Positions 1 through 64,000 of a stretch of DNA of 64,000 bases are shown here, piece after piece; position 1 is the first letter of the stretch; each line of letters opens with the position of its first letter. The notes beneath the pieces are model-generated. The model was not told the origin of the DNA. It did not search any database and saw only the letters and a program-made list of their open reading frames with translations. The stretch spans positions 12,517,525-12,581,524 of the forward strand of contig OY811973.1 in the NCBI GenBank assembly GCA_963681505.1, written 5' to 3'. The translations under genes were made by a program, and so were the position numbers. This DNA is from Eunapius fragilis (taxonomy: Eukaryota > Porifera > Demospongiae > Spongillida > Spongillidae).

Positions 1-370
1 GTGATAGGGTGGGAGGGGTGGTGATAGGGAAGGAGGGGTGGTGATAGGGTGGGAGGGGTGGTGATAAGGAGGGAGGGGTGGTGATAGGAAGGAGGGGTGG
101 TGATAGTAAGGAGGGGTGGTGATAGGGAGGGAGGGGTGGTGATAGGAAGGAGGGGTGGTGATAGTAAGGAGAGGTGGTGATAGGGAAGGAGGGGTGGTGA
201 TAGGGAAGGAGGGGTGGTGATAGGGTGGGAGGGGTGGTGATAGGGAGGGAGGGGTGGTGATAGGGAAGGAGGGGTGATGATAGGGAAGGAGGGGTGGTGA
301 CAGGGAAGGAGGGGTGGTGATAAGGAAGGAGGGGTGGTGATAGGGAAGGAGGGGTGGTGATAGGGAAGGA
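1..370. repeat. 20-bp minisatellite (GTGATAGGGAAGGAGGGGTG-like)
   Basis: Tandem array of about 18 units of roughly 20 bp, with single-base variants and occasional length changes. It lies just downstream of the last visible RPTP exon, so it is probably inside an intron between the two phosphatase domains. It runs off the left edge. No coding sense was seen in it. Confidence 0.9.
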
Positions 371-450
371 GAAACCACAATAAGTAGCATGTGGTCAGGG
401 GAAGGAAGTGATGATGTGTGTAGTGGGAAGAGACCCATAACAGTTCTCAC

Positions 451-597
451 CTTGAAGAGATTCTTAAAGCCAGCAGTGCTGCCTGCCTTTGGTTCTTTAA
501 GCTGGCTGATGGTGTCGGCCATCTTGTTCACAGGGATGGAGGTATCTCCACATGTGATATATTCATCAAGGGCATCATGGATGAACATGTACTGGAC
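451..597 (-). CDS. RPTP exon 12: Q-loop and D1-D2 linker
   Basis: 147-bp phase-0 exon starting [20 protein letters not shown], which holds the Q-loop glutamine, then a linker ending FKNLFK at a GTGAGA donor. Two-domain RPTPs have a similar acidic then FK-rich linker here, so a second domain is expected beyond the window; nothing in 1-450 encodes it. Confidence 0.9.
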
Positions 598-738
598 CTG
601 AGAAGGGGAGGGAGGAAGGAGAGAGAGAGAAGGGAGGTAGGAATGAGAGGGAGGAAGGAGGGAGGGAGGGTGAGGGGGAAGAGTCAATAAGAGAGAACAC
701 GTGCAATTTATGTGAATACATACATGTGAGGATGTGCG

Positions 739-773
<35 letters not shown>

Positions 774-2381
774 CTACATACATGCGTAAATGTATATTGA
801 GAAGAGCACGTGAGCATATGCTAACCCCATGCCACCAGAGCCTTTGAAGGTTTTAACCCTAACTACACTCTGCTCTGCGGTGCAGTGACAATGCTGTACA
901 CAGAGGTACAGAGGTGTGCTGAGGGCTGCACCCAGTGACATACCAAACATGCGGGAGCATAGAACATGGCCACACCCCCACATAACGCCTGTAACCATAC
1001 ATACCCATATTCTACCAAACCACCCCACACAGCTCTTCCCTCTCTTCTTCCACCCCTCCCTCCCTCCACCCCTCTCTCTTCCTTACATCAGCCTGCACAA
1101 GGAGCGGTCTCTTCTTCCTAATAGAGCACACCATCTGGTACACGTTCAGTGTGGTCTCAGTCTTCATCCTCTCCAACATGCTGTCCAATAGGATGAAGGT
1201 ACCTGTGCGCCCCACCCCCGCGCTGCAGTGGACCACCAGGGGGGCGGGGTCAGAGTACGGGTGGACGTTCCTCACCCTCTTGATGAACTGGATCATGCAG
1301 GTCTTGTCAGCAGGCACACCATGGTCTGGCCACACTGTGAAGTGGTAGTGGTTGATACGGAGGGGTGTGGAGGAGGGAGAGGCGGTCTACAGGGGGGAGG
1401 GGAGCAAGGGGAGTTAAGAGGGGAACAAGGGGAGGCTAAAGGGAGGAGTTTAGAGGGGAACAAGGGGAGGCTAAGGGAGGAGTTAAGAGGGGAACAAGGG
1501 GAGGTTAAGGGGAGGTTTAGAGGGGAACAAGGGGAGGTTAAGGGGAGGAGTTAAGAGGGGAACAAGGGGAGGCTAAGAAGGAGTTAAGAGGGGAACAAGG
1601 GGAGGTTTAGAGGGGAACAAGGGGAGGCTAAGGGAGGAGTTAAGAGGGAAAAAGGGGAGGTTAAGGGGAGGTTTAGAGGGGAACAAGGGGAGGCTAAGGG
1701 AGGAGTTAAGAGGGGAACAAGAGTAGGAGTTTAGATTAGAGGTATGAGTCTACAACAAGGTAAGGAGGAGTCAAGGGTAGGGTACATGTAGTAGTAGACA
1801 CAAACAATGACCCACAATGTCATGTCATACATGTATGTTTGGTCACATGAGTCATGAGGTAACATACGTTGGTCACTGTTAACACTTTCAGTCTGTATTC
1901 AACAAATGGTTTCTGTTCCAGCAAGGTGACCCTCAGGTTATGTCCAACGTCCCAACATTCATTGACGTTCTGGGGCCAGTACCTCTCACACTTCAGCTGG
2001 TGTGTGGGCGTGATAAAGGGTGCGGCCATGTGATAGTGTATATGTGATGGTGTATATGTGAGGGTGTGGCCATGTGATAGTGTATATGTGATGGTGTATA
2101 TGTGAGGGTGTGGCCATGTGATAGTGCACATTGCGTATATGTGAGGGTGTGCATTGTTTATATGTGATGGCCATGTGATAGCATACATACATACGTGTAG
2201 TGCATATGTGAGGGTGCGGCCATGGTCATGTGACACAGTACATTATGTAAACACACAGTAACCAGGGATACATTGGCTCTCACCTTTCCTCCCTCCATTA
2301 GTTCTGTGAGCATCACAATGGTGGGGTACCTTTGTTCCCACACCATCCTCCAGAAGTCCGCTATCGTGTTTGGCAGGGGGC

Positions 2382-2424
<43 letters not shown>

Positions 2425-2430
2425 TGTGTG

Positions 2431-2486
<56 letters not shown>

Positions 2487-3100
2487 CGTGTGTGTGTGTG
2501 TGCGCATGTGTGTACATGTGTACTTTAATTACTAGGTATGCACACCAGGGTCATTCAGGTCACATTAGCCACACCCACCTTGTGTGGCAACATAACAGTT
2601 CTGTTTGCCACAGCCCTGAATGTGAGGAAGTCAGCACAATGAACACAGAAAACTGAAAGTGGCCAAATTGCATGTGCAATACTATCAAAGGCCTATCCCA
2701 AACTACACAAACATTCCTCAATCCATACATGTGTGTACACAACACACAACATGTGTACAACACACATAAGGTGCGTAAGGTTTATTGTGGTGTATGGAGA
2801 ATGCACCCATCTGGGGGTAGCATCATGCCCCATTCATCCAGTTATCTCACCTCCATTCAAATCCTTACATGTACATGTACCCCCAACCTCCCCCTAAAGA
2901 TAAAAGATATTGACCTTCCCAGTCCACACCAAGGAAATGTACAGCAGTGTTTGTTTTGGGGTTAATTTTAGATCAGTGCAGAGAGTGAAGGGTGCAATTA
3001 GAGTCCGGGTTTGGATTCGGGACGACACGTTGACCCATCTGGTCGAGTTGAAACCCCCAAAAAACCTGAACTACCATTTTGTTTATCATGTCTAGCTCAT

Positions 3101-3164
<64 letters not shown>

Positions 3165-4517
3165 AAAGGATGGTGGAGTAGGAAGATGGACTTACGTCAA
3201 CATAAGAAGCGTTGATGTAGTCAGAGCCCTCCACCCCTGGGATGGCTGACAGCATCACCCTAGAGCTGTCATCTGTTGCACAGCGGTACAGTTATTAACA
3301 GCAGTTATTAATGGTACCTAGCTACACACGAATACTGCAGCAAACAGTACACTGTAGCTACACACACACACACATGCACACACACACACACAGAGGAACG
3401 CACACGCATATGACATACCATCTCTGTGGATACACGGCATGTATTCAACATAAAACCTGACAGTAGTCATACCTCATATCTTGATAACAAACACACAAGA
3501 GGCGACACAGGAATGTGCTGCTACAACACATGTGTTCAAAAGGGGCATGTGTTGTGGAGACAACACACACTGGTTGTATACACACGTACGTAACTTACAA
3601 GGGTAGATGTTTTCAAATCTGTTCCTTGGAACGTTGTAGGGAAGGCATGATATCTCGTACGGGCCTAGGGGCGCTGTACTGATCGACTGATAGCAAAGGA
3701 GGACATGATGGGGGGCATTTATTAGAGTGCACCCTTTTAAAGTGACATCATTGCAGAAGGGCATACTTGCCTAAAGCATTCTAAAGTAGCATACAAGGAG
3801 CATACCATGCATGTGGACTGACGAGGGCACACATGTGTTCACATAACTACAGTACAGAGGCAACCCCCCCCTTCCCCCCCAAGTGCATACCGTAAACTCC
3901 TCCTCGAAGCCTCTGTTAGCTCCCTCGTGTAGGCTCTTCACATGGGCGGGGAAGTCAGCGATTGGAATGGGCTGGAGACGGGCTGCATGGGAGGGGCAGG
4001 GGAGGGGCCAAGGTGGTGTGTTAACATGCAGCATATTACATGTAACAGTGTGGTTGTCCAGTACACATGTAACAGTGTGGTTGTCCAGTACACATGTAAC
4101 AGTGTGGTTGTCCAGTACACATGTAACAGTGTGGTTGTCCAGTACACATGTAACAGTGTGGTTGTCCAGTACACATGTACTACATACACAAATACACTTC
4201 ATAGTACAAACATAGACCCCCTAATACACAACATACACCCCCTAATACACTTAATCTATTCCACCATATCATGGGAGGTTAGGTTGGAGGGAGGGAAGAG
4301 GGGGTTATTTTCTCTACCATGTAAATTTATCTCTAATTGAGTGTAAGTTTATGACCTTTGTACCTGCACTCAGCATTAAAATGTATTAGAAAAATCAACA
4401 TACACATGTATATGTCTTAGAGTGGCACTTAAGTGTATGTTTTAATTACTACCACATACTAATACCATGTATACAAATGAATGACACACACATGCACACA
4501 CACACATGCACACACAT

Positions 4518-4555
<38 letters not shown>

Positions 4556-6004
4556 TTACCGTTCACGGGCTGGAGCTGGGTCAGCTCAATAGCAGGTGAT
4601 GATGGCGATGCACGTGACTCATTCTCCAGTATGATCTTCCCAGAGCGACTACGACTGATGACAGAGAGTATATCCTCATCCCCAGACCACTAAACCTTCA
4701 TCCCCAGACCACACACTTACCCTAGAACTGCAAAGACAATAACCAACACAAGTAGGCACAGGATGAAGGCCAAACTGCCTCCAACCACACCCCCAATGAT
4801 GGCCGCATTATTTGGTGGTTCTGTGGAAGGGGAGGAGGTAGAGGCCACTACAGAGGAAGTAGCAACAAAGGATGTAGGTGGGGCAGAGGCAGAGATGGAG
4901 ATAGCAGGGGTGGAGATAGCAGGGGTGGAGATAGCAGAGGTGGAGATAGCAGAGGTGGAGACAGTAGGGGTGGAGATAGCAGAGGTGAAGCTAGCAGGGG
5001 TGGAGATAGCAGAGGTGGAGACAGCAGAGGTGGAGACAGCAGAGGTGGAGATAGCAGAGGTGGAGACAGCAGGGGTGGAGACAGCAGAGGTGGAGATAGC
5101 AGAGGTGGAGATAGCAGAGGTGGAGACAGCAGGGGTGGAGATAGCAGGGGTGGAGATAGCAGGGGTGGAGACAGCAGGGGTGGAGATAGCAGAGGTGGAG
5201 ATAGCAGGAGTGGAGACAACTAAGGTGTAGACAGTAGTGGAGACAGTAGAGATGGAGACAGGGGTGGAGATAGCAGGGATGGAGACAGTAGGGGTGGAGA
5301 TAGCAGGGGTGGAGACAGCAGGGGTGGGGGTGGAGTTGTAAACAGCGGTTGGGTCAGGAGTGGAGGCAGCAGAGGTGGGGACAGGTAGAAGACCCCCAGA
5401 GGCGGTAACATTGCTAGTGGTAAGGACTATATCGGTGGTGGAGGGAGGTGCTATCACAGAGAAGGCAGTGAGGGTTTGGCCTGTAAACAGAGAGTGAGAT
5501 ACAGTCAGTAGTATACGGAGCACTCGCCCTGCGAATTACCCACCCTCCTTATCACTCACTCTGTTCATGCATCCAGGCGTAAATTATATGCTCAAAAGCT
5601 TCGCGCGTGCATTGCGGTTGAGGGACCGTTTGGTTCGTTACACAACAGGGGGACATCAGGACATAGAATACAGACCAGCCACCCTCCTAATACTAAGAGC
5701 GACCAAAAACACTCTTCCATCCCTCCGGGTGGTGGTACAAACGTCAACGTAACCTACGTACAAGGTATACGTCGAGACGCACAGACCAAAAAAAAAAAAC
5801 AAAAAAAATCTCTTGGCGTACCGTAGGAGGCGGGGGCCCACTGTCCGCAGAATGCGATAGCAACGAAGGCGACCTGAGCAGGTGGGTATGGAGACAGGTC
5901 TCGGTCACATGAGTAATATAATATTACCGCCACGAATACCACCTTCGTATACACTACTCGCCGATGAGAGTCAAGGAGGAACTTACCCACAGTTTGATCG
6001 CCAT
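451..6004 (-). CDS. Receptor-type protein tyrosine phosphatase, 12 exons (3' part off window)
   Basis: Single-pass receptor phosphatase that should dephosphorylate phosphotyrosine at the plasma membrane. Exons in transcript order: 6004-5987, 5873-5822, 5480-4721, 4654-4560, 3982-3891, 3686-3599, 3272-3196, 2615-2579, 2381-2284, 1996-1868, 1386-1087, 597-451. They sum to 1,893 bp (631 codons); every junction has GT-AG ends and matching phase. Order of parts: signal peptide, mucin-like Ser/Thr-rich ectodomain, TM helix, basic stop-transfer RSRSGK, juxtamembrane wedge, then PTP domain D1. D1 shows RNRFENI (pTyr loop), [28 protein letters not shown] and the Q-loop VQYMF. The linker after D1 resembles that leading into D2 of two-domain RPTPs, so D2 probably lies beyond the left edge. 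The pTyr-loop Tyr of the usual NRY is Phe. The amino-terminal half is shared with the mucin-like receptor family downstream. Family and catalytic assignment are strong; substrate and ligand are unknown. Confidence 0.93.
741..772. repeat. (GT)n microsatellite in RPTP intron
   Basis: Uninterrupted GT dinucleotide run in the last visible RPTP intron. Similar runs occur at 2391-2490 and 3103-3162, also in introns of this gene. Confidence 0.95.
1087..1386 (-). CDS. RPTP exon 11: WPD loop and HCX5R catalytic P-loop
   Basis: 300-bp phase-0 exon. It starts with a Ser/Pro-rich insertion ([10 protein letters not shown]), then [13 protein letters not shown] (general-acid Asp) and [18 protein letters not shown], with nucleophilic Cys and phosphate-binding Arg of HCX5R intact. 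It ends [12 protein letters not shown] before a GTAAGG donor. All residues required for catalysis in this exon are present, so D1 is predicted to be active. Confidence 0.95.
1396..1730. repeat. Purine-rich minisatellite (GAGGGGAACAAGGGGAGG units)
   Basis: About ten imperfect units of roughly 33-36 bp built from GAACAAGGGGAGG and AGGAGTTAAGAGGG. It begins immediately upstream of the acceptor of RPTP exon 11, so one strand gives an extended pyrimidine tract before the splice acceptor. Confidence 0.85.
1868..1996 (-). CDS. RPTP exon 10 (KCERYWP segment of D1)
   Basis: 129-bp phase-0 exon encoding 43 residues starting [10 protein letters not shown], the equivalent of the KCxQYWP motif of PTP domains, and ending LKVLTVTN before a GTATGT donor. 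It joins in phase to exon 11 at 1386. Confidence 0.9.
2018..2190. repeat. Imperfect tandem repeat (GGTGTGGCCATGTGATAGTGTATATGTGA)
   Basis: Imperfect tandem units containing GGCCATGTGATAG and TATATGTGA in the intron between RPTP exons 9 and 10. No gene content. Confidence 0.8.
2284..3982 (-). CDS. RPTP exons 5-9: juxtamembrane wedge and amino-terminal half of PTP domain D1
   Basis: Exon 5 (3891-3982) encodes the wedge segment with [20 protein letters not shown] and GFEEEFT. Exon 6 (3599-3686) carries RNRFENIYP. Exon 7 (3196-3272) completes YDSSRV and [11 protein letters not shown]. Exon 8 (2579-2615) is a 37-bp microexon encoding [12 protein letters not shown] plus one base. Exon 9 (2284-2381) encodes [16 protein letters not shown] and a TELMEGGK end. 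These are the canonical PTP motifs in canonical order. As I recall, a 37-bp exon at this place is also known in vertebrate RPTP genes. Confidence 0.9.
2391..2520. repeat. (GT)n microsatellite with GC interruptions
   Basis: Long GT run interrupted by GCGC steps. It starts directly next to the acceptor of RPTP exon 9; on the transcript strand it reads as CA repeats leading to the CAG acceptor. Confidence 0.95.
3103..3162. repeat. (GT)n microsatellite
   Basis: About 30 uninterrupted GT units in the intron between RPTP exons 7 and 8. Confidence 0.95.
4040..4180. repeat. 27-bp tandem repeat, five copies
   Basis: Five near-identical copies of CATGTAACAGTGTGGTTGTC plus CAGTACA in the intron between RPTP exons 4 and 5. 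The unit is a multiple of three, so spurious ORFs run through it on both strands. Confidence 0.9.
4490..4554. repeat. (CA)n microsatellite
   Basis: CA dinucleotide run with a few ATG interruptions, ending just beyond the donor site of RPTP exon 4. Confidence 0.9.
4721..5480 (-). CDS. RPTP exon 3: mucin-like STSAI-repeat ectodomain and TM helix
   Basis: 760-bp exon. It opens with a unique segment ([16 protein letters not shown]) homologous to the start of the 50432-51964 receptor exon. A run of ST(S/P)A(I/V) pentapeptides follows, encoded by a 15-bp minisatellite (4895-5330) with no Cys and dense Ser/Thr, as expected for an O-glycosylated stalk. It ends with a short linker and a TM helix of about 25 residues (from [10 protein letters not shown] to VFAVLG). 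The exon leaves phase 2. The next acceptor at 4654 completes the codon and supplies RSRSGK, which supports the model and the membrane topology. Confidence 0.88.
5822..6004 (-). CDS. RPTP exons 1-2: signal peptide
   Basis: Exon 1 (5987-6004) encodes only MAIKLW and is followed by a GTAAGT donor. Exon 2 (5822-5873, 52 bp) encodes [17 protein letters not shown] plus one base, giving a hydrophobic signal peptide with likely cleavage near PASYG-Q. The start is chosen because the same 18-bp exon (ATGGCGATCAAA or a close variant) recurs at 17115-17132, 35457-35474 and 53007-53024, each followed by a homologous exon 2. Exon 2 ends in phase 1, matching the phase-1 start of the ectodomain exon. Confidence 0.85.
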
Positions 6005-6017
6005 TCGCTGACGCCTT

Positions 6018-6061
6018 CTAATAAATTACGGTAGGGCTTTATTTTTGCAGCTAATCACGTG
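6018..6061 (-). promoter_or_regulatory. Candidate RPTP core promoter (E-box CACGTG, AT-rich box)
   Basis: About 50 bp upstream of the RPTP start codon lies CACGTG (6056-6061), followed towards the gene by an AT-rich stretch (6020-6028). Two paralogous first exons (17132, 35474) have CACGTGATATAAAT at a similar distance. Conservation suggests a shared core promoter. No start site is known. Confidence 0.4.
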
Positions 6062-6712
6062 AGCATACCCATAGCAACCAGCCATACATTCCGACCGAGT
6101 CCTCTGTTAACCGCTCCCCTTCCTGTCACACCACCTTCCCTGTTTATTGCAGAGCAGAAAGAAGCACACAATCTCTACTGGGCATTTAGATGGCTTCTAG
6201 TTGATTTAAAAAATAAAAAAAACAGTTTTCCATGCCTATAATGCTATTTTTCATTCTGATATAATGTAAGGTCAAATATAGCCTTATAGGCGTATTTTTG
6301 ACAGAAGATGGATTTCAGTGATTTCACTTCTACGAATTCACGAAGAATTATAGTTCAGTAACTATTTTGAATAACAGTACAGACGCATCATTTCAGCCCT
6401 ACAGTTGACATCATCAATGAAGATTATCATTCATTGCAACAGCTGCATCCTTTAGAGCACTTTACTCCATTCCACACTGGATAAGAAATCTGTATACTCT
6501 TTTTCAGTAGTACCTCATGGAGCCAATTCCTCACTATTGTATTCCCTAGATGGGGTAATTCCCCATGAGGGTGGGAGAAGCCTTACACTCTCTCATCCAA
6601 GGCAAGATCCTTTCATCCAAGGCATGATCATGCATGACCCAGTGACTTTTATTATACAAGAAAAGTTCATGTGCCTTACAGTGCACAGTCAATGTCATAT
6701 ACATGTATAGCG

Positions 6713-6972
6713 TTATATATATAGTTCTGATGCTGATCCATATGCAGTGTTTGTATCGATCTCCATGACAGCTCCTTTTATTGTCATATTAGTGCCCACC
6801 TCATCATGCACAGTGGCAGGATCATCATGTGAACTTGGTTTGTGTGATGTCCCTGTGGACCTTCTTGAAATGTAGCCGAGGACAGAAGCCACCAACACTC
6901 CAAGAGAGAAGGACACCACAAAGGTGACAGAGACTGATACACCAACTGCTGTAGCTAATGGCATAAATGAAT
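6713..6972 (-). CDS. Receptor family copy 1: TM and cytoplasmic-tail exon
   Basis: Last exon of a mucin-like membrane protein; the stop codon is at 6713-6715. The CCCTTCAG acceptor at 6973 gives a phase-1 start, the same in all five family copies. It encodes a short stalk, a TM helix containing SVTFVVSFSLGVLVASVLGY, basic YISRR, and a tail of about 45 residues. In this copy the conserved TVYDEV motif reads TVHDEV, so the central tyrosine is lost, and the carboxyl end differs (SASELYI). A second in-frame acceptor lies 24 bp upstream (6996). Its repeat exon is 7233-7709. Confidence 0.8.
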
Positions 6973-7232
6973 CTGAAGGGATTGTAACCATGGAGACTAT
7001 AATTGCACAAACCATTAAAATAATGACATGATCAATTGACATTTTCTTTCATGCTCATTACACTGCTTGCATTTGTGTTAAACTATGCACATCACATATG
7101 CAAATGTTATTTTCATGTAATTAGAAGCCAATCCCATGCATGATGTTGAATAGTAAGTCTCGGCCCCAGACCCAGCTCATAGCAGGATGGGTCTGGGACT
7201 GAGACCATTTGAATGTTTACTTTAATTTGTAC

Positions 7233-7709
7233 CTGTAGAGCAGGACACTGGAGCTAAGACAGCCATAGTGGTCAGGTCTGAAGGTGCCAAGGAGGTGGGT
7301 ACTAAGGAGGTGGAGATAGCAGAGGTGGAGATAGCATGGGTGGAGATTGCAGGGGTGGAGATTGCACCTTTGAAAACAGCAGAGGTGTAGAGAGCAGAGG
7401 CACTTGTGGAGACAGCAGAGGTGGAGCGAGTAGAAGTAGTGACAGTAGAGGTGGAGACAGCACCCATGAAGACAGCAGAGGTGGAGCGAGTAGAAGTAGT
7501 GACAGTAAGTTTGGTGACAGCACCCGAGAAGACAGCAGAGGTGGAGCGAGTAGAAGTAGTGACAGTAAGTTTGGTGACAGCACCCGAGAAGACAGCAGAG
7601 GTGGAGCGAGTAGAAGTAGTGACAGTACGTTTGGTGACAGCACCCGAGAAGACAGCAGAGGTGGGGACATAAGCATTGCGAGTGGATGCTGTGGATTTTA
7701 AGCTCTGGG
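7233..7709 (-). CDS. Receptor family copy 1: Ser/Thr-rich repeat ectodomain exon
   Basis: 477-bp phase 1-1 exon (acceptor AACAG before CCCAGAGC, donor CTACAG before GTACAA). It encodes AQSLKSTAST, then three near-identical blocks of about 60 bp each (SAVFSGAVTKLTVTTSTRST), then shorter STSAI units, and ends ALLAPVSCST-like before the donor. The block design differs from the simple pentapeptide array of the RPTP, but the ends match the other family members. No Cys except near the end. Predicted extracellular, heavily O-glycosylated stalk. Confidence 0.78.
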
Positions 7710-7959
7710 CTGTTATTAGGGAAGGAGATACATTCATGCATTTGTGCACTAATATCAGTACATAATAACGCATGTGAGCACAACTTTCCGGGGGCTATAT
7801 AGTCGGCCTATACCAAGATTACATGTAGGTCTGGAGCGTTATGTAAATACCAGCGCTGCCGTGATATGGTATCGTGATATTTTAAAAACATATATTAATC
7901 GAGTAATTTATAATCGAGTTGTGGCGACGACAAAGAACCGGCACATAAACCGTCTTATC

Positions 7960-8450
7960 ATGCAGTAGGGTAGGGGGATTTCCCTTACATATGTTGCCAA
8001 AGTGATATTAATTTTTGTATCCTATATATAGCTTCGATTGCAATTTCAGAAAAGGCATTCTACACAACATGGATTATACACCAGAACGGCTGGGCAAATG
8101 CGGCATGTAATGAAAAGTGGTTCCGATATAAGTTTAATGACTTGAGGTGTACATCACTGCATGGTGCCACCTTTGTACCCACCCCCGGCTTACGCCTGAT
8201 TCGGTTTTAAATTAAATTAACAGTTACATCAACCCATTTTTCAGTTATTTTAGGAAGCAGTTTGCTATTTTCAATATTTTAACATCGTTCATTCAAATAT
8301 TCTCCGGAATTCTAAATAGCAGCATTTTTCAATGTAACAATTCATTCACAATTAAAGCCATGCATGGTACACTAGAGTTCTCCTGAACATGAATGTATAT
8401 CGTCTTGATAAAATCGTTATTAGAAACTACGATAGGCCTAGTAGTTCCTA
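7960..8450. repeat. Segment homologous to 29925-30420, 42700-43015 and 43760-44280
   Basis: Starts near the phrase CATGCAGTAGGGTAGGGGGAT and includes TTACATATGTTGCCAAAGTG and GATTATACACC. The same non-coding segment follows the receptor exons at 29.9, 42.7 and 43.7 kb. It is intron or flanking sequence duplicated together with the receptor genes, and is an older copy than the others judging from its indels. Confidence 0.75.
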
Positions 8451-8599
8451 TATAGAAATTGACCCGGGTTGTGAAATCATTAAAAAAAAACGTGACCCGC
8501 ATATAACTCGCGTACCAAGAAACGGATAGTTTAGCTCTCTGTTGCTATCGAGCCAGAAGGCAAAGATGGTCATTTTAATGTTTTGTTTCAGTCTCCAAA

Positions 8600-8800
8600 C
8601 TGTTTGCTTTAAGAGAACAAAAAAGCTCTTGTTTGTTCTCGTCCCCAAGCCAATTCTTCTCCGTCGTCGTCTTCTTCTCGGGTGAGTATGATAGGAATGG
8701 TTTTAAAGAGCGCAAATATACCAATCGCTTTAGAATCTCCTGGAAGGACATCTTCAGGTATCAGATATGCAATATGGAATGCTATGTTTAACCGTTCCCA
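8600..8800 (-). mobile_element. LINE 3'-tail relic
   Basis: Reads, in minus orientation, like the LINE 3' tail seen at 28735-28860 and 40235-40740: AATCGCTTTAGAA and AATAGTACC-like blocks, then the GTCGTCGTCTTC triplet tract and GTTCTCGTCCCCA. It is diverged and 5' truncated, with no coding part. Confidence 0.5.
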
Positions 8801-8966
8801 TGGCGACATTTACGTATATTTAGAATTGTGCAGGGTGGGATTTATTTGCAAGTTTTGTTCACTTTTGGCTAGCGATGTTTTCTAATGCCTTCACGTCAAA
8901 AAAGAGGAGAGCTAAACAATGAGAAGAATACCTCCAAAGTCGAGACGATGAGTTAGAGTTCTCCCG

Positions 8967-9191
8967 CGTTCCACTGCATGAAAGTTTGGATTTACAATAT
9001 ATTTACTACTGATCAAATGTGGTGCAAATGTGTTAGTAAATATTGTATATGTGAAATCAACACCATAGTAAATAGAAAGCTTTCATTTAATATAGCGGAA
9101 ATGTCACATATACAATATTTACATACACATGAGCACCACATGTGAACAGTAGTAAATGTATTATAAATCCAAACTTTCATGCAGTGTTCCG
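8967..9191. mobile_element. Foldback element (hairpin MITE)
   Basis: Two inverted arms of about 95 bp (GCATGAAAGTTTGGATTTAC on the left and its complement ending at about 9185) surround a short centre. No coding capacity. Consistent with a non-autonomous foldback element. Confidence 0.75.
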
Positions 9192-9279
9192 TACAGTGAT
9201 CCCAAACAAAAGCGGGCATCCGGTAATTGAAGGGGGGGCACTTGCCAGTATTAATATGATAATAAAAAAATAGAGGAAA

Positions 9280-9571
9280 CAAGTAAAGAAAAACATTTTC
9301 TAACGAGAAAGTTGGTTACGATATAGGAATTGGAGGCAAAGGTCGTGTAAAAAGGAGGGGAACAAGGTTTTGAGAAAAGGAAAATGAGACAAAATCCTAC
9401 ATTTAGCACATGTAAATGTAACAGAACCAAAAGAAAAGAAGTGTTAAATATAGGATTTTTGCCTCATTTTCCTTTTCTCAAAACCTTGTTCCCCTCCTTT
9501 TTACACCCACCTTTGCCTCCAATTCCTATATCCCACCAACTTTCTTGTCAGAGAATGTTTTTCTTTACTTG
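9280..9571. mobile_element. Foldback element with about 130-bp arms
   Basis: The left arm (CAAGTAAAGAAAAACATT to AATCCTACATTT) is the inverse of the right arm with few mismatches; the loop is about 30 bp. A diverged single arm of the same element occurs at about 60320-60405. No coding capacity. Confidence 0.85.
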
Positions 9572-9977
9572 TGTATTACTTAGAGTTCCTATAGTAATCT
9601 AAGCGTAATCACCTGTACCATGCAAAGCTCATCCTGCATCGATATAGACTAAGGCCTATAACAAACAAGGAAAAAGCTTTTTCGTGTTAGTACCCTAACA
9701 AGCTATAAAATGGTTTATCATATAAAAATCAAGGATGTCTGGGACCGCACATGACATTACGCCCAGGCTGTGTATGCTAGCTTGCTATTATCGTATAGTG
9801 TGCAACCCTTTAATTTTTTTTTCTCTAGTAATGAAGGCATAAATCCTGCTTGGTAAAACGAACACTCATAGAACATATGCAGTTCTGCTATGCATTTGTT
9901 GAGGAGAAACGGTTGGACTACTAGCTGTGACTACTCCCCAACTTGCATGCATGATCTTCAGGCTGCTGTAACCTTAT

Positions 9978-10150
9978 AGACCTTATTCGATGAACGATGA
10001 ATTGCATTTAATTACTTTTAATTGGAATAGGATTAACGGTATTCATCCAGTACTTGTGTATTGAAGGAATGGCCCATTGAAGTATTGGAGGAATACCGTT
10101 AGTCCAATTGAACACATTACAATGAGTTCATCGTTCCTCGAATAAGGTCT
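9978..10150. mobile_element. 173-bp MITE with AGACCTTATTCG terminal inverted repeats
   Basis: Ends AGACCTTATTCGATGAACGA and its inverse. The homologous locus at about 31080 lacks it (CCTTATTG uninterrupted), so that is a natural empty site. The duplicated target is AT or TA. A Tc1/mariner-like mobiliser is possible but not shown. Confidence 0.85.
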
Positions 10151-10563
10151 ATTGCACACGTGTGGTGCATACAGCAGGTTAGTTCACTTAGCCCTTAGCA
10201 CTCCTTCAGACCTTGTGATCACATACCCATGACAAGGTTTGACAATGATGTTTGCAGTTGTTTAGAAGAGTGCGGGGCCATTCAACTAACTGATGATGCC
10301 TGGTCACAGGCATGCATAATTGAGTATCAGCGGGGGTTTGGACTGCGCTCCTTAGGGTGACTGTTTACCTTGTTTCCTTATGTCAGTTCAGCAGAGGGTA
10401 GACAGAGTAGAATGGGCCTTAGAGCAACTCAACCACTAGCTCTGTTCCTGCAAGTAAGGCGGTAGTGGACTCTTTCTCAACCCTTTATGGAAACCCCGCC
10501 AAAGCATGTATTATGTATTATCAGCAGTACCTAGTCCTTGAAGACCAAACAGCCCTTTATGAG

Positions 10564-11797
10564 CAGAGGCGTAGGAACGTATTTAAGATTGGGGGGGGCC
10601 GACTTTGTAAAAATTATTAGCTACATTCTTTAAAAATATGCAAAAGCATAACATTGTTTAGCCTCTCTTGTGTCATGGTAGATCTTAAATATGTTTTCAT
10701 GTGCTGTAGGGCTAAAAATGTTCTCTCAGCAGTTGCCGAAGTTACAGGAATGGTCATAAACAACTGGAGCAATGAATGATCTTCTCTAAACATATTCTTG
10801 ATCACAAGAGATTCGACATTGAATATATCACATATTGTACGAATTGAGGGCACACTCTTTAGTGAGTGGCTGTATAATGCATTAGACCTCACAACATCTG
10901 GAAGCATGGATAGTTGTACCTGCAGTCGCTCAAGGTTGAGATCTTTGGAATACAGAGTTGAGACTTCATCAGGTAAATGACACGCTTGGCCAATGCAGGA
11001 GTTCAAAATAACTGCTTCAATCTTTGATGTAAGGCAAAAGCCTTTCTGGTCAAATCGCCTTGTCAATTCACCTGGTAAGCTCTCCATTACTTGAAAATAT
11101 TGTACTCTTCTGGGTTTGAAAACCTGTACTGCAATGATCCATCGTGGGATATTTGGTGGTTAATTCTGTTTTACCATCAGCATTTGTTATAAAAGCTTTG
11201 AAATGCTGCTAAATCTCTCTGTCGGACATAAAAGGCTTTAGCTAAGTTGACTGCAATATTTGCATCTTGTGCTGTTATTTGAAGTGTTATGAATAACTGC
11301 TCTGAGGCACTGAACACTAAATGTGCAAGTTTAAAGCCAAAGAATGTTGAAAATTTTCCCATTAATGCATGAAATTCAACAGCTTTTCTACCATATTCAT
11401 CTTTGAATGTTCATTGAGTGCTTCTAGCAAGATTTCATAATTTTCAATCACTGCACTGATAGATGCTGTTCGACAAGTCCATCGTGTTGGGCACAGTGGC
11501 TTTAGACTGCATGGGACTATGTGATGAATTGATATTCTGTCTTTGCAAAGCAGTAAATAAGTGATCTCTTTTTGGTGAGAGCTTTATTAGTCCCACAAGT
11601 TCAGATACCAAGTCAAGAGCATCTCGTACTGGTTTGCTTTGCCGACTTATGTCCTGAAGGCAGAGGTTAATGCAGTGTGCCAGGCAGTGCACTGGAAGAG
11701 CTGCACGTTCTTCTTGAGTAATACGTGCTGCTACTCCACTATAGGGACCAGTCATATATGATGCCCCATCATCAACACTGACTAAGTGGTATTGCAC
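10564..11797 (-). pseudogene. hAT-family transposase relic (ZMYM1-like)
   Basis: Minus-strand fragments in order. 11797-11444 has DGASYMTGPYSGV, then VHCLAHCINLCLQDI and VSELVGLIKLSPKRDHLF, typical of the catalytic region of ZMYM1-like hAT proteins. 11362-11177 is an intervening segment. 11087-10617 ends with IPVTSATAERTFLALQHMKT and YLRSTMTQERLNNVMLLHI, the hAT carboxyl-terminal dimerisation domain. Frames are broken by stops and shifts, so it is not functional. The right edge of the relic (10564) starts with CAGAGGCGTAGGAACG, a hAT-like terminus. The other terminus is uncertain; a CGTTCCTACG at 12036 is a candidate. The duplicated locus near 31525 lacks the element. Confidence 0.8.
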
Positions 11798-12440
11798 ATC
11801 TAATTAAAACACATCTTTTATTGCCATCGAGATGATGTGTCAGCATCAGTTTTTGGAACCTACAACAGATGGGCCAGGAATTGAATACATGAGAAGCCTG
11901 CAACAGATGGTCCTGAAACACATGAGTGACCTGCAACAGATGGTTCTGGACCAGCAACAGATGGTCCTGGAACAGCTTGCAACATGGGTCGAGTTGAGAA
12001 GTTGCTACATGGTTCGGATGGAGTTGTAAGGGGAGCGTTCCTACGTGTGCAATCCGGTAATAGGCGTTCAATCCTGTTGAGGCGACCAGTTCAACACATA
12101 TATTCACTTGAGGTTGATGCCGTGATGCACCAAGCACCAGTTGCTACTCAAGAACCAGTCACCACTCTGGAACCACACTTGGTCAATGCCTATGGTGAAG
12201 TATGCTCACTCTCGTCATCCCAGAAGAGCAGCAGCACAGGCTGCCAGATTTAGGCTACAGGAGCTACTGAACGATTGAACATTGTGGACTTCTTTGTTTA
12301 CTAGCTGGCTAGTCAAAGGGGAGAGTGTCTGATATTTGTCTTTTATGTAATTAATTGTAATGTGTGAAAACACGTGATTACTACCTTTCAATTGAGAAGT
12401 GCGAGTGCATGGTTGTTCTGAGGCAAATCAATTGCGATTG
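11798..12440. other. Non-coding stretch with CAACAGATGG short repeats
   Basis: Contains five spaced CAACAGATGG or CTACAGATGG-type units (about 11865-11965), possibly part of the hAT element amino-terminal region or a minisatellite. Otherwise nothing recognisable. Confidence 0.4.
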
Positions 12441-13570
12441 TGTAGATATTGCACAGGCTCAAACAGCACAACAAATGAAAAGGCTGATCTACACCTTGTC
12501 ACCATTCTTTAAATAAGGAGGCTCCATGTAGTCAACACCAGAAAAGCTAAACGGTGGTGGCACTTGTGTTCTGAAGTCTGGTAAAGGAGGAGGAGGAGGA
12601 GGAGGAGGTGACCCTACACTTTGAGTTAAACTGTTTGCTCATGCATCAGCCTCCGCACAAACTGTATTTCCTTCATGACCCAAAACCTTGATCACAGTTC
12701 AGTGAGGGTTGCCTTAACTCCTCGCATGCATCCCTCTGGCATGACAGTCTCTCTCACAATCAATGTGGTAAGGTAGTGAGTCTTATCCAGAAAAATAGGA
12801 TGCTTGCTGATTCGGGTAGGTCTGCATGATGCAACCTTCCCTTGTACCAGTGGCGGTCTGGCCAGGGGTGCAAGGGGGGGGGGGGGGGGGGGGGAGGGGG
12901 CAAATGCCCCCCCCCCCCCCAGCGGACCCCCAAAAGGGGGGCGCCAAAATACCTACCATCGCAATCTCATTAATTTATGGCTGGTTGGGGGGGGGGGGGG
13001 GGCATATAAGTGTTGTGCCCCCCCCCCCCCCCCCCACCCCCCCCCAGATAATTACTGCCAAGACCGCCACTGCCTTGACATCTCCACAAGCAGTCCTCAT
13101 AACAAAAAAGATCGGGTTGCTGTACATTGAACTTCTCAATGCTTGTGACAACTTGATCCATTTAGCTCTGAGTTTGTTATATCTGCTGTACTGATTGTGG
13201 CCATCACCTCTTCACCCTTGACCCTTGACCTTAGAAGTGCTATAAACCTTGATACGACAGCTGTCACCTGGAGTAGACGCTTGAGTGTGTTGAAGTCTTC
13301 ACACCTTATGACAACATCAAGATGACAGGATGCATGGGTCAGTAAGTTGTGGACGCCTCGAGGACGACTCTCAGTCTTCAGTTCTAGCAAACACTCACCA
13401 GGGACCACTTCCGGTGCGGAGTCACAGTCTAATTGCTCTGGTTCGCAAACGAGATTGGATATTGTGAATCAGCAGGTGGACTCAGTCAGCTAATGATCAG
13501 ATAGATCTGCTCCTCTTGAAGGAAGATCGGCCGAATTCATTTCACCACAACAGTGGTGCCAGCATTTGAT
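12440..13570 (-). pseudogene. BEL/Pao retrotransposon pol relic, copy A
   Basis: The minus strand at 13408-13136 has NTLKRLLQVTAVVSRFIALL, a BEL/Pao segment upstream of the integrase, and 12440-12560 corresponds to the integrase start (GVDYMGPL-like). Frames are broken. The same relic is present at 31597-32960, so it predates the segmental duplication. A MITE (12848-13072) interrupts this copy only. Confidence 0.65.
12848..13072. mobile_element. 225-bp poly-G/poly-C hAT-like MITE
   Basis: Terminal inverted repeats CAGTGGCGGTCT and AGACCGCCACTG surround long G and C runs. Flanks CCTTGTAC and CCTTGACA look like an imperfect 8-bp target duplication, as made by hAT transposases. The homologous site at about 32500 is empty. 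Confidence 0.8.
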
Positions 13571-14315
13571 AGGAAAAAAGGATCGTATTTCATTGACACG
13601 AAATGGTCTAGCTCATTTCCTTTCATATTCCTTTATCTAAAATCGTGCAAATCCTTGAGTCACTAAACACAGCGGTTCACCAAGGCGCTAACTCTGGTTC
13701 AAGGGCGCAGGCTACACTGGACAATAGTTGAGAAAGGAGAAGAGCTACTAGCAGTTCAAGTCTGTGTGCTCAGACCACAAAATATAATCGTACGATACAT
13801 TTATCTGCAAGCCTCATTTTTCAGACTGCTGCATATGCCCTCCTAGATCTGTGAAGGCGTCACAAAAACAGGTTTCAAGAAGTAGGCTTGTTTAAGACCA
13901 TGGAAGTAGCAACGTGACTTACGTGGAACATACAGTGCCAGGTGGTTGTGATTGTCGAAGACCCAACAGTAATCAAATCGAACTTGAATTTTAGCAGGTC
14001 AACTCGTGGTCGCTGCATCCGGCCGTAACTGGCGAATGTATACTTCATTTCGGAATATAGTTATAGGCATTCAGTGATCATTTTGTACTTGCTGTAGCAT
14101 AGGCGTCCGCTCAGAGTTTTCCAGGGGGGGGGGGGGGGGGGGGGGGGCAAAACCAAACCAGGGGGAAGGTGCGGGAGGGGGATGTGCCCCCTCCCGCGCG
14201 AAGCGCGAAAGCTTTCAGTGCACTAATCTATTAATACACCAAAAACTCATCTTTCAGAGCAAAATCTATAGTGTTATTCAGTTTTATAAGTATCGATCAT
14301 GCTGTTATATCAATG
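13570..14315. other. Duplicated non-coding segment (copy A)
   Basis: Homologous to about 33155-33650 with small indels; no gene recognised. It includes a G run of about 22 (14126-14147) before the assembly gap. Confidence 0.6.
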
Positions 14316-14515
14316 NNNNNNNNNNNNNNNNNNNNNNNNNNNNNNNNNNNNNNNNNNNNNNNNNNNNNNNNNNNNNNNNNNNNNNNNNNNNNNNNNNNNN
14401 NNNNNNNNNNNNNNNNNNNNNNNNNNNNNNNNNNNNNNNNNNNNNNNNNNNNNNNNNNNNNNNNNNNNNNNNNNNNNNNNNNNNNNNNNNNNNNNNNNNN
14501 NNNNNNNNNNNNNNN
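14316..14515. other. Assembly gap (200 N)
   Basis: Exactly 200 undetermined bases. ORFs translated through it are meaningless. The gap lies between G/C homopolymer tracts, which may be why it was not closed. Confidence 0.99.
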
Positions 14516-14727
14516 GGCCCCTATTTCTTCTATAACCCATGATATTTTGTCGAATAATTAATTAATTTGTGACGTCAGCGTAATTGGAATTTCGTCATCG
14601 TTACGTATAGCGCGGTCTGGGGACCAGACCGATGGATGACAGGATTACATGTAGTTTCTTTACGTCACGAGAATGCATATAAATTCCAGGGGCGGATTCG
14701 GGGGGGGGGTTCCTTTGGAGTCTAAAG

Positions 14728-14759
<32 letters not shown>

Positions 14760-15085
14760 TTGGCCCCAAGTAATGAAAATTAATTACATGCGTGGTTTTA
14801 TCTTACCGCGAAATGAAGGGCCGAGCTGTTCTACAGGATGTAAGCACGTCAATTCAATCGATCTCAGATCCTTTTTCTCAGAAAACAGGTAGATCTAAAT
14901 TTCTGTCTGCTAAGCATATAATATTAAACGCTCGATACACGTGTGTATTTGGATCAGCTGTTGGTCACGGTGAGGTTTCCGGTGCACACAATGGCGTTGC
15001 GTTAATCAAGTTACTGAGCAGCAGGAACCACAGCAATGTGAAACCAACTCCATCGGTCAAATACCCCTGCAGTTAATGCTAGCCA
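14516..15085. other. Duplicated non-coding segment with C homopolymer; weak ORF
   Basis: 14560-14695 matches 34645-34770, including the palindromic CGGTCTGGGGACCAGACCG. A C run of about 30 lies at 14729-14759. A 94-codon plus-strand ORF (14792-15076) has no recognised motif and precedes a hAT relic, so I do not call it a gene. Confidence 0.5.
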
Positions 15086-15397
15086 GTATTACTGACAAAC
15101 ATCAACTATTCCAATGCTGGACCATTTAATTACTGAGCTTGACAATCGTTTTGAAGAAGCAGCAGCATGCAGGCATGGTTGGAGAGTTAGCACAAATTCT
15201 GCCTTCTGAATTCTGTTCAGCTTAATCCAAGTCATTTCAAAGAGGTTTTACAGCTATATAAGGACGACCTTCCATCAGTTAAGGCATTACATACTGAGCT
15301 GGATTTTATGCATGGCGAACGAAATGGAAATGTGAAACTGCCAAAGCAAAGCAACTTGATACGCCTACAAAGGCTCTAAGTTTTGTTGACAAGGATT

Positions 15398-15982
15398 CTC
15401 AGGGTAGTTAAGGCTGCCTCACAGGAAAAATCATGTTAACATATTGTCAACATTTATGTTCGTAATTACATCATTATGACGTTATGTGATTCACTACGTT
15501 TCGGTCTTCATTTAGCGCAAGGACACTATTTCAGTATCGTATTCATACATGTTACGACGTTACAATGATCTAAGTGCACGAAATGCAAACAAGCGCACAA
15601 ATGAGTAACGAAAAGAGCGTGCAGCTGCCAAGCAATATGCGGGTGGTTATATGTTAATAACCACTGTACTTTGTATGGGAATATCGGAGATTCAAAACGC
15701 GGGGAGGAAAACGCAACTCTCAGGTACATTTATTCAGCTAGGCAACCTCATCTAGGGTGCTAGTTATTCACTGCGACTGGGTATTTCGATAACTGCATAG
15801 GGTATCGAAGATATATCACATTTCGTACAAGTCGTCGGCCATTTTGACCCTTGTTAACGTTTGTTGTGACAACATCAAGTTTTAAGCAAGTGGATGGCCC
15901 TTGCGTGAAATATAACTTTTTGGTACTAGCCGCCATTTTATATGACGTAAAATTATTTGGTGGCAGCCTTAACTACCCTGAG
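15398..15982. mobile_element. 585-bp TIR element inside the hAT relic
   Basis: Perfect terminal inverted repeats CTCAGGGTAGTTAAGGCTGC and complement. It carries no transposase and sits between two parts of the hAT relic, so it is a later insertion. Superfamily not determined. Confidence 0.85.
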
Positions 15983-16064
15983 TTACTTTCCAAACACTTG
16001 TCATATCGGCTACTCTGCCAGTAACTAGTTGTGAGTGTGAAAGGTCAATTAGCGTGCTAAAATC

Positions 16065-16208
16065 CACAGCAAATAAAAAGACACAAATCATATTTTGATT
16101 TCACAAGTGATCTTTTTTTTTTTCATATTTGTACCAAAATTGGTACAGATATGAAAAAAAAAGATCACTTGTGAAATCAAAATATGATTTGAGACCTTTT
16201 TTGCTGTG
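16065..16208. mobile_element. 144-bp hairpin MITE (CACAGC TIR)
   Basis: Almost fully self-complementary: CACAGCAAATAAAAAGACAC to GCTGTG, arms about 65 bp, centre GTACCAAAATTGGTAC. It splits the hAT carboxyl-terminal domain. Related in plan to the element at 32991-33151. Confidence 0.88.
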
Positions 16209-16359
16209 AAAATTGCTCAAGACATCACTTCGAAGCACTATGGGTAATGACAGATCAAATGGTTAGGCATTGATGCTGATTCATAGAGATGTGGAGTTGA
16301 ATCCAGCAGCTCAGATGCGGTGGTTAAAGAGTTTTCTCGTCGTTACCCACGCAGGCTTT

Positions 16360-16950
16360 TGTTAATTAACCCTTTTTCATAGTAGCTAGCCCAAAGGTTA
16401 TACTTGATGCCGTCAATTTAGGAACAGTATCATTGTGAGAAGTGCTTATAATGTTCATGCCAATTAAATGAAAAACAAATAAAGCGGCTGAGGCTGTGCC
16501 CCAGGCCCCCCCACGGGTGGAGGCATGCCTCCCGTACCCTACACTTTCATTCTTAGACCCCCCCCCCCTTTCCGGAATTCCTGGATTTGCCATTGAATTC
16601 CTACCATTAATTATGAACGATAACGATTTATTTATTAAGTTGTAAGCAAAAACACCAATACCTTCCCCCAACTTTTCGTAGCCTGGAGGGGACAGCGGAG
16701 GATCGAAGAACATGTTGTCCTAAAGGCGGACAACGTATACTAGGATCCAAAGGGCATAGGATAGGGTGTCCGTAGGGGGACACGCTATCCTGTTATGTTT
16801 GCAGTTTACTGAAATTGCCCCCCCCCCCCCCCCCCCATAAAATAATCCTGTCGATAGTGGCAATCAGAGAAACTCTTGCGGCAAGATTGTTTTTTGTTTT
16901 TGAACTACATACAATGTGCGTACCGATCAAAATAGGTTTGATGTACGTAC
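16360..16950. other. Poly-G/C repeat-rich segment homologous to 34780-35290
   Basis: Contains the dispersed TTTCGTAgCcTGGAGGGGACAG element and C runs. It is intronic if the signal-peptide exons at 16951-17132 belong to copy 1. Confidence 0.55.
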
Positions 16951-17132
16951 CATAGGATCCGGAGATGACCGCCCATGATGCAATCGTAACGAAGGTAATC
17001 TGGGCAATTCAGGTGGAGATAGAATTCAACAGATCAAATTAGTAAAAGTAGTACCATACCCATAACTACTGAGCACTATAGCTGTACCCTCAAAACTGCA
17101 ACATAGGAACTCACCCACAGTTTAATCGCCAT
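16951..17132 (-). CDS. Receptor family signal-peptide exons 1-2 (probably of copy 1)
   Basis: Exon 1 (17115-17132) is MAIKLW with a GTGAGT donor. Exon 2 (16951-16999, 49 bp) encodes ITFVTIASWAVISGSY plus one base and has a GTACGT donor, leaving phase 1. The architecture is identical to RPTP exons 1-2. The nearest compatible downstream exon on the minus strand is 7709, about 9.2 kb away across transposon insertions, so linkage to copy 1 is an inference. An orphan 5' end is the alternative. Confidence 0.72.
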
Positions 17133-17150
17133 TCGATGGGACCGGTAATG

Positions 17151-17164
17151 ATTTATATCACGTG
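17151..17164 (-). promoter_or_regulatory. Conserved CACGTGATATAAAT box
   Basis: Nineteen bases upstream of the exon-1 ATG. The identical 14-mer is present upstream of the paralogous first exon at 35497-35510. It combines an E-box with a TATA-like sequence. Confidence 0.5.
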
Positions 17165-17697
17165 CGTATAACCGCGCTTGACTTAATGCTGGGCATTTGA
17201 TGCTGCTATGCATGCATGCGATCTTTGGGTGCCACGGCGGTCCCCAGGCCACTGAGCAATGTGAAATAGCATTGGGTAAGGTCGAACTGTACCCAGGACA
17301 ATGAGGACATACCACTGATCTGAACGCCAATAAAATCAGATAGCCGATTGTATACGCACGTACCATACATGTTTAAGTGGCCAATTATTAATTAGGATAT
17401 AGTAAATGCACGAATTAAATTTAATATGCATGCAGGTATAACTACTGATGCACGAGATACAAAACTACACCCGTATTATAATATATCTTCTACCATGCAG
17501 CCTCTTGGAAATCGCTGGAATTCAACAAAACAAAACTTGTTTTACCTGTACTTGGTTAAATTATAGCAATAAGGAAGTTATTGAGAGATGCGCTTAATCC
17601 ATGCAATAACCAGCGCTTGCGCAGTTCCTTGGCGTCTGCCGACTCTTCTAGAATCGTGTCTCCAACATGCTTATTCTGTGTAAGGCACCGAAGCCTC

Positions 17698-17822
17698 CGC
17701 GAATCAATTTTTGATTTCATAAATGAATTTAAAATCACTTGTAAAATCATCGCATGATTGAGCGTCGTGTTCTTACGCAGGTGTGCTCAATCATCTGCAA
17801 AATCAAAAATTGATTTGACGCG
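17698..17822. mobile_element. Hairpin element (GAATCAATTTTTGATTT arms)
   Basis: Inverted arms CGCGAATCAATTTTTGATTT and AAATCAAAAATTGATTTGAC enclose a second inverted pair (CATGATTGAGC, GCTCAATCAT). Probably a short MITE related to 16065-16208. No coding. Confidence 0.6.
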
Positions 17823-17829
17823 TTTTTTT

Positions 17830-18895
17830 CCCTGTGCTCTCTTTGACTTGAAGTTAGCTCTTCCGTGTAACCAATTATAACAAAGCTTTAAGCTTACATG
17901 CGTTACCGGCTCTCAACTCTGTCATTGTATTCTTGAAATATATAAAGGCCTGCATGTTTTGGCAGGCCCATTTAAGTTAGGCCATCGACAAGACCCACCA
18001 AAACTACCAATCACGTAAGTGCCTGCCGAAACTATCGCATGTATTAATTTGATTTCTACTGTACAACTTCTAATATATAACTAAAACGTAACCAGCGGCG
18101 GCGGAAGGTATATATGTATTGATCCTAGCCTCCGGGTAATCTATTCCGGAATTGTTTATACCCCCGGATAAATTATTCCGGAATGGCTTACTCTCCCTCG
18201 GAATAATTTATCCCCCCCCCCCCCCAACATATGGAGAAATGGCCCATACATAGGCGCGGGTCATCTTGCTATTATTTTTCAAATTGAATTTCAAACACTT
18301 TTAAAATTACAAAAAATTGGACTGATTGTGAAACTGTGCTTTATAAGATTATACCATGAACTATTCGTAAACTAAAATCAAGACAAAAAATTTAATTTCT
18401 ACCGCGCATAATTTATTCATAAACGAAGTACTCATTACGTAGTACCTTGCGTCATCGTGGAATAAAGTTAGAATTATAAAAAATTATGCCGGCAGCTACT
18501 ATTATATTTTACAATTATAATTGTACCGATACATTTACAAATTAAAATTAACTTATCAGCTATGCATCACTGGAGATGTGGAGCGCATCAATTAGGCACA
18601 ATGATGCATGCAGGAATCGAACTACATAGGCCCTTCATGATTTCATCTTCCGAGACGAAGGTGTTTTGGTGAGTATACTGTGTGAATTTAGTAGCGTAGG
18701 GTATGTTTGGCAGTGGGTAGTGTTCGGCCCTATGTGTAGAACAGGCATATCTTCAGAAGAGGAGATATGGCCTTCTCCCTATACAGTTGGCCATCTTCCT
18801 ATAATAATTGACTTCTTCCTGTACTGTAACCAGTGTTAGGCTTCTCCCTATACTACTAGCTTTCTCCCTATACGGTTGACCTTCTCCGCCATAAT
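17830..18895. other. AT-rich intergenic stretch
   Basis: No gene or clear repeat recognised. It contains a C run at 18211-18225 and low-complexity AT blocks. Confidence 0.5.
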
Positions 18896-18899
18896 GGTG

Positions 18900-20612
18900 G
18901 GCTTCTTATACCGTTGGCCTTCTCCCTATACCGTTGGCCTTCTCCCTATACTGTTGGCCTTCTCCCTATACTGTTGACTTTCTCCCTATACTGTTGGCCT
19001 TCTCCCTATACTGTTTGGCTTTCTCCCTATACTGTTGGCCTTCTCCCTATACTGTTGGCCTTCTCCCTATACTGTTGGCCTTCTCCCTATACTGTTGGGC
19101 TTCTTTCTATACTGTTGGCCTTCCCCCTATACTGCTGGCCTTCTCCCTATACTGTTGGCCTTCTCCCTATATTGTTGGCCTTCTCCCTATACTCTTGGCC
19201 TTCTTTCTATACTGTTGGCCTTCTCCCAATACTGTTGGCCTTCTCTATACTGTTGACCTTCTCCTATACTGTAGGCCTTAATTCTCCCTATACTGTTGGC
19301 CTTCTCTATACTGTTGGCCTTCTCCCTATACTGTTGGCCTTCTTTATACTGTTGGCTTTCTCCCTATACTATTGGCCTTCTCTATACTGTTGGCCTTCTC
19401 CTTATACTGTTGGCCTTCTTTATACTGTTGGCCTTCTCCCTGTACATTTGGCCTTCTCCTTATACTGTTGGCCTTCTCCCTATATTATTGGCCTTCTCTC
19501 TATACTGTTGCCTTCTCTCTATACTGTTGGCTTTCTCCCTATACTGTTGGCCTTCTCTATACTGTTGGCCTTCTCCCTATACTGTTGGCCTTCTCCCTAT
19601 ACTGTTGGCCTTCTCCCTATACTGTTGGCCTTTTTTATACTGTTGGCCTTCTCCCTATACTGTTGGCCTTCTCCCTATACTGTTGGCCTTTTCTATACTG
19701 TTGACCTTCTCCCTATACTGTAGGCCTTCTCCCTATACTGTTGGCCTTCTCCCTATACTGTTGGCCTTCTCACTATACTGTTGGCCTTCTCACTATACTG
19801 TTGTATTTCTCTCTGCTGTTGGCCTTCTCCCTATACGGTTGGCCTTCTCCCTATACTGTTGGCCTTCTCCCTATGCTGTTGGCCTTCTCCCTATATTTTT
19901 GGCCTTCTCCCTATACTGTTGGCCTTCTTTATACTGTAGGCCTTCTCCCTATACTGTTGGCCTTCTCCCTATACTGTTGGCCTTCTCCCTATACTGTTGG
20001 CTTTCTCCCTATACTGTTGGCCTTCTCTATACTGTTGGCCTTTTTTATACTGTTGGCCTTCTCCCTATAGTGTTGGCCTTCTCCCTGTACTGTTGGCCTT
20101 TTCTATACTGTTGGCCTTCTCCCTATACTGTTGGCCTTCTCCCTATGCTGTTGGCCTTCTCCCTATACTGTTGGCCTTCTCCCTATACTGTTGGCCTTCT
20201 CCCTATGCTGTTGGCCTTCTCCCTATATTTTTGGCCTTCTCCCTATACTGTTGGCCTTCTTTATACTGTAGGCCTTCTCCCTATACTGTTGGCCTTCTCC
20301 CTATACTGTTGGCCTTCTCCCTATACTGTTGGCTTTCTCCCTATACTGTTGGCCTTCTCTATACTGTTGGCCTTTTTTATACTGTTGGCCTTCTCCCTAT
20401 ACTGTTGGCCTTCTCCCTATACTATTGGCCTTTTCTATACTGTTGGCCTTCTCCGTATACTTTATACAGTTGGCCTTCTCCCTATACCGTTGGCCTTCTC
20501 CCTATACCGTTGGCCTTCTCCCTATACTGTAGGCCTTCTCGCAATACTTTTGGCCTTTTCTCTATACTGTTGGATTTCTCTTTGCTGTTGGCCTTCTCCC
20601 TATACTGTTGGC
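18900..20612. repeat. 20-bp minisatellite (GGCCTTCTCCCTATACTGTT), about 85 units
   Basis: 1.7-kb array with internal deletions (short CTCTATACTGTT units) and point variants, and higher-order blocks repeated at about 19840-20090 and 20140-20390. The 20-bp unit returns to frame every 60 bp, which yields long hydrophobic shadow ORFs (MAFSLYCWPSPYTVGLL) that should not be taken as genes. Confidence 0.95.
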
Positions 20613-20631
20613 CTTTAATTTACTACTCTGA

Positions 20632-21233
20632 ATGGTGTGGACTGCACTGTCCAATCTAAATGGCCTGCTGATCCAGTATGATGTGTGGGAGACGGGCACG
20701 TTTCTTGGGGAAACCCCACCGTTTTGGAAGTGTATACATGTATTGTATATACTGCACGTGTTTGTGGGATATATAATTTTGATTAGACCACCATTTGTAT
20801 TTTTAACCCAGCTCATGCCAGGTTTTCTTCTACCAGATCAACAGTGTAATGACTGACTTCCAGGGGGTGAAGCTTTGTGGCGGGTTGCCATGGGTATAAT
20901 ATTTGATGTGGGGTCCAGACCAGCTGTTGTTGGATCCAACATTACCAGAACCTTCAACTATGGTCAGTGGCACACTGCGATATCCAGGGGCACGTGGTGC
21001 TGTTTGAGCAGGCCTCCAACACCTTCTACGTGGATATGGTGCACACGGCGGCCATCACCGCAATTGTCCCACTGCTGACATTGAAAGTCTACATTGAGGG
21101 ATTTCGCAGCACGTCACGCAAATATAGCATTGCGACCCCTTACAGCATGTGTCTTATCCCCTCCTTATCGCTGAATGGTACCTCGTCCCAGTTTGTGAGG
21201 TTTGAAGTGTGTTATGGGGACAAGTGCTTGTGA
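20632..21233 (+). pseudogene. Possible laminin-G-like domain fragment
   Basis: Plus-strand frames contain NGLLIQYD (about 20660) and IIFDVGSRPAVVG then FNYGQWHTA (about 20897-20975), which resemble LamG signatures (NGLLLY, F-D-G-S-GPAxLxS, NDGQWHTV). Further coding-like text to 21233 (LFEQASNTFYVDMVHTA) is in another frame. Frames change at least once, so this is either a broken gene or several small exons not resolved here. Extracellular if real. Confidence 0.35.
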
Positions 21234-21540
21234 CTAGTGTACCTACAGACACCACTGACTGATAATGGTCTGAACCCCTTCACTGGTGAGCTGCTATGAT
21301 GCTTTTGTATACCTGTATTCATGGTGGGTACTAAATTGTATGAATTGGGGTCTGTATTTGGGCATGTTTGTGTACTACATACATGTAGATGTTGATGGCA
21401 GTGGTGTAGCTGTATACTCCCTCCCTCCCTTCCTCTCTCCCCTCCTCCTGTAGTCATGTACATGTACATCAGCAGGGACATCTCTGGCAAAACCACACAA
21501 CCTCCTCCCTCCCTTCACCCTCACCTCCTCACTCCATCAG

Positions 21541-21674
21541 ATCCTCCAGTACATTGTGATTCCAACCTTCTCAGCGTGAGGAGGACAGCCCTCATGGGAG
21601 GGACTGTCATCCGCGTATTTATTAATAAGATCGTTAATCATTACCCTGACAAGTCCTTTGGCTCCTCGGTGAGT
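21541..21674 (+). pseudogene. TRRAP-like exon fragment, frameshifted
   Basis: After a CATCAG acceptor the sequence reads ILQYIVIPTFSA, then after a frame change VIRVFINKIVNHYPDKSFGS, ending at a GTGAGT donor. From memory of the TRRAP/Tra1 family (PI3K-like scaffold of histone acetyltransferase complexes), a VIIPCFA segment followed about 30 residues later by VFINKIIDPENPFGSS is characteristic. The spacer is short and out of frame here, so it looks like a decayed fragment. No neighbouring TRRAP exons were found. Confidence 0.4.
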
Positions 21675-21699
21675 ACTCCACTCAATATGTCTTGACCTT

Positions 21700-23790
21700 A
21701 TATGGCCATACCTTGGTACTCTTTCCCAGGACCCCATGTGCATCCTTCTTACAACTCTCCTCTCTGCTATTAAGCTTAGTGCCATGTAGCTGACCGCTAT
21801 ACCACAAAACCCACAAGGGCAGTCCAAAGTGCACACAACCATTGTCCTGGCTAAAATGAATACAACTAAAGTATCTTGTGAGCTGTGTGCACTGACCTTG
21901 ATTGGCTGATAGTACACGTAAGCCAGCTAGACCTACATGTAAGCTTACATGAAGGTTGGATTTCATGTACATACTTGTGAGGGAGGGTGTGTGTGTGATG
22001 TGTAAGTGGCAATGCCTGTAGTTATCTCACATCCATGGAGGAGCTAAACCTCTATGTAATGGGCTTTATCTTGTGGTACGATAGGCACTAGCAATGATAC
22101 ATGTATATAATGGAAAAGCTTTCCATACACTCTTTGACTTGTTCTCTTCCCTAGACCCCTATTGAGGAGCTTTGGAGCAGGATGTGGGTATAGGTCAATT
22201 GTGCCCCCCACAAACTGGATCCATCACTCTGTCAGGACACCCTTACAATGAAGGAGTCACCCCTCAAAAACTTGATACATGTACCACATTCCTAGTTCTT
22301 CCTAAGGCCACACCCATTGTGGGGTGGTTGCAAAATGACTACTGTCAGGCACATGTAGCTGCTAATGGTTTTTGCTGCCTCTATCTTTTGTTTTCTGTAT
22401 CTGTCCCTGCACCATCATCTTTTACTAAAATGCTTGACCCGTGCACCCACAACGTATGTATGTGCTTGTTTACTCATTGTTATTCAATGGCTGGGCACAG
22501 AAGGCATGCATACTTACAACAGCGATGAGAACTGCATGGTGGTCCTCTAGTTTCTTTGACAGTACCCTTTGTTGGATGGGTGAGGGCCGTGAGGCTATCC
22601 ACAGCGATGCCTTATATATATTTGCGTACATAAAACAAAGATTAGTCCTAGCAAGAAGTGTTCGTGGCGTCTTATTTTTTTATACCTTCGGAAGCAATTC
22701 ATAACTTAAAACTTTTTGTTTACATGTATCATGTGGTGACAAAATTATCACCGGTGTAAACAGATATACATATAATTAAGTGGAAAGCAATAGGCCTGTA
22801 GTGAATGGCTACAATTAAGCACACACTAATGTATCATTAACTCCAATACTACCAAATCAAAGTTCAACTTGACTGTGACCTATTTTACATCTTGCAGCTC
22901 ACTCTTGCAGGATCAACACAGGGAGCATGCCGAATACACATAGTTCAAGAGAGTTGACACTGAATCACCAATATAGTGACACAGATGGTTCTTCAATCAG
23001 TAAGTCTCTACAAGACTGAGAAGACATGAAGGTCAAGAACATAAAATTTTATTTTGTACATGTTTGTTTATGGTGCTATTATTATTACACCAGTACTTCA
23101 AATGATCAGTAAAAATAAATTGTATACACATGCACACAAACCTATACATGTAAACATATACATAAAACACACATATACACGTACGCTGTACATGCCGACT
23201 GTACATCATGTACAGTCACACCTGTCTAAATTTGACTTATAAAATTCTAGCAGGGAATATATAAGCGCATGTACATGCCATTATTTACCTTTAGTGTATT
23301 TTGTAAATTCAATCAATCAAAATAATAAATACATGTACACACACACACATAATTATACATAACACACATACGCATGTACACGTGTACATAAAACACATGC
23401 ACACATGTACACACATACCTAAAACATACACATGTACGCACACATGTATACATAAAACATACACACTAACATACACGTACATACACATAACGCTCCGGTA
23501 TAATACAGTTATACAACCTATACAACCATTTAGCCTATGACGGACAACGCTACTTTAATCATGTACATGTCACTACCATGCATTCATGCTACCCAGTACT
23601 TGCAAGATCCTTCCGTAAGAAGTCTGGTTGTCATGCCCAGGCATTCCTGTGTCCATTCTCTAAGTGGCAAACTCCTTTGTGTAATCGCCACCTTCGTCTT
23701 TGCAACATACAATCCCAATTAGTGCCCACTCCTACACAAGGGGTAATGCCAATAAGTTAGTACATAACAATACAACAACATTAAAAAAAC
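21700..23790. other. No gene recognised; CA/ACATGTAC-rich tract
   Basis: Several short ORFs without motifs. 23090-23490 is rich in ACACATGTACA and CACACATA units, a degenerate purine-pyrimidine alternating tract. Confidence 0.5.
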
Positions 23791-23794
23791 TGCC

Positions 23795-24190
23795 AGGTCT
23801 GGGCACGGCTAACTGACGATACGTTGTATGTGGGGTGTGTCTCACTAACCATTCAAGTGAAGCGCGATTTGAAGGCCCTAAGCTATGAAAAAATAAGTGC
23901 ATTGATTACTCTCATATAATCCGGTGGCACATAAGGAAAATATCATTTGGTTGGAAAACTATTAAGTAAATGAGATAAAATGAATGCACATTGGAAACCT
24001 TGCATAATTAATGTGGAAGTGCAGATATAGGTACCTACGGTGCGAAGAAAAATTAGCCAAATAGTCCCCACATATTGCAAATCTGAGAGCACCTAGTTAG
24101 TTAGCTGCAGTTTTCTGAATGCGTCAATAGGACATTGAACCGAATACATGTACTGTGTAATCCTTTTGATCGCCAATTTCTTTATATGAT
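23795..24190. repeat. Duplicated segment, partner of 26765-27243
   Basis: Shares TCTGGGCACGGCTAACTGAC through CGCCAATTTCT with 26765-27243 in the same orientation, with small deletions here. Non-coding. Confidence 0.85.
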
Positions 24191-24397
24191 TTTAAGGCGT
24201 TCTCCTTTTAAAGTGTGCTCCTTTTAAAGTGCGTGACACTTTCTGTACAGTTCATGTGCATGCATTGTGTGCTTGCTACCATACATTGCACACACACATA
24301 CATGTACACACACACACACTCATGTAATCGTACATTTGTATGCCACAATATTTGGCTTCATCACATCTGCTACCACACCTCCCTTGATCACACCCAC

Positions 24398-25445
24398 GGG
24401 TCATTCCAAAAACGTTTTTACCACTCTAGTGTCAAATCTGCATTATATTACCCATATTTTTTATCCACTTAGAAATATATACTTTCACAATATAATTGTA
24501 TACTCTATCACTATTTGTTTACCAAATACATTGCCTTGAATAATTAATCATTTTTTGCTTTGAATGACTACTGCTTCCCCCTTACAATGAGCATGCTCAT
24601 TTTCTGTGCACAGGAGGAAGGGTTTTATGGGAACACACCCTTCAGCATGCGAATGCACATTGTTTGTCATAAGGGGGAGTGGCAATACATCCATTTAGCA
24701 TAAGGTTGTAACATAGCCAAAAATAATTAAAAAATTATGACACCATTCTTTGTTTGTTAGATAGCTGCCGACAGTTAACAGCTTTCTGTGAATTCAACTT
24801 TTTGGGATACTGATCACATGGTCTGGGATTTTGATTCAAAAGCCAGGCTGCCATATTTAATCTCCCTTTTGCATTCATATCAATCACATTCATCAAAACA
24901 AAATAACCACAAAGTAATTGTTCAATTACTTTGTGGTTGATTTGTTTTGATAAAAGTTTCATATATGAATGCAAAAGGGAGATTAAATATGGCAGCCTGG
25001 CTTTTGAATCAAAATCCCAGACCATGTGATCAGTATCCCAAAAAGTTGAATTCACAGAAAGCTGTTAACTGTCAGCAGCTATCTAACAAACAAAGAATGG
25101 TGTCATAATTTTTTAATTATTTTTGGCTATGTTACAACCTTATGCTAAATGGATGTATTGCCACTCCCCCTTATGACAAACAATGTGCATTCGCATGCTG
25201 AAGGGTGTGTTCCCATAAAACCCTTCCTCCTGTGCACAGAAAATGAGCATGCTCATTGTAAGGGGGAAGCAGTAGTCATTCAAAGCAAAAAATGATTAAT
25301 TATTCAAGGCAATGTATTTGGTAAACAAAGAGTGATAGAGTATACAGTTATATTGTGAAAGTATATATTTCTAGGTGGATAAAAAATATGGGTAATATAA
25401 TGCAGATTTGACACCAGGGTGGTAAAAACGTTTTTGGAATGACCC
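24398..25445. mobile_element. 1,048-bp near-perfect palindrome (foldback element)
   Basis: Two arms of about 523 bp (24398-24920 and 24923-25445) are inverse copies with a 2-base loop at the centre (AGTAATTG TT CAATTACT). Ends are GGGTCATTCCAAAAACG and complement. Divergence between arms is low, with one mismatched patch near the centre. No transposase. ORFs inside are arm shadows. The flank motif CCCAC appears on both sides and may be a target duplication. Confidence 0.93.
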
Positions 25446-25455
25446 CCACCTGCTG

Positions 25456-26190
25456 GCTGCACTCCTCTGTGAGGTCTCCTTCCTCTCAATGTACTTGGTG
25501 TAGTCCTGTCCTCTGTATATTGTCCTCTTCCATACTATATATAAACAAACAATATTTTTAAATCATTATACAACAGACTATGAGTTTTGCTGCATAGTAC
25601 GAGGACATGTACTATGGTAAAATCACCATGGCAACTAGACATATGTACGTATACAAATAAAAATTAATATATTGGTGTCTTATATCACTGTATCTGACTG
25701 GCCTATAAAGGGTTACTGCAAGTGGTGCCCAGTGCCTAGACCTGGTTCAAATTCTGTGCCTTCTCCACGACACCCCGCTGGTCCCTGTTCTGTTCTGTCT
25801 CCATCTCCAAGGTGAGAGTGGCCCCCAGGCCTGCTGGCTCTGCCTTCCTCTCAGACTGGTATGTGTGGGTCACCTTGCTGAGTCTGTCCTTATCTTCGTC
25901 ACTGTTCTGGGCCTCCTCTGTTGAAGGAAAGTGGAAGGAGAGGATCATGGAAGGAGGGAAGAGGCAAGGAGAGGGAGGGAGGGAGGGAGGGAGGGAGGGA
26001 GGGAGGGAGGAGGGAGGGAGGGAGGGAGGGAGGGAGGGAGGGAGGGAGGGAGGGAGGGAGGGAGGGAGGGAGGGAGGGAGGGAGGGAGGGAGGGAGGGAG
26101 GGAGTGGGTAAATAGGCCAACCCTGCAAAGCTAAACTTGCCTTTGGTGAGCATTGATAGCTGGAGATTGAGCTGTGTACTGTGGAAAACA
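25456..26190 (-). CDS. Unrecognised coiled-coil-like gene fragment (2-3 exons)
   Basis: Minus-strand, coding-like segments: 26125-26185 (TQLNLQLSMLTKGKFSFAG), 25920-25740 (EEAQNSDEDKDRLSKVTHTY, SERKAEPAG, charged) and 25540-25456 (RTIYRGQDYTKYIERKETSQ). The charged, Lys/Glu-rich composition fits a coiled-coil protein, but I do not recognise the family. The GGGA repeat lies between the first two and the palindrome abuts the third. Splice sites were not fully resolved. Confidence 0.35.
25971..26104. repeat. (GGGA)n tetranucleotide microsatellite
   Basis: About 33 units with one GGA interruption. Regular G3 runs at 4-base spacing are compatible with G-quadruplex formation. Confidence 0.95.
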
Positions 26191-26764
26191 ATGCAGAATG
26201 TCATCAAAACAAGCCAATTACATGTACATTCATGTGTACGTATGCACAAGGTAACACAACAACACACAAGAACTGATTCTTAGCATACATGTACATATAC
26301 ATGTACATACTGGCATACGTGCACAGAGAGGGGGAGAGAGGATTCATAGCCACTCACACAACACATGCATACAGTCACACATACACATACAGTACTTATT
26401 TGCTAGCTGTCGGGTATTCCGTAGCGCTGTCTCGCCATATGTCGCCATAGGGTCCACTCCATACTGTACTGTAGCTGTTAGCTGTGAGGTATTCCATATA
26501 TATGTACGTATATACCGGTATTCAATGGAGGGTCCCACAGGTAGACTTCCAAGTCTTAAACCTCGTGAGATTGATCTCAGATATCGTCGTCTTTGTACCG
26601 TTCGAAATCGTCCGTGGATTAGGAAGTACCGAACCAAAAGCGAAGAGCCACTAGTACCGTAAATAACGGTTAATAAATCGCACGTTAAGTTGTTGTGTCA
26701 TTATAGTGGTGGGTGGGGTCGTAGTTATAGGCGTCAACACATATTTTAACTACTTGCAAAAACA
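26191..26764. other. No feature recognised
   Basis: Short ORFs only; some CATGTACA-rich sequence near 26285. Confidence 0.4.
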
Positions 26765-27243
26765 GTTCGGTCTGGGCACGGCTAACTGACGAAAGGGTAG
26801 CACGTGATATGCGTTTTGTATGTGGGGTGTGTCTCACTAACCATTCAAGGGAAGCGCGATTTGAAGGCCCTATATAAGCTCTGAAAAAATAATGATAAAT
26901 AAGTGCATTGATTACTCTCATATAATCCGGTGGCACCTAAGGAAAATATAATTTGGTTGGGAAACTATTGATGACTGAATAAGTAAATGAGTGAATTAAT
27001 GGACATTGGAAACCTTGTATACTTAATGTGGAAGTGCGGATATAGGTACCTACGGTGCGTGAAAGTACTCAAAATATGCCAAATAGTCCCCACATTGCAA
27101 ATCCGAGAGCACCTAGTCAATATAATTTTTTTTTCTGCAGTTAGATGCAGTTTTCTGAATGCGTCCATACATTTTCTATGGACATAGAATTACGCAATGA
27201 CCGAATACTGCGTAATCCTTTTGACCGCCAATTTCTCGATATG
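26765..27243. repeat. Duplicated segment, partner of 23795-24190
   Basis: Longer and apparently less deleted copy of the 23.8-kb segment; it ends next to the GT microsatellite. No coding signal. Confidence 0.85.
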
Positions 27244-27248
27244 AAAAA

Positions 27249-27249
<1 letters not shown>

Positions 27250-27339
<90 letters not shown>
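27250..27339. repeat. (GT)n microsatellite
   Basis: About 40 GT units directly before the LINE-derived ORF begins. Confidence 0.95.
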
Positions 27340-27340
<1 letters not shown>

Positions 27341-28484
27341 AACATTATTATTAGAACTTCAATCCGCTCTCGCTATATTTGATGATAATGTCAGAGCTTG
27401 CTTCATGGAGTGCACGGCTATTGACTTGTCACCTAACTGCCCAGCTTGGAAGCAAGCCACGCTGAGCTTATCCCATGGCGGTTTGGGCCTTCAATCTGTT
27501 TTCCTCCATTGCTCGGCTGCATACATCAGCTCTATTAGTGCCTCCTTCCCTGACCACATCAATTCACCATACCTCCTCAAGGCCATCAATATTTATAATG
27601 CCCTTGTTTCTCCCGATGAAGCTCTTTCATCAACCTTTGACTCCATCCACACCAATCGACATGTTTTGTCACAGAATCTTGAAGACAAACAGTTTCAATC
27701 TCTCTTCGAATGCAGCACCCTGGCTGACCGAGCCCGACTTCTTTCCGTCTCATCCCCACATGCTAGCTCTTGGTTGCGTGTTACCCCATCACCAGCCTTA
27801 GGCTTGCATTTAACACCATCCGAATGTCAATTTGCCATCAAATGGTGGCTTGGTATTCAGCTATGTGAGCCTGGCTCTGTGTGTGCCCTTTGCCCAACCA
27901 AAGCCCTTGAGGCTCACCACGCCCTAACCTGCAAGAGGGGTAGTGATGTAATTGCGCGTCACAACCCCCTTCGCGACACCTTGCATCAGCTCTTCAAGAG
28001 AGCCTTATACAACCCTAAGGTGGAAGCTGGCAGTGGTCTTGGCCATGACCAGAAACAATCTAGACCTGCAGACATACTAGTCAACAACAACTGGGGCATC
28101 AATGGCAAACCTGCTGCGTTCGACTTATCTGTGTCGTCTCCGCTAAAACCTGACATAGTTTCCGAAGCGGGACACACAGCAGGCTCTGCAGCTTTTGCCA
28201 CAGAACAGCGAAAGATACAAGCAAATTCAGGGATCTGTGAAGAACTAGGCTGGAGTGGCATACCCCTTGTTGTTGAATCATTCGGGGCCTGGGGCCAACT
28301 AGCCTCTAACACATTCAAGAAACTTGCTTCCTGCCTTTCAGTCCAGGTTAACTCCTCCACTTCCACCACTCTGGACAGCATTTATTCCAGACTAAACCTT
28401 TCCCTTGTGCGCTCGAATGCCAGAGCATTTCTTGCAAGGTTAGGTCCCCGTGCTAAAGTCTCAGACCTCTACATAGTTGGTTGA
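27340..28484 (+). CDS. LINE ORF carboxyl-terminal fragment with restriction-like endonuclease features, copy 1
   Basis: Open frame of 359 codons from the first ATG (27405), extending open upstream to about 27343 (LELQSALAIFDDNVRACF), so it is a 5'-truncated non-LTR retrotransposon. After a post-RT region (PAWKQATLSLSHGGLGLQS) comes a zinc-knuckle-like C-x2-C, H-H-x3-C (CALCP, EAHHALTC) and then RPADILVNNNWG and AAFDLSV, similar to the PD-(D/E)xK-type endonuclease of R2/NeSL-like LINEs. The family call is by motif. No reverse transcriptase core is present. A near-identical copy (five residue differences) is at 38906-39985. Confidence 0.75.
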
Positions 28485-28860
28485 CTCATACATATAGTTA
28501 CATAGTTTACTAGTTAAATATTTGTTTATCCTGTACGTGCATTTAATACTCTAACCTGCACCAGTAAAATATGTATTCTCTTGTATCTTGTACCCTATTA
28601 TTATTAAATTTCATGTTAATAGAACCTACTAGTTATGTACTAGTTTATCCTGTACGTGCATTTAAACTTTAATACATATAATTTTTCAGTAATAGAACTT
28701 GATATGTGTCTATATGACATGTAAGGATAACTTGCCGGTAAATTTCGAAGCGATTGGTACTATTCCCGTCCTTCTAAACCGTTCCTAGCTCGAGTTATAC
28801 CTTCCTAAGAAGACGACGACGACGATGACGACGATGGAGAATTATTTTAGAACTGGGCAC
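28485..28860 (+). mobile_element. LINE 3' UTR and triplet tail, copy 1
   Basis: AT-rich 3' UTR with two TTTATCCTGTACGTGCATTT repeats, ending in a short GAC/GAA triplet tract (28808-28835). The equivalent tail at 40308-40705 is expanded to about 390 bp of GAA. Confidence 0.7.
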
Positions 28861-29480
28861 GAGAACAGGAAATTGTTTGTTTCTCTCTAACCACACCGTT
28901 TTATGACACGGTACCAACGTAGAACTGTAGATCGTTGTGCTCTCATTCCATCGCGATAAAGAGATAAGCGATCCGTTTCTCCGTTGTCCCTCCAGACGCT
29001 AGTGAAGTTTTATTAATGACTTCATCAACCCTCAATCAATCCTATATTGAATCTGCTGCCGCAGGTTCAGATACTAAATTGCTCCATTTATTATGAACGA
29101 TAACGTACGTATTAGCTAAATGCAGCGTGCCCTAGTATATTTAAATAAAGCGTCCGTCCCATGGGTATCGGACTATCGGGCCTGAAGCGGACAGCCCCCC
29201 CCCCCTCCCCTTTCCATAAAGGAATACTGTCGATGGTAGCAATCAGAGATACTTGCTGCAAGTTTGTTTTTTATTTTTTAATCGTAACGAAGATGACCTG
29301 GGCATTCAGGCATGCAAACAAACTAGTAATTTACCTTGTTTCGTTTTGTGCTTTCCTTTTTCTAGGATAAAAATGAGGGTGGGAGGAGCCTTACACTCTC
29401 TCATCCAAGGCAACTGAGATCATGCTTGACACAGTGACTTTTAAAGTTCATGTGCCTTACAGTGCACAGTCAATGTCATA
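28860..29480. other. Segmental duplication with receptor exon-2 relic
   Basis: Same sequence as 40708-41355. Around 29283-29315 (minus) CCCAG then GTCATCTTCGTTACGATT matches the first half of receptor signal-peptide exon 2, followed by a deletion that removes the hydrophobic core and donor, so it is a non-functional relic. A C run lies at 29197-29210. Confidence 0.6.
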
Positions 29481-29487
29481 TATAGCG

Positions 29488-29741
29488 CTACAGTCCTGAT
29501 GCTAATCCATATGCAGTGTTTGTATCCATCTCCATGATAGCTCCTTTTATTGCCCTATTAGTGCACACCTCATCATACACAGTGGCAGGATGAGCAAGTA
29601 AACTTGGTTTGTATGATGTCCCTGTGGACCTTCTTGAAATGTAGCAGAGGACAGAAGCCACCAACACTCCAAGAGAGAAGGACACCACAAAGGTGACAGA
29701 GACAGATACACCAACTGTTGTAGCTAACGGCATAAATGAAT
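29488..29741 (-). CDS. Receptor family copy 2: TM and tail exon
   Basis: 254-bp terminal exon with the CCCTTCAG acceptor, TM helix (VTFVVSFSLGVLVASVLCY), YISRR and a tail with TVYDEVCTN and NTAYGLASGL before the stop. Unlike other copies, no Ser/Thr repeat exon follows upstream: the sequence jumps at about 29855 from the exon flank into the segment that lies beyond the repeat exon in copy 3, a deletion of about 0.9 kb. Since the introns are phase 1, the signal exons at 35294-35474 could splice directly to it, giving a receptor without a stalk. It may also be a pseudogene. Confidence 0.7.
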
Positions 29742-29879
29742 CTGAAGGGATTGTAACCATGGAGACTATAACCATTAAAATAATGACAGATAAAACATGA
29801 TCCACCCACAATTTTCTTTCATGCTCATTACAGTGCTTGCATTTGTGTTAAACTATGCAGAGGAGGAGGTACCTTATAT

Positions 29880-31560
29880 GAAAGGGGGGGGGTTGAATAA
29901 TTAACAATCATCGAGTTGTGGTGACGACAAAAGAACCGACACATAAACCATCTCATCATGCAGTAGTGTAGGGGGATAGTGATGGGAAGGAAAATATTTC
30001 CCTTACATATGTTGCCAAAGTGATATTAAGTATCCTATATAATAGACTAGGATTAGATTGCAATTTCAGAAAAGGCATTCTCCACATCATGGATTATACA
30101 CCGGAACGGCTGGGCATATGTAGCATAATGAAAAGTGGTTCCGATAAGTTTAATGACTTGAAGTGTACATCACTGCATGGTGCCACCTTTGTACCCACGC
30201 ACCCCCGGCTCACGCCTGATTCAGTTTGCCTGGTTTCAAATTTTAAAAATTAACGTATAACAGTTACCAACCCATTCTTCAGTTATTTTTGAAGGAAGCA
30301 GTTTGCTATTTTAAATAACGTCATTCATTCAAATATTCTCCAGCATTCTTAAATAGCAGCTTATTAAAATGTTTATTCACAATTAACCATGCATGGTACG
30401 CTATAGAGTTCTCCTGAACATGAATATATTGTCTTGATAAGTTATATACACCCATCATATAGCTGATAGGGTCCATGAAAACATGTATACTTTGCATTGA
30501 GGACTTATTTAGTTGTGTATTAAGTTATGAGATAAGATTGGCGCATTAAAAAGTACTATAGTAGACTGTCTGTGTAGTGAAAATAGAACAATTTAGTTAC
30601 AATCCATTGGGCTCTAAGTTAATGTTGAAGTACTGGCCAGGTTAAGCACTTAGAGCTCCTAGTAATCCAAACGTAACACCTGTACTGTGCAAAGCTCCTT
30701 CTGCATGATATTTAGAGTAAGGCCTATAACAAACAAGGAGAAAAGGAAAAGCTTTTCCATGTTAGTACTCTAACAAGCTATAAAATGGCTCATCCTATAA
30801 AAATCAAGGACACACACAGTCAGGGGCCGCACACGACATTACATCCAGGCTGTGTGCTAGCTTTCATTTATACCACTCTTATCGTATCATGTAACCCTTT
30901 GAATTTTTTCTCTAACCAAGTAATGAAAGTGTAAATCCTGCTTGGTAAAACGTGCATCATCTTGAACACTCGTAGAACATGTGCAGTTCTGATCTGCATT
31001 TTTTTGAGGAGAAATGGTTGGACTACTATAGCGGTGACTACTCCCCAACTTGCATGATCCTCAGGCTGCTGCTGCTGTTACCTTATTGTACATGTGTGGT
31101 ACATACAGCAGATTGGTTCACTTAGCTCATGGCACTCCTTCAGACCTTGTGATTGTACCCCTGGCAAGGATTGACAACGATGTTTGCAGTTGTTTTGAAG
31201 AGTGTGGGGCCATTCAACTAACTGCTGATGCTTGGTTACAGCATATTTGAGTATCACCAGAGGTGGGGGGAGGGGGGTGATTTGGATGGTGCTCCTTAGG
31301 GGTGACTGCTTACTTTGCTTCCTTATGCACCTCTACGGTCAGTTCAGCAGTGGGTAGACAGGGTAGAATGGGCCCCGAGAGCAATTCAACCACTAGCTCT
31401 GTTCCTGCAAATAAGGTGGTAGTAGACTCTTTCTCATCCTTTTATGGAAATCCAACCAAAGCATGTACATGTATCAGGCATTATCAGCAATCCTTGAATA
31501 CCAAGACCAAACAGCCCTTTATGAGGCATCTCCACATTCTGGCATTTGGCAGGTTGGTTT
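29880..31560. repeat. Segmental duplication copy B, left part
   Basis: Homologous to 7960-8450 and 9600-10560 and, for 29880-31050, to 43700-44830. No gene. The empty site for the MITE of 9978-10150 is at about 31080, and that for the 10564 hAT relic at about 31525. Confidence 0.75.
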
Positions 31561-31596
31561 AAGCCTTACAGAAATATATGTATAATATGATGAATA

Positions 31597-32960
31597 TTAA
31601 ACTGCAGTCTGTCTCAGTGTACATGTCATACGCTGAGACAGACTGTTGATTATAATGTCTGGGTCCCTCTCACAATTCACAGAATCAGGCAAGTTGAGCG
31701 GACGAAGACCAACAAGCAAGAGGGATGGTGTGAGTGGCTCATCCACATCATCTGATGACCAGGTATGAAATTGGACGAGAGTTGATGGTGGCTCTACCTC
31801 CACCACCACTGTGAACAGTTCATCATGTGACATGCAGTTTGGCTTGTCCAGTGGCCTTCAACAGGCTGTACCATCCATTCACAGAAACCTCCCCACCATC
31901 GTATACCCTTTCTAAAATAAACATCAAATGGATGCGATGAAATCCTGTTGAATCTCTGGCATGTCCAGGAGAGATGTCACTATCTTCTTGGCAGATATAA
32001 ATGTCTTGCTATTGTTGGAGACAATCTTGAGGGGAATGCCACATCAAGCCGAGCATCGCCTCAAACACTGGATGTACGCTTCAGCTTTAAAGTCTGGAAC
32101 TAACTCCAAATGGACAGCCTGAACAACACAACAAGTGAAAAGGCTGCATGATCCACACCTTGTCACCATTCTTTAAATACAGAGGCCCCATGTAGTCAAC
32201 ACCCAGAAAAGCTAAATGACAGTGACACTTATGTTCTGAAGTAGGGCAAAGTAGGAGGAGGTGGCCCTACCACAGGCCTTGAGTTAAATTGTTTGCAAAC
32301 CTTACACTCATGTATCAGTCTCCACACATGCAAACTGTCTTCCCCTCATGACCCAATTAAAACGGTTGCCTTAACTCCACCATGCATCCCTCTGGCATGA
32401 CAGTCTCTCTCACAATCAATGTGGTAAGGCAGTGAGTCTCATCCAGAAGAATAGGATGCTTGCTTGATTCGGGTATGTCCGCATGATGCAACCTTCCTTT
32501 CCATCTCCACACGCCATCCTCATCACTAAACAGATCAAGTTGTTAATGCTATACATTGAACTTCTCACGATGCATGAATGTCAGCGACAACTCGATCCAT
32601 TTCAGCTCTGAGTTTGTTATATCTGCTGTCAGTACTGATTGTGGTCATCACCTCTTCACCTGACCCTTAGAAGCGCTATAAACCTTGATGCGACAGCTGT
32701 CACCTTGAGCAGGTGCTTTGAGTGTGCTGAAGTCTTCACACCTTATGGCAACCTCAAGATGACAGGATGCATGTGGACACATTGAGGACGACTCTCATCA
32801 GGGACCACTTCCGGTGCGGAGTCACAGTCTAATTGCTCTGGTTCATGGGATATTTTGAACCAGCAGGTGGACTCAGTCAGCTAACGATCAGATAGATCTG
32901 CTCCTCTTGAAGGAAGATCAGCAGGATTCATTTCACCACAATAGTGGTGCCAGCATTTGA
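31597..32960 (-). pseudogene. BEL/Pao retrotransposon pol relic, copy B
   Basis: Minus strand from right to left: decayed region upstream of integrase (32820-32600), then GVDYMGPLYLKNGDKVW (about 32205) starting the integrase, an IPLKIVSNNSKTFISAKKIV-like segment (about 32040-31970), and a carboxyl end with EPLTPSLLLVGLRPLNLPD (31730-31670). Stops and frameshifts are present. No LTRs identified. Homologous to 12440-13570. Confidence 0.7.
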
Positions 32961-32990
32961 TAAGAATCAAGGATCGTATTTAATTGACAC

Positions 32991-33151
32991 CACAGGGGAA
33001 AAAAAGTGTCGAATCATTTAGAATCATTTAGAAATCTTTGTGTGATTGAACAGAGAATCACACCAAAATCAATAAAGCGATAATTTTTGTGTAATTCTCT
33101 GTTCAATCACACCAAGATTTCTAAATGATTCGACGTTTTTTTTTCCCTGTG
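32991..33151. mobile_element. 161-bp hairpin MITE (CACAGGGG TIR)
   Basis: Ends CACAGGGGAAAAAAAG and TTTTTTTTTCCCTGTG; the arms (TTTAGAAATCTTTGTGTGATTG and inverse) fold over most of its length. The homologous site near 13600 is empty (ATTGACACGAAATGG). Confidence 0.88.
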
Positions 33152-33159
33152 CACGGAAT

Positions 33160-33650
33160 TGTCTACTCCATTCCCTTTCATATTCCTTTATCTAATATAA
33201 AATCGCGTATAACCCTTGAGTCACTAAACACAACGGTTCACCAAGCGCTAACTCTGGTTCAAGGGCGCAGGCTACACTGGACAATAGTCGAGAAAGGAGA
33301 AGAGCTACTAGCAGTTCAAGTCTGTGTGCTCAGACTACAAATCGTACGATGCATTATTCAAGCCTCATTTTCCTGGTACTAAACGGCTGCCGCATATGCC
33401 CTCTAGATCTGTAAGCGTCACAAAAGCCAAATAGGTTGCAAGAATTAGGCTTGTTAAGACCATGGAAGTAGCTACGTGACTTACGTGGAACATACAGTGG
33501 TTGTGACTGCCGAAGACCCAATAGTAATCGGATCGAACTTAATTGAATTTTCAGTTTTAGCAGGTTAACTCGTGGTTACTGCACCGTAACTGGCGAATGT
33601 ATACTTCATTTCGGAATATAGTTATAGGCATTCAGTGATCATTTTGTATT
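33160..33650. other. Duplicated non-coding segment (copy B)
   Basis: Counterpart of 13605-14090. No gene recognised. Confidence 0.6.
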
Positions 33651-33657
33651 TCCATAG

Positions 33658-34631
33658 ATATTTGATACATGGATTGGAAACCCAGCAATGAATGTCATTA
33701 GTTACGTGCAGTCCGCGTTTCGCCGGAAGTGGTCGTTAGTTAGGGGTTTATGGCCATGAGCATGGTAAAAGTCTGTTACGAATACAAGCTCATAGTATAT
33801 GACAAGCAGAAATATAAACGTCCCATACACCACGATACATTTCAGTCTTCTAATTCACAGGCGTGCCATGTAATAACGTGTTACAGTCCCACAAACAGCA
33901 GTGGGCATTACATAGCACCGAACACCCTACACGCTACGAGCTGCACGCTACAGACATATGAAGGTTGGCAATCAAATAGCTTTCGTAGGGAAGTATCAGA
34001 AACTGCTCAGACGGTTCCTATGCGACCTACCGTACTCATGGTATAGTCCTACAAAGCCTAGCTGTGTATATAAGTCAATTATAACATGTTACGCAAATTT
34101 TTAAACACAAGCTCATACATAGCTCGACAAGCTAAATGATACACTTCACCATACACCACGATGTGTGCACTACACTTTTCAGTCTTTTAATCTTACAGGC
34201 GTGCATATGAAAACGTGTTACAGTCGCACAAACAGTGGGCCTAATATAGCACCTAACACCATACACGCTAAGAACTGCACGCTACAGATACATGTAGGCT
34301 AGTCAACCTCATAGCTTTCGTAGTGAAGTATCAGAAACTGCTTAGATGGTTCCTATGTGACTTATCGTACTCGCGATACAGTCGCACAAAGCCTTCTAGC
34401 CGTCTATGAACGATGATCAGCGTTCAACCAGCCCGAACAATGGGTAAGGTTGTATAGAGATTGAAAACTAACCTATACGATCACTTCCGACCAGTAAAAC
34501 ACACGTTAAGCACTCGAACAGGCACAAAAGCTTGGATAACAGTACGCCCACGCACCAACGCGGATTGTATATAAATGTTGTACGAGTCGTAATGGATCAC
34601 GTGAGAGGTTTCCAATCCATGTATCAAGTAT
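33658..34631. mobile_element. 974-bp TIR element with internal duplication
   Basis: Terminal inverted repeats TTTGATACATGGATTGGAAA and complement, flanked by TA on both sides. It is absent from the other duplication copy (14.08 kb). Inside, about 33790-34050 and 34130-34395 are diverged tandem copies (CATACACCACGAT, ACGTGTTACAGTC, CTACAGA). No transposase seen. Confidence 0.8.
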
Positions 34632-34639
34632 TTCTACTG

Positions 34640-35290
34640 TCATTTGTGACGTCAGCGTAATTGGAAATTCGTCATCGTTACGTAATAGCGCGGTCTGGGG
34701 ACCAGACCGATGGTTAACAATGACAGGATTACATGCAGTTTCTTTACGTCACGAGAATGCATATAAATTCCTACCATTTATTATGAACGATAACATACGT
34801 ATTTGCTAAATGCAGCGTGGCCTAGTATATTAATAAAGGATCCCTCTATGGGTATCCGACAATCGGGCCTGAAGCGGACACCACCCCCCCAGGCTGGGCA
34901 TGTATGACACGGCCCGGGAAGGAGAAGCTACAAACCTAAGAGATTTATTTGTTACACTGTAAGCTAAAACACCAATACCTTCCCCCAACATTTCGTATCG
35001 GGCTGAAGCGGACAGTCCACTTTTCGTAACGGGCTGGAGGGGACAGCGGAGGAAGAACATGTTGTCCTAAAGGCGGACAACGTATATTAGGATCCAAAGG
35101 GCATAGGATAGGGTGTCCGTAGGGGGACAAGCTATCCTGTTAATTTGCCCCCCCCCCCCCCCCCCCCCCCCCCCTTCCCCATAAAATAATACTGTCGATA
35201 GTGGCAATCAGAGAAACTCTTGCGGCAAGATTGTTTTTTTTTGTTTTTGAACTAAAATGTGCCTACCGATCAAAATAGGTCTGATGTACG
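34640..35290. other. Duplicated non-coding segment with poly-C and dispersed GAAGCGGACAG element
   Basis: Homologous to 14560-14695 and 16560-16950. It carries the CGGTCTGGGGACCAGACCG palindrome, two GGGCTGGAGGGGACAGCGGA-type pieces and a C run of about 31 (35144-35174). Confidence 0.6.
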
Positions 35291-35293
35291 TAC

Positions 35294-35474
35294 CATACAA
35301 TCCGGAGATGAGCGCCCATGATGCAATCGTAACGAAGGTGGCCTGGGCAGTCAGGTGGAAATGGAATTAAACAGATCAAATTAGTAAAAGTAGTACCATA
35401 CCCATAACTATTGAGCACTATAGCTCTACCTTCAAAACTGCAACATAGGAACTCACCCGCAGTTTGATCGCCAT
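35294..35474 (-). CDS. Receptor family signal-peptide exons 1-2 (probably of copy 2)
   Basis: Exon 1 (35457-35474) is MAIKLR before GTGAGT. Exon 2 (35294-35342) encodes ATFVTIASWALISGLY plus one base before GTACGT, leaving phase 1. The nearest compatible acceptor downstream is the TM exon at 29741, with TE insertions between. Assignment to copy 2 is an inference from order and strand. Confidence 0.7.
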
Positions 35475-35496
35475 TCGATGGGGGCTACCGGTAACG

Positions 35497-35510
35497 ATTT
35501 ATATCACGTG
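35497..35510 (-). promoter_or_regulatory. Conserved CACGTGATATAAAT box
   Basis: Same 14-mer as at 17151-17164, 23 bases upstream of the exon-1 ATG; a candidate core promoter shared by receptor paralogues. Confidence 0.5.
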
Positions 35511-35569
35511 CGTACATTTACTTATTCATCGTTATCCCTGCACGTGCTTGGTAATTAATCAGAGACCGC

Positions 35570-35900
35570 CTCCTTGAACGACCGCTTGGAAGTTAGCACC
35601 ACATTCCTCAGCACCACATTCCAATGTAATTCGATTAATCAAAAGGTGCGCGTGCGCTTACTGACGCGCGCCGCACTCTAATCTTACCGTTAGGGACTTT
35701 CTGTGCGGCAACAAGGTGCCTGTCGGAGGGAGGGCTATAACCTGTGCGCGCGCCGCACGTCGTACCGTTAGGGACTTTTTGTGCCTCAATGCCTGCGTTG
35801 CAATGGCACGATAGTAGGTGAACACAAAAAGTAATACGAAATACGAACTACGAAATACGAACATATTCATTCTGGAAATGTGTGTGCAAGGTAGTGCGCA
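35570..35900. other. Short direct repeats, no gene
   Basis: Two copies of GCGCGCCGCAC(T/G)...ACCGTTAGGGACTTT about 65 bp apart (35665-35705 and 35749-35782). No coding signal. Confidence 0.5.
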
Positions 35901-36139
35901 ATCGCTTCCTTGCGACTGATATTATAGTGTTTCATGATAAGTGATGTAACAATCTATGAAAGAGTCATGTCATTTACGTATTATGTATACACTACGTGCC
36001 TTACTTCTGGCCATACAATAAGTTTGTTCATGGGTGTCATGGAAACTGAAGCAGTTTTCTTGCAGTCACTTTCCACTTCCATAAGGTAATGAATTATTTC
36101 ATCAACCTAAAATGATCCCATTGACTTGTGGTTAAAGTT

Positions 36140-38360
36140 GACACATGCAACTTACCATATCTTGACAGTGCTGCAAAGGCCAATATGAGTCATTTTTCAC
36201 AAGCGTTTTAACAATAGGAATATTCCCATGATATTCACTAAGTAGCTGTCCATTCTGAAGCTTTCTGATAGTAGGCTATAATTATAAAAGCATGATATAT
36301 TCTTGTAGTAACATTTTCTATCTTACTTCCATGTCCTTTACTACACTTCTTATGAACTCCCGTGTGAAAGGACATGATTTTTCCCTTCAAAGGGTTGGCA
36401 ATTATAATATGATAATCACTCTTATTCATCTTACGTGTATGGCAGTCTGCTCAATGTCGGATAAAAACGGATGTAATGATCTCTGCCCCATTTAAGAGCA
36501 GTGATGTCATCTGGATCAGGAGTATTAACATAGGTAGGAATGAGAAATTTACTGCAGAATCGTTTGTGCATTCTGCCACCATCAGAGTAATCTGATACAT
36601 CATGATCTTGTTCTGAAATGAGAAGTTACACGTTTTTTTTTCTCATACACTATGACAGTACTACCCTACAATGGCCCATACCATCACTTCGAAACTCTCT
36701 TTCTTCATCCATGACAACGCTATCACTACCATCATCATCAGCCTGCAAACGCATGGTTAGAAAATTAAGGATGCATGTACACTTTATGATCCAATGTTAT
36801 CCTGGGGCTCTAAGTGCACCTTTGGAGTATCTTTTGTATAATTCCATGCAGAACAGGAAGAGCTGCCTTGCAATGGGTATAGCATTCCTTCAGATAGCTC
36901 ATAGGTGTCTGAATGTGTTCATCATTTCCTTTCAGCAGCATAATGATATAAGAGTAACCACTAAGGGCATGGACTATTAAACATACCTGCGTATGCAGGC
37001 ATGGCAAACCTTCAGCTTGTAATCGAGCAGCCTGATAATATAATCAATTCACTGAAAACTGCTGGATAATAAAACATAATTTTTTCTTACGAAACATTAA
37101 AAAAGTACCGCAATCTACTGAATTTGTTTGAGCTGGTGAACCATTGGTCTAAAAATATATTACATCACATGATGGTAACACTAGAAGTGCATACTTTTGA
37201 GTCATTGTATTTCCAATCTGAGATTGACAGCCTTTGCTTCAAGTTATGGTAAACCTCAATGCAAATGTACAGCCTTAAATTAGAAAAAATATTTCAATGT
37301 ACTATACAAATTATCACATTATCTAACCATATCCAATTGAAGGCATCATCATTTGAGTCATGCAATGGGTCAAAGCAATCAACAGTTTTCTGGTGAGGGT
37401 GGACCACCTGTCAGGTTCATGAAATACATGACAACAAATCTGAATCTATTTTAACCAACCATCAAACACCAGTGTTTGGTCTTGTGCACAGGGAAGAGTA
37501 GCACATCATACATCAATATGTTTACTCCCTTGTAGTATTGTATAATTTATGCATGTAACAATGATTGCTTTTCATACATACTTTCGAAAGTGTTGATACT
37601 GCTTCAAAACCATTTGCTCTTAAGATTGGAATCAGTAAGGGATCAAAGCACATCACTGTTCTCCCCACCTGGTTGTAACACAATGAAAGTTACTTCAGAA
37701 CTAGAGCAAAGAAATTTGGATAATTAGATTACACTTGACAAGGATGTTTGCAGAAGTTCCATGTATGCAACAATTACCTAAATGAGCACATTCAAGAATG
37801 AAACCTTGCTAACCGTTGCCAGATCTTGAGAACTTACTCGAGAATCAATCCAATCTCCTGATACCAGAGCCAATATATCTGTTTCCAGAAGCTGAAATCT
37901 GGAATGTGGCTTTAATGTATTTCCTTGTATCTTTATGTATCAAACAAAACATTGCATGCATATAATTGCACTTAGGGTCACGTGCAAACCTTGGCTTCCA
38001 AGTGTTCTGGCAAGCCAACAAACGGCTGTTGGGAAAGCATATCCTTTAAGCAGAGCATTAAGCCTAGATATGTTCTTACAAATTGGGTGCCAACACAAAT
38101 GGGTTGAGTGGAATTAAATTTATCAATAAAGGTCTAAGTGGATTAGAAGCGTTTTGAGTAACAAAATCAGTACCACGTAATATAGTAACTTGCATCTTTC
38201 ATGCATGATGCATATATAGCAAGGCAAATGTTTTCCTGCAAAAGAATGATATCAATGCTATTCAAAATATATATCACATACCTCTACTTCCGGCATTGTG
38301 TTGTAGTGTGAAGTTTGAATTTCAGTAACTTTAGCTTCATTATACAATATCCACTTGTTC
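36140..38360 (-). CDS. Putative multi-exon gene, family not recognised
   Basis: Minus-strand coding-like segments with plausible splice ends, in transcript order: 38350-38283 (QNKWILYNEAKVTEIQTSHY to EVE before GTATGT), 37890-37835 (LETDILALVSGDWIDSR), 37673-37590 (VGRTVMCFDPLLIPILRANG), 37420-37340 (HPHQKTVDCFDPLHDSNDDA), 36750-36680 (ADDDGSDSVVMDEEREF), 36590-36435 (a PDPDDITALKWGRDHYIR segment) and 36270-36165 (EYHGNIPIVKTLVKND, ankyrin-like). CFDPL recurs twice. I cannot assign a function; exon joins and phases were not verified. It lies between two segmental duplications and may be an intact single-copy gene. Confidence 0.3.
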
Positions 38361-38870
38361 TGATTTCTTACTGCACACGTATCTGTATTAGAACCACAAT
38401 TTATACCATGAATTAAGCAAATGATTTAGTTACAATGTCCACTTGTAGCACTCTCTCCATGATGGATCTTTAATGTGAAGATAAATAAATCAATACTACT
38501 GATAATCAAGATTTATCTGCTCACGACTATTGAACTCAGCTCGTAACTTATGCTTGAATCGATACTTGGATGAGATAATTGTTGCCATCTGTGTACTTAG
38601 ATATGAAAATAGTGTTTCTTTTTGAATCATAAAGAAATCACCTTGGAACAATTACTTGGCTTTTAAGCTTGACAGATGTATTCTCATCTGACACCCGATT
38701 GCAGTGAATAATTAATACTGGTGGAAGCAGCATGTGACCTTCTATAATGTCTAAAGAATTATTACACTTTTCACAACACCTGAAAGAAACAGTAATCACT
38801 TACAGATGTGCCATGGGAAGGTACCTACGTTTGTACTTCCATGTGTGATAATACAGTTGCTTCCAGATTT

Positions 38871-39985
38871 TCGCTATATTTGATGATAATGTCAGAGCTT
38901 GCTTCATGGAGTGCACGGCTATTGACTTGTCACCTAACTGCCCAGCCTGGAAGCAAGCCACGCTGAGCTTATCCCATGGCGGTTCGGGCCTTCGATCTGT
39001 TTTCCTCCATTGCTCGGCTGCATACATCAGCTCTATTAGTGCCTCCTTCCCTGACCACATCAATTCACCATACCTCCTCAAGGCCATCAATATTTATAAT
39101 GCCCTTGTTTCTCCCGATGAAGCTCTTTCATCAACCTTTGACTCCATCCACACCAATCGACATGTTTTGTCACAGAATCTTGAAGACAAACAGTTTCAAT
39201 CTCTCTTCGAATGCAGCACCCTGGCTGACCGAGCCCGACTTCTTTCCGTCTCATCCCCACATGCTAGCTCTTGGTTGCGTGTTACCCCATCACCAGCCTT
39301 AGGCTTGCATTTAACACCATCCGAATGTCAATTTGCCATCAAATGGTGGCTTGGTATTCAGCTATGTGAGCCTGGCTCTGTGTGTGCCCTTTGCCCAACC
39401 AAAGCCCTTGAGGCTCACCACGCCCTAACCTGCAAGAGGGGTAGTGATGTAATTGCGCGTCACAACCCCCTTCGCGACACCTTGCATCAGCTCTTCAAGA
39501 GAGCCTTATACAACCCTAAGGTGGAAGCTGGCAGTGGTCTTGGCCATGACCAGAAACAATCTAGACCTGCAGACATACTAGTCAACAACAACTGGGGCAT
39601 CAATGGCAAACCTGCTGCGTTCGACTTATCTGTGTCGTCTCCGCTAAAACCTGACATAGTTTCCGAAGCGGGACACACAGCAGGCTCTGCAGCTTTTGCC
39701 ACAGAACAGCGAAAGATACAAGCAAATTCAGGGATCTGTGAAGAACTAGGCTGGAGTGGCATACCCCTTATTGTTGAATCATTCGGAGCCTGGGGCCAAC
39801 TAGCCTCTAACACATTCAAGAAACTTGCTTCCTGCCATTCAGTCCAGGTTAACTCCTCCACTTCCACCACTCTGGACAGCATTTATTCCAGACTAAACCT
39901 TTCCCTTGTGCGCTCGAATGCCAGAGCATTTCTTGCAAGGTTAGGTCCCCGTGCTAAAGTCTCAGACCTCTACTTAGTTGGTTGA
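38871..39985 (+). CDS. LINE ORF carboxyl-terminal fragment, copy 2
   Basis: 359 codons from ATG 38906, same content as 27405-28484: CCHC-like knuckle and RPADILV/AAFDLSV endonuclease-like motifs. The five differences from copy 1 include QS/RS, V/I, L/H and I/L. Homology to copy 1 starts abruptly at 38871 inside the LINE and continues past its tail into receptor sequence, so this pair arose by segmental duplication rather than two retrotransposition events. Confidence 0.75.
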
Positions 39986-40307
39986 CTCATACATATAGTT
40001 ACATAGTTTACTAGTTAAATACTTGTTTATCCTGTACGTGCATTTAATACTCTAACCTGCACCAGTAAAATATGTATTCTCTTGTATCTTGTACCCTATT
40101 ATATATTAAATTTCATGTTAATAGAACCTACTAGTTATGTACTAGTTTATCCTGTACGTGCATTTAAACTTTTAATACATATAATTTTTCAGTAATAGAA
40201 CTTGATATGTGTCTATATGACATGTAAGGATAACTTGCCGGTAAATTTCGAAGCGATTGGTACTATTCCCGTCCTTCTAAACCGTTCCTAGCTCGAGTTA
40301 TACCTTC

Positions 40308-40705
40308 CTAAGAAGAAGAAGACAAAGAAGAAGAAGAAGAAGAAGAAGAAGAAGAAGAAGAAGAAGAAGAAGAAGAAGAAGAAGAAGAAGAAGAAGAAGA
40401 AGAAGAAGAAGAAGAAGAAGAAGAAGAAGAAGAAGAAGAAGAAGAAGAAGAAGAAGAAGAAGAAGAAGAAGAAGAAGAAGAAGAAGAAGAAGAAGAAGAA
40501 GAAGAAGAAGAAGAAGAAGAAGAAGAAGAAGAAGAAGAAGAAGAAGAAGAAGAAGAAGAAGAAGAAGAAGAAGAAGAAGAAGAAGAAGAAGAAGAAGAAG
40601 AAGAAGAAGAAGAAGAAGAAGAAGAAGAAGAAGAAGAAGAAGAAGAAGAAGAAGAAGAAGAAGAAGAAGAAGAAGAAGAAGAAGAAGAAGAAGACGACGA
40701 CGACG
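40308..40705. repeat. (GAA)n expansion in the LINE tail, about 390 bp
   Basis: About 125 GAA units ending GACGACGACGACGATGG. The duplicate at 28808-28835 has about nine units of mixed GAC/GAA. It produces a spurious poly-Leu ORF on the minus strand. GAA/TTC tracts of this length can form triplex DNA. Confidence 0.97.
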
Positions 40706-40707
40706 AT

Positions 40708-41355
40708 GGAGAATTATTTTAGAACTGGGCACGAGAACAGGAAATTGTTTGTTTCTCTCTAACCACACCGTTTTATGACACGGTACCAACGTAGAACTGT
40801 AGATCGTTGTGCTCTCATTCCATCGCGATAAAGAGATAAGCGATCCGTTTCTCCGTTGTCCCTCCAGACGCTAGTGAAGTTTTATTAATGACATTCATCA
40901 ACCCTCAATCAATCCTATATTGAACCTGCTGCCGCAGGTTCAGATACTAAATTGCTCCATTTATTATGAACGATAACGTACGTATTAGCTAAATGCAGCG
41001 TGCCCTAGTATATTTAAATAAAGCGTCCGTCCCATGGGTATCGGACTATCGGGCCTGAAGCGGACAGCCCCCCCCCCCCCCCCCCTCCCCTTTCCATAAA
41101 GGAATACTGTCGATGGTAGCAATCAGAGATACTTGCTGCAAGTTTGTTATTTATTTTTTTATCGTAACGAAGATGACCTGGGCATTCAGGCATGCAAACA
41201 AACTAGTAATTTACCTTGTTTCGTTTTGTGCTTTCATTTTTCTAGGATAAAAATGAGGGTGGGAGGAGCCTTACACTCTCTCATCCAAGGCAAGATCATG
41301 CTTGACACAGTGACTTTTAAAGTTCACGTGCCTTACAGTGCACAGTCAATGTCAT
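40708..41355. other. Segmental duplication with receptor exon-2 relic
   Basis: Counterpart of 28835-29480. The exon-2 relic is at about 41163-41193, again missing its second half, so the deletion predates the duplication. Confidence 0.6.
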
Positions 41356-41363
41356 ATATAGCG

Positions 41364-41611
41364 CTACAGTCCTGATGCTAATCCATATGCAGTGTTTGTA
41401 TCCATCTCCATGATAGCTCCTTTTATTGCCCTATTAGTGCCCACCTCATCATACACAGTGGCAGGATCAGCATGTGAACTTGGTTTGTATGATGTCCCTG
41501 TGGACCTTCTTGATATGTAGCAGAGGACAGAAGCCACCAACACTCCAAGAGAGAAGGACACCACAACAGAGACAGATATACCAACTGTTGTAGCTAACGG
41601 CATAAATGAAT
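41364..41611 (-). CDS. Receptor family copy 3: TM and tail exon
   Basis: 248-bp terminal exon from the CCCTTCAG acceptor. The TM helix is shortened by two residues (SVSVVVSFSLGVLVASVLCY). The tail has YISRRSTGTSYKPSSHADPA, TVYDEVGTN and NTAYGLASGL before the stop. The repeat exon 41871-42425 lies 260 bp upstream in matching phase. Confidence 0.8.
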
Positions 41612-41870
41612 CTGAAGGGATTGTAACCATGGAGACTATAACCATTAAAATAATGACAGATAAAACATGATCCACCCACAATTTTCTTTCATGCTCATTA
41701 CAGTGCTTGCATTTGTGTTAAACTATGCACATCACAAATTCATATGTTACATGTAATTGGAAGCCAATCCCGTGCATATGGTTGAGTAGTAAGTCTCGGC
41801 CCCAGACCCAGCTCATAGCAGGATGGGTCTGGGGCTGAGACCATTTGAATGTTTACATTAATTTTTATAC

Positions 41871-42425
41871 CTGTAGAGCAGGACGCTGGAGCTAAGACAG
41901 CCATAGTGGTCAGGTCTGAAGGTGCAAAGGAGGTGGAGATAGCAGAGGTGGAGACAGCAGAGGTGGAGATAGCAGAGATGGAGATAGCAGGGGTGGAGAT
42001 AGCAGGGGTGGAAATAGCAGGGGTGGAGATAGCAGGGGTGGAGACAGCAGAGGTGGAGATAACAGAGGTGGAGATAGCAGGGGTGGAGATAGCAGAGGCG
42101 GAGATAGCAGGGGTGGAGATAGCAGAGGTGGAGATAGCAGAGGTGGAGATAGCAGAGGTGGAGATAGCAGAGGTGGAGATAGCAGAGGTGGAGATAGCAG
42201 GGGTGGAGATAGCAAAGGGGGAGATTTTGGCTGAGGCCCTTGTGGAGACAGCAGAGGTGGAGCGAGTAGAAGTAGTGACAGTAGAGGTGGAGACAGCACC
42301 CATGAAGACAGCAGAGATGGAGCAAGCAGAAGTGGTGACAGTAAGTTTGGTGACAGCACCCGAGAAGACAGCAGAGGTGGGGACATAAGCATTGCTAGTG
42401 GATGCTGTGGATTGTAAGCTCTGGG
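41871..42425 (-). CDS. Receptor family copy 3: STSAI-repeat ectodomain exon
   Basis: 555-bp phase 1-1 exon. It starts AQSLQSTASTSNAYVPTSAV, has one SGAVTKLTVTT block as in copy 1, then about 20 [10 protein letters not shown] pentapeptides (15-bp units), and ends with the family APASCST before GTATAA. All Ser/Thr/Ala/Pro/Ile: a predicted O-glycosylated stalk. Signal-peptide exons for this copy were not found; a second repeat exon (43185-43451) lies upstream. Confidence 0.78.
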
Positions 42426-42579
42426 CTGTTATTAGGGGAGGAGATACATTCATGAAATGTTAAGCTCTGGGCTCTTATTAGGGGAGATACATTCATGCAA
42501 TCTTGCATATCAGAACATAGTAACACATGCGAGCACAACTTTCCTGGAGCTATATGTCGGGTTGCAAGCCAAAAGCCGG

Positions 42580-43040
42580 GGAGGGGGGGTGGGGAGGGGG
42601 TTGCTGTCCACTTGAGGCCCAATACAAAAAGCGGGGGGGGGGGGGGGTCGGGGGGGTCGGGCTGCTTAGCGGAAGAGGGGGAGGTACCTTATATGAAAGG
42701 GGGGGGTTGAATAATTAACAATCATCGAGTTGTGGTGACGACAAAAGAACCGACACATAAACCATCTCATCATGCAGTAGTGTAGGGGGATAGTGATGGG
42801 AAGGAAAATATTTCCCTTACATATGTTGCCAAAGTGATATTAAGTATCCTATATAATAGACTAGGATTAGATTGCAATTTCAGAAAAGGCATTCTCCACA
42901 TCATGGATTATACACCGGAACGGCTGGGCATATGTAGCATAATGAAAAGTGGTTCCGATAAGTTTAATGACTTGAAGTGTACATCACTGCATGGTGCCAC
43001 CTTTGTACCCACGCACCCCATTTGTGGTAAACTATGCACA
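42580..43040. repeat. Unit with poly-G element and 29.9-kb homology
   Basis: CTGTCCACTTGAGGCCCAATAC and G runs (42637-42660), then sequence matching 29860-30200. The unit, with the following repeat exon, is duplicated again at 43610-44040, which shows local tandem duplication. Confidence 0.7.
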
Positions 43041-43184
43041 TCACAAATTCATATGTTACATGTAATTGGAAGCCAATCCCGTGCATAATGTTGAGTAGTA
43101 AGTCTCGGCCCCAGACCCAGCTCATAGCAGGATGGGTCTGGGGCTGAGACCATTTGAATGTTTACATTAATTTTTTTTGTATAC

Positions 43185-43451
43185 CTGTAGAGCAGGACGC
43201 TGGAGCTAAGACAGTCACAGTGGTCAGATCTGAAGGTGCAGAGAAGGTGGAGATAGCGGAGGTGGAGACAGCAGAGGTGGAGATAGCAGAGGTGGAGACA
43301 GCAGAGGTGGAGACAGCAGAGGTGGAGATAGCAGAGGTGGAGACAGCAGAGGTGGAGCGAGCAGAAGTGGTGACAGTGGAACTGGAGACAGCACCCGAGA
43401 AGGTGGGGACACAAGCATTGCTAGCAGATGCTGTGGATTGTAAGCTCTGGG
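43185..43451 (-). CDS. Receptor family copy 4: STSAI-repeat ectodomain exon
   Basis: 267-bp phase 1-1 exon (89 codons), starting AQSLQSTASASNACVPTFSG and containing about 11 [10 protein letters not shown] units. It has no TM exon of its own: downstream is the copy-3 repeat exon. Because both are symmetric phase 1-1, the two could be spliced in series or as alternatives in one transcript, adding or removing stalk length. It could also be an orphan from tandem duplication. Confidence 0.7.
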
Positions 43452-43609
43452 CTGTTATTAGGGGAGGAGATACATTCATGAAATGTTAAGCTCTGGGCTG
43501 TTATTAGGGGAGATACATTCATGCAATTGTGCATATATCAGAACACAGTAACCCATGGAGCACAACTTTCCGGGAGCTATATGTCAGGTTACAAGCCAAA
43601 AGCCGGGGG

Positions 43610-44830
43610 AGGGGGGGGGGGGTTGCTGTCTGCTTCAGGCCCGATATGAAAAGCAGTGGGGGGGGGGGGGGGGGCGGGCGGCTGCTTAGCGGAAGAGGGG
43701 GAGGTACCTTATATGAAAGGGGGGGGGGGGGGGGGGTTGAATAATTAACAATCATCGAGTTGTGGTGATGACAAAAGAATCGACACGTACACCATCTTAT
43801 CATGCAGTAGTGTAGGGGGATAGAGTGATGGGAAAAAATTTCCCTTACATATGTTGCCAAAGTGATATTAAGTATCCTATGTAATAGTCTAGAATTAGAT
43901 TGCAATTTCAGAAAAGGCATTCTCCACATCATGGATTAACACCGGAACGGCTGGGCAAATGTAGCATAATGAAAAGGGGTTCCGATAAGTTTAATGACTT
44001 GAGGTGTACATCACTGCACGGTGCCACCTTTGTACCCACCCCTAGCTCATGCCTGATTCAGTTTGCCTGGTTCAAGTTTTAAAAATTAACATATAACAGT
44101 TACCAACCCATGGATTCTTCAGTTATTTTTGAAGGAAGCAGTTTGCTATTTTAAATAATGTCATTCATTTTTAAATATTCTCCGGCATTCTTAAATAGCA
44201 GCTTATTAAAATGTTCATTCACAATTAACCATGCATGGTACGCTATAGAGTTCTCCTGAACATGAATATATTGTCTTGATAAGTTCGTTATATACACCCA
44301 TCATATAGCTGTTAGGGTCCATGAAAACATGTATACTTTGCATTGAGAACTTATTTAAGTTATGAGACAAGATTGGCACATTAAAAAGTACTATAGTAGA
44401 CTGCCTGTGGTAGTGAAAATTTAGTTACAATCCATTGGGCTCTAAGTTAATGTTGAAGTACTGGCCAGATTAAGCACTTAGAGCTCCTAGTAATCCAAAC
44501 GTAACACATGTACTGTGCAAAGCTCCTTCTGCATGATATTTAGAGTAAGGCCTATAACAAACAAGGAGAAAAAAAAAGCTTTTCCATGTTAGTACTCTAA
44601 CAAGCTATAAAATGGATCATCCTATAAAAATCAAGGACGCACACTGTCAGGGGCTGCACATGACATTACATCCAGGCTGTGTGCTAGCTTTCATTTACAC
44701 CACTCGTATCATATCATGTAACCCTTTGCATTCTTTCTCTAACCAAGTAATGAAGGTGTAAATCCTGCTTGGTAAAACGTGCATCAGCTTGAACACTCGT
44801 AGAACACATGCAGTCATCATGGGAGGGGGA
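43610..44830. repeat. Third copy of the 29.9-31.0 kb segment
   Basis: Poly-G element (43603-43740), then close homology to 29880-31000 (ending near the GAACACTCGTAGAACA phrase). No gene recognised. Confidence 0.75.
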
Positions 44831-45106
44831 GGCGGGGTGTGTCTGCCACTGATAGTCCATGTAGCTCTCATTTTCAAATGCATTGGAATGGCTTAAATCG
44901 CTAGATGATTACTTCCCAGATTTTACTAGTGAGAAAGAGATAAAAACTTACGATGTAGTGCAATGTTTGTACACCTATCATGCTACACCAGTTCTATAGA
45001 TGGTTACCCCCAAGATCGAGCATGGAGCCGCACATAGTGGATTATACGGTAAACCTTACAAGCGAAATTCACGTGCCTTACAGCACAGTCAATGTCATGT
45101 AAACTG

Positions 45107-45384
45107 CTACAGTCCTGATCTTAATCCATATGCAGTGTTCATATCCATCTCCATGACATCAACCTTGATTTTCTTATTATTGTCCACCTCATCATACACA
45201 ATGGCAAGATCAGCATATGAACTTGGTTTGTATGATGTCCCTGTGGACCTTCTTGAAATGTAGCAGAGGACAGAAGCCACCAACACTCCAAGAGAGAAGG
45301 ACACCACAAAGGTGACAAAGACAGATACACCAACTGCTGTACCCATGGCTGAACCAACTGCTGTAGTTAACAGCATAGATGAAT
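45107..45384 (-). CDS. Receptor family copy 5: TM and tail exon
   Basis: 278-bp terminal exon. The older-looking acceptor at 45408 would be out of phase, but the CCCTTCAG acceptor at 45385 gives the correct phase 1. It contains an extra TAVGSAMG repeat before the TM helix (VTFVVSFSLGVLVASVLCY), then YISRR and a tail with IVYDEVDNN (the -2 Thr changed to Ile) and NTAYGLRSGL before the stop. More diverged than copies 2 and 3. Confidence 0.78.
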
Positions 45385-45695
45385 CTGAAGGGAAGTAACC
45401 GTAGTCACTATAATAGCATGAGCTGTTACAGATAAAACATGATCCCCCAGTATATGTGTGGCAACTTTCATGCTCATTATGAATTCCTCTTATTGTTAAC
45501 CTATGCACATCACACATTCTGGGGGTTTACATGTAATTTGAAGCCCCTCCAATGCATTATGTTTGAATGGTTAGTCTCAGCCCCAGGTGCAGCCCATAGC
45601 AGGATGGCTTACTCGCTATTGTCATGGTGGCGATATGGATTACGATGAACTAGGTTTGGGGCTGAGACCAATTGAATGTGTACTTTAATTTGTAC

Positions 45696-45962
45696 CTGTA
45701 GAGCAGGACACTGGAGCTAAGACAGCCATAGTGGCCAGGTCTGAAAGTGCAGAGGAGGTGGGTACTAAGGAGGTGGAGCTAGTAGGGGTGGGGACAGCAG
45801 GGGTGGAGACAGTAAGGGTAGAGACAGCAGGGGTGGAGATAGCAGAGGTGGAGATAGCAGAGGTGGAGCTAGCAGAAGTGGTGACAGTAAAGGTGGAGAC
45901 AGCAGGGATGGAGACAGAAGTGATGGGGATGGAGACATTAGAAACACTGCCAGTGTTAAGGC
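45696..45962 (-). CDS. Receptor family copy 5: Ser/Thr-rich ectodomain exon
   Basis: 267-bp phase 1-1 exon using the TCCTCAG acceptor at 45963. It encodes GLNTGSVSNVSIPITSVSIP, a TVTTSASST block and [10 protein letters not shown] units, ending APVSCST before GTACAA. Signal-peptide exons were not identified; 46.0-49.9 kb shows none. Confidence 0.72.
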
Positions 45963-46029
45963 CTGAGGATGATGTGAGATTCATGTCATTAGAGCTGGAG
46001 ATACTTTCGTGCATGCACTAATATAACAT

Positions 46030-46985
46030 ATCAATGTAATCATGCCAGTACATATATATAGCATGTTATGCTAGTACATAGCAAGCCTATACAAAATTCG
46101 TTCTTGATCAAGTGTTATTAATACCAGTACTGCTGCGATGGCCTTCATACTGCAATGGTGTACCTTGAGTTCTGAATTAGTTGTGTATTAAAACTGTTTG
46201 GCACATTAGCAAAGTATGTGCGGTGTAAAAAGAAAAGTTTAGTTCACTCCGTAGGGCTCTACTTGAACACCAGTAGAGTCCAAGGGCATCAGTTTTTGCC
46301 CACACAACATAATAAATATATGAAAGTCCTATGGCTGATGTGTGAGCCACCTAACTTGAAGTTTGAAGAGATATCAATCAGTCTTTTTGCAGTTGTGCAT
46401 AAAAATTAAGAAACTTGAGTTATGCAGAAGCTGAAACAGGAAAAAAAAAAAGTGAATTTATTTGATCACAAGCGGCACAGATTAATAATTTGTTATGAAA
46501 AGCAACAGATCAACAGAAAATTTTTTTCCTCTTAAATAACAAAGGAATGGCCTTAGCTGCTCACTTACATGTACAGATAACCTCATGAATAATCTGTCTG
46601 CACATGCATGACCCAGTGCTTATCCATGCATGCCCTGAGGCCATGTACAACCTTTTCAGAGCCTGAAGCACAAGCAACTCCAAACTGAAGAGGTTGAAAA
46701 AATTCTGAGGCACATGCATGCATTTATAGTGTAATTTGTTATCATAAATAACTTCCTTCGGGTGAGCCTGGCCTGCATTTTGATCCTAGCAAATTCCGCA
46801 CAGCTATTTCATGGTAGCTAGGTTTAGAAACAACAAAGGCTTCCTCCTGCTGTCTGCTTTGTTATGAAATAACTTCGGACCCACTGCATTGTACTGCAGA
46901 CGAGGTGGTGACATGGTACTCCGACGTGATGGATACGGTATTTGTAGATTTCTGCCACAAGGCGAACCTTGTTGTGAAGTAATGC
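46030..46985. other. No gene recognised
   Basis: AT-rich sequence with short ORFs only. Confidence 0.4.
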
Positions 46986-47377
46986 ACTTGAATTTCTAGG
47001 TCTTGCCTCGCTGATGTTCTAGTGAACAACCGAACAGGACCTAGTGGAATCTCAGCTGCTTTGGCTGTACAATGACATCTACTCTCACACCAGCGTCACT
47101 TCATGAGGCAAGTGTCACACCTGGAATAGCTGCACTACTGGCAGAGTGGAGGAAGCACCAGGCTAATAACCCCAAGTGTCATGTGCTTAGGTGGAACCGT
47201 ATCCCTCTCACCAGCAGTGAGTTGTGCGAACTGGTGTCAGGCTTTTCCCCATTTGGCGTCATGCCTGTCCTTTTGTTTAGGACATCAGAAGCCAAAGATA
47301 TCTATGGAAAGCTAAACATAGACCTGGTGCGGTGCAATGCCAGAGCTCTCCTCAGTAGAGCATGTAATTTGGTTTAG
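46985..47377 (+). pseudogene. LINE endonuclease-region relic
   Basis: Plus strand: LADVLVNNRTGPSGISAALAV, then after a frame change ASVTPGIAALLAEWRKHQAN, CHVLRWNRIPL and IDLVRCNARALLSRA. These align by eye with RPADILVNNN, FATEQRKIQAN and SLVRSNARAFLARL of the 27.4-kb LINE ORF. It is an older, broken member of the same LINE group. Confidence 0.65.
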
Positions 47378-47879
47378 TTACACTGTGTAGTTCTAATGTG
47401 TGTACATGTATTATGTTTAATAGTGTGTACAACATACATCTCATACCAGCAGACAGCAAGACAGCAGTTATTCAGATTTATACCTAGGGTAGCGCTAACT
47501 TGAGGTTAAGTGTATGTCATGAAATGCTAATTTTGGCTAGGTGCAATAACAAGCTTAATCAGGACATATATTTTTATGTACTAAAAACACATGGTTTTTG
47601 ATTTTTTTAATCACGTTTATAGTCAAATGCTCTAATATATGTACACATATTACATTGCTTCACTGTAGTAGTACCACTGTTTAGAAACAATCCTTGAAGT
47701 GATAGAGGACACGATATAGTAATGATTATTCATGCAGATGTATCAGAAAGGTTTTGCAGTAAAATGTGTACAGGTGTACGCACCTTAATCTTCTGTAGAA
47801 TAATGATATTCATTCCCAATGAATCATGCAAATTAAAGGACTTGTGTAGGTAAGATTATAGCAGGAATGCCATACAAGT

Positions 47880-48235
47880 GCACAATTTATATGGCAATGT
47901 GCCCGCACTCCTCAAAGTGGTACTGCAGATGGTATGAAACTAAAAGTTGCATCACCTCCCAAAGCGGAGATGTTTGATTATGCATATTAAAGGAGTCACG
48001 TCCACAAAGCTTAAGCAACAGTTTGCCCTGAGATGGTGGAGTGATACAACTGAGAATGCAATTGCCATCATGTAACAATACTACACATTCTGCAGTGTCC
48101 CCTATCGCAGTGCACTAGCTCATGGACATTTTCTTCCTCTTCATCACATGGTATCACTTTTGAGCGAGCAGCTTCTCTCTCTTCTTCTATCCATCGATTG
48201 GTCAACATCTGATGACAAAGTTGCAAACAAAATTG
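47880..48235 (-). other. Coding-like minus-strand segment, unrecognised
   Basis: Minus strand reads MLTNRWIEEEREAARSKVIP, then CDEEEENVHELVHCDRGHCR, then after a stop a 63-codon frame (LHDGNCILSCITPPSQGKLL). Codon content looks protein-like but the frame is interrupted. No family recognised; possibly a transposon-derived pseudogene. Confidence 0.25.
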
Positions 48236-48261
48236 AGTCATGGTCTAATAATGCAAATTAT

Positions 48262-49311
48262 GATCAGTGATGTCATGCCCTCATCCATATGATACAGTGA
48301 TGTCATGTCCTCATCCATACGATACAGTGATGTCATGTCCTCATCCATATGATACAGTGATGTCATGTCCTCATCCATATGATACAGTGATGTCATGTCC
48401 TCATCCATATGATACAGTGATGTCATGTCCTCATCCATACGATACAGTGATGTCATGTCCTCATCCATACGATACAGTGATGTCATGTCCTCATCCATAC
48501 GATACAGTGATGTCATGTCCTCATCCATATGATACAGTGATGTCATGTCCTCATCCATATGATACAGTGATGTCATGTCCTCATCCATATGATACAGTGA
48601 TGTCATGTCCTCATCCATACGATACAGTGATGTCATGTCCTCATCCATACGATACAGTGATGTCATGTCCTCATCCATATGATACAGTGATGTCATGTCC
48701 TCATCCATATGATACAGTGATGTCATGTCCTCATCCATATGATACAGTGATGTCATGTCCTCATCCATATGATACAGTGATGTCATGTCCTCATCCATAC
48801 GATACAGTGATGTCATGTCCTCATCCATACGATACAGTGATGTCATGTCCTCATCCATATGATACAGTGATGTCATGTCCTCATCCATATGATACAGTGA
48901 TGTCATGTCCTCATCCATATGATACAGTGATGTCATGTCCTCATCCATATGATACAGTGATGTCATGTCCTCATCCATATGATACAGTGATGTCATGTCC
49001 TCATCCATATGATACAGTGATGTCATGTCCTCATCCATGTGATACAGTGATGTCATGTCCTCATCCATGTGATACAGTGATGTCATGTCCTCATCCATGT
49101 GATACAGTGATGTCATGTCCTCATCCATGTGATACAGTGATGTCATGTCCTCATCCATGTGATACAGTGATGTCATGTCCTCATCCATGTGATACAGTGA
49201 TGTCATGTCCTCATCCATATGATACAGTGATGTCATGCCCTCATCCATATGATACAGTGAGGCCATGTCCTCATCCATATGATACAGTGATGTCATGTCC
49301 TCATCCATGCT
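48262..49311. repeat. 30-bp minisatellite, about 35 units (TGATGTCATGTCCTCATCCA)
   Basis: Highly homogeneous 30-bp array: CAGTGATGTCATGTCCTCAT plus CCATAYGATA. Variants occur mainly at one dinucleotide (AT, AC or GT before GATACAG) and come in blocks, with six consecutive GT units at 49021-49200. Each unit contains TGATGTCA, one base from the CRE palindrome. Because 30 is divisible by three, all frames tend to stay open (decapeptides MDEDMTSLYH and MSCPHPYDTV); no start context or splice signal supports translation. Confidence 0.97.
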
Positions 49312-49319
49312 TTACATTT

Positions 49320-49910
49320 TATAGGCACTAGATGCAATGCATTCTCTAAGGGGAGGAGCCAAGCCTACAGAACACATCATTGGCAGCGGGAGGGGGGGTG
49401 GGGAGTGAGGGGGTGAGAGGGGGATTGAAGTAGGTGGTGTGCCTCTAGCAGTGGAGACATACTGCAGATGGGGTGAGGAGGCAAGGAGAACCTTCGCTTT
49501 AGTGGCCACACGCCTAGCCTTTGGCTCAATCTAGCTCCTCATTTCACAAGCCAGAGTAATTGGTGAGATGTATAGTTGAACATCACTTTTGGTGGGCTAG
49601 GAATGTTGAATATTAGAATAACTTTATAGGCTTAGTGGCATGTATGTATTATGTAGCTGTAATAGTTTGATGTACTAGTAATATTTTAAAACTACACATA
49701 AAAAATGAATCCCTCCTTTTTTTAGTTGTGGACACTTTGTCCATATACATAAATAAAAAGTTGGTAGATTTTTACTGCAATTAAAAACGTTGATTCATCT
49801 AAAACACAAATATGATAATTTTGATTGATTAATTAATTAATTAATTCCACCATGGGTAGTATTACTAAAGTCTTTTAAATTTACAGGCGAAAATCACGTT
49901 ATCATGTAAA
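49320..49910. other. No gene recognised
   Basis: G-rich patch (49386-49430), then AT-rich sequence with an (ATTA)n run near 49829-49845. Confidence 0.4.
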
Positions 49911-49913
49911 ATG

Positions 49914-52900
49914 CTACAGTCCTGATGTTAATCCATATGCAGTATTCATATCCATCTCCATGGCACCACCCTTCGTCTTCTTATTAGTGCCCACCTCATC
50001 ATACACAGTGGCAGGATCAGCATGTGAACCTGGTTTGTATGATGTCCCTGTGGACCTTCTTGAAATGTAGCAGAGGACAGAAGCCACCAACGCTCCAAGA
50101 GAGAAGGACACCACAAAGGTGACAGAGACAGATACTGTAGTTAATAGTATAGGTGAACCTGAAGGGGATGTAACCATTAACTGTTAAAATAACTACAGAT
50201 AACTCATGATCCTGCAGTGTACTTGTGGTACTTTCATGCTTCTTCATGTTATAATGCTAACTATGTACATTGCAGGGGTTTTGTAATCAGAAGCCAGTCC
50301 CATGCATAATGTGTAAGCAGTTAATCTCTGTCCCAGACCTAGTTTATAGTGGGATGCATTCTCAAAGTGGTGGCATGGCTTTGGGATGAACTTGGCCTGG
50401 GGCTGAGACCATTTGAATGTGAACTCTGTACCTGTAGAGCAGGATGCTGGAGCTAAGACAGTGGAAGTGAGGGTCACGGTCATGACAGAGGGTGCAGAGG
50501 AGGTGGGTACTAAGGAGGTGGAGACAGCAGAGGTGGAGATAGCAGAGGTGGAGACAGCAGAGGTGGAGACATAAGAGGTGGGGGTAGCAGTGGTGGAGAC
50601 AGCAGAAGTGGAGATAGCAGAGGTGGAGACAGAAGAGGTGGAGACAGAAGAGATGAAGACAGCAGAAGTGGAGATAGCAGAGGTGGAGATAGCAGAGGTG
50701 GAGACAGCAGAGGTGGAGATAGCAGAGGTGGAGATAGCAGAGGTTGAGGCAACAGATGTGAAGTCAGCAGAGGTGGAGCTATCAGAGGTAGAGAGAGCAG
50801 AGGTGAAGTTAGCAGAGGTGGAAACAGCAGAGGTGGAGATAGCAGAGGTGGAGACAGCAGAGGTGGAGACATAAGAGGTGGGGGTAGCAGTGGTGGAGAC
50901 AGCAGAAGTGGAGATAGCAGAGGTGGAGATAGCAGAGGTGGAGACAGAAGAGATGAAGACAGCAGAAGTGGAGATAGCAGAGGTGGAGATAGCAGAGGTT
51001 GAGATAGCAGAGGTGGAGATAGCAGAGGTGGAGATAGCAGAGGTGGAGATAGCAGAGGTTGAGGCAACAGATGTGAATTCAGCAGAGGTGGAGCTATCAG
51101 AGGTAGAGAGAGCAGAGGTGAAGTTAGCAGAGGTGGAAACAGCAGGGGTGGAGCCATCAGAGGTAGAGAGAGCAGAGGTGAAGCTAGTAGAGATGGAAAC
51201 AGCAGGAGTGGAGATAGCAGAGGTGGAGACAGAAGAGGTGGGGGTAGCAGTGGTGGAGACAGAAGAGGTGGAGATAACAGAGGTGGAGACAGAAGAGGTG
51301 GAGACATAAGAGGTGGGGGTAGCAGTGGTGGAGACAGAAGAGGTGGGGGTAGCAGTGGTGGAGATAGCAGAGGTGGAGACAGAAGAGGTGGAGACAGAAG
51401 AGGTGGAGACAGCAGGGGTGGAGACAGCAGAGGTGGAGATAGCAGCGGTGGAGATAGCAGAGGTGGAGATAGCAGGGGTGGAGATAGCAGGGGTGGAGAT
51501 AGCACAGGTGGAGGCAACAGATGTGAATTCAGCAGAGGTGGAGCCATCAGAGGTAGAGAGAGCAGAGGTGAAGTCAGCAGAGGTGGAGACAGCAGGGGTG
51601 GAGTCATCAGAGGTATAGAGAGCAGAGGTGAAGCTAGCAGAGGTGGAAAAAGCACGGGTGGAGATAGCAGAGGTGGAGATAGCAGAGGTGGAGGCAACAG
51701 ATGTGAATTCAGCAGAGGTGGAGCCATCAGAGGTAGAGAGAGCAGAGGTGAAGTCAGCAGAGGTGGGGATAGCAGAGGTGGAGACAGCAGGGGTGGAGAC
51801 AGCAGGGGTGGAGATAGCAGAGGTGGAGACAGCAGGGGTGGAGATGGCAGGGGTGAAATCATCAGAGGTAGCAAGAGCAGAGGTGAAGTCATCAGAAGGG
51901 GAGACATATGTTGAGGTAGTGGTAAGAGTGCAGGGAGATGCTATAACAGAGGCAGAGATCTGGGCTGTAAATAGGGAGAGATACAGTTAGTATACGGAGC
52001 ACAAATGCTCTTGTGCTGCGTATTATCCACCTATAATATCACTCCGCATGCACTAAGCAAAAATGGATACACTCACACTGTTATGCTGGGGGGGGGGGGG
52101 CACAAATTGATTCTTAGTGTTTTTACATAACATCATCGTACATCATCAAGGATTGAACACTGACTCCACCCCTGCACATTGTATCCGTATCAATAATACA
52201 ATGGACGTTTTGAGAGTGCGCCTTGTCTCCATAATAATCTAAACATAGTTTTCACGGCACAGTTTAATATTTCCGCCGCATAGTAATAATTAAATCTATG
52301 ACAAACGCATGCCTGGCCAGGTAGCCCCCGCGGGGGCCCCCTCTCCTTAAAAATGTTTCTCAGCATGCCGTCTGGTAGTATATTTAAGCGTAATTCACTC
52401 TCAAGTAATAAAAGTTTATTTTACAACATTAGCAGTTGCCAAAAAGAAACCAGCATGATTATTCATGAGCTATTCAAACCTTGCGGCAGCTTATGAATAC
52501 ATCAGTAATGCACGCAGAACAACAATTGAATTCGCCACGCTAGATATATTACATGTATTACCCGGCGACCATAGATATTGATGTATAGATAGCCAGTGAG
52601 TGGAAATCTTCAAACTTTAAACTCTCAATGATACTGAATACTCTAGACTGGTAATACCGACTCTACCATGGTGCTGACCTTACTCGAACTCACGCGATCG
52701 AGTTCTTGTCTTCAGTGAGGACTATAATAACTCTCCTATTATTTTATAGCAATCAAGCACGCGTGAAGCAATGGCATACAAGCATACTAGACAAATTACA
52801 AAAAAAAAACACTTGAGGGGTTGAGGTGGCAATCTTTGGTTTGATGACGTACCGTGAGAGGCGTGGGCCCACTGTTGTCTGAACCATACGATAGCAAGGA

Positions 52901-53024
52901 AGACGACCTGAATAGGTGGGGATGAAGCGGGTCAGATTTAGTATCGCCACGCCTACTACCTTTGTATACCCCGAGATGTACCCATACGGAGCTATATAGA
53001 ACTCACCCACGGTTTGATCGCCAT
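49914..53024 (-). CDS. Mucin-like single-pass receptor, complete four-exon gene (copy 6)
   Basis: Exons 53024-53007 (MAIKPW), 52907-52853 (VVFLAIVWFRQQWAHASH), 51964-50432 (1,533 bp, phase 1-1) and 50158-49914 (TM and tail) sum to 1,851 bp: 616 residues and a stop. Every junction is GT-AG with matching phase. Order: signal peptide with likely cleavage near HASHA-Q; short unique region (QISASVIASPCTLTTTSTYV) homologous to the RPTP; about 90 ST(S/P)A(I/V) pentapeptides; SCSTG; TM helix (VSVTFVVSFSLGALVASVLC); YISRR; tail with TSYKP, TVYDEVGTN and NTAYGLTSGL. Predicted plasma-membrane, heavily O-glycosylated, with tyrosines that could recruit SH2 proteins; TVYDEV fits TxYxxV. Function is unknown. 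The repeat exon also has a PLLSP frame without stops, but only the STSAI frame connects signal and TM exons. Confidence 0.82.
50432..51964 (-). repeat. 15-bp coding minisatellite of copy 6
   Basis: GCAGAGGTGGAGATA-type 15-bp units; the array also has a higher-order period of roughly 300 bp, seen as repeated blocks starting near 50570 and 50870 (GGGGGTAGCAGTGGTGGAGA). The unit keeps frame, so length changes alter stalk length without breaking the protein. Confidence 0.9.
51970..52850. other. Receptor copy 6 intron 2
   Basis: Non-coding. 51975-52030 is homologous to RPTP intron 2 next to the ectodomain exon (5500-5550: CAGTTAGTATACGGAGCAC), which supports common descent of the two genes including introns. 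A G run is at 52088-52100. Confidence 0.65.
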
Positions 53025-53273
53025 TCGAAGAGGCTGCTCAAGCGCAATAAAAAGTGGCTACGTATACGCTTATGCCTACAGAGTTACGTAATGTATTACC
53101 TATAGAGTTACGTAATCTATTAACTTTGATAATATTGATCCTGAAACGCGACACGTTAAAACTCATACTAGTTTGCTTGTTGCAGCTTTGCTTGCAGTAT
53201 ATATCCCGTTTGAAGCAGTTGCACCCTACGTCAGGCGACTCAGGCCAAATTGTATTTTCCAACGTTAATCATA

Positions 53274-53593
53274 ATCATAGGCGGCCCCAGCGCTTACCGA
53301 AGGGAGGGGCCAACGCCACGAAGGGCGCCAAAAGGGGAGGGGCCAACGTCACGAAGGGCGCCAGAGGGGGAGGGGCATTATCAATTTTGCAATCTTAGTC
53401 GTTTGTTAATCGCTATTTGTACGCTCAGATGAGTGTTTGTAGTTATTTTACACATAGTTACATGTAGTAATCATATTGCAACGCTACAGTAAAAATTACT
53501 TATAGGGGTTGGGGGGGGGGGGGGGGCGCCATAACCAGGGGAGGGGGGGGGGGGCCATGGCCCCCTGGGCCCCCCCCTGGGGCCGCCTATGAT
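53274..53593. mobile_element. 320-bp MITE with ATAGGCGGCCCC TIR
   Basis: Inverted ends ATCATAGGCGGCCCCAG and CTGGGGCCGCCTATGAT; the inside is GC-rich with G runs. It sits about 250 bp upstream of the copy-6 start codon, within the likely promoter region. Confidence 0.8.
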
Positions 53594-53773
53594 AATGCCT
53601 CTTTGGAACTGCAAACTTATAACAATGCGTAACAGCTGCTATTGCGCAATAGCTGCCCGTATATTATTGACTGCCATGCAAGCTAATATAAAATCCCAAT
53701 AATACTACAACACAGACAACATCCTTCGATAGAATTGCAAAAAAAAAAAAAAAGGATGAAGGAAAAAAATGAC

Positions 53774-53830
53774 CTCACCAGGATTCGAACCCCCAAAACG
53801 TGTCACACACACACGGACACTCCATCGTTA
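53774..53830 (-). ncRNA. tRNA-like (SINE) 3' part
   Basis: Minus strand contains GGTTCGAATCCTGGTGAGGT followed by a T run, like a tRNA T-arm/B-box and polymerase III terminator. A second copy is at 59388-59415. The 5' half of a tRNA fold is not recognisable, so a tRNA-derived SINE end is more likely than a tRNA gene. Confidence 0.4.
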
Positions 53831-53987
53831 TATATATGTTCCGTACGGATGCCCAGCAATTGACCGGTTATGCAACCGGACAACCGGATACACAACCGGA
53901 CGACCGGTTATGTAACCGGATGGTGACTTGCGCATGCTCATGCACTAACAAGGTGTCACATTCTCTTATCCACGTGTTACACGCCCG

Positions 53988-54092
53988 ATGGATGCGTTCG
54001 AAGAATACTTTTTTGCTGCTTTTCCAAAGGACGCTAAGAGAACAAGAAGTGCCGTAATTCACCAACAGTTCAGAGAACGGATCACCCACTTT
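53988..54092 (+). pseudogene. Ginger transposase amino-terminal fragment
   Basis: Starts MDAFEEYFFAAFPKDAKRTR and continues SAVIHQQFRERI up to the nested element at 54091. The same protein appears to resume at about 54945 (EDRNFRHLIKRSGFLLLDLP) beyond it. Confidence 0.6.
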
Positions 54093-54930
54093 TTAATCAT
54101 AGATTGATCAGGTGCTTACTTAAGTAAGAATTTGCTTACTTTAAGTAAGCAATCTTTAGCCCAAGATTACCAAAGCCCACGGATCGCGTATGATATTGAA
54201 ATGGTGATTTTTGTATTATAGAGGAGTTAAAGTTTTAGCGCCTCGTAACTCTGGCTCAAAAAGAGCTTGCCTTACGAGTACATATGCGTAGAAAAAAAGT
54301 TACGCGCTCTAATGATACGACATAGATAGAAACTAGAAAATGCTTTTATTTTATCCGGAACGCCGAGAAACTGCTTCGGCGGGGAGAGAATAACTGCCGG
54401 TGTGTATTCGAAGCCAAGAAAGCGAGTGGTCTTTGACCCTCATTCACCCCTACGACATGTATTCTAATTATTCGTGCGACATCCCTAACATTGCATGAAA
54501 TACGTAAAAGTAATAGCCTGGGTACGAGAATATGGCTGCGTAATTTTGTGTGTGAGCAGTGTTTTAGCAGTCCTCTGAAAATAGAGAACGTGAAAAAAAC
54601 CACATATTAGGTTCGTCCATCGATACGCTGTACTATCGTATGAAAGACTACGTAAGTAAAGTGTGTTATAGACCTCGTAATATCGCTTTTAAAAAAATAA
54701 TAAACGGGTTATTGCACACTTACTTGTTTTCATACATGGCATGGCCATAACTAGAAGAGTGAAGGCAAAATCTACGTACAGTAGTGGTGCAGTATGAGTG
54801 GTGATACATTAGTTTAAATTTGAACCTCTGGAAGTACTTTTTAAGCACGAAACCATCGATTTTAGCTTGCTTACTTAAGTATGCATCACGCGTAACGTAA
54901 GTAAGTTCGTACTGATCAATCTATGATTAA
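54091..54930. mobile_element. Nested foldback/TIR element inside the Ginger element
   Basis: Terminal inverted repeats TTTAATCATAGATTGATCAG at both ends, with subterminal ACTTAAGTAAG motifs. About 840 bp, no transposase. It interrupts the host transposase coding sequence, so it inserted after the Ginger element. Confidence 0.82.
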
Positions 54931-54944
54931 AGAATCCTCTATCG

Positions 54945-55935
54945 ATTGAGGATAGAAACTTTCGTCATCTTATTAAAAGAAGTGGATTTCTACTGCTGGA
55001 CTTGCCTGAAGCTGGAATAAGGGATGCATTGGTTGTCCAAGTCAAGGGGGAAAAGGAGGTAATTCGTTCTGTGTTAGTATTCGTTTTTCTGTAGTTGATT
55101 ACTGGCCGGTTTGTTGGTATATAGAACGTTAATGACCGCACGATTATGAAAGGCTATAGAAGGGTCGCTATAGTGGAGGAATTCTACCACATTTTGAAAC
55201 AGATCCATGATAAAGATTGTCTGCATGCTGGTTCAAGAAAAACCTATGCTAGGGTAAGTAGCAATTGTAGTACGTTACGGCACATGTACAGGCTAAATTG
55301 AGTCATGTATATGTCACTCCTTATACACTTTAGGTCCAGTCATTGTACTCATACATACCAAGAGTTGTGGTTTAAAAGTATGTAAGCTTGTGTTCAACAT
55401 GCAGCTTAAGGAAACCACAGCACACTAAAGCTCCTTTAAGGCCAATCATAGCTGATGGGCTATTCTCTCGTATCCAGGTAGGTTTAATCACTATTCATGC
55501 TTACTAACACGTACAAAATATTTATACATATCTGTAGATCGATCTGATTGATATGAGGCATATGCCACATAATGGATGCAACTGGATATTACACATCGTG
55601 GATCATTGGTCAAAGTTTAATTTTGCATTTCCTCTTGCAAAAAAGAAGGCAAACCATGTGGTTAAAGCATTGCACAACTATGTTTTCCCAGTGTTTGGCT
55701 TGCCTGCTATCATTCACAGTAATAATGGCAAAGAATTTGTAAACAAACTCATTGAAGATGTAGTTTCTACATGGCCAGGTCATGTGCAGTTAATCAGTGG
55801 TCGTCCGCGACATCCCCAATCCCAAGGATTTGATGAACAAGCACACTGCACACTTGATCAGTGCCAAAGTTGTTGAATGTGGCAATCAATGCAAACCATG
55901 GTCTCAATGGCTTCCACATATTGTGTGTAAGTGAT
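54945..55935 (+). pseudogene. Integrase (HHCC and DDE) segment of the Ginger element
   Basis: Segments 54950-55060, 55120-55255, 55332-55478 and 55538-55870, separated by what look like short GT-AG introns. HHCC finger: FYHILKQIHDKDCLHAGSRK then LCSTCSL. Core: QIDLIDMRHMPHNGCNWILH (first Asp), then IIHSNNGKEFVNKL, where the second catalytic Asp of DNGxEF is Asn, then GRPRHPQSQGFDEQAH (Glu region). An in-frame stop follows VVV near 55362. KRBA2/GIN-like integrase relatives are expected; catalysis is predicted lost. Confidence 0.82.
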
Positions 55936-56724
55936 CCAATGTTTTTCTTTGTTGCAAATGTTATTATGTTTTATGTCATTGCAGATACAATGAACACTCA
56001 GATTCATGACACCACCAAGCAAACCCCATACGAGTTAGTATTTGGCCAACCTCCGAGGGCAATTTTTGTTCCAGATGTCAACTTTCGGGGACAGCTTGAT
56101 GAAGATGTTTTGAAACCTTGTGACAGAGATAAATCTGAGGAAGAGACGAAAGACAAAGAACAGGATTATGAAGGAAATGAAGAGGAGGATGAGGAAACAG
56201 AAAAGGATGAACAGGAGAAAGAAAAGGAGGATGTTGAAAACGAAGAGGAGCATGATGAAAACGGAGTGCATGAGGAGGAGAAAGAAGATGAGGATGAGGA
56301 AATAGAAAATGAGGAAAAAAAGATGAGGATGAGGAAAAAGAAGATGAGGATGAGGGAAAAGAAAATGAGGAAAAGGAAGATGAGGAAAAGAAAGATGAGG
56401 AAAAAGAAGATGAGGAAAAAGAAGATGAGGATGAGGTAAAAGAAAAGGATGATGAGAAAAAAGAACAGTGGGGATGTAGACAAGGATGATGGAGAGGATG
56501 AAGATGAGGACAATTTAGTGGAAAAGGAAATGGAAGGTACTTATGTGGGCACTGTTGCAAGGGAGTTAGAAAGCAATTTTGAGGAGAGAAACAAAACCAC
56601 TGCTGCAAGCGTTCTTTCTGTCTACCAGTACTCTGTTAATTCAGAAAAATGTGATGGTCATGACAGTGATCGTGATGAAAATGGTAACAACAAAGTACAA
56701 GTAAGTGCCTCAATAAATGTTTAG
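55936..56724 (+). pseudogene. Integrase carboxyl region and acidic Glu/Asp/Lys repeat
   Basis: Continues MNTQIHDTTKQTPYELVFGQ and PPRAIFVPDVNFRGQLDEDV (typical end of this integrase family), then a long Glu/Asp/Lys-rich stretch from simple GAGGAAAAAGAAGATGAG repeats with a frame change near 56310-56450, then a tail to 56724. Repeat slippage probably caused the frame change. Confidence 0.7.
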
Positions 56725-56766
56725 ATCCTGATTAATCTTTCTGGTTCCTTTCGATGTGCAGTATAG

Positions 56767-57510
56767 GTGGCATTAATGAAGTCCAATTCAAGGGTTTTGG
56801 CTACTACTGAGAAGCACTTGCCTGTTTGCCAGATTGCAGACAAAGAATATTTGAAAAATGCTAATAGGATGATGGTAAAATACAACCTTAAGCACAAAGT
56901 TAAAGAATTTCATGTAGGAGATTGTGTTACTGTGAGAATTCCTCGCATTGATCGGGCTTCCACTGACCCAAATAGACTGCCGTGCATAATTGTACAGGTG
57001 ATTGGAACGGCATGTGCAATGTACCGCTTGCGGTGCAAGTCAGGAGTGTTGAATGAATGCTACTCTGCTTGTGATCTGGAATTTTTTGAAGGGACTTTCT
57101 GTCTCTCTGTGAAAGGATGGGAAAATTCTATTCATGTGTCACTTCGAGCAGCTTCAAAAGAAAGTACACCGTGGAGTGCATTTTCAAAGAATAGGTGCAT
57201 GTGCACAGCAGGCTGCAGCACACAACGGTGCCCTTGCAAGAAGAATAAAATTGAATGCACCTCACACTGCCATAAAGGGGATAACTGCAAAAACAAGAAT
57301 TGTACACCTGTATCAGCTATGAAATTATCACCACCATCTTCTAGCAACAAAACTCCTATCAAGCATCATTGTCATGTGCATGCAAAACGAGATGCAATAG
57401 TGCAAAGTATTGCTGCTGCAAAAAGAACAAATCGTCCTGCTCTGCTCATTGTCACCCAGGACATTCTTGCACTAATGGTGATCACACAAAACCCTTGTGC
57501 AAGATGGATT
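56767..57510 (+). pseudogene. Ginger element: chromodomain/SH3-like spacer and first Cys-rich repeat
   Basis: 248-codon frame. Residues about 25-105 (VKEFHVGDCVTVRIPRIDRA, IIVQVIG, YRLRCKSGVLNECYSACDLE) resemble the small beta domain after integrases. About 140-185 is Cys-rich (CMCTAGCSTQRCPCKKNKIE then CTSHCHKGDNCKNKNC), similar to CXC/tesmin-type zinc domains. The frame shifts at about 57365 before the second Cys-rich repeat. Confidence 0.7.
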
Positions 57511-58115
57511 TAACAGCAGAATTGAGTGGAGATGATGAAGACACCTGGGTTACTATCTGTACTGTTCAACTGACAATGAACCACAAGACAATACTTAAAT
57601 CTCCAAAAAGCTGGCTAGATGATCTTATAATCACCGCTGCACAATATATGCTGAAACAGCAGCACCCATCCATAGATGGCTTTCAACCACCTGCACTTAG
57701 CCAGAATTTTTCCATTCCTCCACAGAAGCAGTTTGTGCAGATCATAAATGTGAATAAAAATCATTGGATTGCTCTATCCACTGTTGGTTGCCAAAAAGCC
57801 AGCATCAAAATCTTTGACTGCAATGGAGGTAAAGAGCTTCCCAAGCCTACCCTGAAGCTTATGAGTGGCCTACTTCAAACACAAGAAAACCAATTTTCTG
57901 TTGAGTTTGTAGATGTTCAACTGCAGGAAGGATCACATGACTGTGGATTATTTGCTCTGGCGTATATTACTTCCATTTGTAATGGACAAGATCCAGCAGT
58001 TGTATTGTATAAACAGAATGCAATGAGGAAGCATGTTTTGAAAAGTATTGAGGACGGAGTGATGACTGCCTTCCCAACTTCTGCAAGTAGACTTCCTAAG
58101 GCATCTATCAAGTAG
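57369..58115 (+). pseudogene. Ginger element: second Cys-rich repeat and Ulp1-like (C48) protease
   Basis: 248 codons. Residues 1-45: Cys-rich repeat (CACKTRCNSAKYCCC, CSAHCHPGHSCTN). From about 75: SWLDDLIITAAQYML, NVNKNHWIALSTV (catalytic His), IKIFDCNGG (Asp), LQEGSHDCGLFALAYI (Gln/Cys), the order and spacing of Ulp1/SENP cysteine proteases. All three catalytic residues are intact. The frame ends at a TAG just before the PHD segment. Confidence 0.82.
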
Positions 58116-58116
58116 A

Positions 58117-58272
58117 ACATACTGTATTTGCCGGCATATTAATGATGGCTCAAAAATGATTCAATGTGATATTTGCCAGCGGTGGTTCCATGTAGCCTGC
58201 ATGAAGATCGACAAAAGTGTACACAAAGATCGCAGGTCAATGTGGAACTGCCCTTCGTGCAGTACAGTATAA
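58117..58272 (+). pseudogene. Ginger element: PHD finger
   Basis: Plus strand, +1 frame relative to the protease: CICRHINDGSKMIQCDICQR, then WFHVACMKI and WNCPSC before a TAA. The C4HC3 pattern (C-x-C, C-x2-C, H-x2-C, C-x2-C) and WFH are typical of PHD fingers, which read histone tails in many chromatin proteins. A one-base frameshift separates it from the Ulp1-like part, so the ancestral protein probably ended with a PHD finger. Confidence 0.8.
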
Positions 58273-59387
58273 ACTGATTATCACTATTTATAACAGTCTT
58301 ATATTAATATTTCTGCTGCATTATGCTATGTACTGGGCAGTTGTAAGCCTCATGTCAGCATTATACAACATCATCAGTTATTTTTTGTACTAGTGTCCAT
58401 AAAACATACATTGTCATCTTCTCAGTATGACAGAACATCTTCCCATAAATGTGCAATAGTCTCATCCGTACAGATGGCCGGTTGTATCAGGCCTTATCAA
58501 CCAAAACAACCTGAGTTGTGCATAGATAAATATTCATATAATCATAAAGATATTAAATAACGGACAGCCGGTTACACAACGGGACAGCCGGTTACACAAC
58601 TGGACAGCCGGTTACGCAACGGGACAGCCGGTCCGGTTGCACAACGGGACAGCCGGTTACGCAACGGGACAGCGCCGGTTACGCAACGGGACAGCCGGTT
58701 GTGTAACCGGTCAGCTATTATAAAATGCATTGAAACGGGACAGCCGGTTACATAACCGGACAGCCGGTTACACAACCGGCATCCGGTTACGTAACCGGCA
58801 ATGTTGGGCATCCGTACGGAACATATATAAATACTAGCGTGTCCCCGTGAAAAATCACGGGTTGATTATTCCAGAGATAATATATTATCTCTGATTATTC
58901 GTCTCGCTGTTATTCGTCTCGCTATTCATTTGCCAGATGAACAGTTGGTCTACCTCCTAGCTCCTCTATTTTTTACCGGCTGTTTTACCAAATGTTGCAT
59001 ATCACCTGTTTTAACATACGGTTACTACGCAACCTCTATAACATGCCCGCGCAATTTCAGGTAGTAACTACATGTTCTCGGCCTGTACGATGAGACTTGA
59101 GAGTGAACCACAATAGCGTTGCATTTATTCTTTCGGCACTTATGCAGTTCCTTCCCCCCACTTTGAATTCAAGAAATATTGAAAAAAATTTAGATATTAA
59201 GAAGTGGAAACCAGCTGTCATTGCGACCGCCTTTTGTGTGGGAATTGGTCGTTCCTATTGGTAGCTAGGTACGCGTACATACCTAGCAACCAATAGGCGC
59301 TAGGCCGAGTATATAAATGAGTTACGCGGACGTACGTACGTACGATGGAAATTATAGTATTAGATTAAAAAAAAAGAACACGACCTC

Positions 59388-59415
59388 ACCAGGATTCGAA
59401 CCCAAAATATGTGCT
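59388..59415 (-). ncRNA. tRNA-like (SINE) 3' part, second copy
   Basis: GGTTCGAATCCTGGTGAGGT followed by a T run on the minus strand, as at 53774. Two copies 5.6 kb apart suggest a SINE family using a tRNA-like head. Confidence 0.4.
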
Positions 59416-59449
59416 TCACACGACACTAACACTGTCTCAACGTCTGGTG

Positions 59450-59859
59450 AGTTCGGATTATGAAAATTTTTAGTACGCTGAACATGACATTTTATTGTAC
59501 GGTAACCCTTAGCGATTTTATGTCCCCCCAGGCCCTAAATACGTCATAACTAAGGAGTATTTAGTCTGGGGCCTAGACACAGAGAGTACCACAGAGAGTA
59601 CTATTATTGAGGGCCGATATAAACGCAAGCGCAGTAGCTAGTGACGTACTTAGGGCCTAGATGCATATGGGAATAAGAATAAATCGCTAAGGGTTACAAT
59701 ACCAATGATACATGTATGTCATATCATATTCATTAAGATGTGAACGCGCCCATATATGGGCATTGCTTGAGGTCCTGAACCATGCATGCATGGTACTTAG
59801 TATTAGGACCTAAACCTACTCATGTTCGGCGTACTGCTAAAATTTCATAAGCCGGACTT
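59450..59859. mobile_element. Nested foldback element
   Basis: Outer inverted arms (GTTCGGATTATGAAAATTTT ... AACATGA and inverse ending 59858) enclose an inner pair (GTAACCCTTAGCGATTTTAT at 59501 and ATAAATCGCTAAGGGTTAC near 59697). No coding capacity. Confidence 0.8.
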
Positions 59860-59889
59860 ATTCCCAATGTTGTTGAGGCAGTTATTGGT

Positions 59890-60320
59890 TTGAAATATAT
59901 GGCCTTTAAAAACCAACCAGATTGTGAACCGACAAAATACATATCAACCAAATTATTTACTATAAGGGAATTTCAAAGCACTGTTTATTCAATGCTGAGA
60001 AAGAAGGCCTTGAACTCACCGAGTTGTTGTTTGAACCACCTGGAATTGCCGTACGGTATATGTAATCAAAGCACATCAGTGGCTTCGATTTATTCATGAT
60101 TAAACAAACGAAAAGTAACCGTTTTGTTCTCTCACCAGAAAATATGTCTACGCATGTAGAAGGTGCAATGATTCCTCTTTACGAAAGGTAAGTTTCATGC
60201 CCAACTATCAGGCGTTTTATCGAGAAAAATCGGTTGGTCTTTGACAAGAGCCATAATATGACCGCGAAGTTAGTCGCATATACAAGTCTAGTCAGAGATA
60301 ACATATAGAATCAGAAGCCT
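59890..60320. other. Short ORF, no gene recognised
   Basis: A 69-codon plus-strand ORF (59890-60099) has no recognised motif. Otherwise featureless. Confidence 0.3.
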
Positions 60321-60405
60321 TACATGTTCCCTTGCTTTTTACACCACCATCACCTTTGATTCCTATATACCACCAACCTTCTCGTATAGAGAATGTTTTT
60401 AACAC
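60320..60405. repeat. Solo arm of the 9280-9571 foldback element
   Basis: TTTTTACACCACCATCACCTTTGATTCCTATAT matches the right arm at 9499-9570 with scattered changes. Confidence 0.6.
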
Positions 60406-60606
60406 TTAATTGTTTCATATCAGTTCTGTGCTGCATCAGTATTACTTTGTTAAGGAAGATATATACCAGGATGCACTTAAAAAAAGGGTAAAAACACCCA
60501 TTGCCTTAATAATTTTTGTTGTAAACTAAACTTGTTAATGAAAGTTTTTTCCCTCAATAATTATATTTTATCGAATAATTACCTTATTTTTTTACAATTA
60601 GTCCTA

Positions 60607-60700
60607 ACAAAGCATTGGACACTTTAGGCCATCACTGTACAACCTGCAAGTGTGGAGGTGATGTAACAAACAGATTGATGGATTCAGCTAGGTGATGCAA
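60607..60700 (+). pseudogene. LINE zinc-knuckle fragment
   Basis: Plus strand ALDTLGHHCTTCKCGGDVTN matches ALEAHHALTCKRGSDVIARH of the 27.4-kb LINE. Very short and broken. Confidence 0.5.
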
Positions 60701-60749
60701 TAGGAGATAGGCATCATTACAAGTTAGGTAACTGAGTCTCTCACGAAGG

Positions 60750-61110
60750 CACTACGGTGATCTTGGTATCAATAGCAACAATAATGGAACCAGTATCACC
60801 AATTGGTGAACCCAATAGTGTGGCATCAGCTGCATTAACCACACGTATCCCAGATTGAGCAGCAGACTGTATGGTGGGGATGAGATCTGAGTTAACACCT
60901 ATCACTCGGATTTCTGGGGATTGAGCTCAAGACAAAAATTCCAGCTTCTTTCTTGATCACCTCAATATCATGAAGAGCGTCTGACACAACCCCTCCCAGA
61001 GTGCCGTCATCTAGGTAAGAAATGCACAATTCAGATTTCAGCTGGAAGAACGCATGATGAATTGTGAGGAGTGGCCCAAGAGGATCTCCTTGTTGGACCC
61101 CCTAACAATG
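60750..61110 (-). pseudogene. LINE reverse transcriptase fragment (YxDD motif)
   Basis: Minus strand reads QQGDPLGPLLTIHHAFFQLK, then LCISYLDDGTLGG (the catalytic YxDD of LINE reverse transcriptases) and VSDALHDIEVIKKEAGIFVL, followed by stops. It is inverted relative to the adjacent knuckle fragment, so the element was rearranged. Confidence 0.75.
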
Positions 61111-62880
61111 CCCAACCACTGTGCGTTTTGAAGATGCATGGAGCACGGATGTAGCATATCTCCAATTGAACAGTACCATTTGAAATCTATGCTAACCGCG
61201 CGCCGTTTATTTCAAGCTGATTGGAGAATATCCACAGGCAGCAGTAACTATAAGCCAGCTGCCAGTGCCTCAAATACCCTAAAGTTATGGGAGGTGAATG
61301 GTGCAAAGGAGTTTCCGAATGCAAAATCAATTTTAAATTAATCGACAGTTCTAGATCCATGGTTCCTCACATGCCATTGTTTTTGTGTATATACATGTTT
61401 TTAGTTTGGCATTAAAATGTCACACTGTGTATTGACTTGGTATGAATAGATGCATACGTCACCATCCTTTGGGTCCATTTACGGAAGGTATTGATAGTGA
61501 CGTAATGGTGATGTGATATAAGGAAATATTTTGCACTATTCTTGGGGGCTAATGCTACGGAAAAACCTTTTAAAAAATATTGTTCAATTAATATCGAAAC
61601 ATTTGCACACTATTCCTACTCAGCGCGCAGAGGCTGGATTGTTTATGGTAGGGTGATTGGGGAAATTCTTGTCGCTGAGTTTCCTAAAATTGATGCAATG
61701 CACGTTCAGCACTGATTAATTGCTTTATCTACTGGTATCCTGGTGTAATTCACACAACATACAGGATGATGCCGAGCAAGATGGACTTCAAATTGGTAAG
61801 GAATGGACGTCGTTATTAAGTGCAGGAGAAGATCCATGAGGTTGGGCAGCTAGGTTTACATGCCCGTTGGGTTTTCCAAGGTATATGTAGGTGAATGCGT
61901 AGGCTCCTTCATGATACATAATACCTATGTCGGCTTGTTATATAGTGTAGTGAGTGAACTGTAGGGTGAATGTTGAAATACTGTTCCTCTCCTCTTGCCG
62001 CCACACGTTACATCCAGTTTATCTTGAACACTTTATGGACCGTCTCGAACTGTAAGTTGTTGTGCACAACGGCAACAAAATTATGGCCCATGCATCTATC
62101 GAATATATAAAGCGCATCATTAGTTATGCCATTTCTTTGGTCCTCATGTTCCCTGAAGTGAATTTACACTTTCTCGGTTAACTCTGCCCACTTTCATGCT
62201 AATCAGGAACTATAAGTTAGTAGTTCCTGTTATAGGAATTGGTATTGGTCGTAAAACGAAATCATATAATATGCAAACCGCGCGTGCATTGCAAGTTTCC
62301 CCACGAATTGAACGGACAGTAGGTTATGATAGTATCGAATTCACGAGGACATGTCCAGCAATTTCGGACATCCATACATGTCTATGCATTGAAAACGCAT
62401 GTAAAGTATTTGATTTTTTTCAAACATTAACGCAGTAGGATTATTTTTTTAAATATAAGAAATGCATTATTTTATTTTTCGCTTTCATTTTGCGAGCAGG
62501 AGAATCAAGAACAAAATTAATTACTTTCGTTATTACGTAATCATTTTCTTTAGAGGTCAATAATGAAAATGATTAATAAACATCAAATGGTGGGCGCGCC
62601 CTAATAGTGCACATTATAAGTGCTGGTGCGTGTGTGAGTGGGAGGAGCGTGTGGTTATCTAAATGCTCGAAATGTGCCCTTGGTTCAATACATTTGAATA
62701 TTTCTTTCATGCATCGGCGTGGATAGACGAACGTGCGCTCGGCGTGCATTTACCTGTTTGCTACAAGCGCGAAGTAAGACATTACTTTATGATTTCAAAT
62801 GGACCACGACACTAATACCTGTACACTACGGCAGTGGCCGGCGTCAGCGAGGGGGGTGATTCAGGTCAGGCCAGGTACGA
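61110..62880. other. No gene recognised
   Basis: Scattered short ORFs (61138-61341, 62196-62438) without motifs. AT-rich. Confidence 0.35.
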
Positions 62881-62886
62881 TAATTG

Positions 62887-63164
62887 GGGGGGGGGGGGGG
62901 GGGGGGAGTTGCTGTCCGCTTCAGACCCAATACGAAAAGTGGGGGCCCTTTAATTGTTTGGCATAGGGCCTACTCTACGTTATTGTTATTACCGGTTACA
63001 ATTATGGCTGAGGACCCGGAGCACCCTCTCTGGGATACGTTAGCTTCGGCTATATATACTTGTAACCGTTAATTATTAACGATAATGTATTTGCTGTGTG
63101 CCAAACAAAGGGCCCCCACTTTTTGTATCGGACCTGAAGCGGACAGCAACCCCTCCCCCCCCCC
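62887..63164. mobile_element. 278-bp poly-G/poly-C MITE (GTTGCTGTCCGCTTCAG TIR)
   Basis: Inverted ends of about 60 bp: G run, then GTTGCTGTCCGCTTCAGACC, ACGAAAAGTGGGGGCCCTTT, and the complement ending in a C run. Pieces of this element are scattered at 29180, 34860-35050, 41055, 42600, 43625 and 63310. Confidence 0.85.
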
Positions 63165-63179
63165 AAGGGCGTAGACAAG

Positions 63180-63400
63180 TTTTAAGGGTGGGGGGCTAAT
63201 TATGGTTGGGGCTTTAGACCCGCGATACGACAAGCGGGGGGTGGGGGGCTAGTTATAGTTGGGGGTTTAGTCCAGCGATACGACAGTGGGGGTGAGGAGG
63301 TGTACACTTCAGGCACATTACGAAAGGCGGGGGGGGGAGGGGGTTGCTTAGCAGAAGAGGGGGAGGTACCTTACATGAAAGGGCAACTCTATGATCTATT
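63180..63400. repeat. G-rich tandem segment
   Basis: Two units of about 64 bp with GGGGGGCTA(A/G)TTAT(G/A)GTTGGGG(C/G)TTTAG, then G runs and the GCTTAGCAGAAGAGGGGGAG phrase that also occurs at 42660 and 43680. Confidence 0.7.
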
Positions 63401-63555
63401 GAATAGCGAGCGCTTTACAATTGATTATAACGACTTCAGAAATTTTAATACCTGAAGTGCAAAAATCTGGGGGGCTAAAGCCCCCCCCCTTTCCATATTG
63501 AGTCTGACCTGAAGCACCCCCTTCGCTGAAATCCTGGATACGCCATTGATGGTGG
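63400..63555 (-). mobile_element. Short non-autonomous element (WRIQDFSEGG-type translation)
   Basis: Minus strand TGGCGTATCCAGGATTTCAG then GAAGGGGGTGCTTCAGGTCA and G/C runs. The incidental translation WRIQDFSEGGA recurs in marine-invertebrate repeats in my experience; it marks a MITE, not a protein gene. Confidence 0.55.
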
Positions 63556-63559
63556 GGTA

Positions 63560-64000
63560 TGCTATGTCTCCGCAAACAACTATGTGCGTGCACGTAACAT
63601 TTGCTCCTCGAATACAAAGCCCTAAATCATAATGTCTCTACTCCCTCAATTGTTTATCAACTGTATACAGTGCACTGCCCCACATCAGAAATAGGGATAG
63701 ATGTAGATATCAAACATTTTATACTCATTTCACTTCCAAATGCACCAACTGATACACAAATGTCCACAAGTAATAATCAACGACGACTACTGCATAGCAT
63801 CATGTCATTATCATCCAGTTAGAGTAATGTCGGGAAAGGATTGCCATCTTCTTGGAATGGATTTAATTTCATCCTATTTAAAAGAGACCAGTGAATCAAA
63901 CAGTTGATGGTGTACCAACGCAATGTACCATTCATAGCTTGGTGGATGTTATGGTGGAAGAGGTAAGACCAAAACCAACATCTAAGAAACAAATAAAAAC
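63560..64000. other. No gene recognised
   Basis: Unique-looking sequence to the right edge; one 73-codon ORF (63601-63822) without motif. Confidence 0.35.

Follow-up and report, generated by a model that had tools for sequence, protein, structure and literature searches.

Leader and mucin-like array exons common to a predicted receptor phosphatase and neighbouring tyrosine-tailed receptors in a sponge

The mammalian paired receptors KIR, LILR and SIRP are encoded by clustered genes with homologous outer halves and different signalling tails, where ITIM tails are paired with short forms that have a charged transmembrane (TM) segment. The ITSM/ITIM consensus is TxYxx[V/I] or [SIVL]xYxx[ILV]. 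CD45 (PTPRC) carries a mucin-like outer part, as well as FN3 domains, ahead of a receptor phosphatase and acts as a size-sorted phosphatase. As described in the accessible part of the source, the Hydractinia Alr and Botryllus fester co-receptors are also clustered, and their tails contain ITIM, hemITAM or YxxI/L/V motifs (PMC12065747). Excerpts of two further papers state that the YDxV sites of nephrin bind Nck (PMC12203975) and that two mouse nephrin sites read YDEV (PMC3237483).

We analyzed a 64,000-nucleotide stretch of DNA from Eunapius fragilis (the window), in which a predicted receptor phosphatase (RPTP) and a group of mucin-like receptors begin with similar exons. Like CD45, the sponge RPTP combines a mucin-like outer part with a phosphatase, but its PTP domain scores 485.6 bits with PTPRS (both domains) and only 325.5 bits with CD45. 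It is more reminiscent of the R2A RPTPs (LAR, PTPRS, PTPRD): it is a predicted TM protein, the solved structures nearest to its PTP domain are PTPRS and PTPRF, and the alignment with PTPRS continues past D1 into the linker. However, no Ig or FN3 match was found in the 633-aa RPTP draft at E-values up to 0.1, so the R2A/LAR type of ectodomain is replaced by a Ser/Thr-rich array; its PTP loop reads NRF instead of the customary NRY, and its visible part ends before D2.

Unlike KIR, LILR and SIRP, one partner in the sponge would itself be the phosphatase, and the common part has no Ig domain. The Hydractinia and Botryllus loci are likewise clusters of invertebrate receptors with tyrosine-motif tails, but the Botryllus family has Ig/Sushi ectodomains rather than arrays, and the accessible part of the source describes no RPTP sharing the ectodomain (PMC12065747). 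The earlier note on this DNA knew of no such system in an early metazoan. As regards the tails, this has to be narrowed, as ITIM/hemITAM-type tails of allorecognition loci are described in the same part of that source; only the RPTP side appears to be new. The tail motif of the sponge receptors is the YDEV given in the nephrin excerpt, a likeness at the motif level only.

Gene models at the locus

In the 64-kb window, the RPTP was predicted as a 12-exon gene on the minus strand (6004-451) encoding 631 aa without a stop, and 11 of 11 introns were GT-AG with matching phases. The short exon at 2615-2579 was located by eye and completes the PTP domain. As predicted, a signal peptide, an ectodomain, a TM segment and a PTP domain lie in one gene, which is the composition of an RPTP. 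Pfam Y_phosphatase was found with an E-value of 1e-75 in the 633-aa draft, which had two extra residues at exon joins, and the catalytic WPD loop, the HCX5R loop and the Q-loop all read as intact. Judging by the translated sequence, the PTP domain is LAR-like and catalytically plausible. The last exon begins the D1-D2 linker; past window position 1, 5000 bases are N, possibly an assembly gap, and the RPTP is visible only through the start of this linker. Its features are as follows.

5987..6004, minus strand: exon 1, leader, MAIKLW, 18 bp (exon-1 pattern, gene model)
5822..5873, minus strand: exon 2, remainder of the signal peptide, 52 bp, phase-1 end (BLAST, exon-2 pattern, gene model)
5482..5523, minus strand: 3' end of intron 2, resembling 51966-52002 of receptor E (BLAST)
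4721..5480, minus strand: exon 3, ectodomain opening, array and TM segment (array pattern, gene model)
451..4654, minus strand: exons 4-12, juxtamembrane part and PTP D1 including WPD (gene model, Pfam, structure search)
4654-4560, 3982-3891, 3686-3599, 3272-3196, 2615-2579, minus strand: exons 4-8
2381-2284, 1996-1868, 1386-1087, 597-451, minus strand: exons 9-12

A tandem receptor family had been proposed beside the RPTP. Units A-E and N are indeed present, but receptor E is the sole compact complete gene among the tail-bearing units inside the window, while A, B, C, C' and D have altered or missing parts. Receptor N, as complete as E, lies just outside the window, and the 4-exon models of both have uninterrupted reading frames and correct splice phases. 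Receptor A has all four exons, but with a 9.2-kb intron and H in place of Y in the tail motif. Unit B has a leader and a tail; its ectodomain exon was looked for and not found. In units C, C' and D, the ectodomain exon is open, and C and D also have a tail; none of the three yielded a leader of its own.

17115..17132, minus strand: receptor A, leader exon 1 (exon-1 pattern, gene model)
16951..16999, minus strand: receptor A, leader exon 2, 49 bp (gene model)
7233..7709, minus strand: receptor A, ectodomain exon 3 (gene model)
6713..6972, minus strand: receptor A, TM and tail exon 4, motif TVHDEV with Y lost (sequence read)
35457..35474, minus strand: unit B, leader exon 1, MAIKLR (exon-1 pattern)
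35294..35342, minus strand: unit B, leader exon 2, 49 bp (sequence read)
29488..29741, minus strand: unit B, TM and tail exon (sequence read)
41871..42425, minus strand: unit C, ectodomain exon 3, open, phase 1 at both ends (sequence read)
41364..41611, minus strand: unit C, TM and tail exon 4, TVYDEV (sequence read)
43185..43451, minus strand: additional ectodomain exon C', open (sequence read)
45696..45962, minus strand: unit D, ectodomain exon 3 (sequence read)
45107..45384, minus strand: unit D, TM and tail exon 4, IVYDEV (sequence read)
53007..53024, minus strand: receptor E, exon 1, MAIKPW (exon-1 pattern, gene model)
52853..52907, minus strand: receptor E, exon 2, 55 bp (exon-2 pattern, gene model)
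50432..51964, minus strand: receptor E, exon 3, Ser/Thr-rich array of ~510 aa (gene model)
49914..50158, minus strand: receptor E, exon 4, TM and tail with TVYDEV, stop codon (gene model)

Leader, intron border and array

Exon 1 is 18 bp long in all leaders and encodes MAIKLW, MAIKPW or, in unit B, MAIKLR. Exon 2 is shortest in A and B (49 bp), intermediate in the RPTP (52 bp) and longest in E and N (55 bp), and ends in phase 1 in five of five copies. In BLAST searches against the 64-kb window, the RPTP matched receptor E in exon 1 (93% over 29 bp, E 1e-6), in exon 2 with its flanks (78% over 83 bp, E 1e-13), and in the intron 2 end together with the ectodomain opening (77% over 74 bp, E 6e-8). 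One of the RPTP and receptor openings compared reads AQISASVIASPC. Thus, what the earlier note had said of the first exon, of the second exon with its phase-1 junction, of the ectodomain opening and of the adjoining intron was borne out, as were the different inner parts, a PTP domain in the RPTP and short YDEV-bearing tails in the receptors. A likeness limited to low-complexity repeats was rejected, because the resemblance extends to sequence outside the array, namely to exons 1 and 2 and the end of intron 2.

When the whole module was searched as DNA against the genome, it matched only itself; therefore, short patterns were used for the genome counts. Across 219 Mb, the exon-1/donor 30-mer (up to 3 mismatches) matched five times, always at this locus, against none for the reversed-pattern control, and the exon-2 24-mer (up to 3 mismatches) matched three times, again nowhere else (control 0). 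The exact 34-base array pattern gave 30 partly overlapping matches in 219 Mb, all within C3:12,522,536-12,602,961 (control 0). Genome-wide, the exon-1 and array pattern matches are confined to 83 kb. By unit, the array pattern matches number 7 in the RPTP, 6 in C, 5 in C', 11 in E and 1 in N, with none in A or D.

Leader identity was 83-84% between the RPTP and E/N, 67-69% between the RPTP and A/B, and 55-57% between A/B and E/N. Based on these similarities, common descent of the 5' halves of the RPTP and the receptors is supported. When the RPTP is compared with E, exons 1 and 2 are still alike, while intron 1, for the most part, and the sequence before the ATG have diverged. The upstream comparison used 600 bp (606 for N) before five ATGs, the B slice stopping 6 bases short of the ATG. 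Apart from a few ATG-adjacent bases, BLAST aligned nothing in the 600 bp ahead of the RPTP with the corresponding stretches of the other four leaders, while E and N have 35 bp in common and A and B 28 bp. A shared promoter or regulation of the RPTP and the receptors was dropped, since the RPTP upstream region matches no other leader.

Origin of the two 3' halves

The catalytic exon of the RPTP (query residues ~205-310) had genome matches of 40-54% identity, mostly on C10, and short pieces of other RPTP exons reached 69% identity over 36 residues, both among the matches listed (114 of 393 candidates scored). The low identity of the catalytic-exon matches elsewhere indicates an old gene, and on the same 114 of 393 candidates, a recent copy out of the C10 phosphatase cluster was rejected. 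For the TM/juxtamembrane part, one non-self genome match was found, at C10:450845; it is weak (35%, E 2e-4) and immediately precedes same-strand PTP exons at C10:452-454 kb. Because this relative sits upstream of PTP exons, the 3' half of the RPTP is probably RPTP-derived. Reading through the exon-3 donor leads to an immediate stop, and therefore a short PTP-less form is possible.

The TM and tail exon of the receptors had 92 genome matches on seven chromosomes, and at the two loci examined (L016 and L022) it lies near Ig or FN3 regions. By its matches, this exon is not particular to the mucin receptors but belongs to a large sponge receptor family. The mucin receptors are accordingly read as mosaics, with a leader and array in common with the phosphatase and a tail in common with that family. 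An FN3 domain from the same-tail receptor L022 had at least 150 matches (150 of 264 candidates scored), and none of those listed was on C10, the site of the RPTP cluster. For that one L022 FN3 domain, no ectodomain sharing with RPTPs as a general theme was seen.

The tail motif is TVYDEV in B, C, E and N and IVYDEV in D, and the tyrosine is lost in A, leaving YDEV in five of six tails. Apart from A, these tails fit the ITSM/ITIM consensus, and YDEV also fits, as a motif match only, the YDxV of Nck-docking receptors. The tail motif thus appears suited to several SH2 readers; 70 SH2 domain matches were found in the genome, so candidate readers are present. The TVYDEV codon pattern had 21 genome matches (control 6), 20 of which lay inside tail exons among the 92 matches.

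At this locus, the pooled pN/pS of the tails was 1.13 (15 pairs from six copies, A-E and N), and purifying selection on them has no support. The 40-codon tail core gave a pN/pS of 0.79 when 28 of the 30 best copies were compared; 99 of the 309 pairs exceeded 1, and the pS was 0.06. The copies came from the 30 best-scoring among the 92 matches, which biases the sample towards similar ones; L037 was left out for its early-ending frame and L017 because the anchor word had hit an upstream site. Since the pS is very low, homogenization rather than long constraint is indicated.

Assembly of the locus and its possible function

Based on the above results, we find it rather probable that a leader-array module was duplicated and joined to phosphatase and receptor-tail 3' halves, possibly co-localizing both kinds of protein. 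The anatomical part of this explanation is stronger than the functional part. The module comprises exons 1-2, the intron borders, the start of exon 3 and the STSAI array. Local duplication or unequal recombination would have joined it to two 3' halves, one an old LAR-like phosphatase gene and the other the TM and tail exon of the large sponge receptor family. The same kind of signal peptide would bring both kinds of protein to the cell surface, where similar Ser/Thr-rich rods may tend to sort them into the same membrane zones. There, a tyrosine kinase could phosphorylate YDEV, Nck-type SH2 adaptors could dock at phospho-YDEV and act on actin, and the neighbouring RPTP could strip the phosphate and set a threshold. 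The RPTP and the receptors could then have opposed effects in the same place.

If the sharing is functional, a phosphatase and docking receptors would be linked by outer-part recombination in a sponge, outside the known Ig-based systems. Even if it is neutral, the exons for receptor TM and tail and for leader and ectodomain are joined in varied combinations in a sponge, which is one route to a large receptor repertoire. The locus also makes it testable in freshwater sponges, which can be raised from gemmules, whether the RPTP acts on the YDEV site of its neighbours. It should be noted that the tail pN/pS of 1.13, the lost tyrosine of A, the incomplete B, C, C' and D, the unlike upstream regions and the NRF all count against the preferred explanation.

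A neutral by-product is a less probable but still sizeable alternative, in which local tandem duplication and gene conversion spread the leader and array with no joint function while several receptor units decay. Segmental duplications span 27-45 kb of the window, which agrees with this, as do the absent or altered parts of A, B, C, C' and D, the tail pN/pS of about 1 and the dissimilar upstream regions; however, the reading frames of E, N and the RPTP are uninterrupted and their splice phases correct, and exons 1 and 2 have stayed alike between the RPTP and E although most of intron 1 and the pre-ATG region diverged. A more ambitious form of the duplicated-module explanation is unlikely: the same leader and mucin rod, given to a phosphatase and to docking receptors, would form a reader-eraser threshold device at a recognition locus, the tails being interchangeable modules of a family of ~100 receptors, some with FN3/Ig.

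The hypothesis of the earlier note was that the RPTP and the receptors may be paired receptors that see the same ligand and send opposite signals. One ligand bound via the common ectodomain with opposed signals, for example in tissue recognition, seems to us quite improbable. Clustered genes, homologous 5' halves and different cytoplasmic parts were found in a single cluster, and the Hydractinia and Botryllus allorecognition loci have ITIM/hemITAM-type tails, according to the accessible part of the source (PMC12065747). However, a homologous folded ligand-binding domain was not found: outside the PTP part of the RPTP draft, no folded domain (Ig, FN3 or other) was recognized. The 'same ligand' is unsupported because the signal peptide is presumably cleaved, and the mature part common to the RPTP and the receptors comes to ~11 residues and a Ser/Thr/Ala array. 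The 'opposite signals' are unsupported as well, the tail motif being suited to several SH2 readers. Moreover, the array composition varies between the genes, and the tail exon is common to many other genes.

It is very unlikely that alternative splicing joins the leaders at 53.0, 35.5 and 17.1 kb to several downstream exon 3-4 pairs, with C, C' and D as cassettes rather than dead genes. Exon 3 of C, C' and D is open, with phase-1 AG acceptors and GT donors preserved, and the C and D tails are open as well, but in a 15-bp repeat an open frame carries little weight as evidence, and C' is followed by another ectodomain exon, not by a tail exon. The least probable alternative, a gene-model error in which the leader and array-TM exons at 6.0-4.7 kb form a tail-less receptor and the PTP exons a separate gene, would fit the stop directly past the exon-3 donor but conflicts with the 11 in-phase GT-AG introns, with a TM segment that leads through a basic stretch into a canonical PTP start, and with the weak TM/juxtamembrane relative just upstream of other PTP exons on C10.

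The leader-array module

The receptor phosphatase gene (RPTP) and the mucin-like receptors were compared outside the repeats. Genes and units at the locus include the following.

6004-451, minus strand: RPTP, 12 exons; exons 1-2 encode a putative signal peptide
53024-49914: receptor E, complete four-exon gene, 616 aa
C3:12,604,919-12,602,328: receptor N, just beyond the window, complete four-exon gene, 455 aa
41364-45962: cassettes C, C' and D

The sharing of sequence between RPTP and the receptors is real. The identity was 93% over 29 bp for exon 1, 78% over 83 bp for exon 2 with its flanks (E 1e-13), and 77% over 74 bp for the end of intron 2 with the opening of the ectodomain (E 6e-8). The searched assembly comprised 218,937,333 bp in 24 contigs (window C3:12,517,525-12,581,524); for the freshwater sponge Eunapius fragilis, the assembly odEunFrag1.1 is reported to have 23 scaffolds totalling 218.91 Mb and a mitochondrial genome of 28.5 kb (PMC12616128). 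With up to three mismatches, an exon-1 30-mer gave five genome matches and an exon-2 24-mer gave three, the latter being modelled on the RPTP/E/N form, so that the form of units A and B was not expected among its matches. The exact array pattern gave 30 partly overlapping matches, and the controls for all three patterns gave none. All of these matches lie inside 83 kb of contig C3. The earlier note was right in recognizing a shared leader and ectodomain, and this genome-wide restriction is even more striking. The region upstream of RPTP did not match those upstream of the other leaders past a few bases beside the ATG, which gives no indication of a common promoter. Exon-2-like fragments occur at 29280-29310 and 41161-41190, below the B and C tails, with no recognizable exon 1 adjoining.

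The same note read the genes as paired receptors that see one ligand and send opposite signals. This is possible but exceeds the evidence, since the mature part that the proteins have in common is a low-complexity rod. We prefer a reading in which a leader-array module common to RPTP and the mucin receptors was recombined and may locate the phosphatase and the docking receptors in one membrane zone. In the open-licence PMC papers searched, no description of an RPTP sharing ectodomain exons with tail receptors was found; ITIM and hemITAM tails are already known from invertebrate allorecognition (PMC12065747), and a sponge R3-type RPTP has been described (PMC5336234).

Gene models at the locus

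All RPTP introns are GT-AG with matching phases, and the exons join into a frame of 631 aa that contains no stop. The leader is followed by a short opening, a Ser/Thr/Pro/Ala array (S+T amount to 41% over exon 3), a TM segment with RSRSGK after it, a juxtamembrane region and a PTP domain. In a draft protein that carried two surplus residues where exons meet, Pfam recognized the domain at E 1e-75, and PTPRS and PTPRF were its best solved relatives. The WPD and HCX5R loops and the Q-loop are present, and one loop, usually NRY in PTP domains, reads NRF. The PTPRS alignment extends beyond the first PTP domain, and the adjoining DNA then consists of N for 5000 bases, possibly an assembly gap.

Receptors E and N have GT-AG introns in phase and a common layout of leader exons, a single large array exon and a single TM+tail exon. 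In unit A the leader, array and tail exons are all present, but one intron is 9.2 kb long and the tail has TVHDEV instead of TVYDEV. A C-terminal piece of a hAT transposase (Pfam Dimer_Tnp_hAT) lies within this intron, at 10620-11159. For unit B, a leader and tail were found but no array exon. A and B are colinear duplicates of about 10.6 kb and 6.1 kb with at least eight blocks, which links the leader at 17.1 kb to the array exon at 7.7 kb. The array exons of C, C' and D are open with proper splice phases, and C and D also have tails. No leader was found for these three, which could be alternative cassettes of an upstream leader.

Below the duplicated units B and C, two long ORFs (27342-28481 and 38852-39982) are near-identical (98.7% at the DNA level) and retroelement-like by eye; the first had no Pfam match at 0.01. 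Plus-strand ORFs at 55538-58112 resemble an integrase core (by eye) and then a Ulp1-type protease (Pfam Peptidase_C48), and this is probably a mobile element. A 30-bp repeat is present in 35 copies at 48259-49308, with frames open on both strands and no tie to the receptor exons.

Origins of the two 3' halves

In terms of sequence, the mucin receptors are mosaics of two neighbourhoods, because their 3' half, the TM+tail exon, recurs across the genome and in two loci lies near Ig or FN3 sequences. The exon gave 92 genome matches on seven chromosomes: C3 (12.1-14.0 and 2.3-2.9 Mb), C6, C20, C1, C8, C7 and C16. Identity was just ~39-48% on C8, C7, C16 and at 13.9 Mb of C1. At two of the three loci whose neighbouring frames were scanned, the exon has a close neighbour no more than 1.5 kb away, an Ig region in L016 and an FN3 domain in L022; at the third (L038), two adjoining frames had no Pfam match. 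With 150 of 264 candidates scored, the FN3 domain of L022 itself gave at least 150 matches, and C10 was absent from those listed; for this domain there is thus no sign of sharing by the C10 phosphatases. Below RPTP, the frames L043:2472-2963 and L044:8119-8556 encode an FN3 and a Sushi domain, which places the mucin units within a wider receptor cluster.

For the PTP exons of RPTP, at least 125 matches were obtained. Among the best 114 of 393 candidates scored, no close relative was found elsewhere: catalytic-exon matches were only 40-54% identical and mostly in the large C10 PTP cluster, with single ones on C22 and C14, and the other exons gave short pieces of up to 69% identity over 36 residues. 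The TM/juxtamembrane query gave two self-matches and, at C10:450845, a weak one (35%, E 2e-4) that lies a short way upstream of PTP exons. PF00102 had 192 genome matches, and C10 carries most of the 150 listed; its very large PTP-exon cluster spans 5.5-8.45 Mb.

The tail exon and its tyrosine motif

The tail core is SRRSTGTSYKPSSHADPATVYDEV. Among 28 copies, Y is conserved in 27, D at Y+1 in 25, E at Y+2 in 27 and V at Y+3 in all. The TVYDEV codon pattern matched the genome 21 times (six for the reversed-pattern control). Twenty of these matches are within tail exons (16 on C3, four on C6) and one is elsewhere on C8; the tail exons of C8, C7, C16, C20, C1 and C3 2.3-2.9 Mb had none, indicating that the motif characterizes a single branch of the family. 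TVYDEV fits the ITSM consensus as well. SH2 domains gave 70 genome matches. YDEV is a YDxV-type site; nephrin YDxV sites bind Nck (PMC12203975), and two of them have the same letters, YDEV (PMC3237483), a likeness of motif sequence alone.

Pooled pN/pS was 1.13 for the tails of the six locus units (15 pairs) and 0.79 for the 28-copy core, where pS was just 0.06 and 99 of 309 pairs exceeded 1. The 30 best matches, a sample biased to similar copies, are 91-98% identical without gaps over ~120 bp, and identity reaches the background level by 150-200 bp on either side. Gapped alignments spanning the tail had a median of 231 bp at 90% identity, some being far longer. This looks like recent homogenization of an exon-sized island, a pattern that does not prove constraint; together with the pN/pS values, it counts against a strong functional claim. 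The island around the TM+tail exon has the look of a constant signalling exon that undergoes gene conversion.
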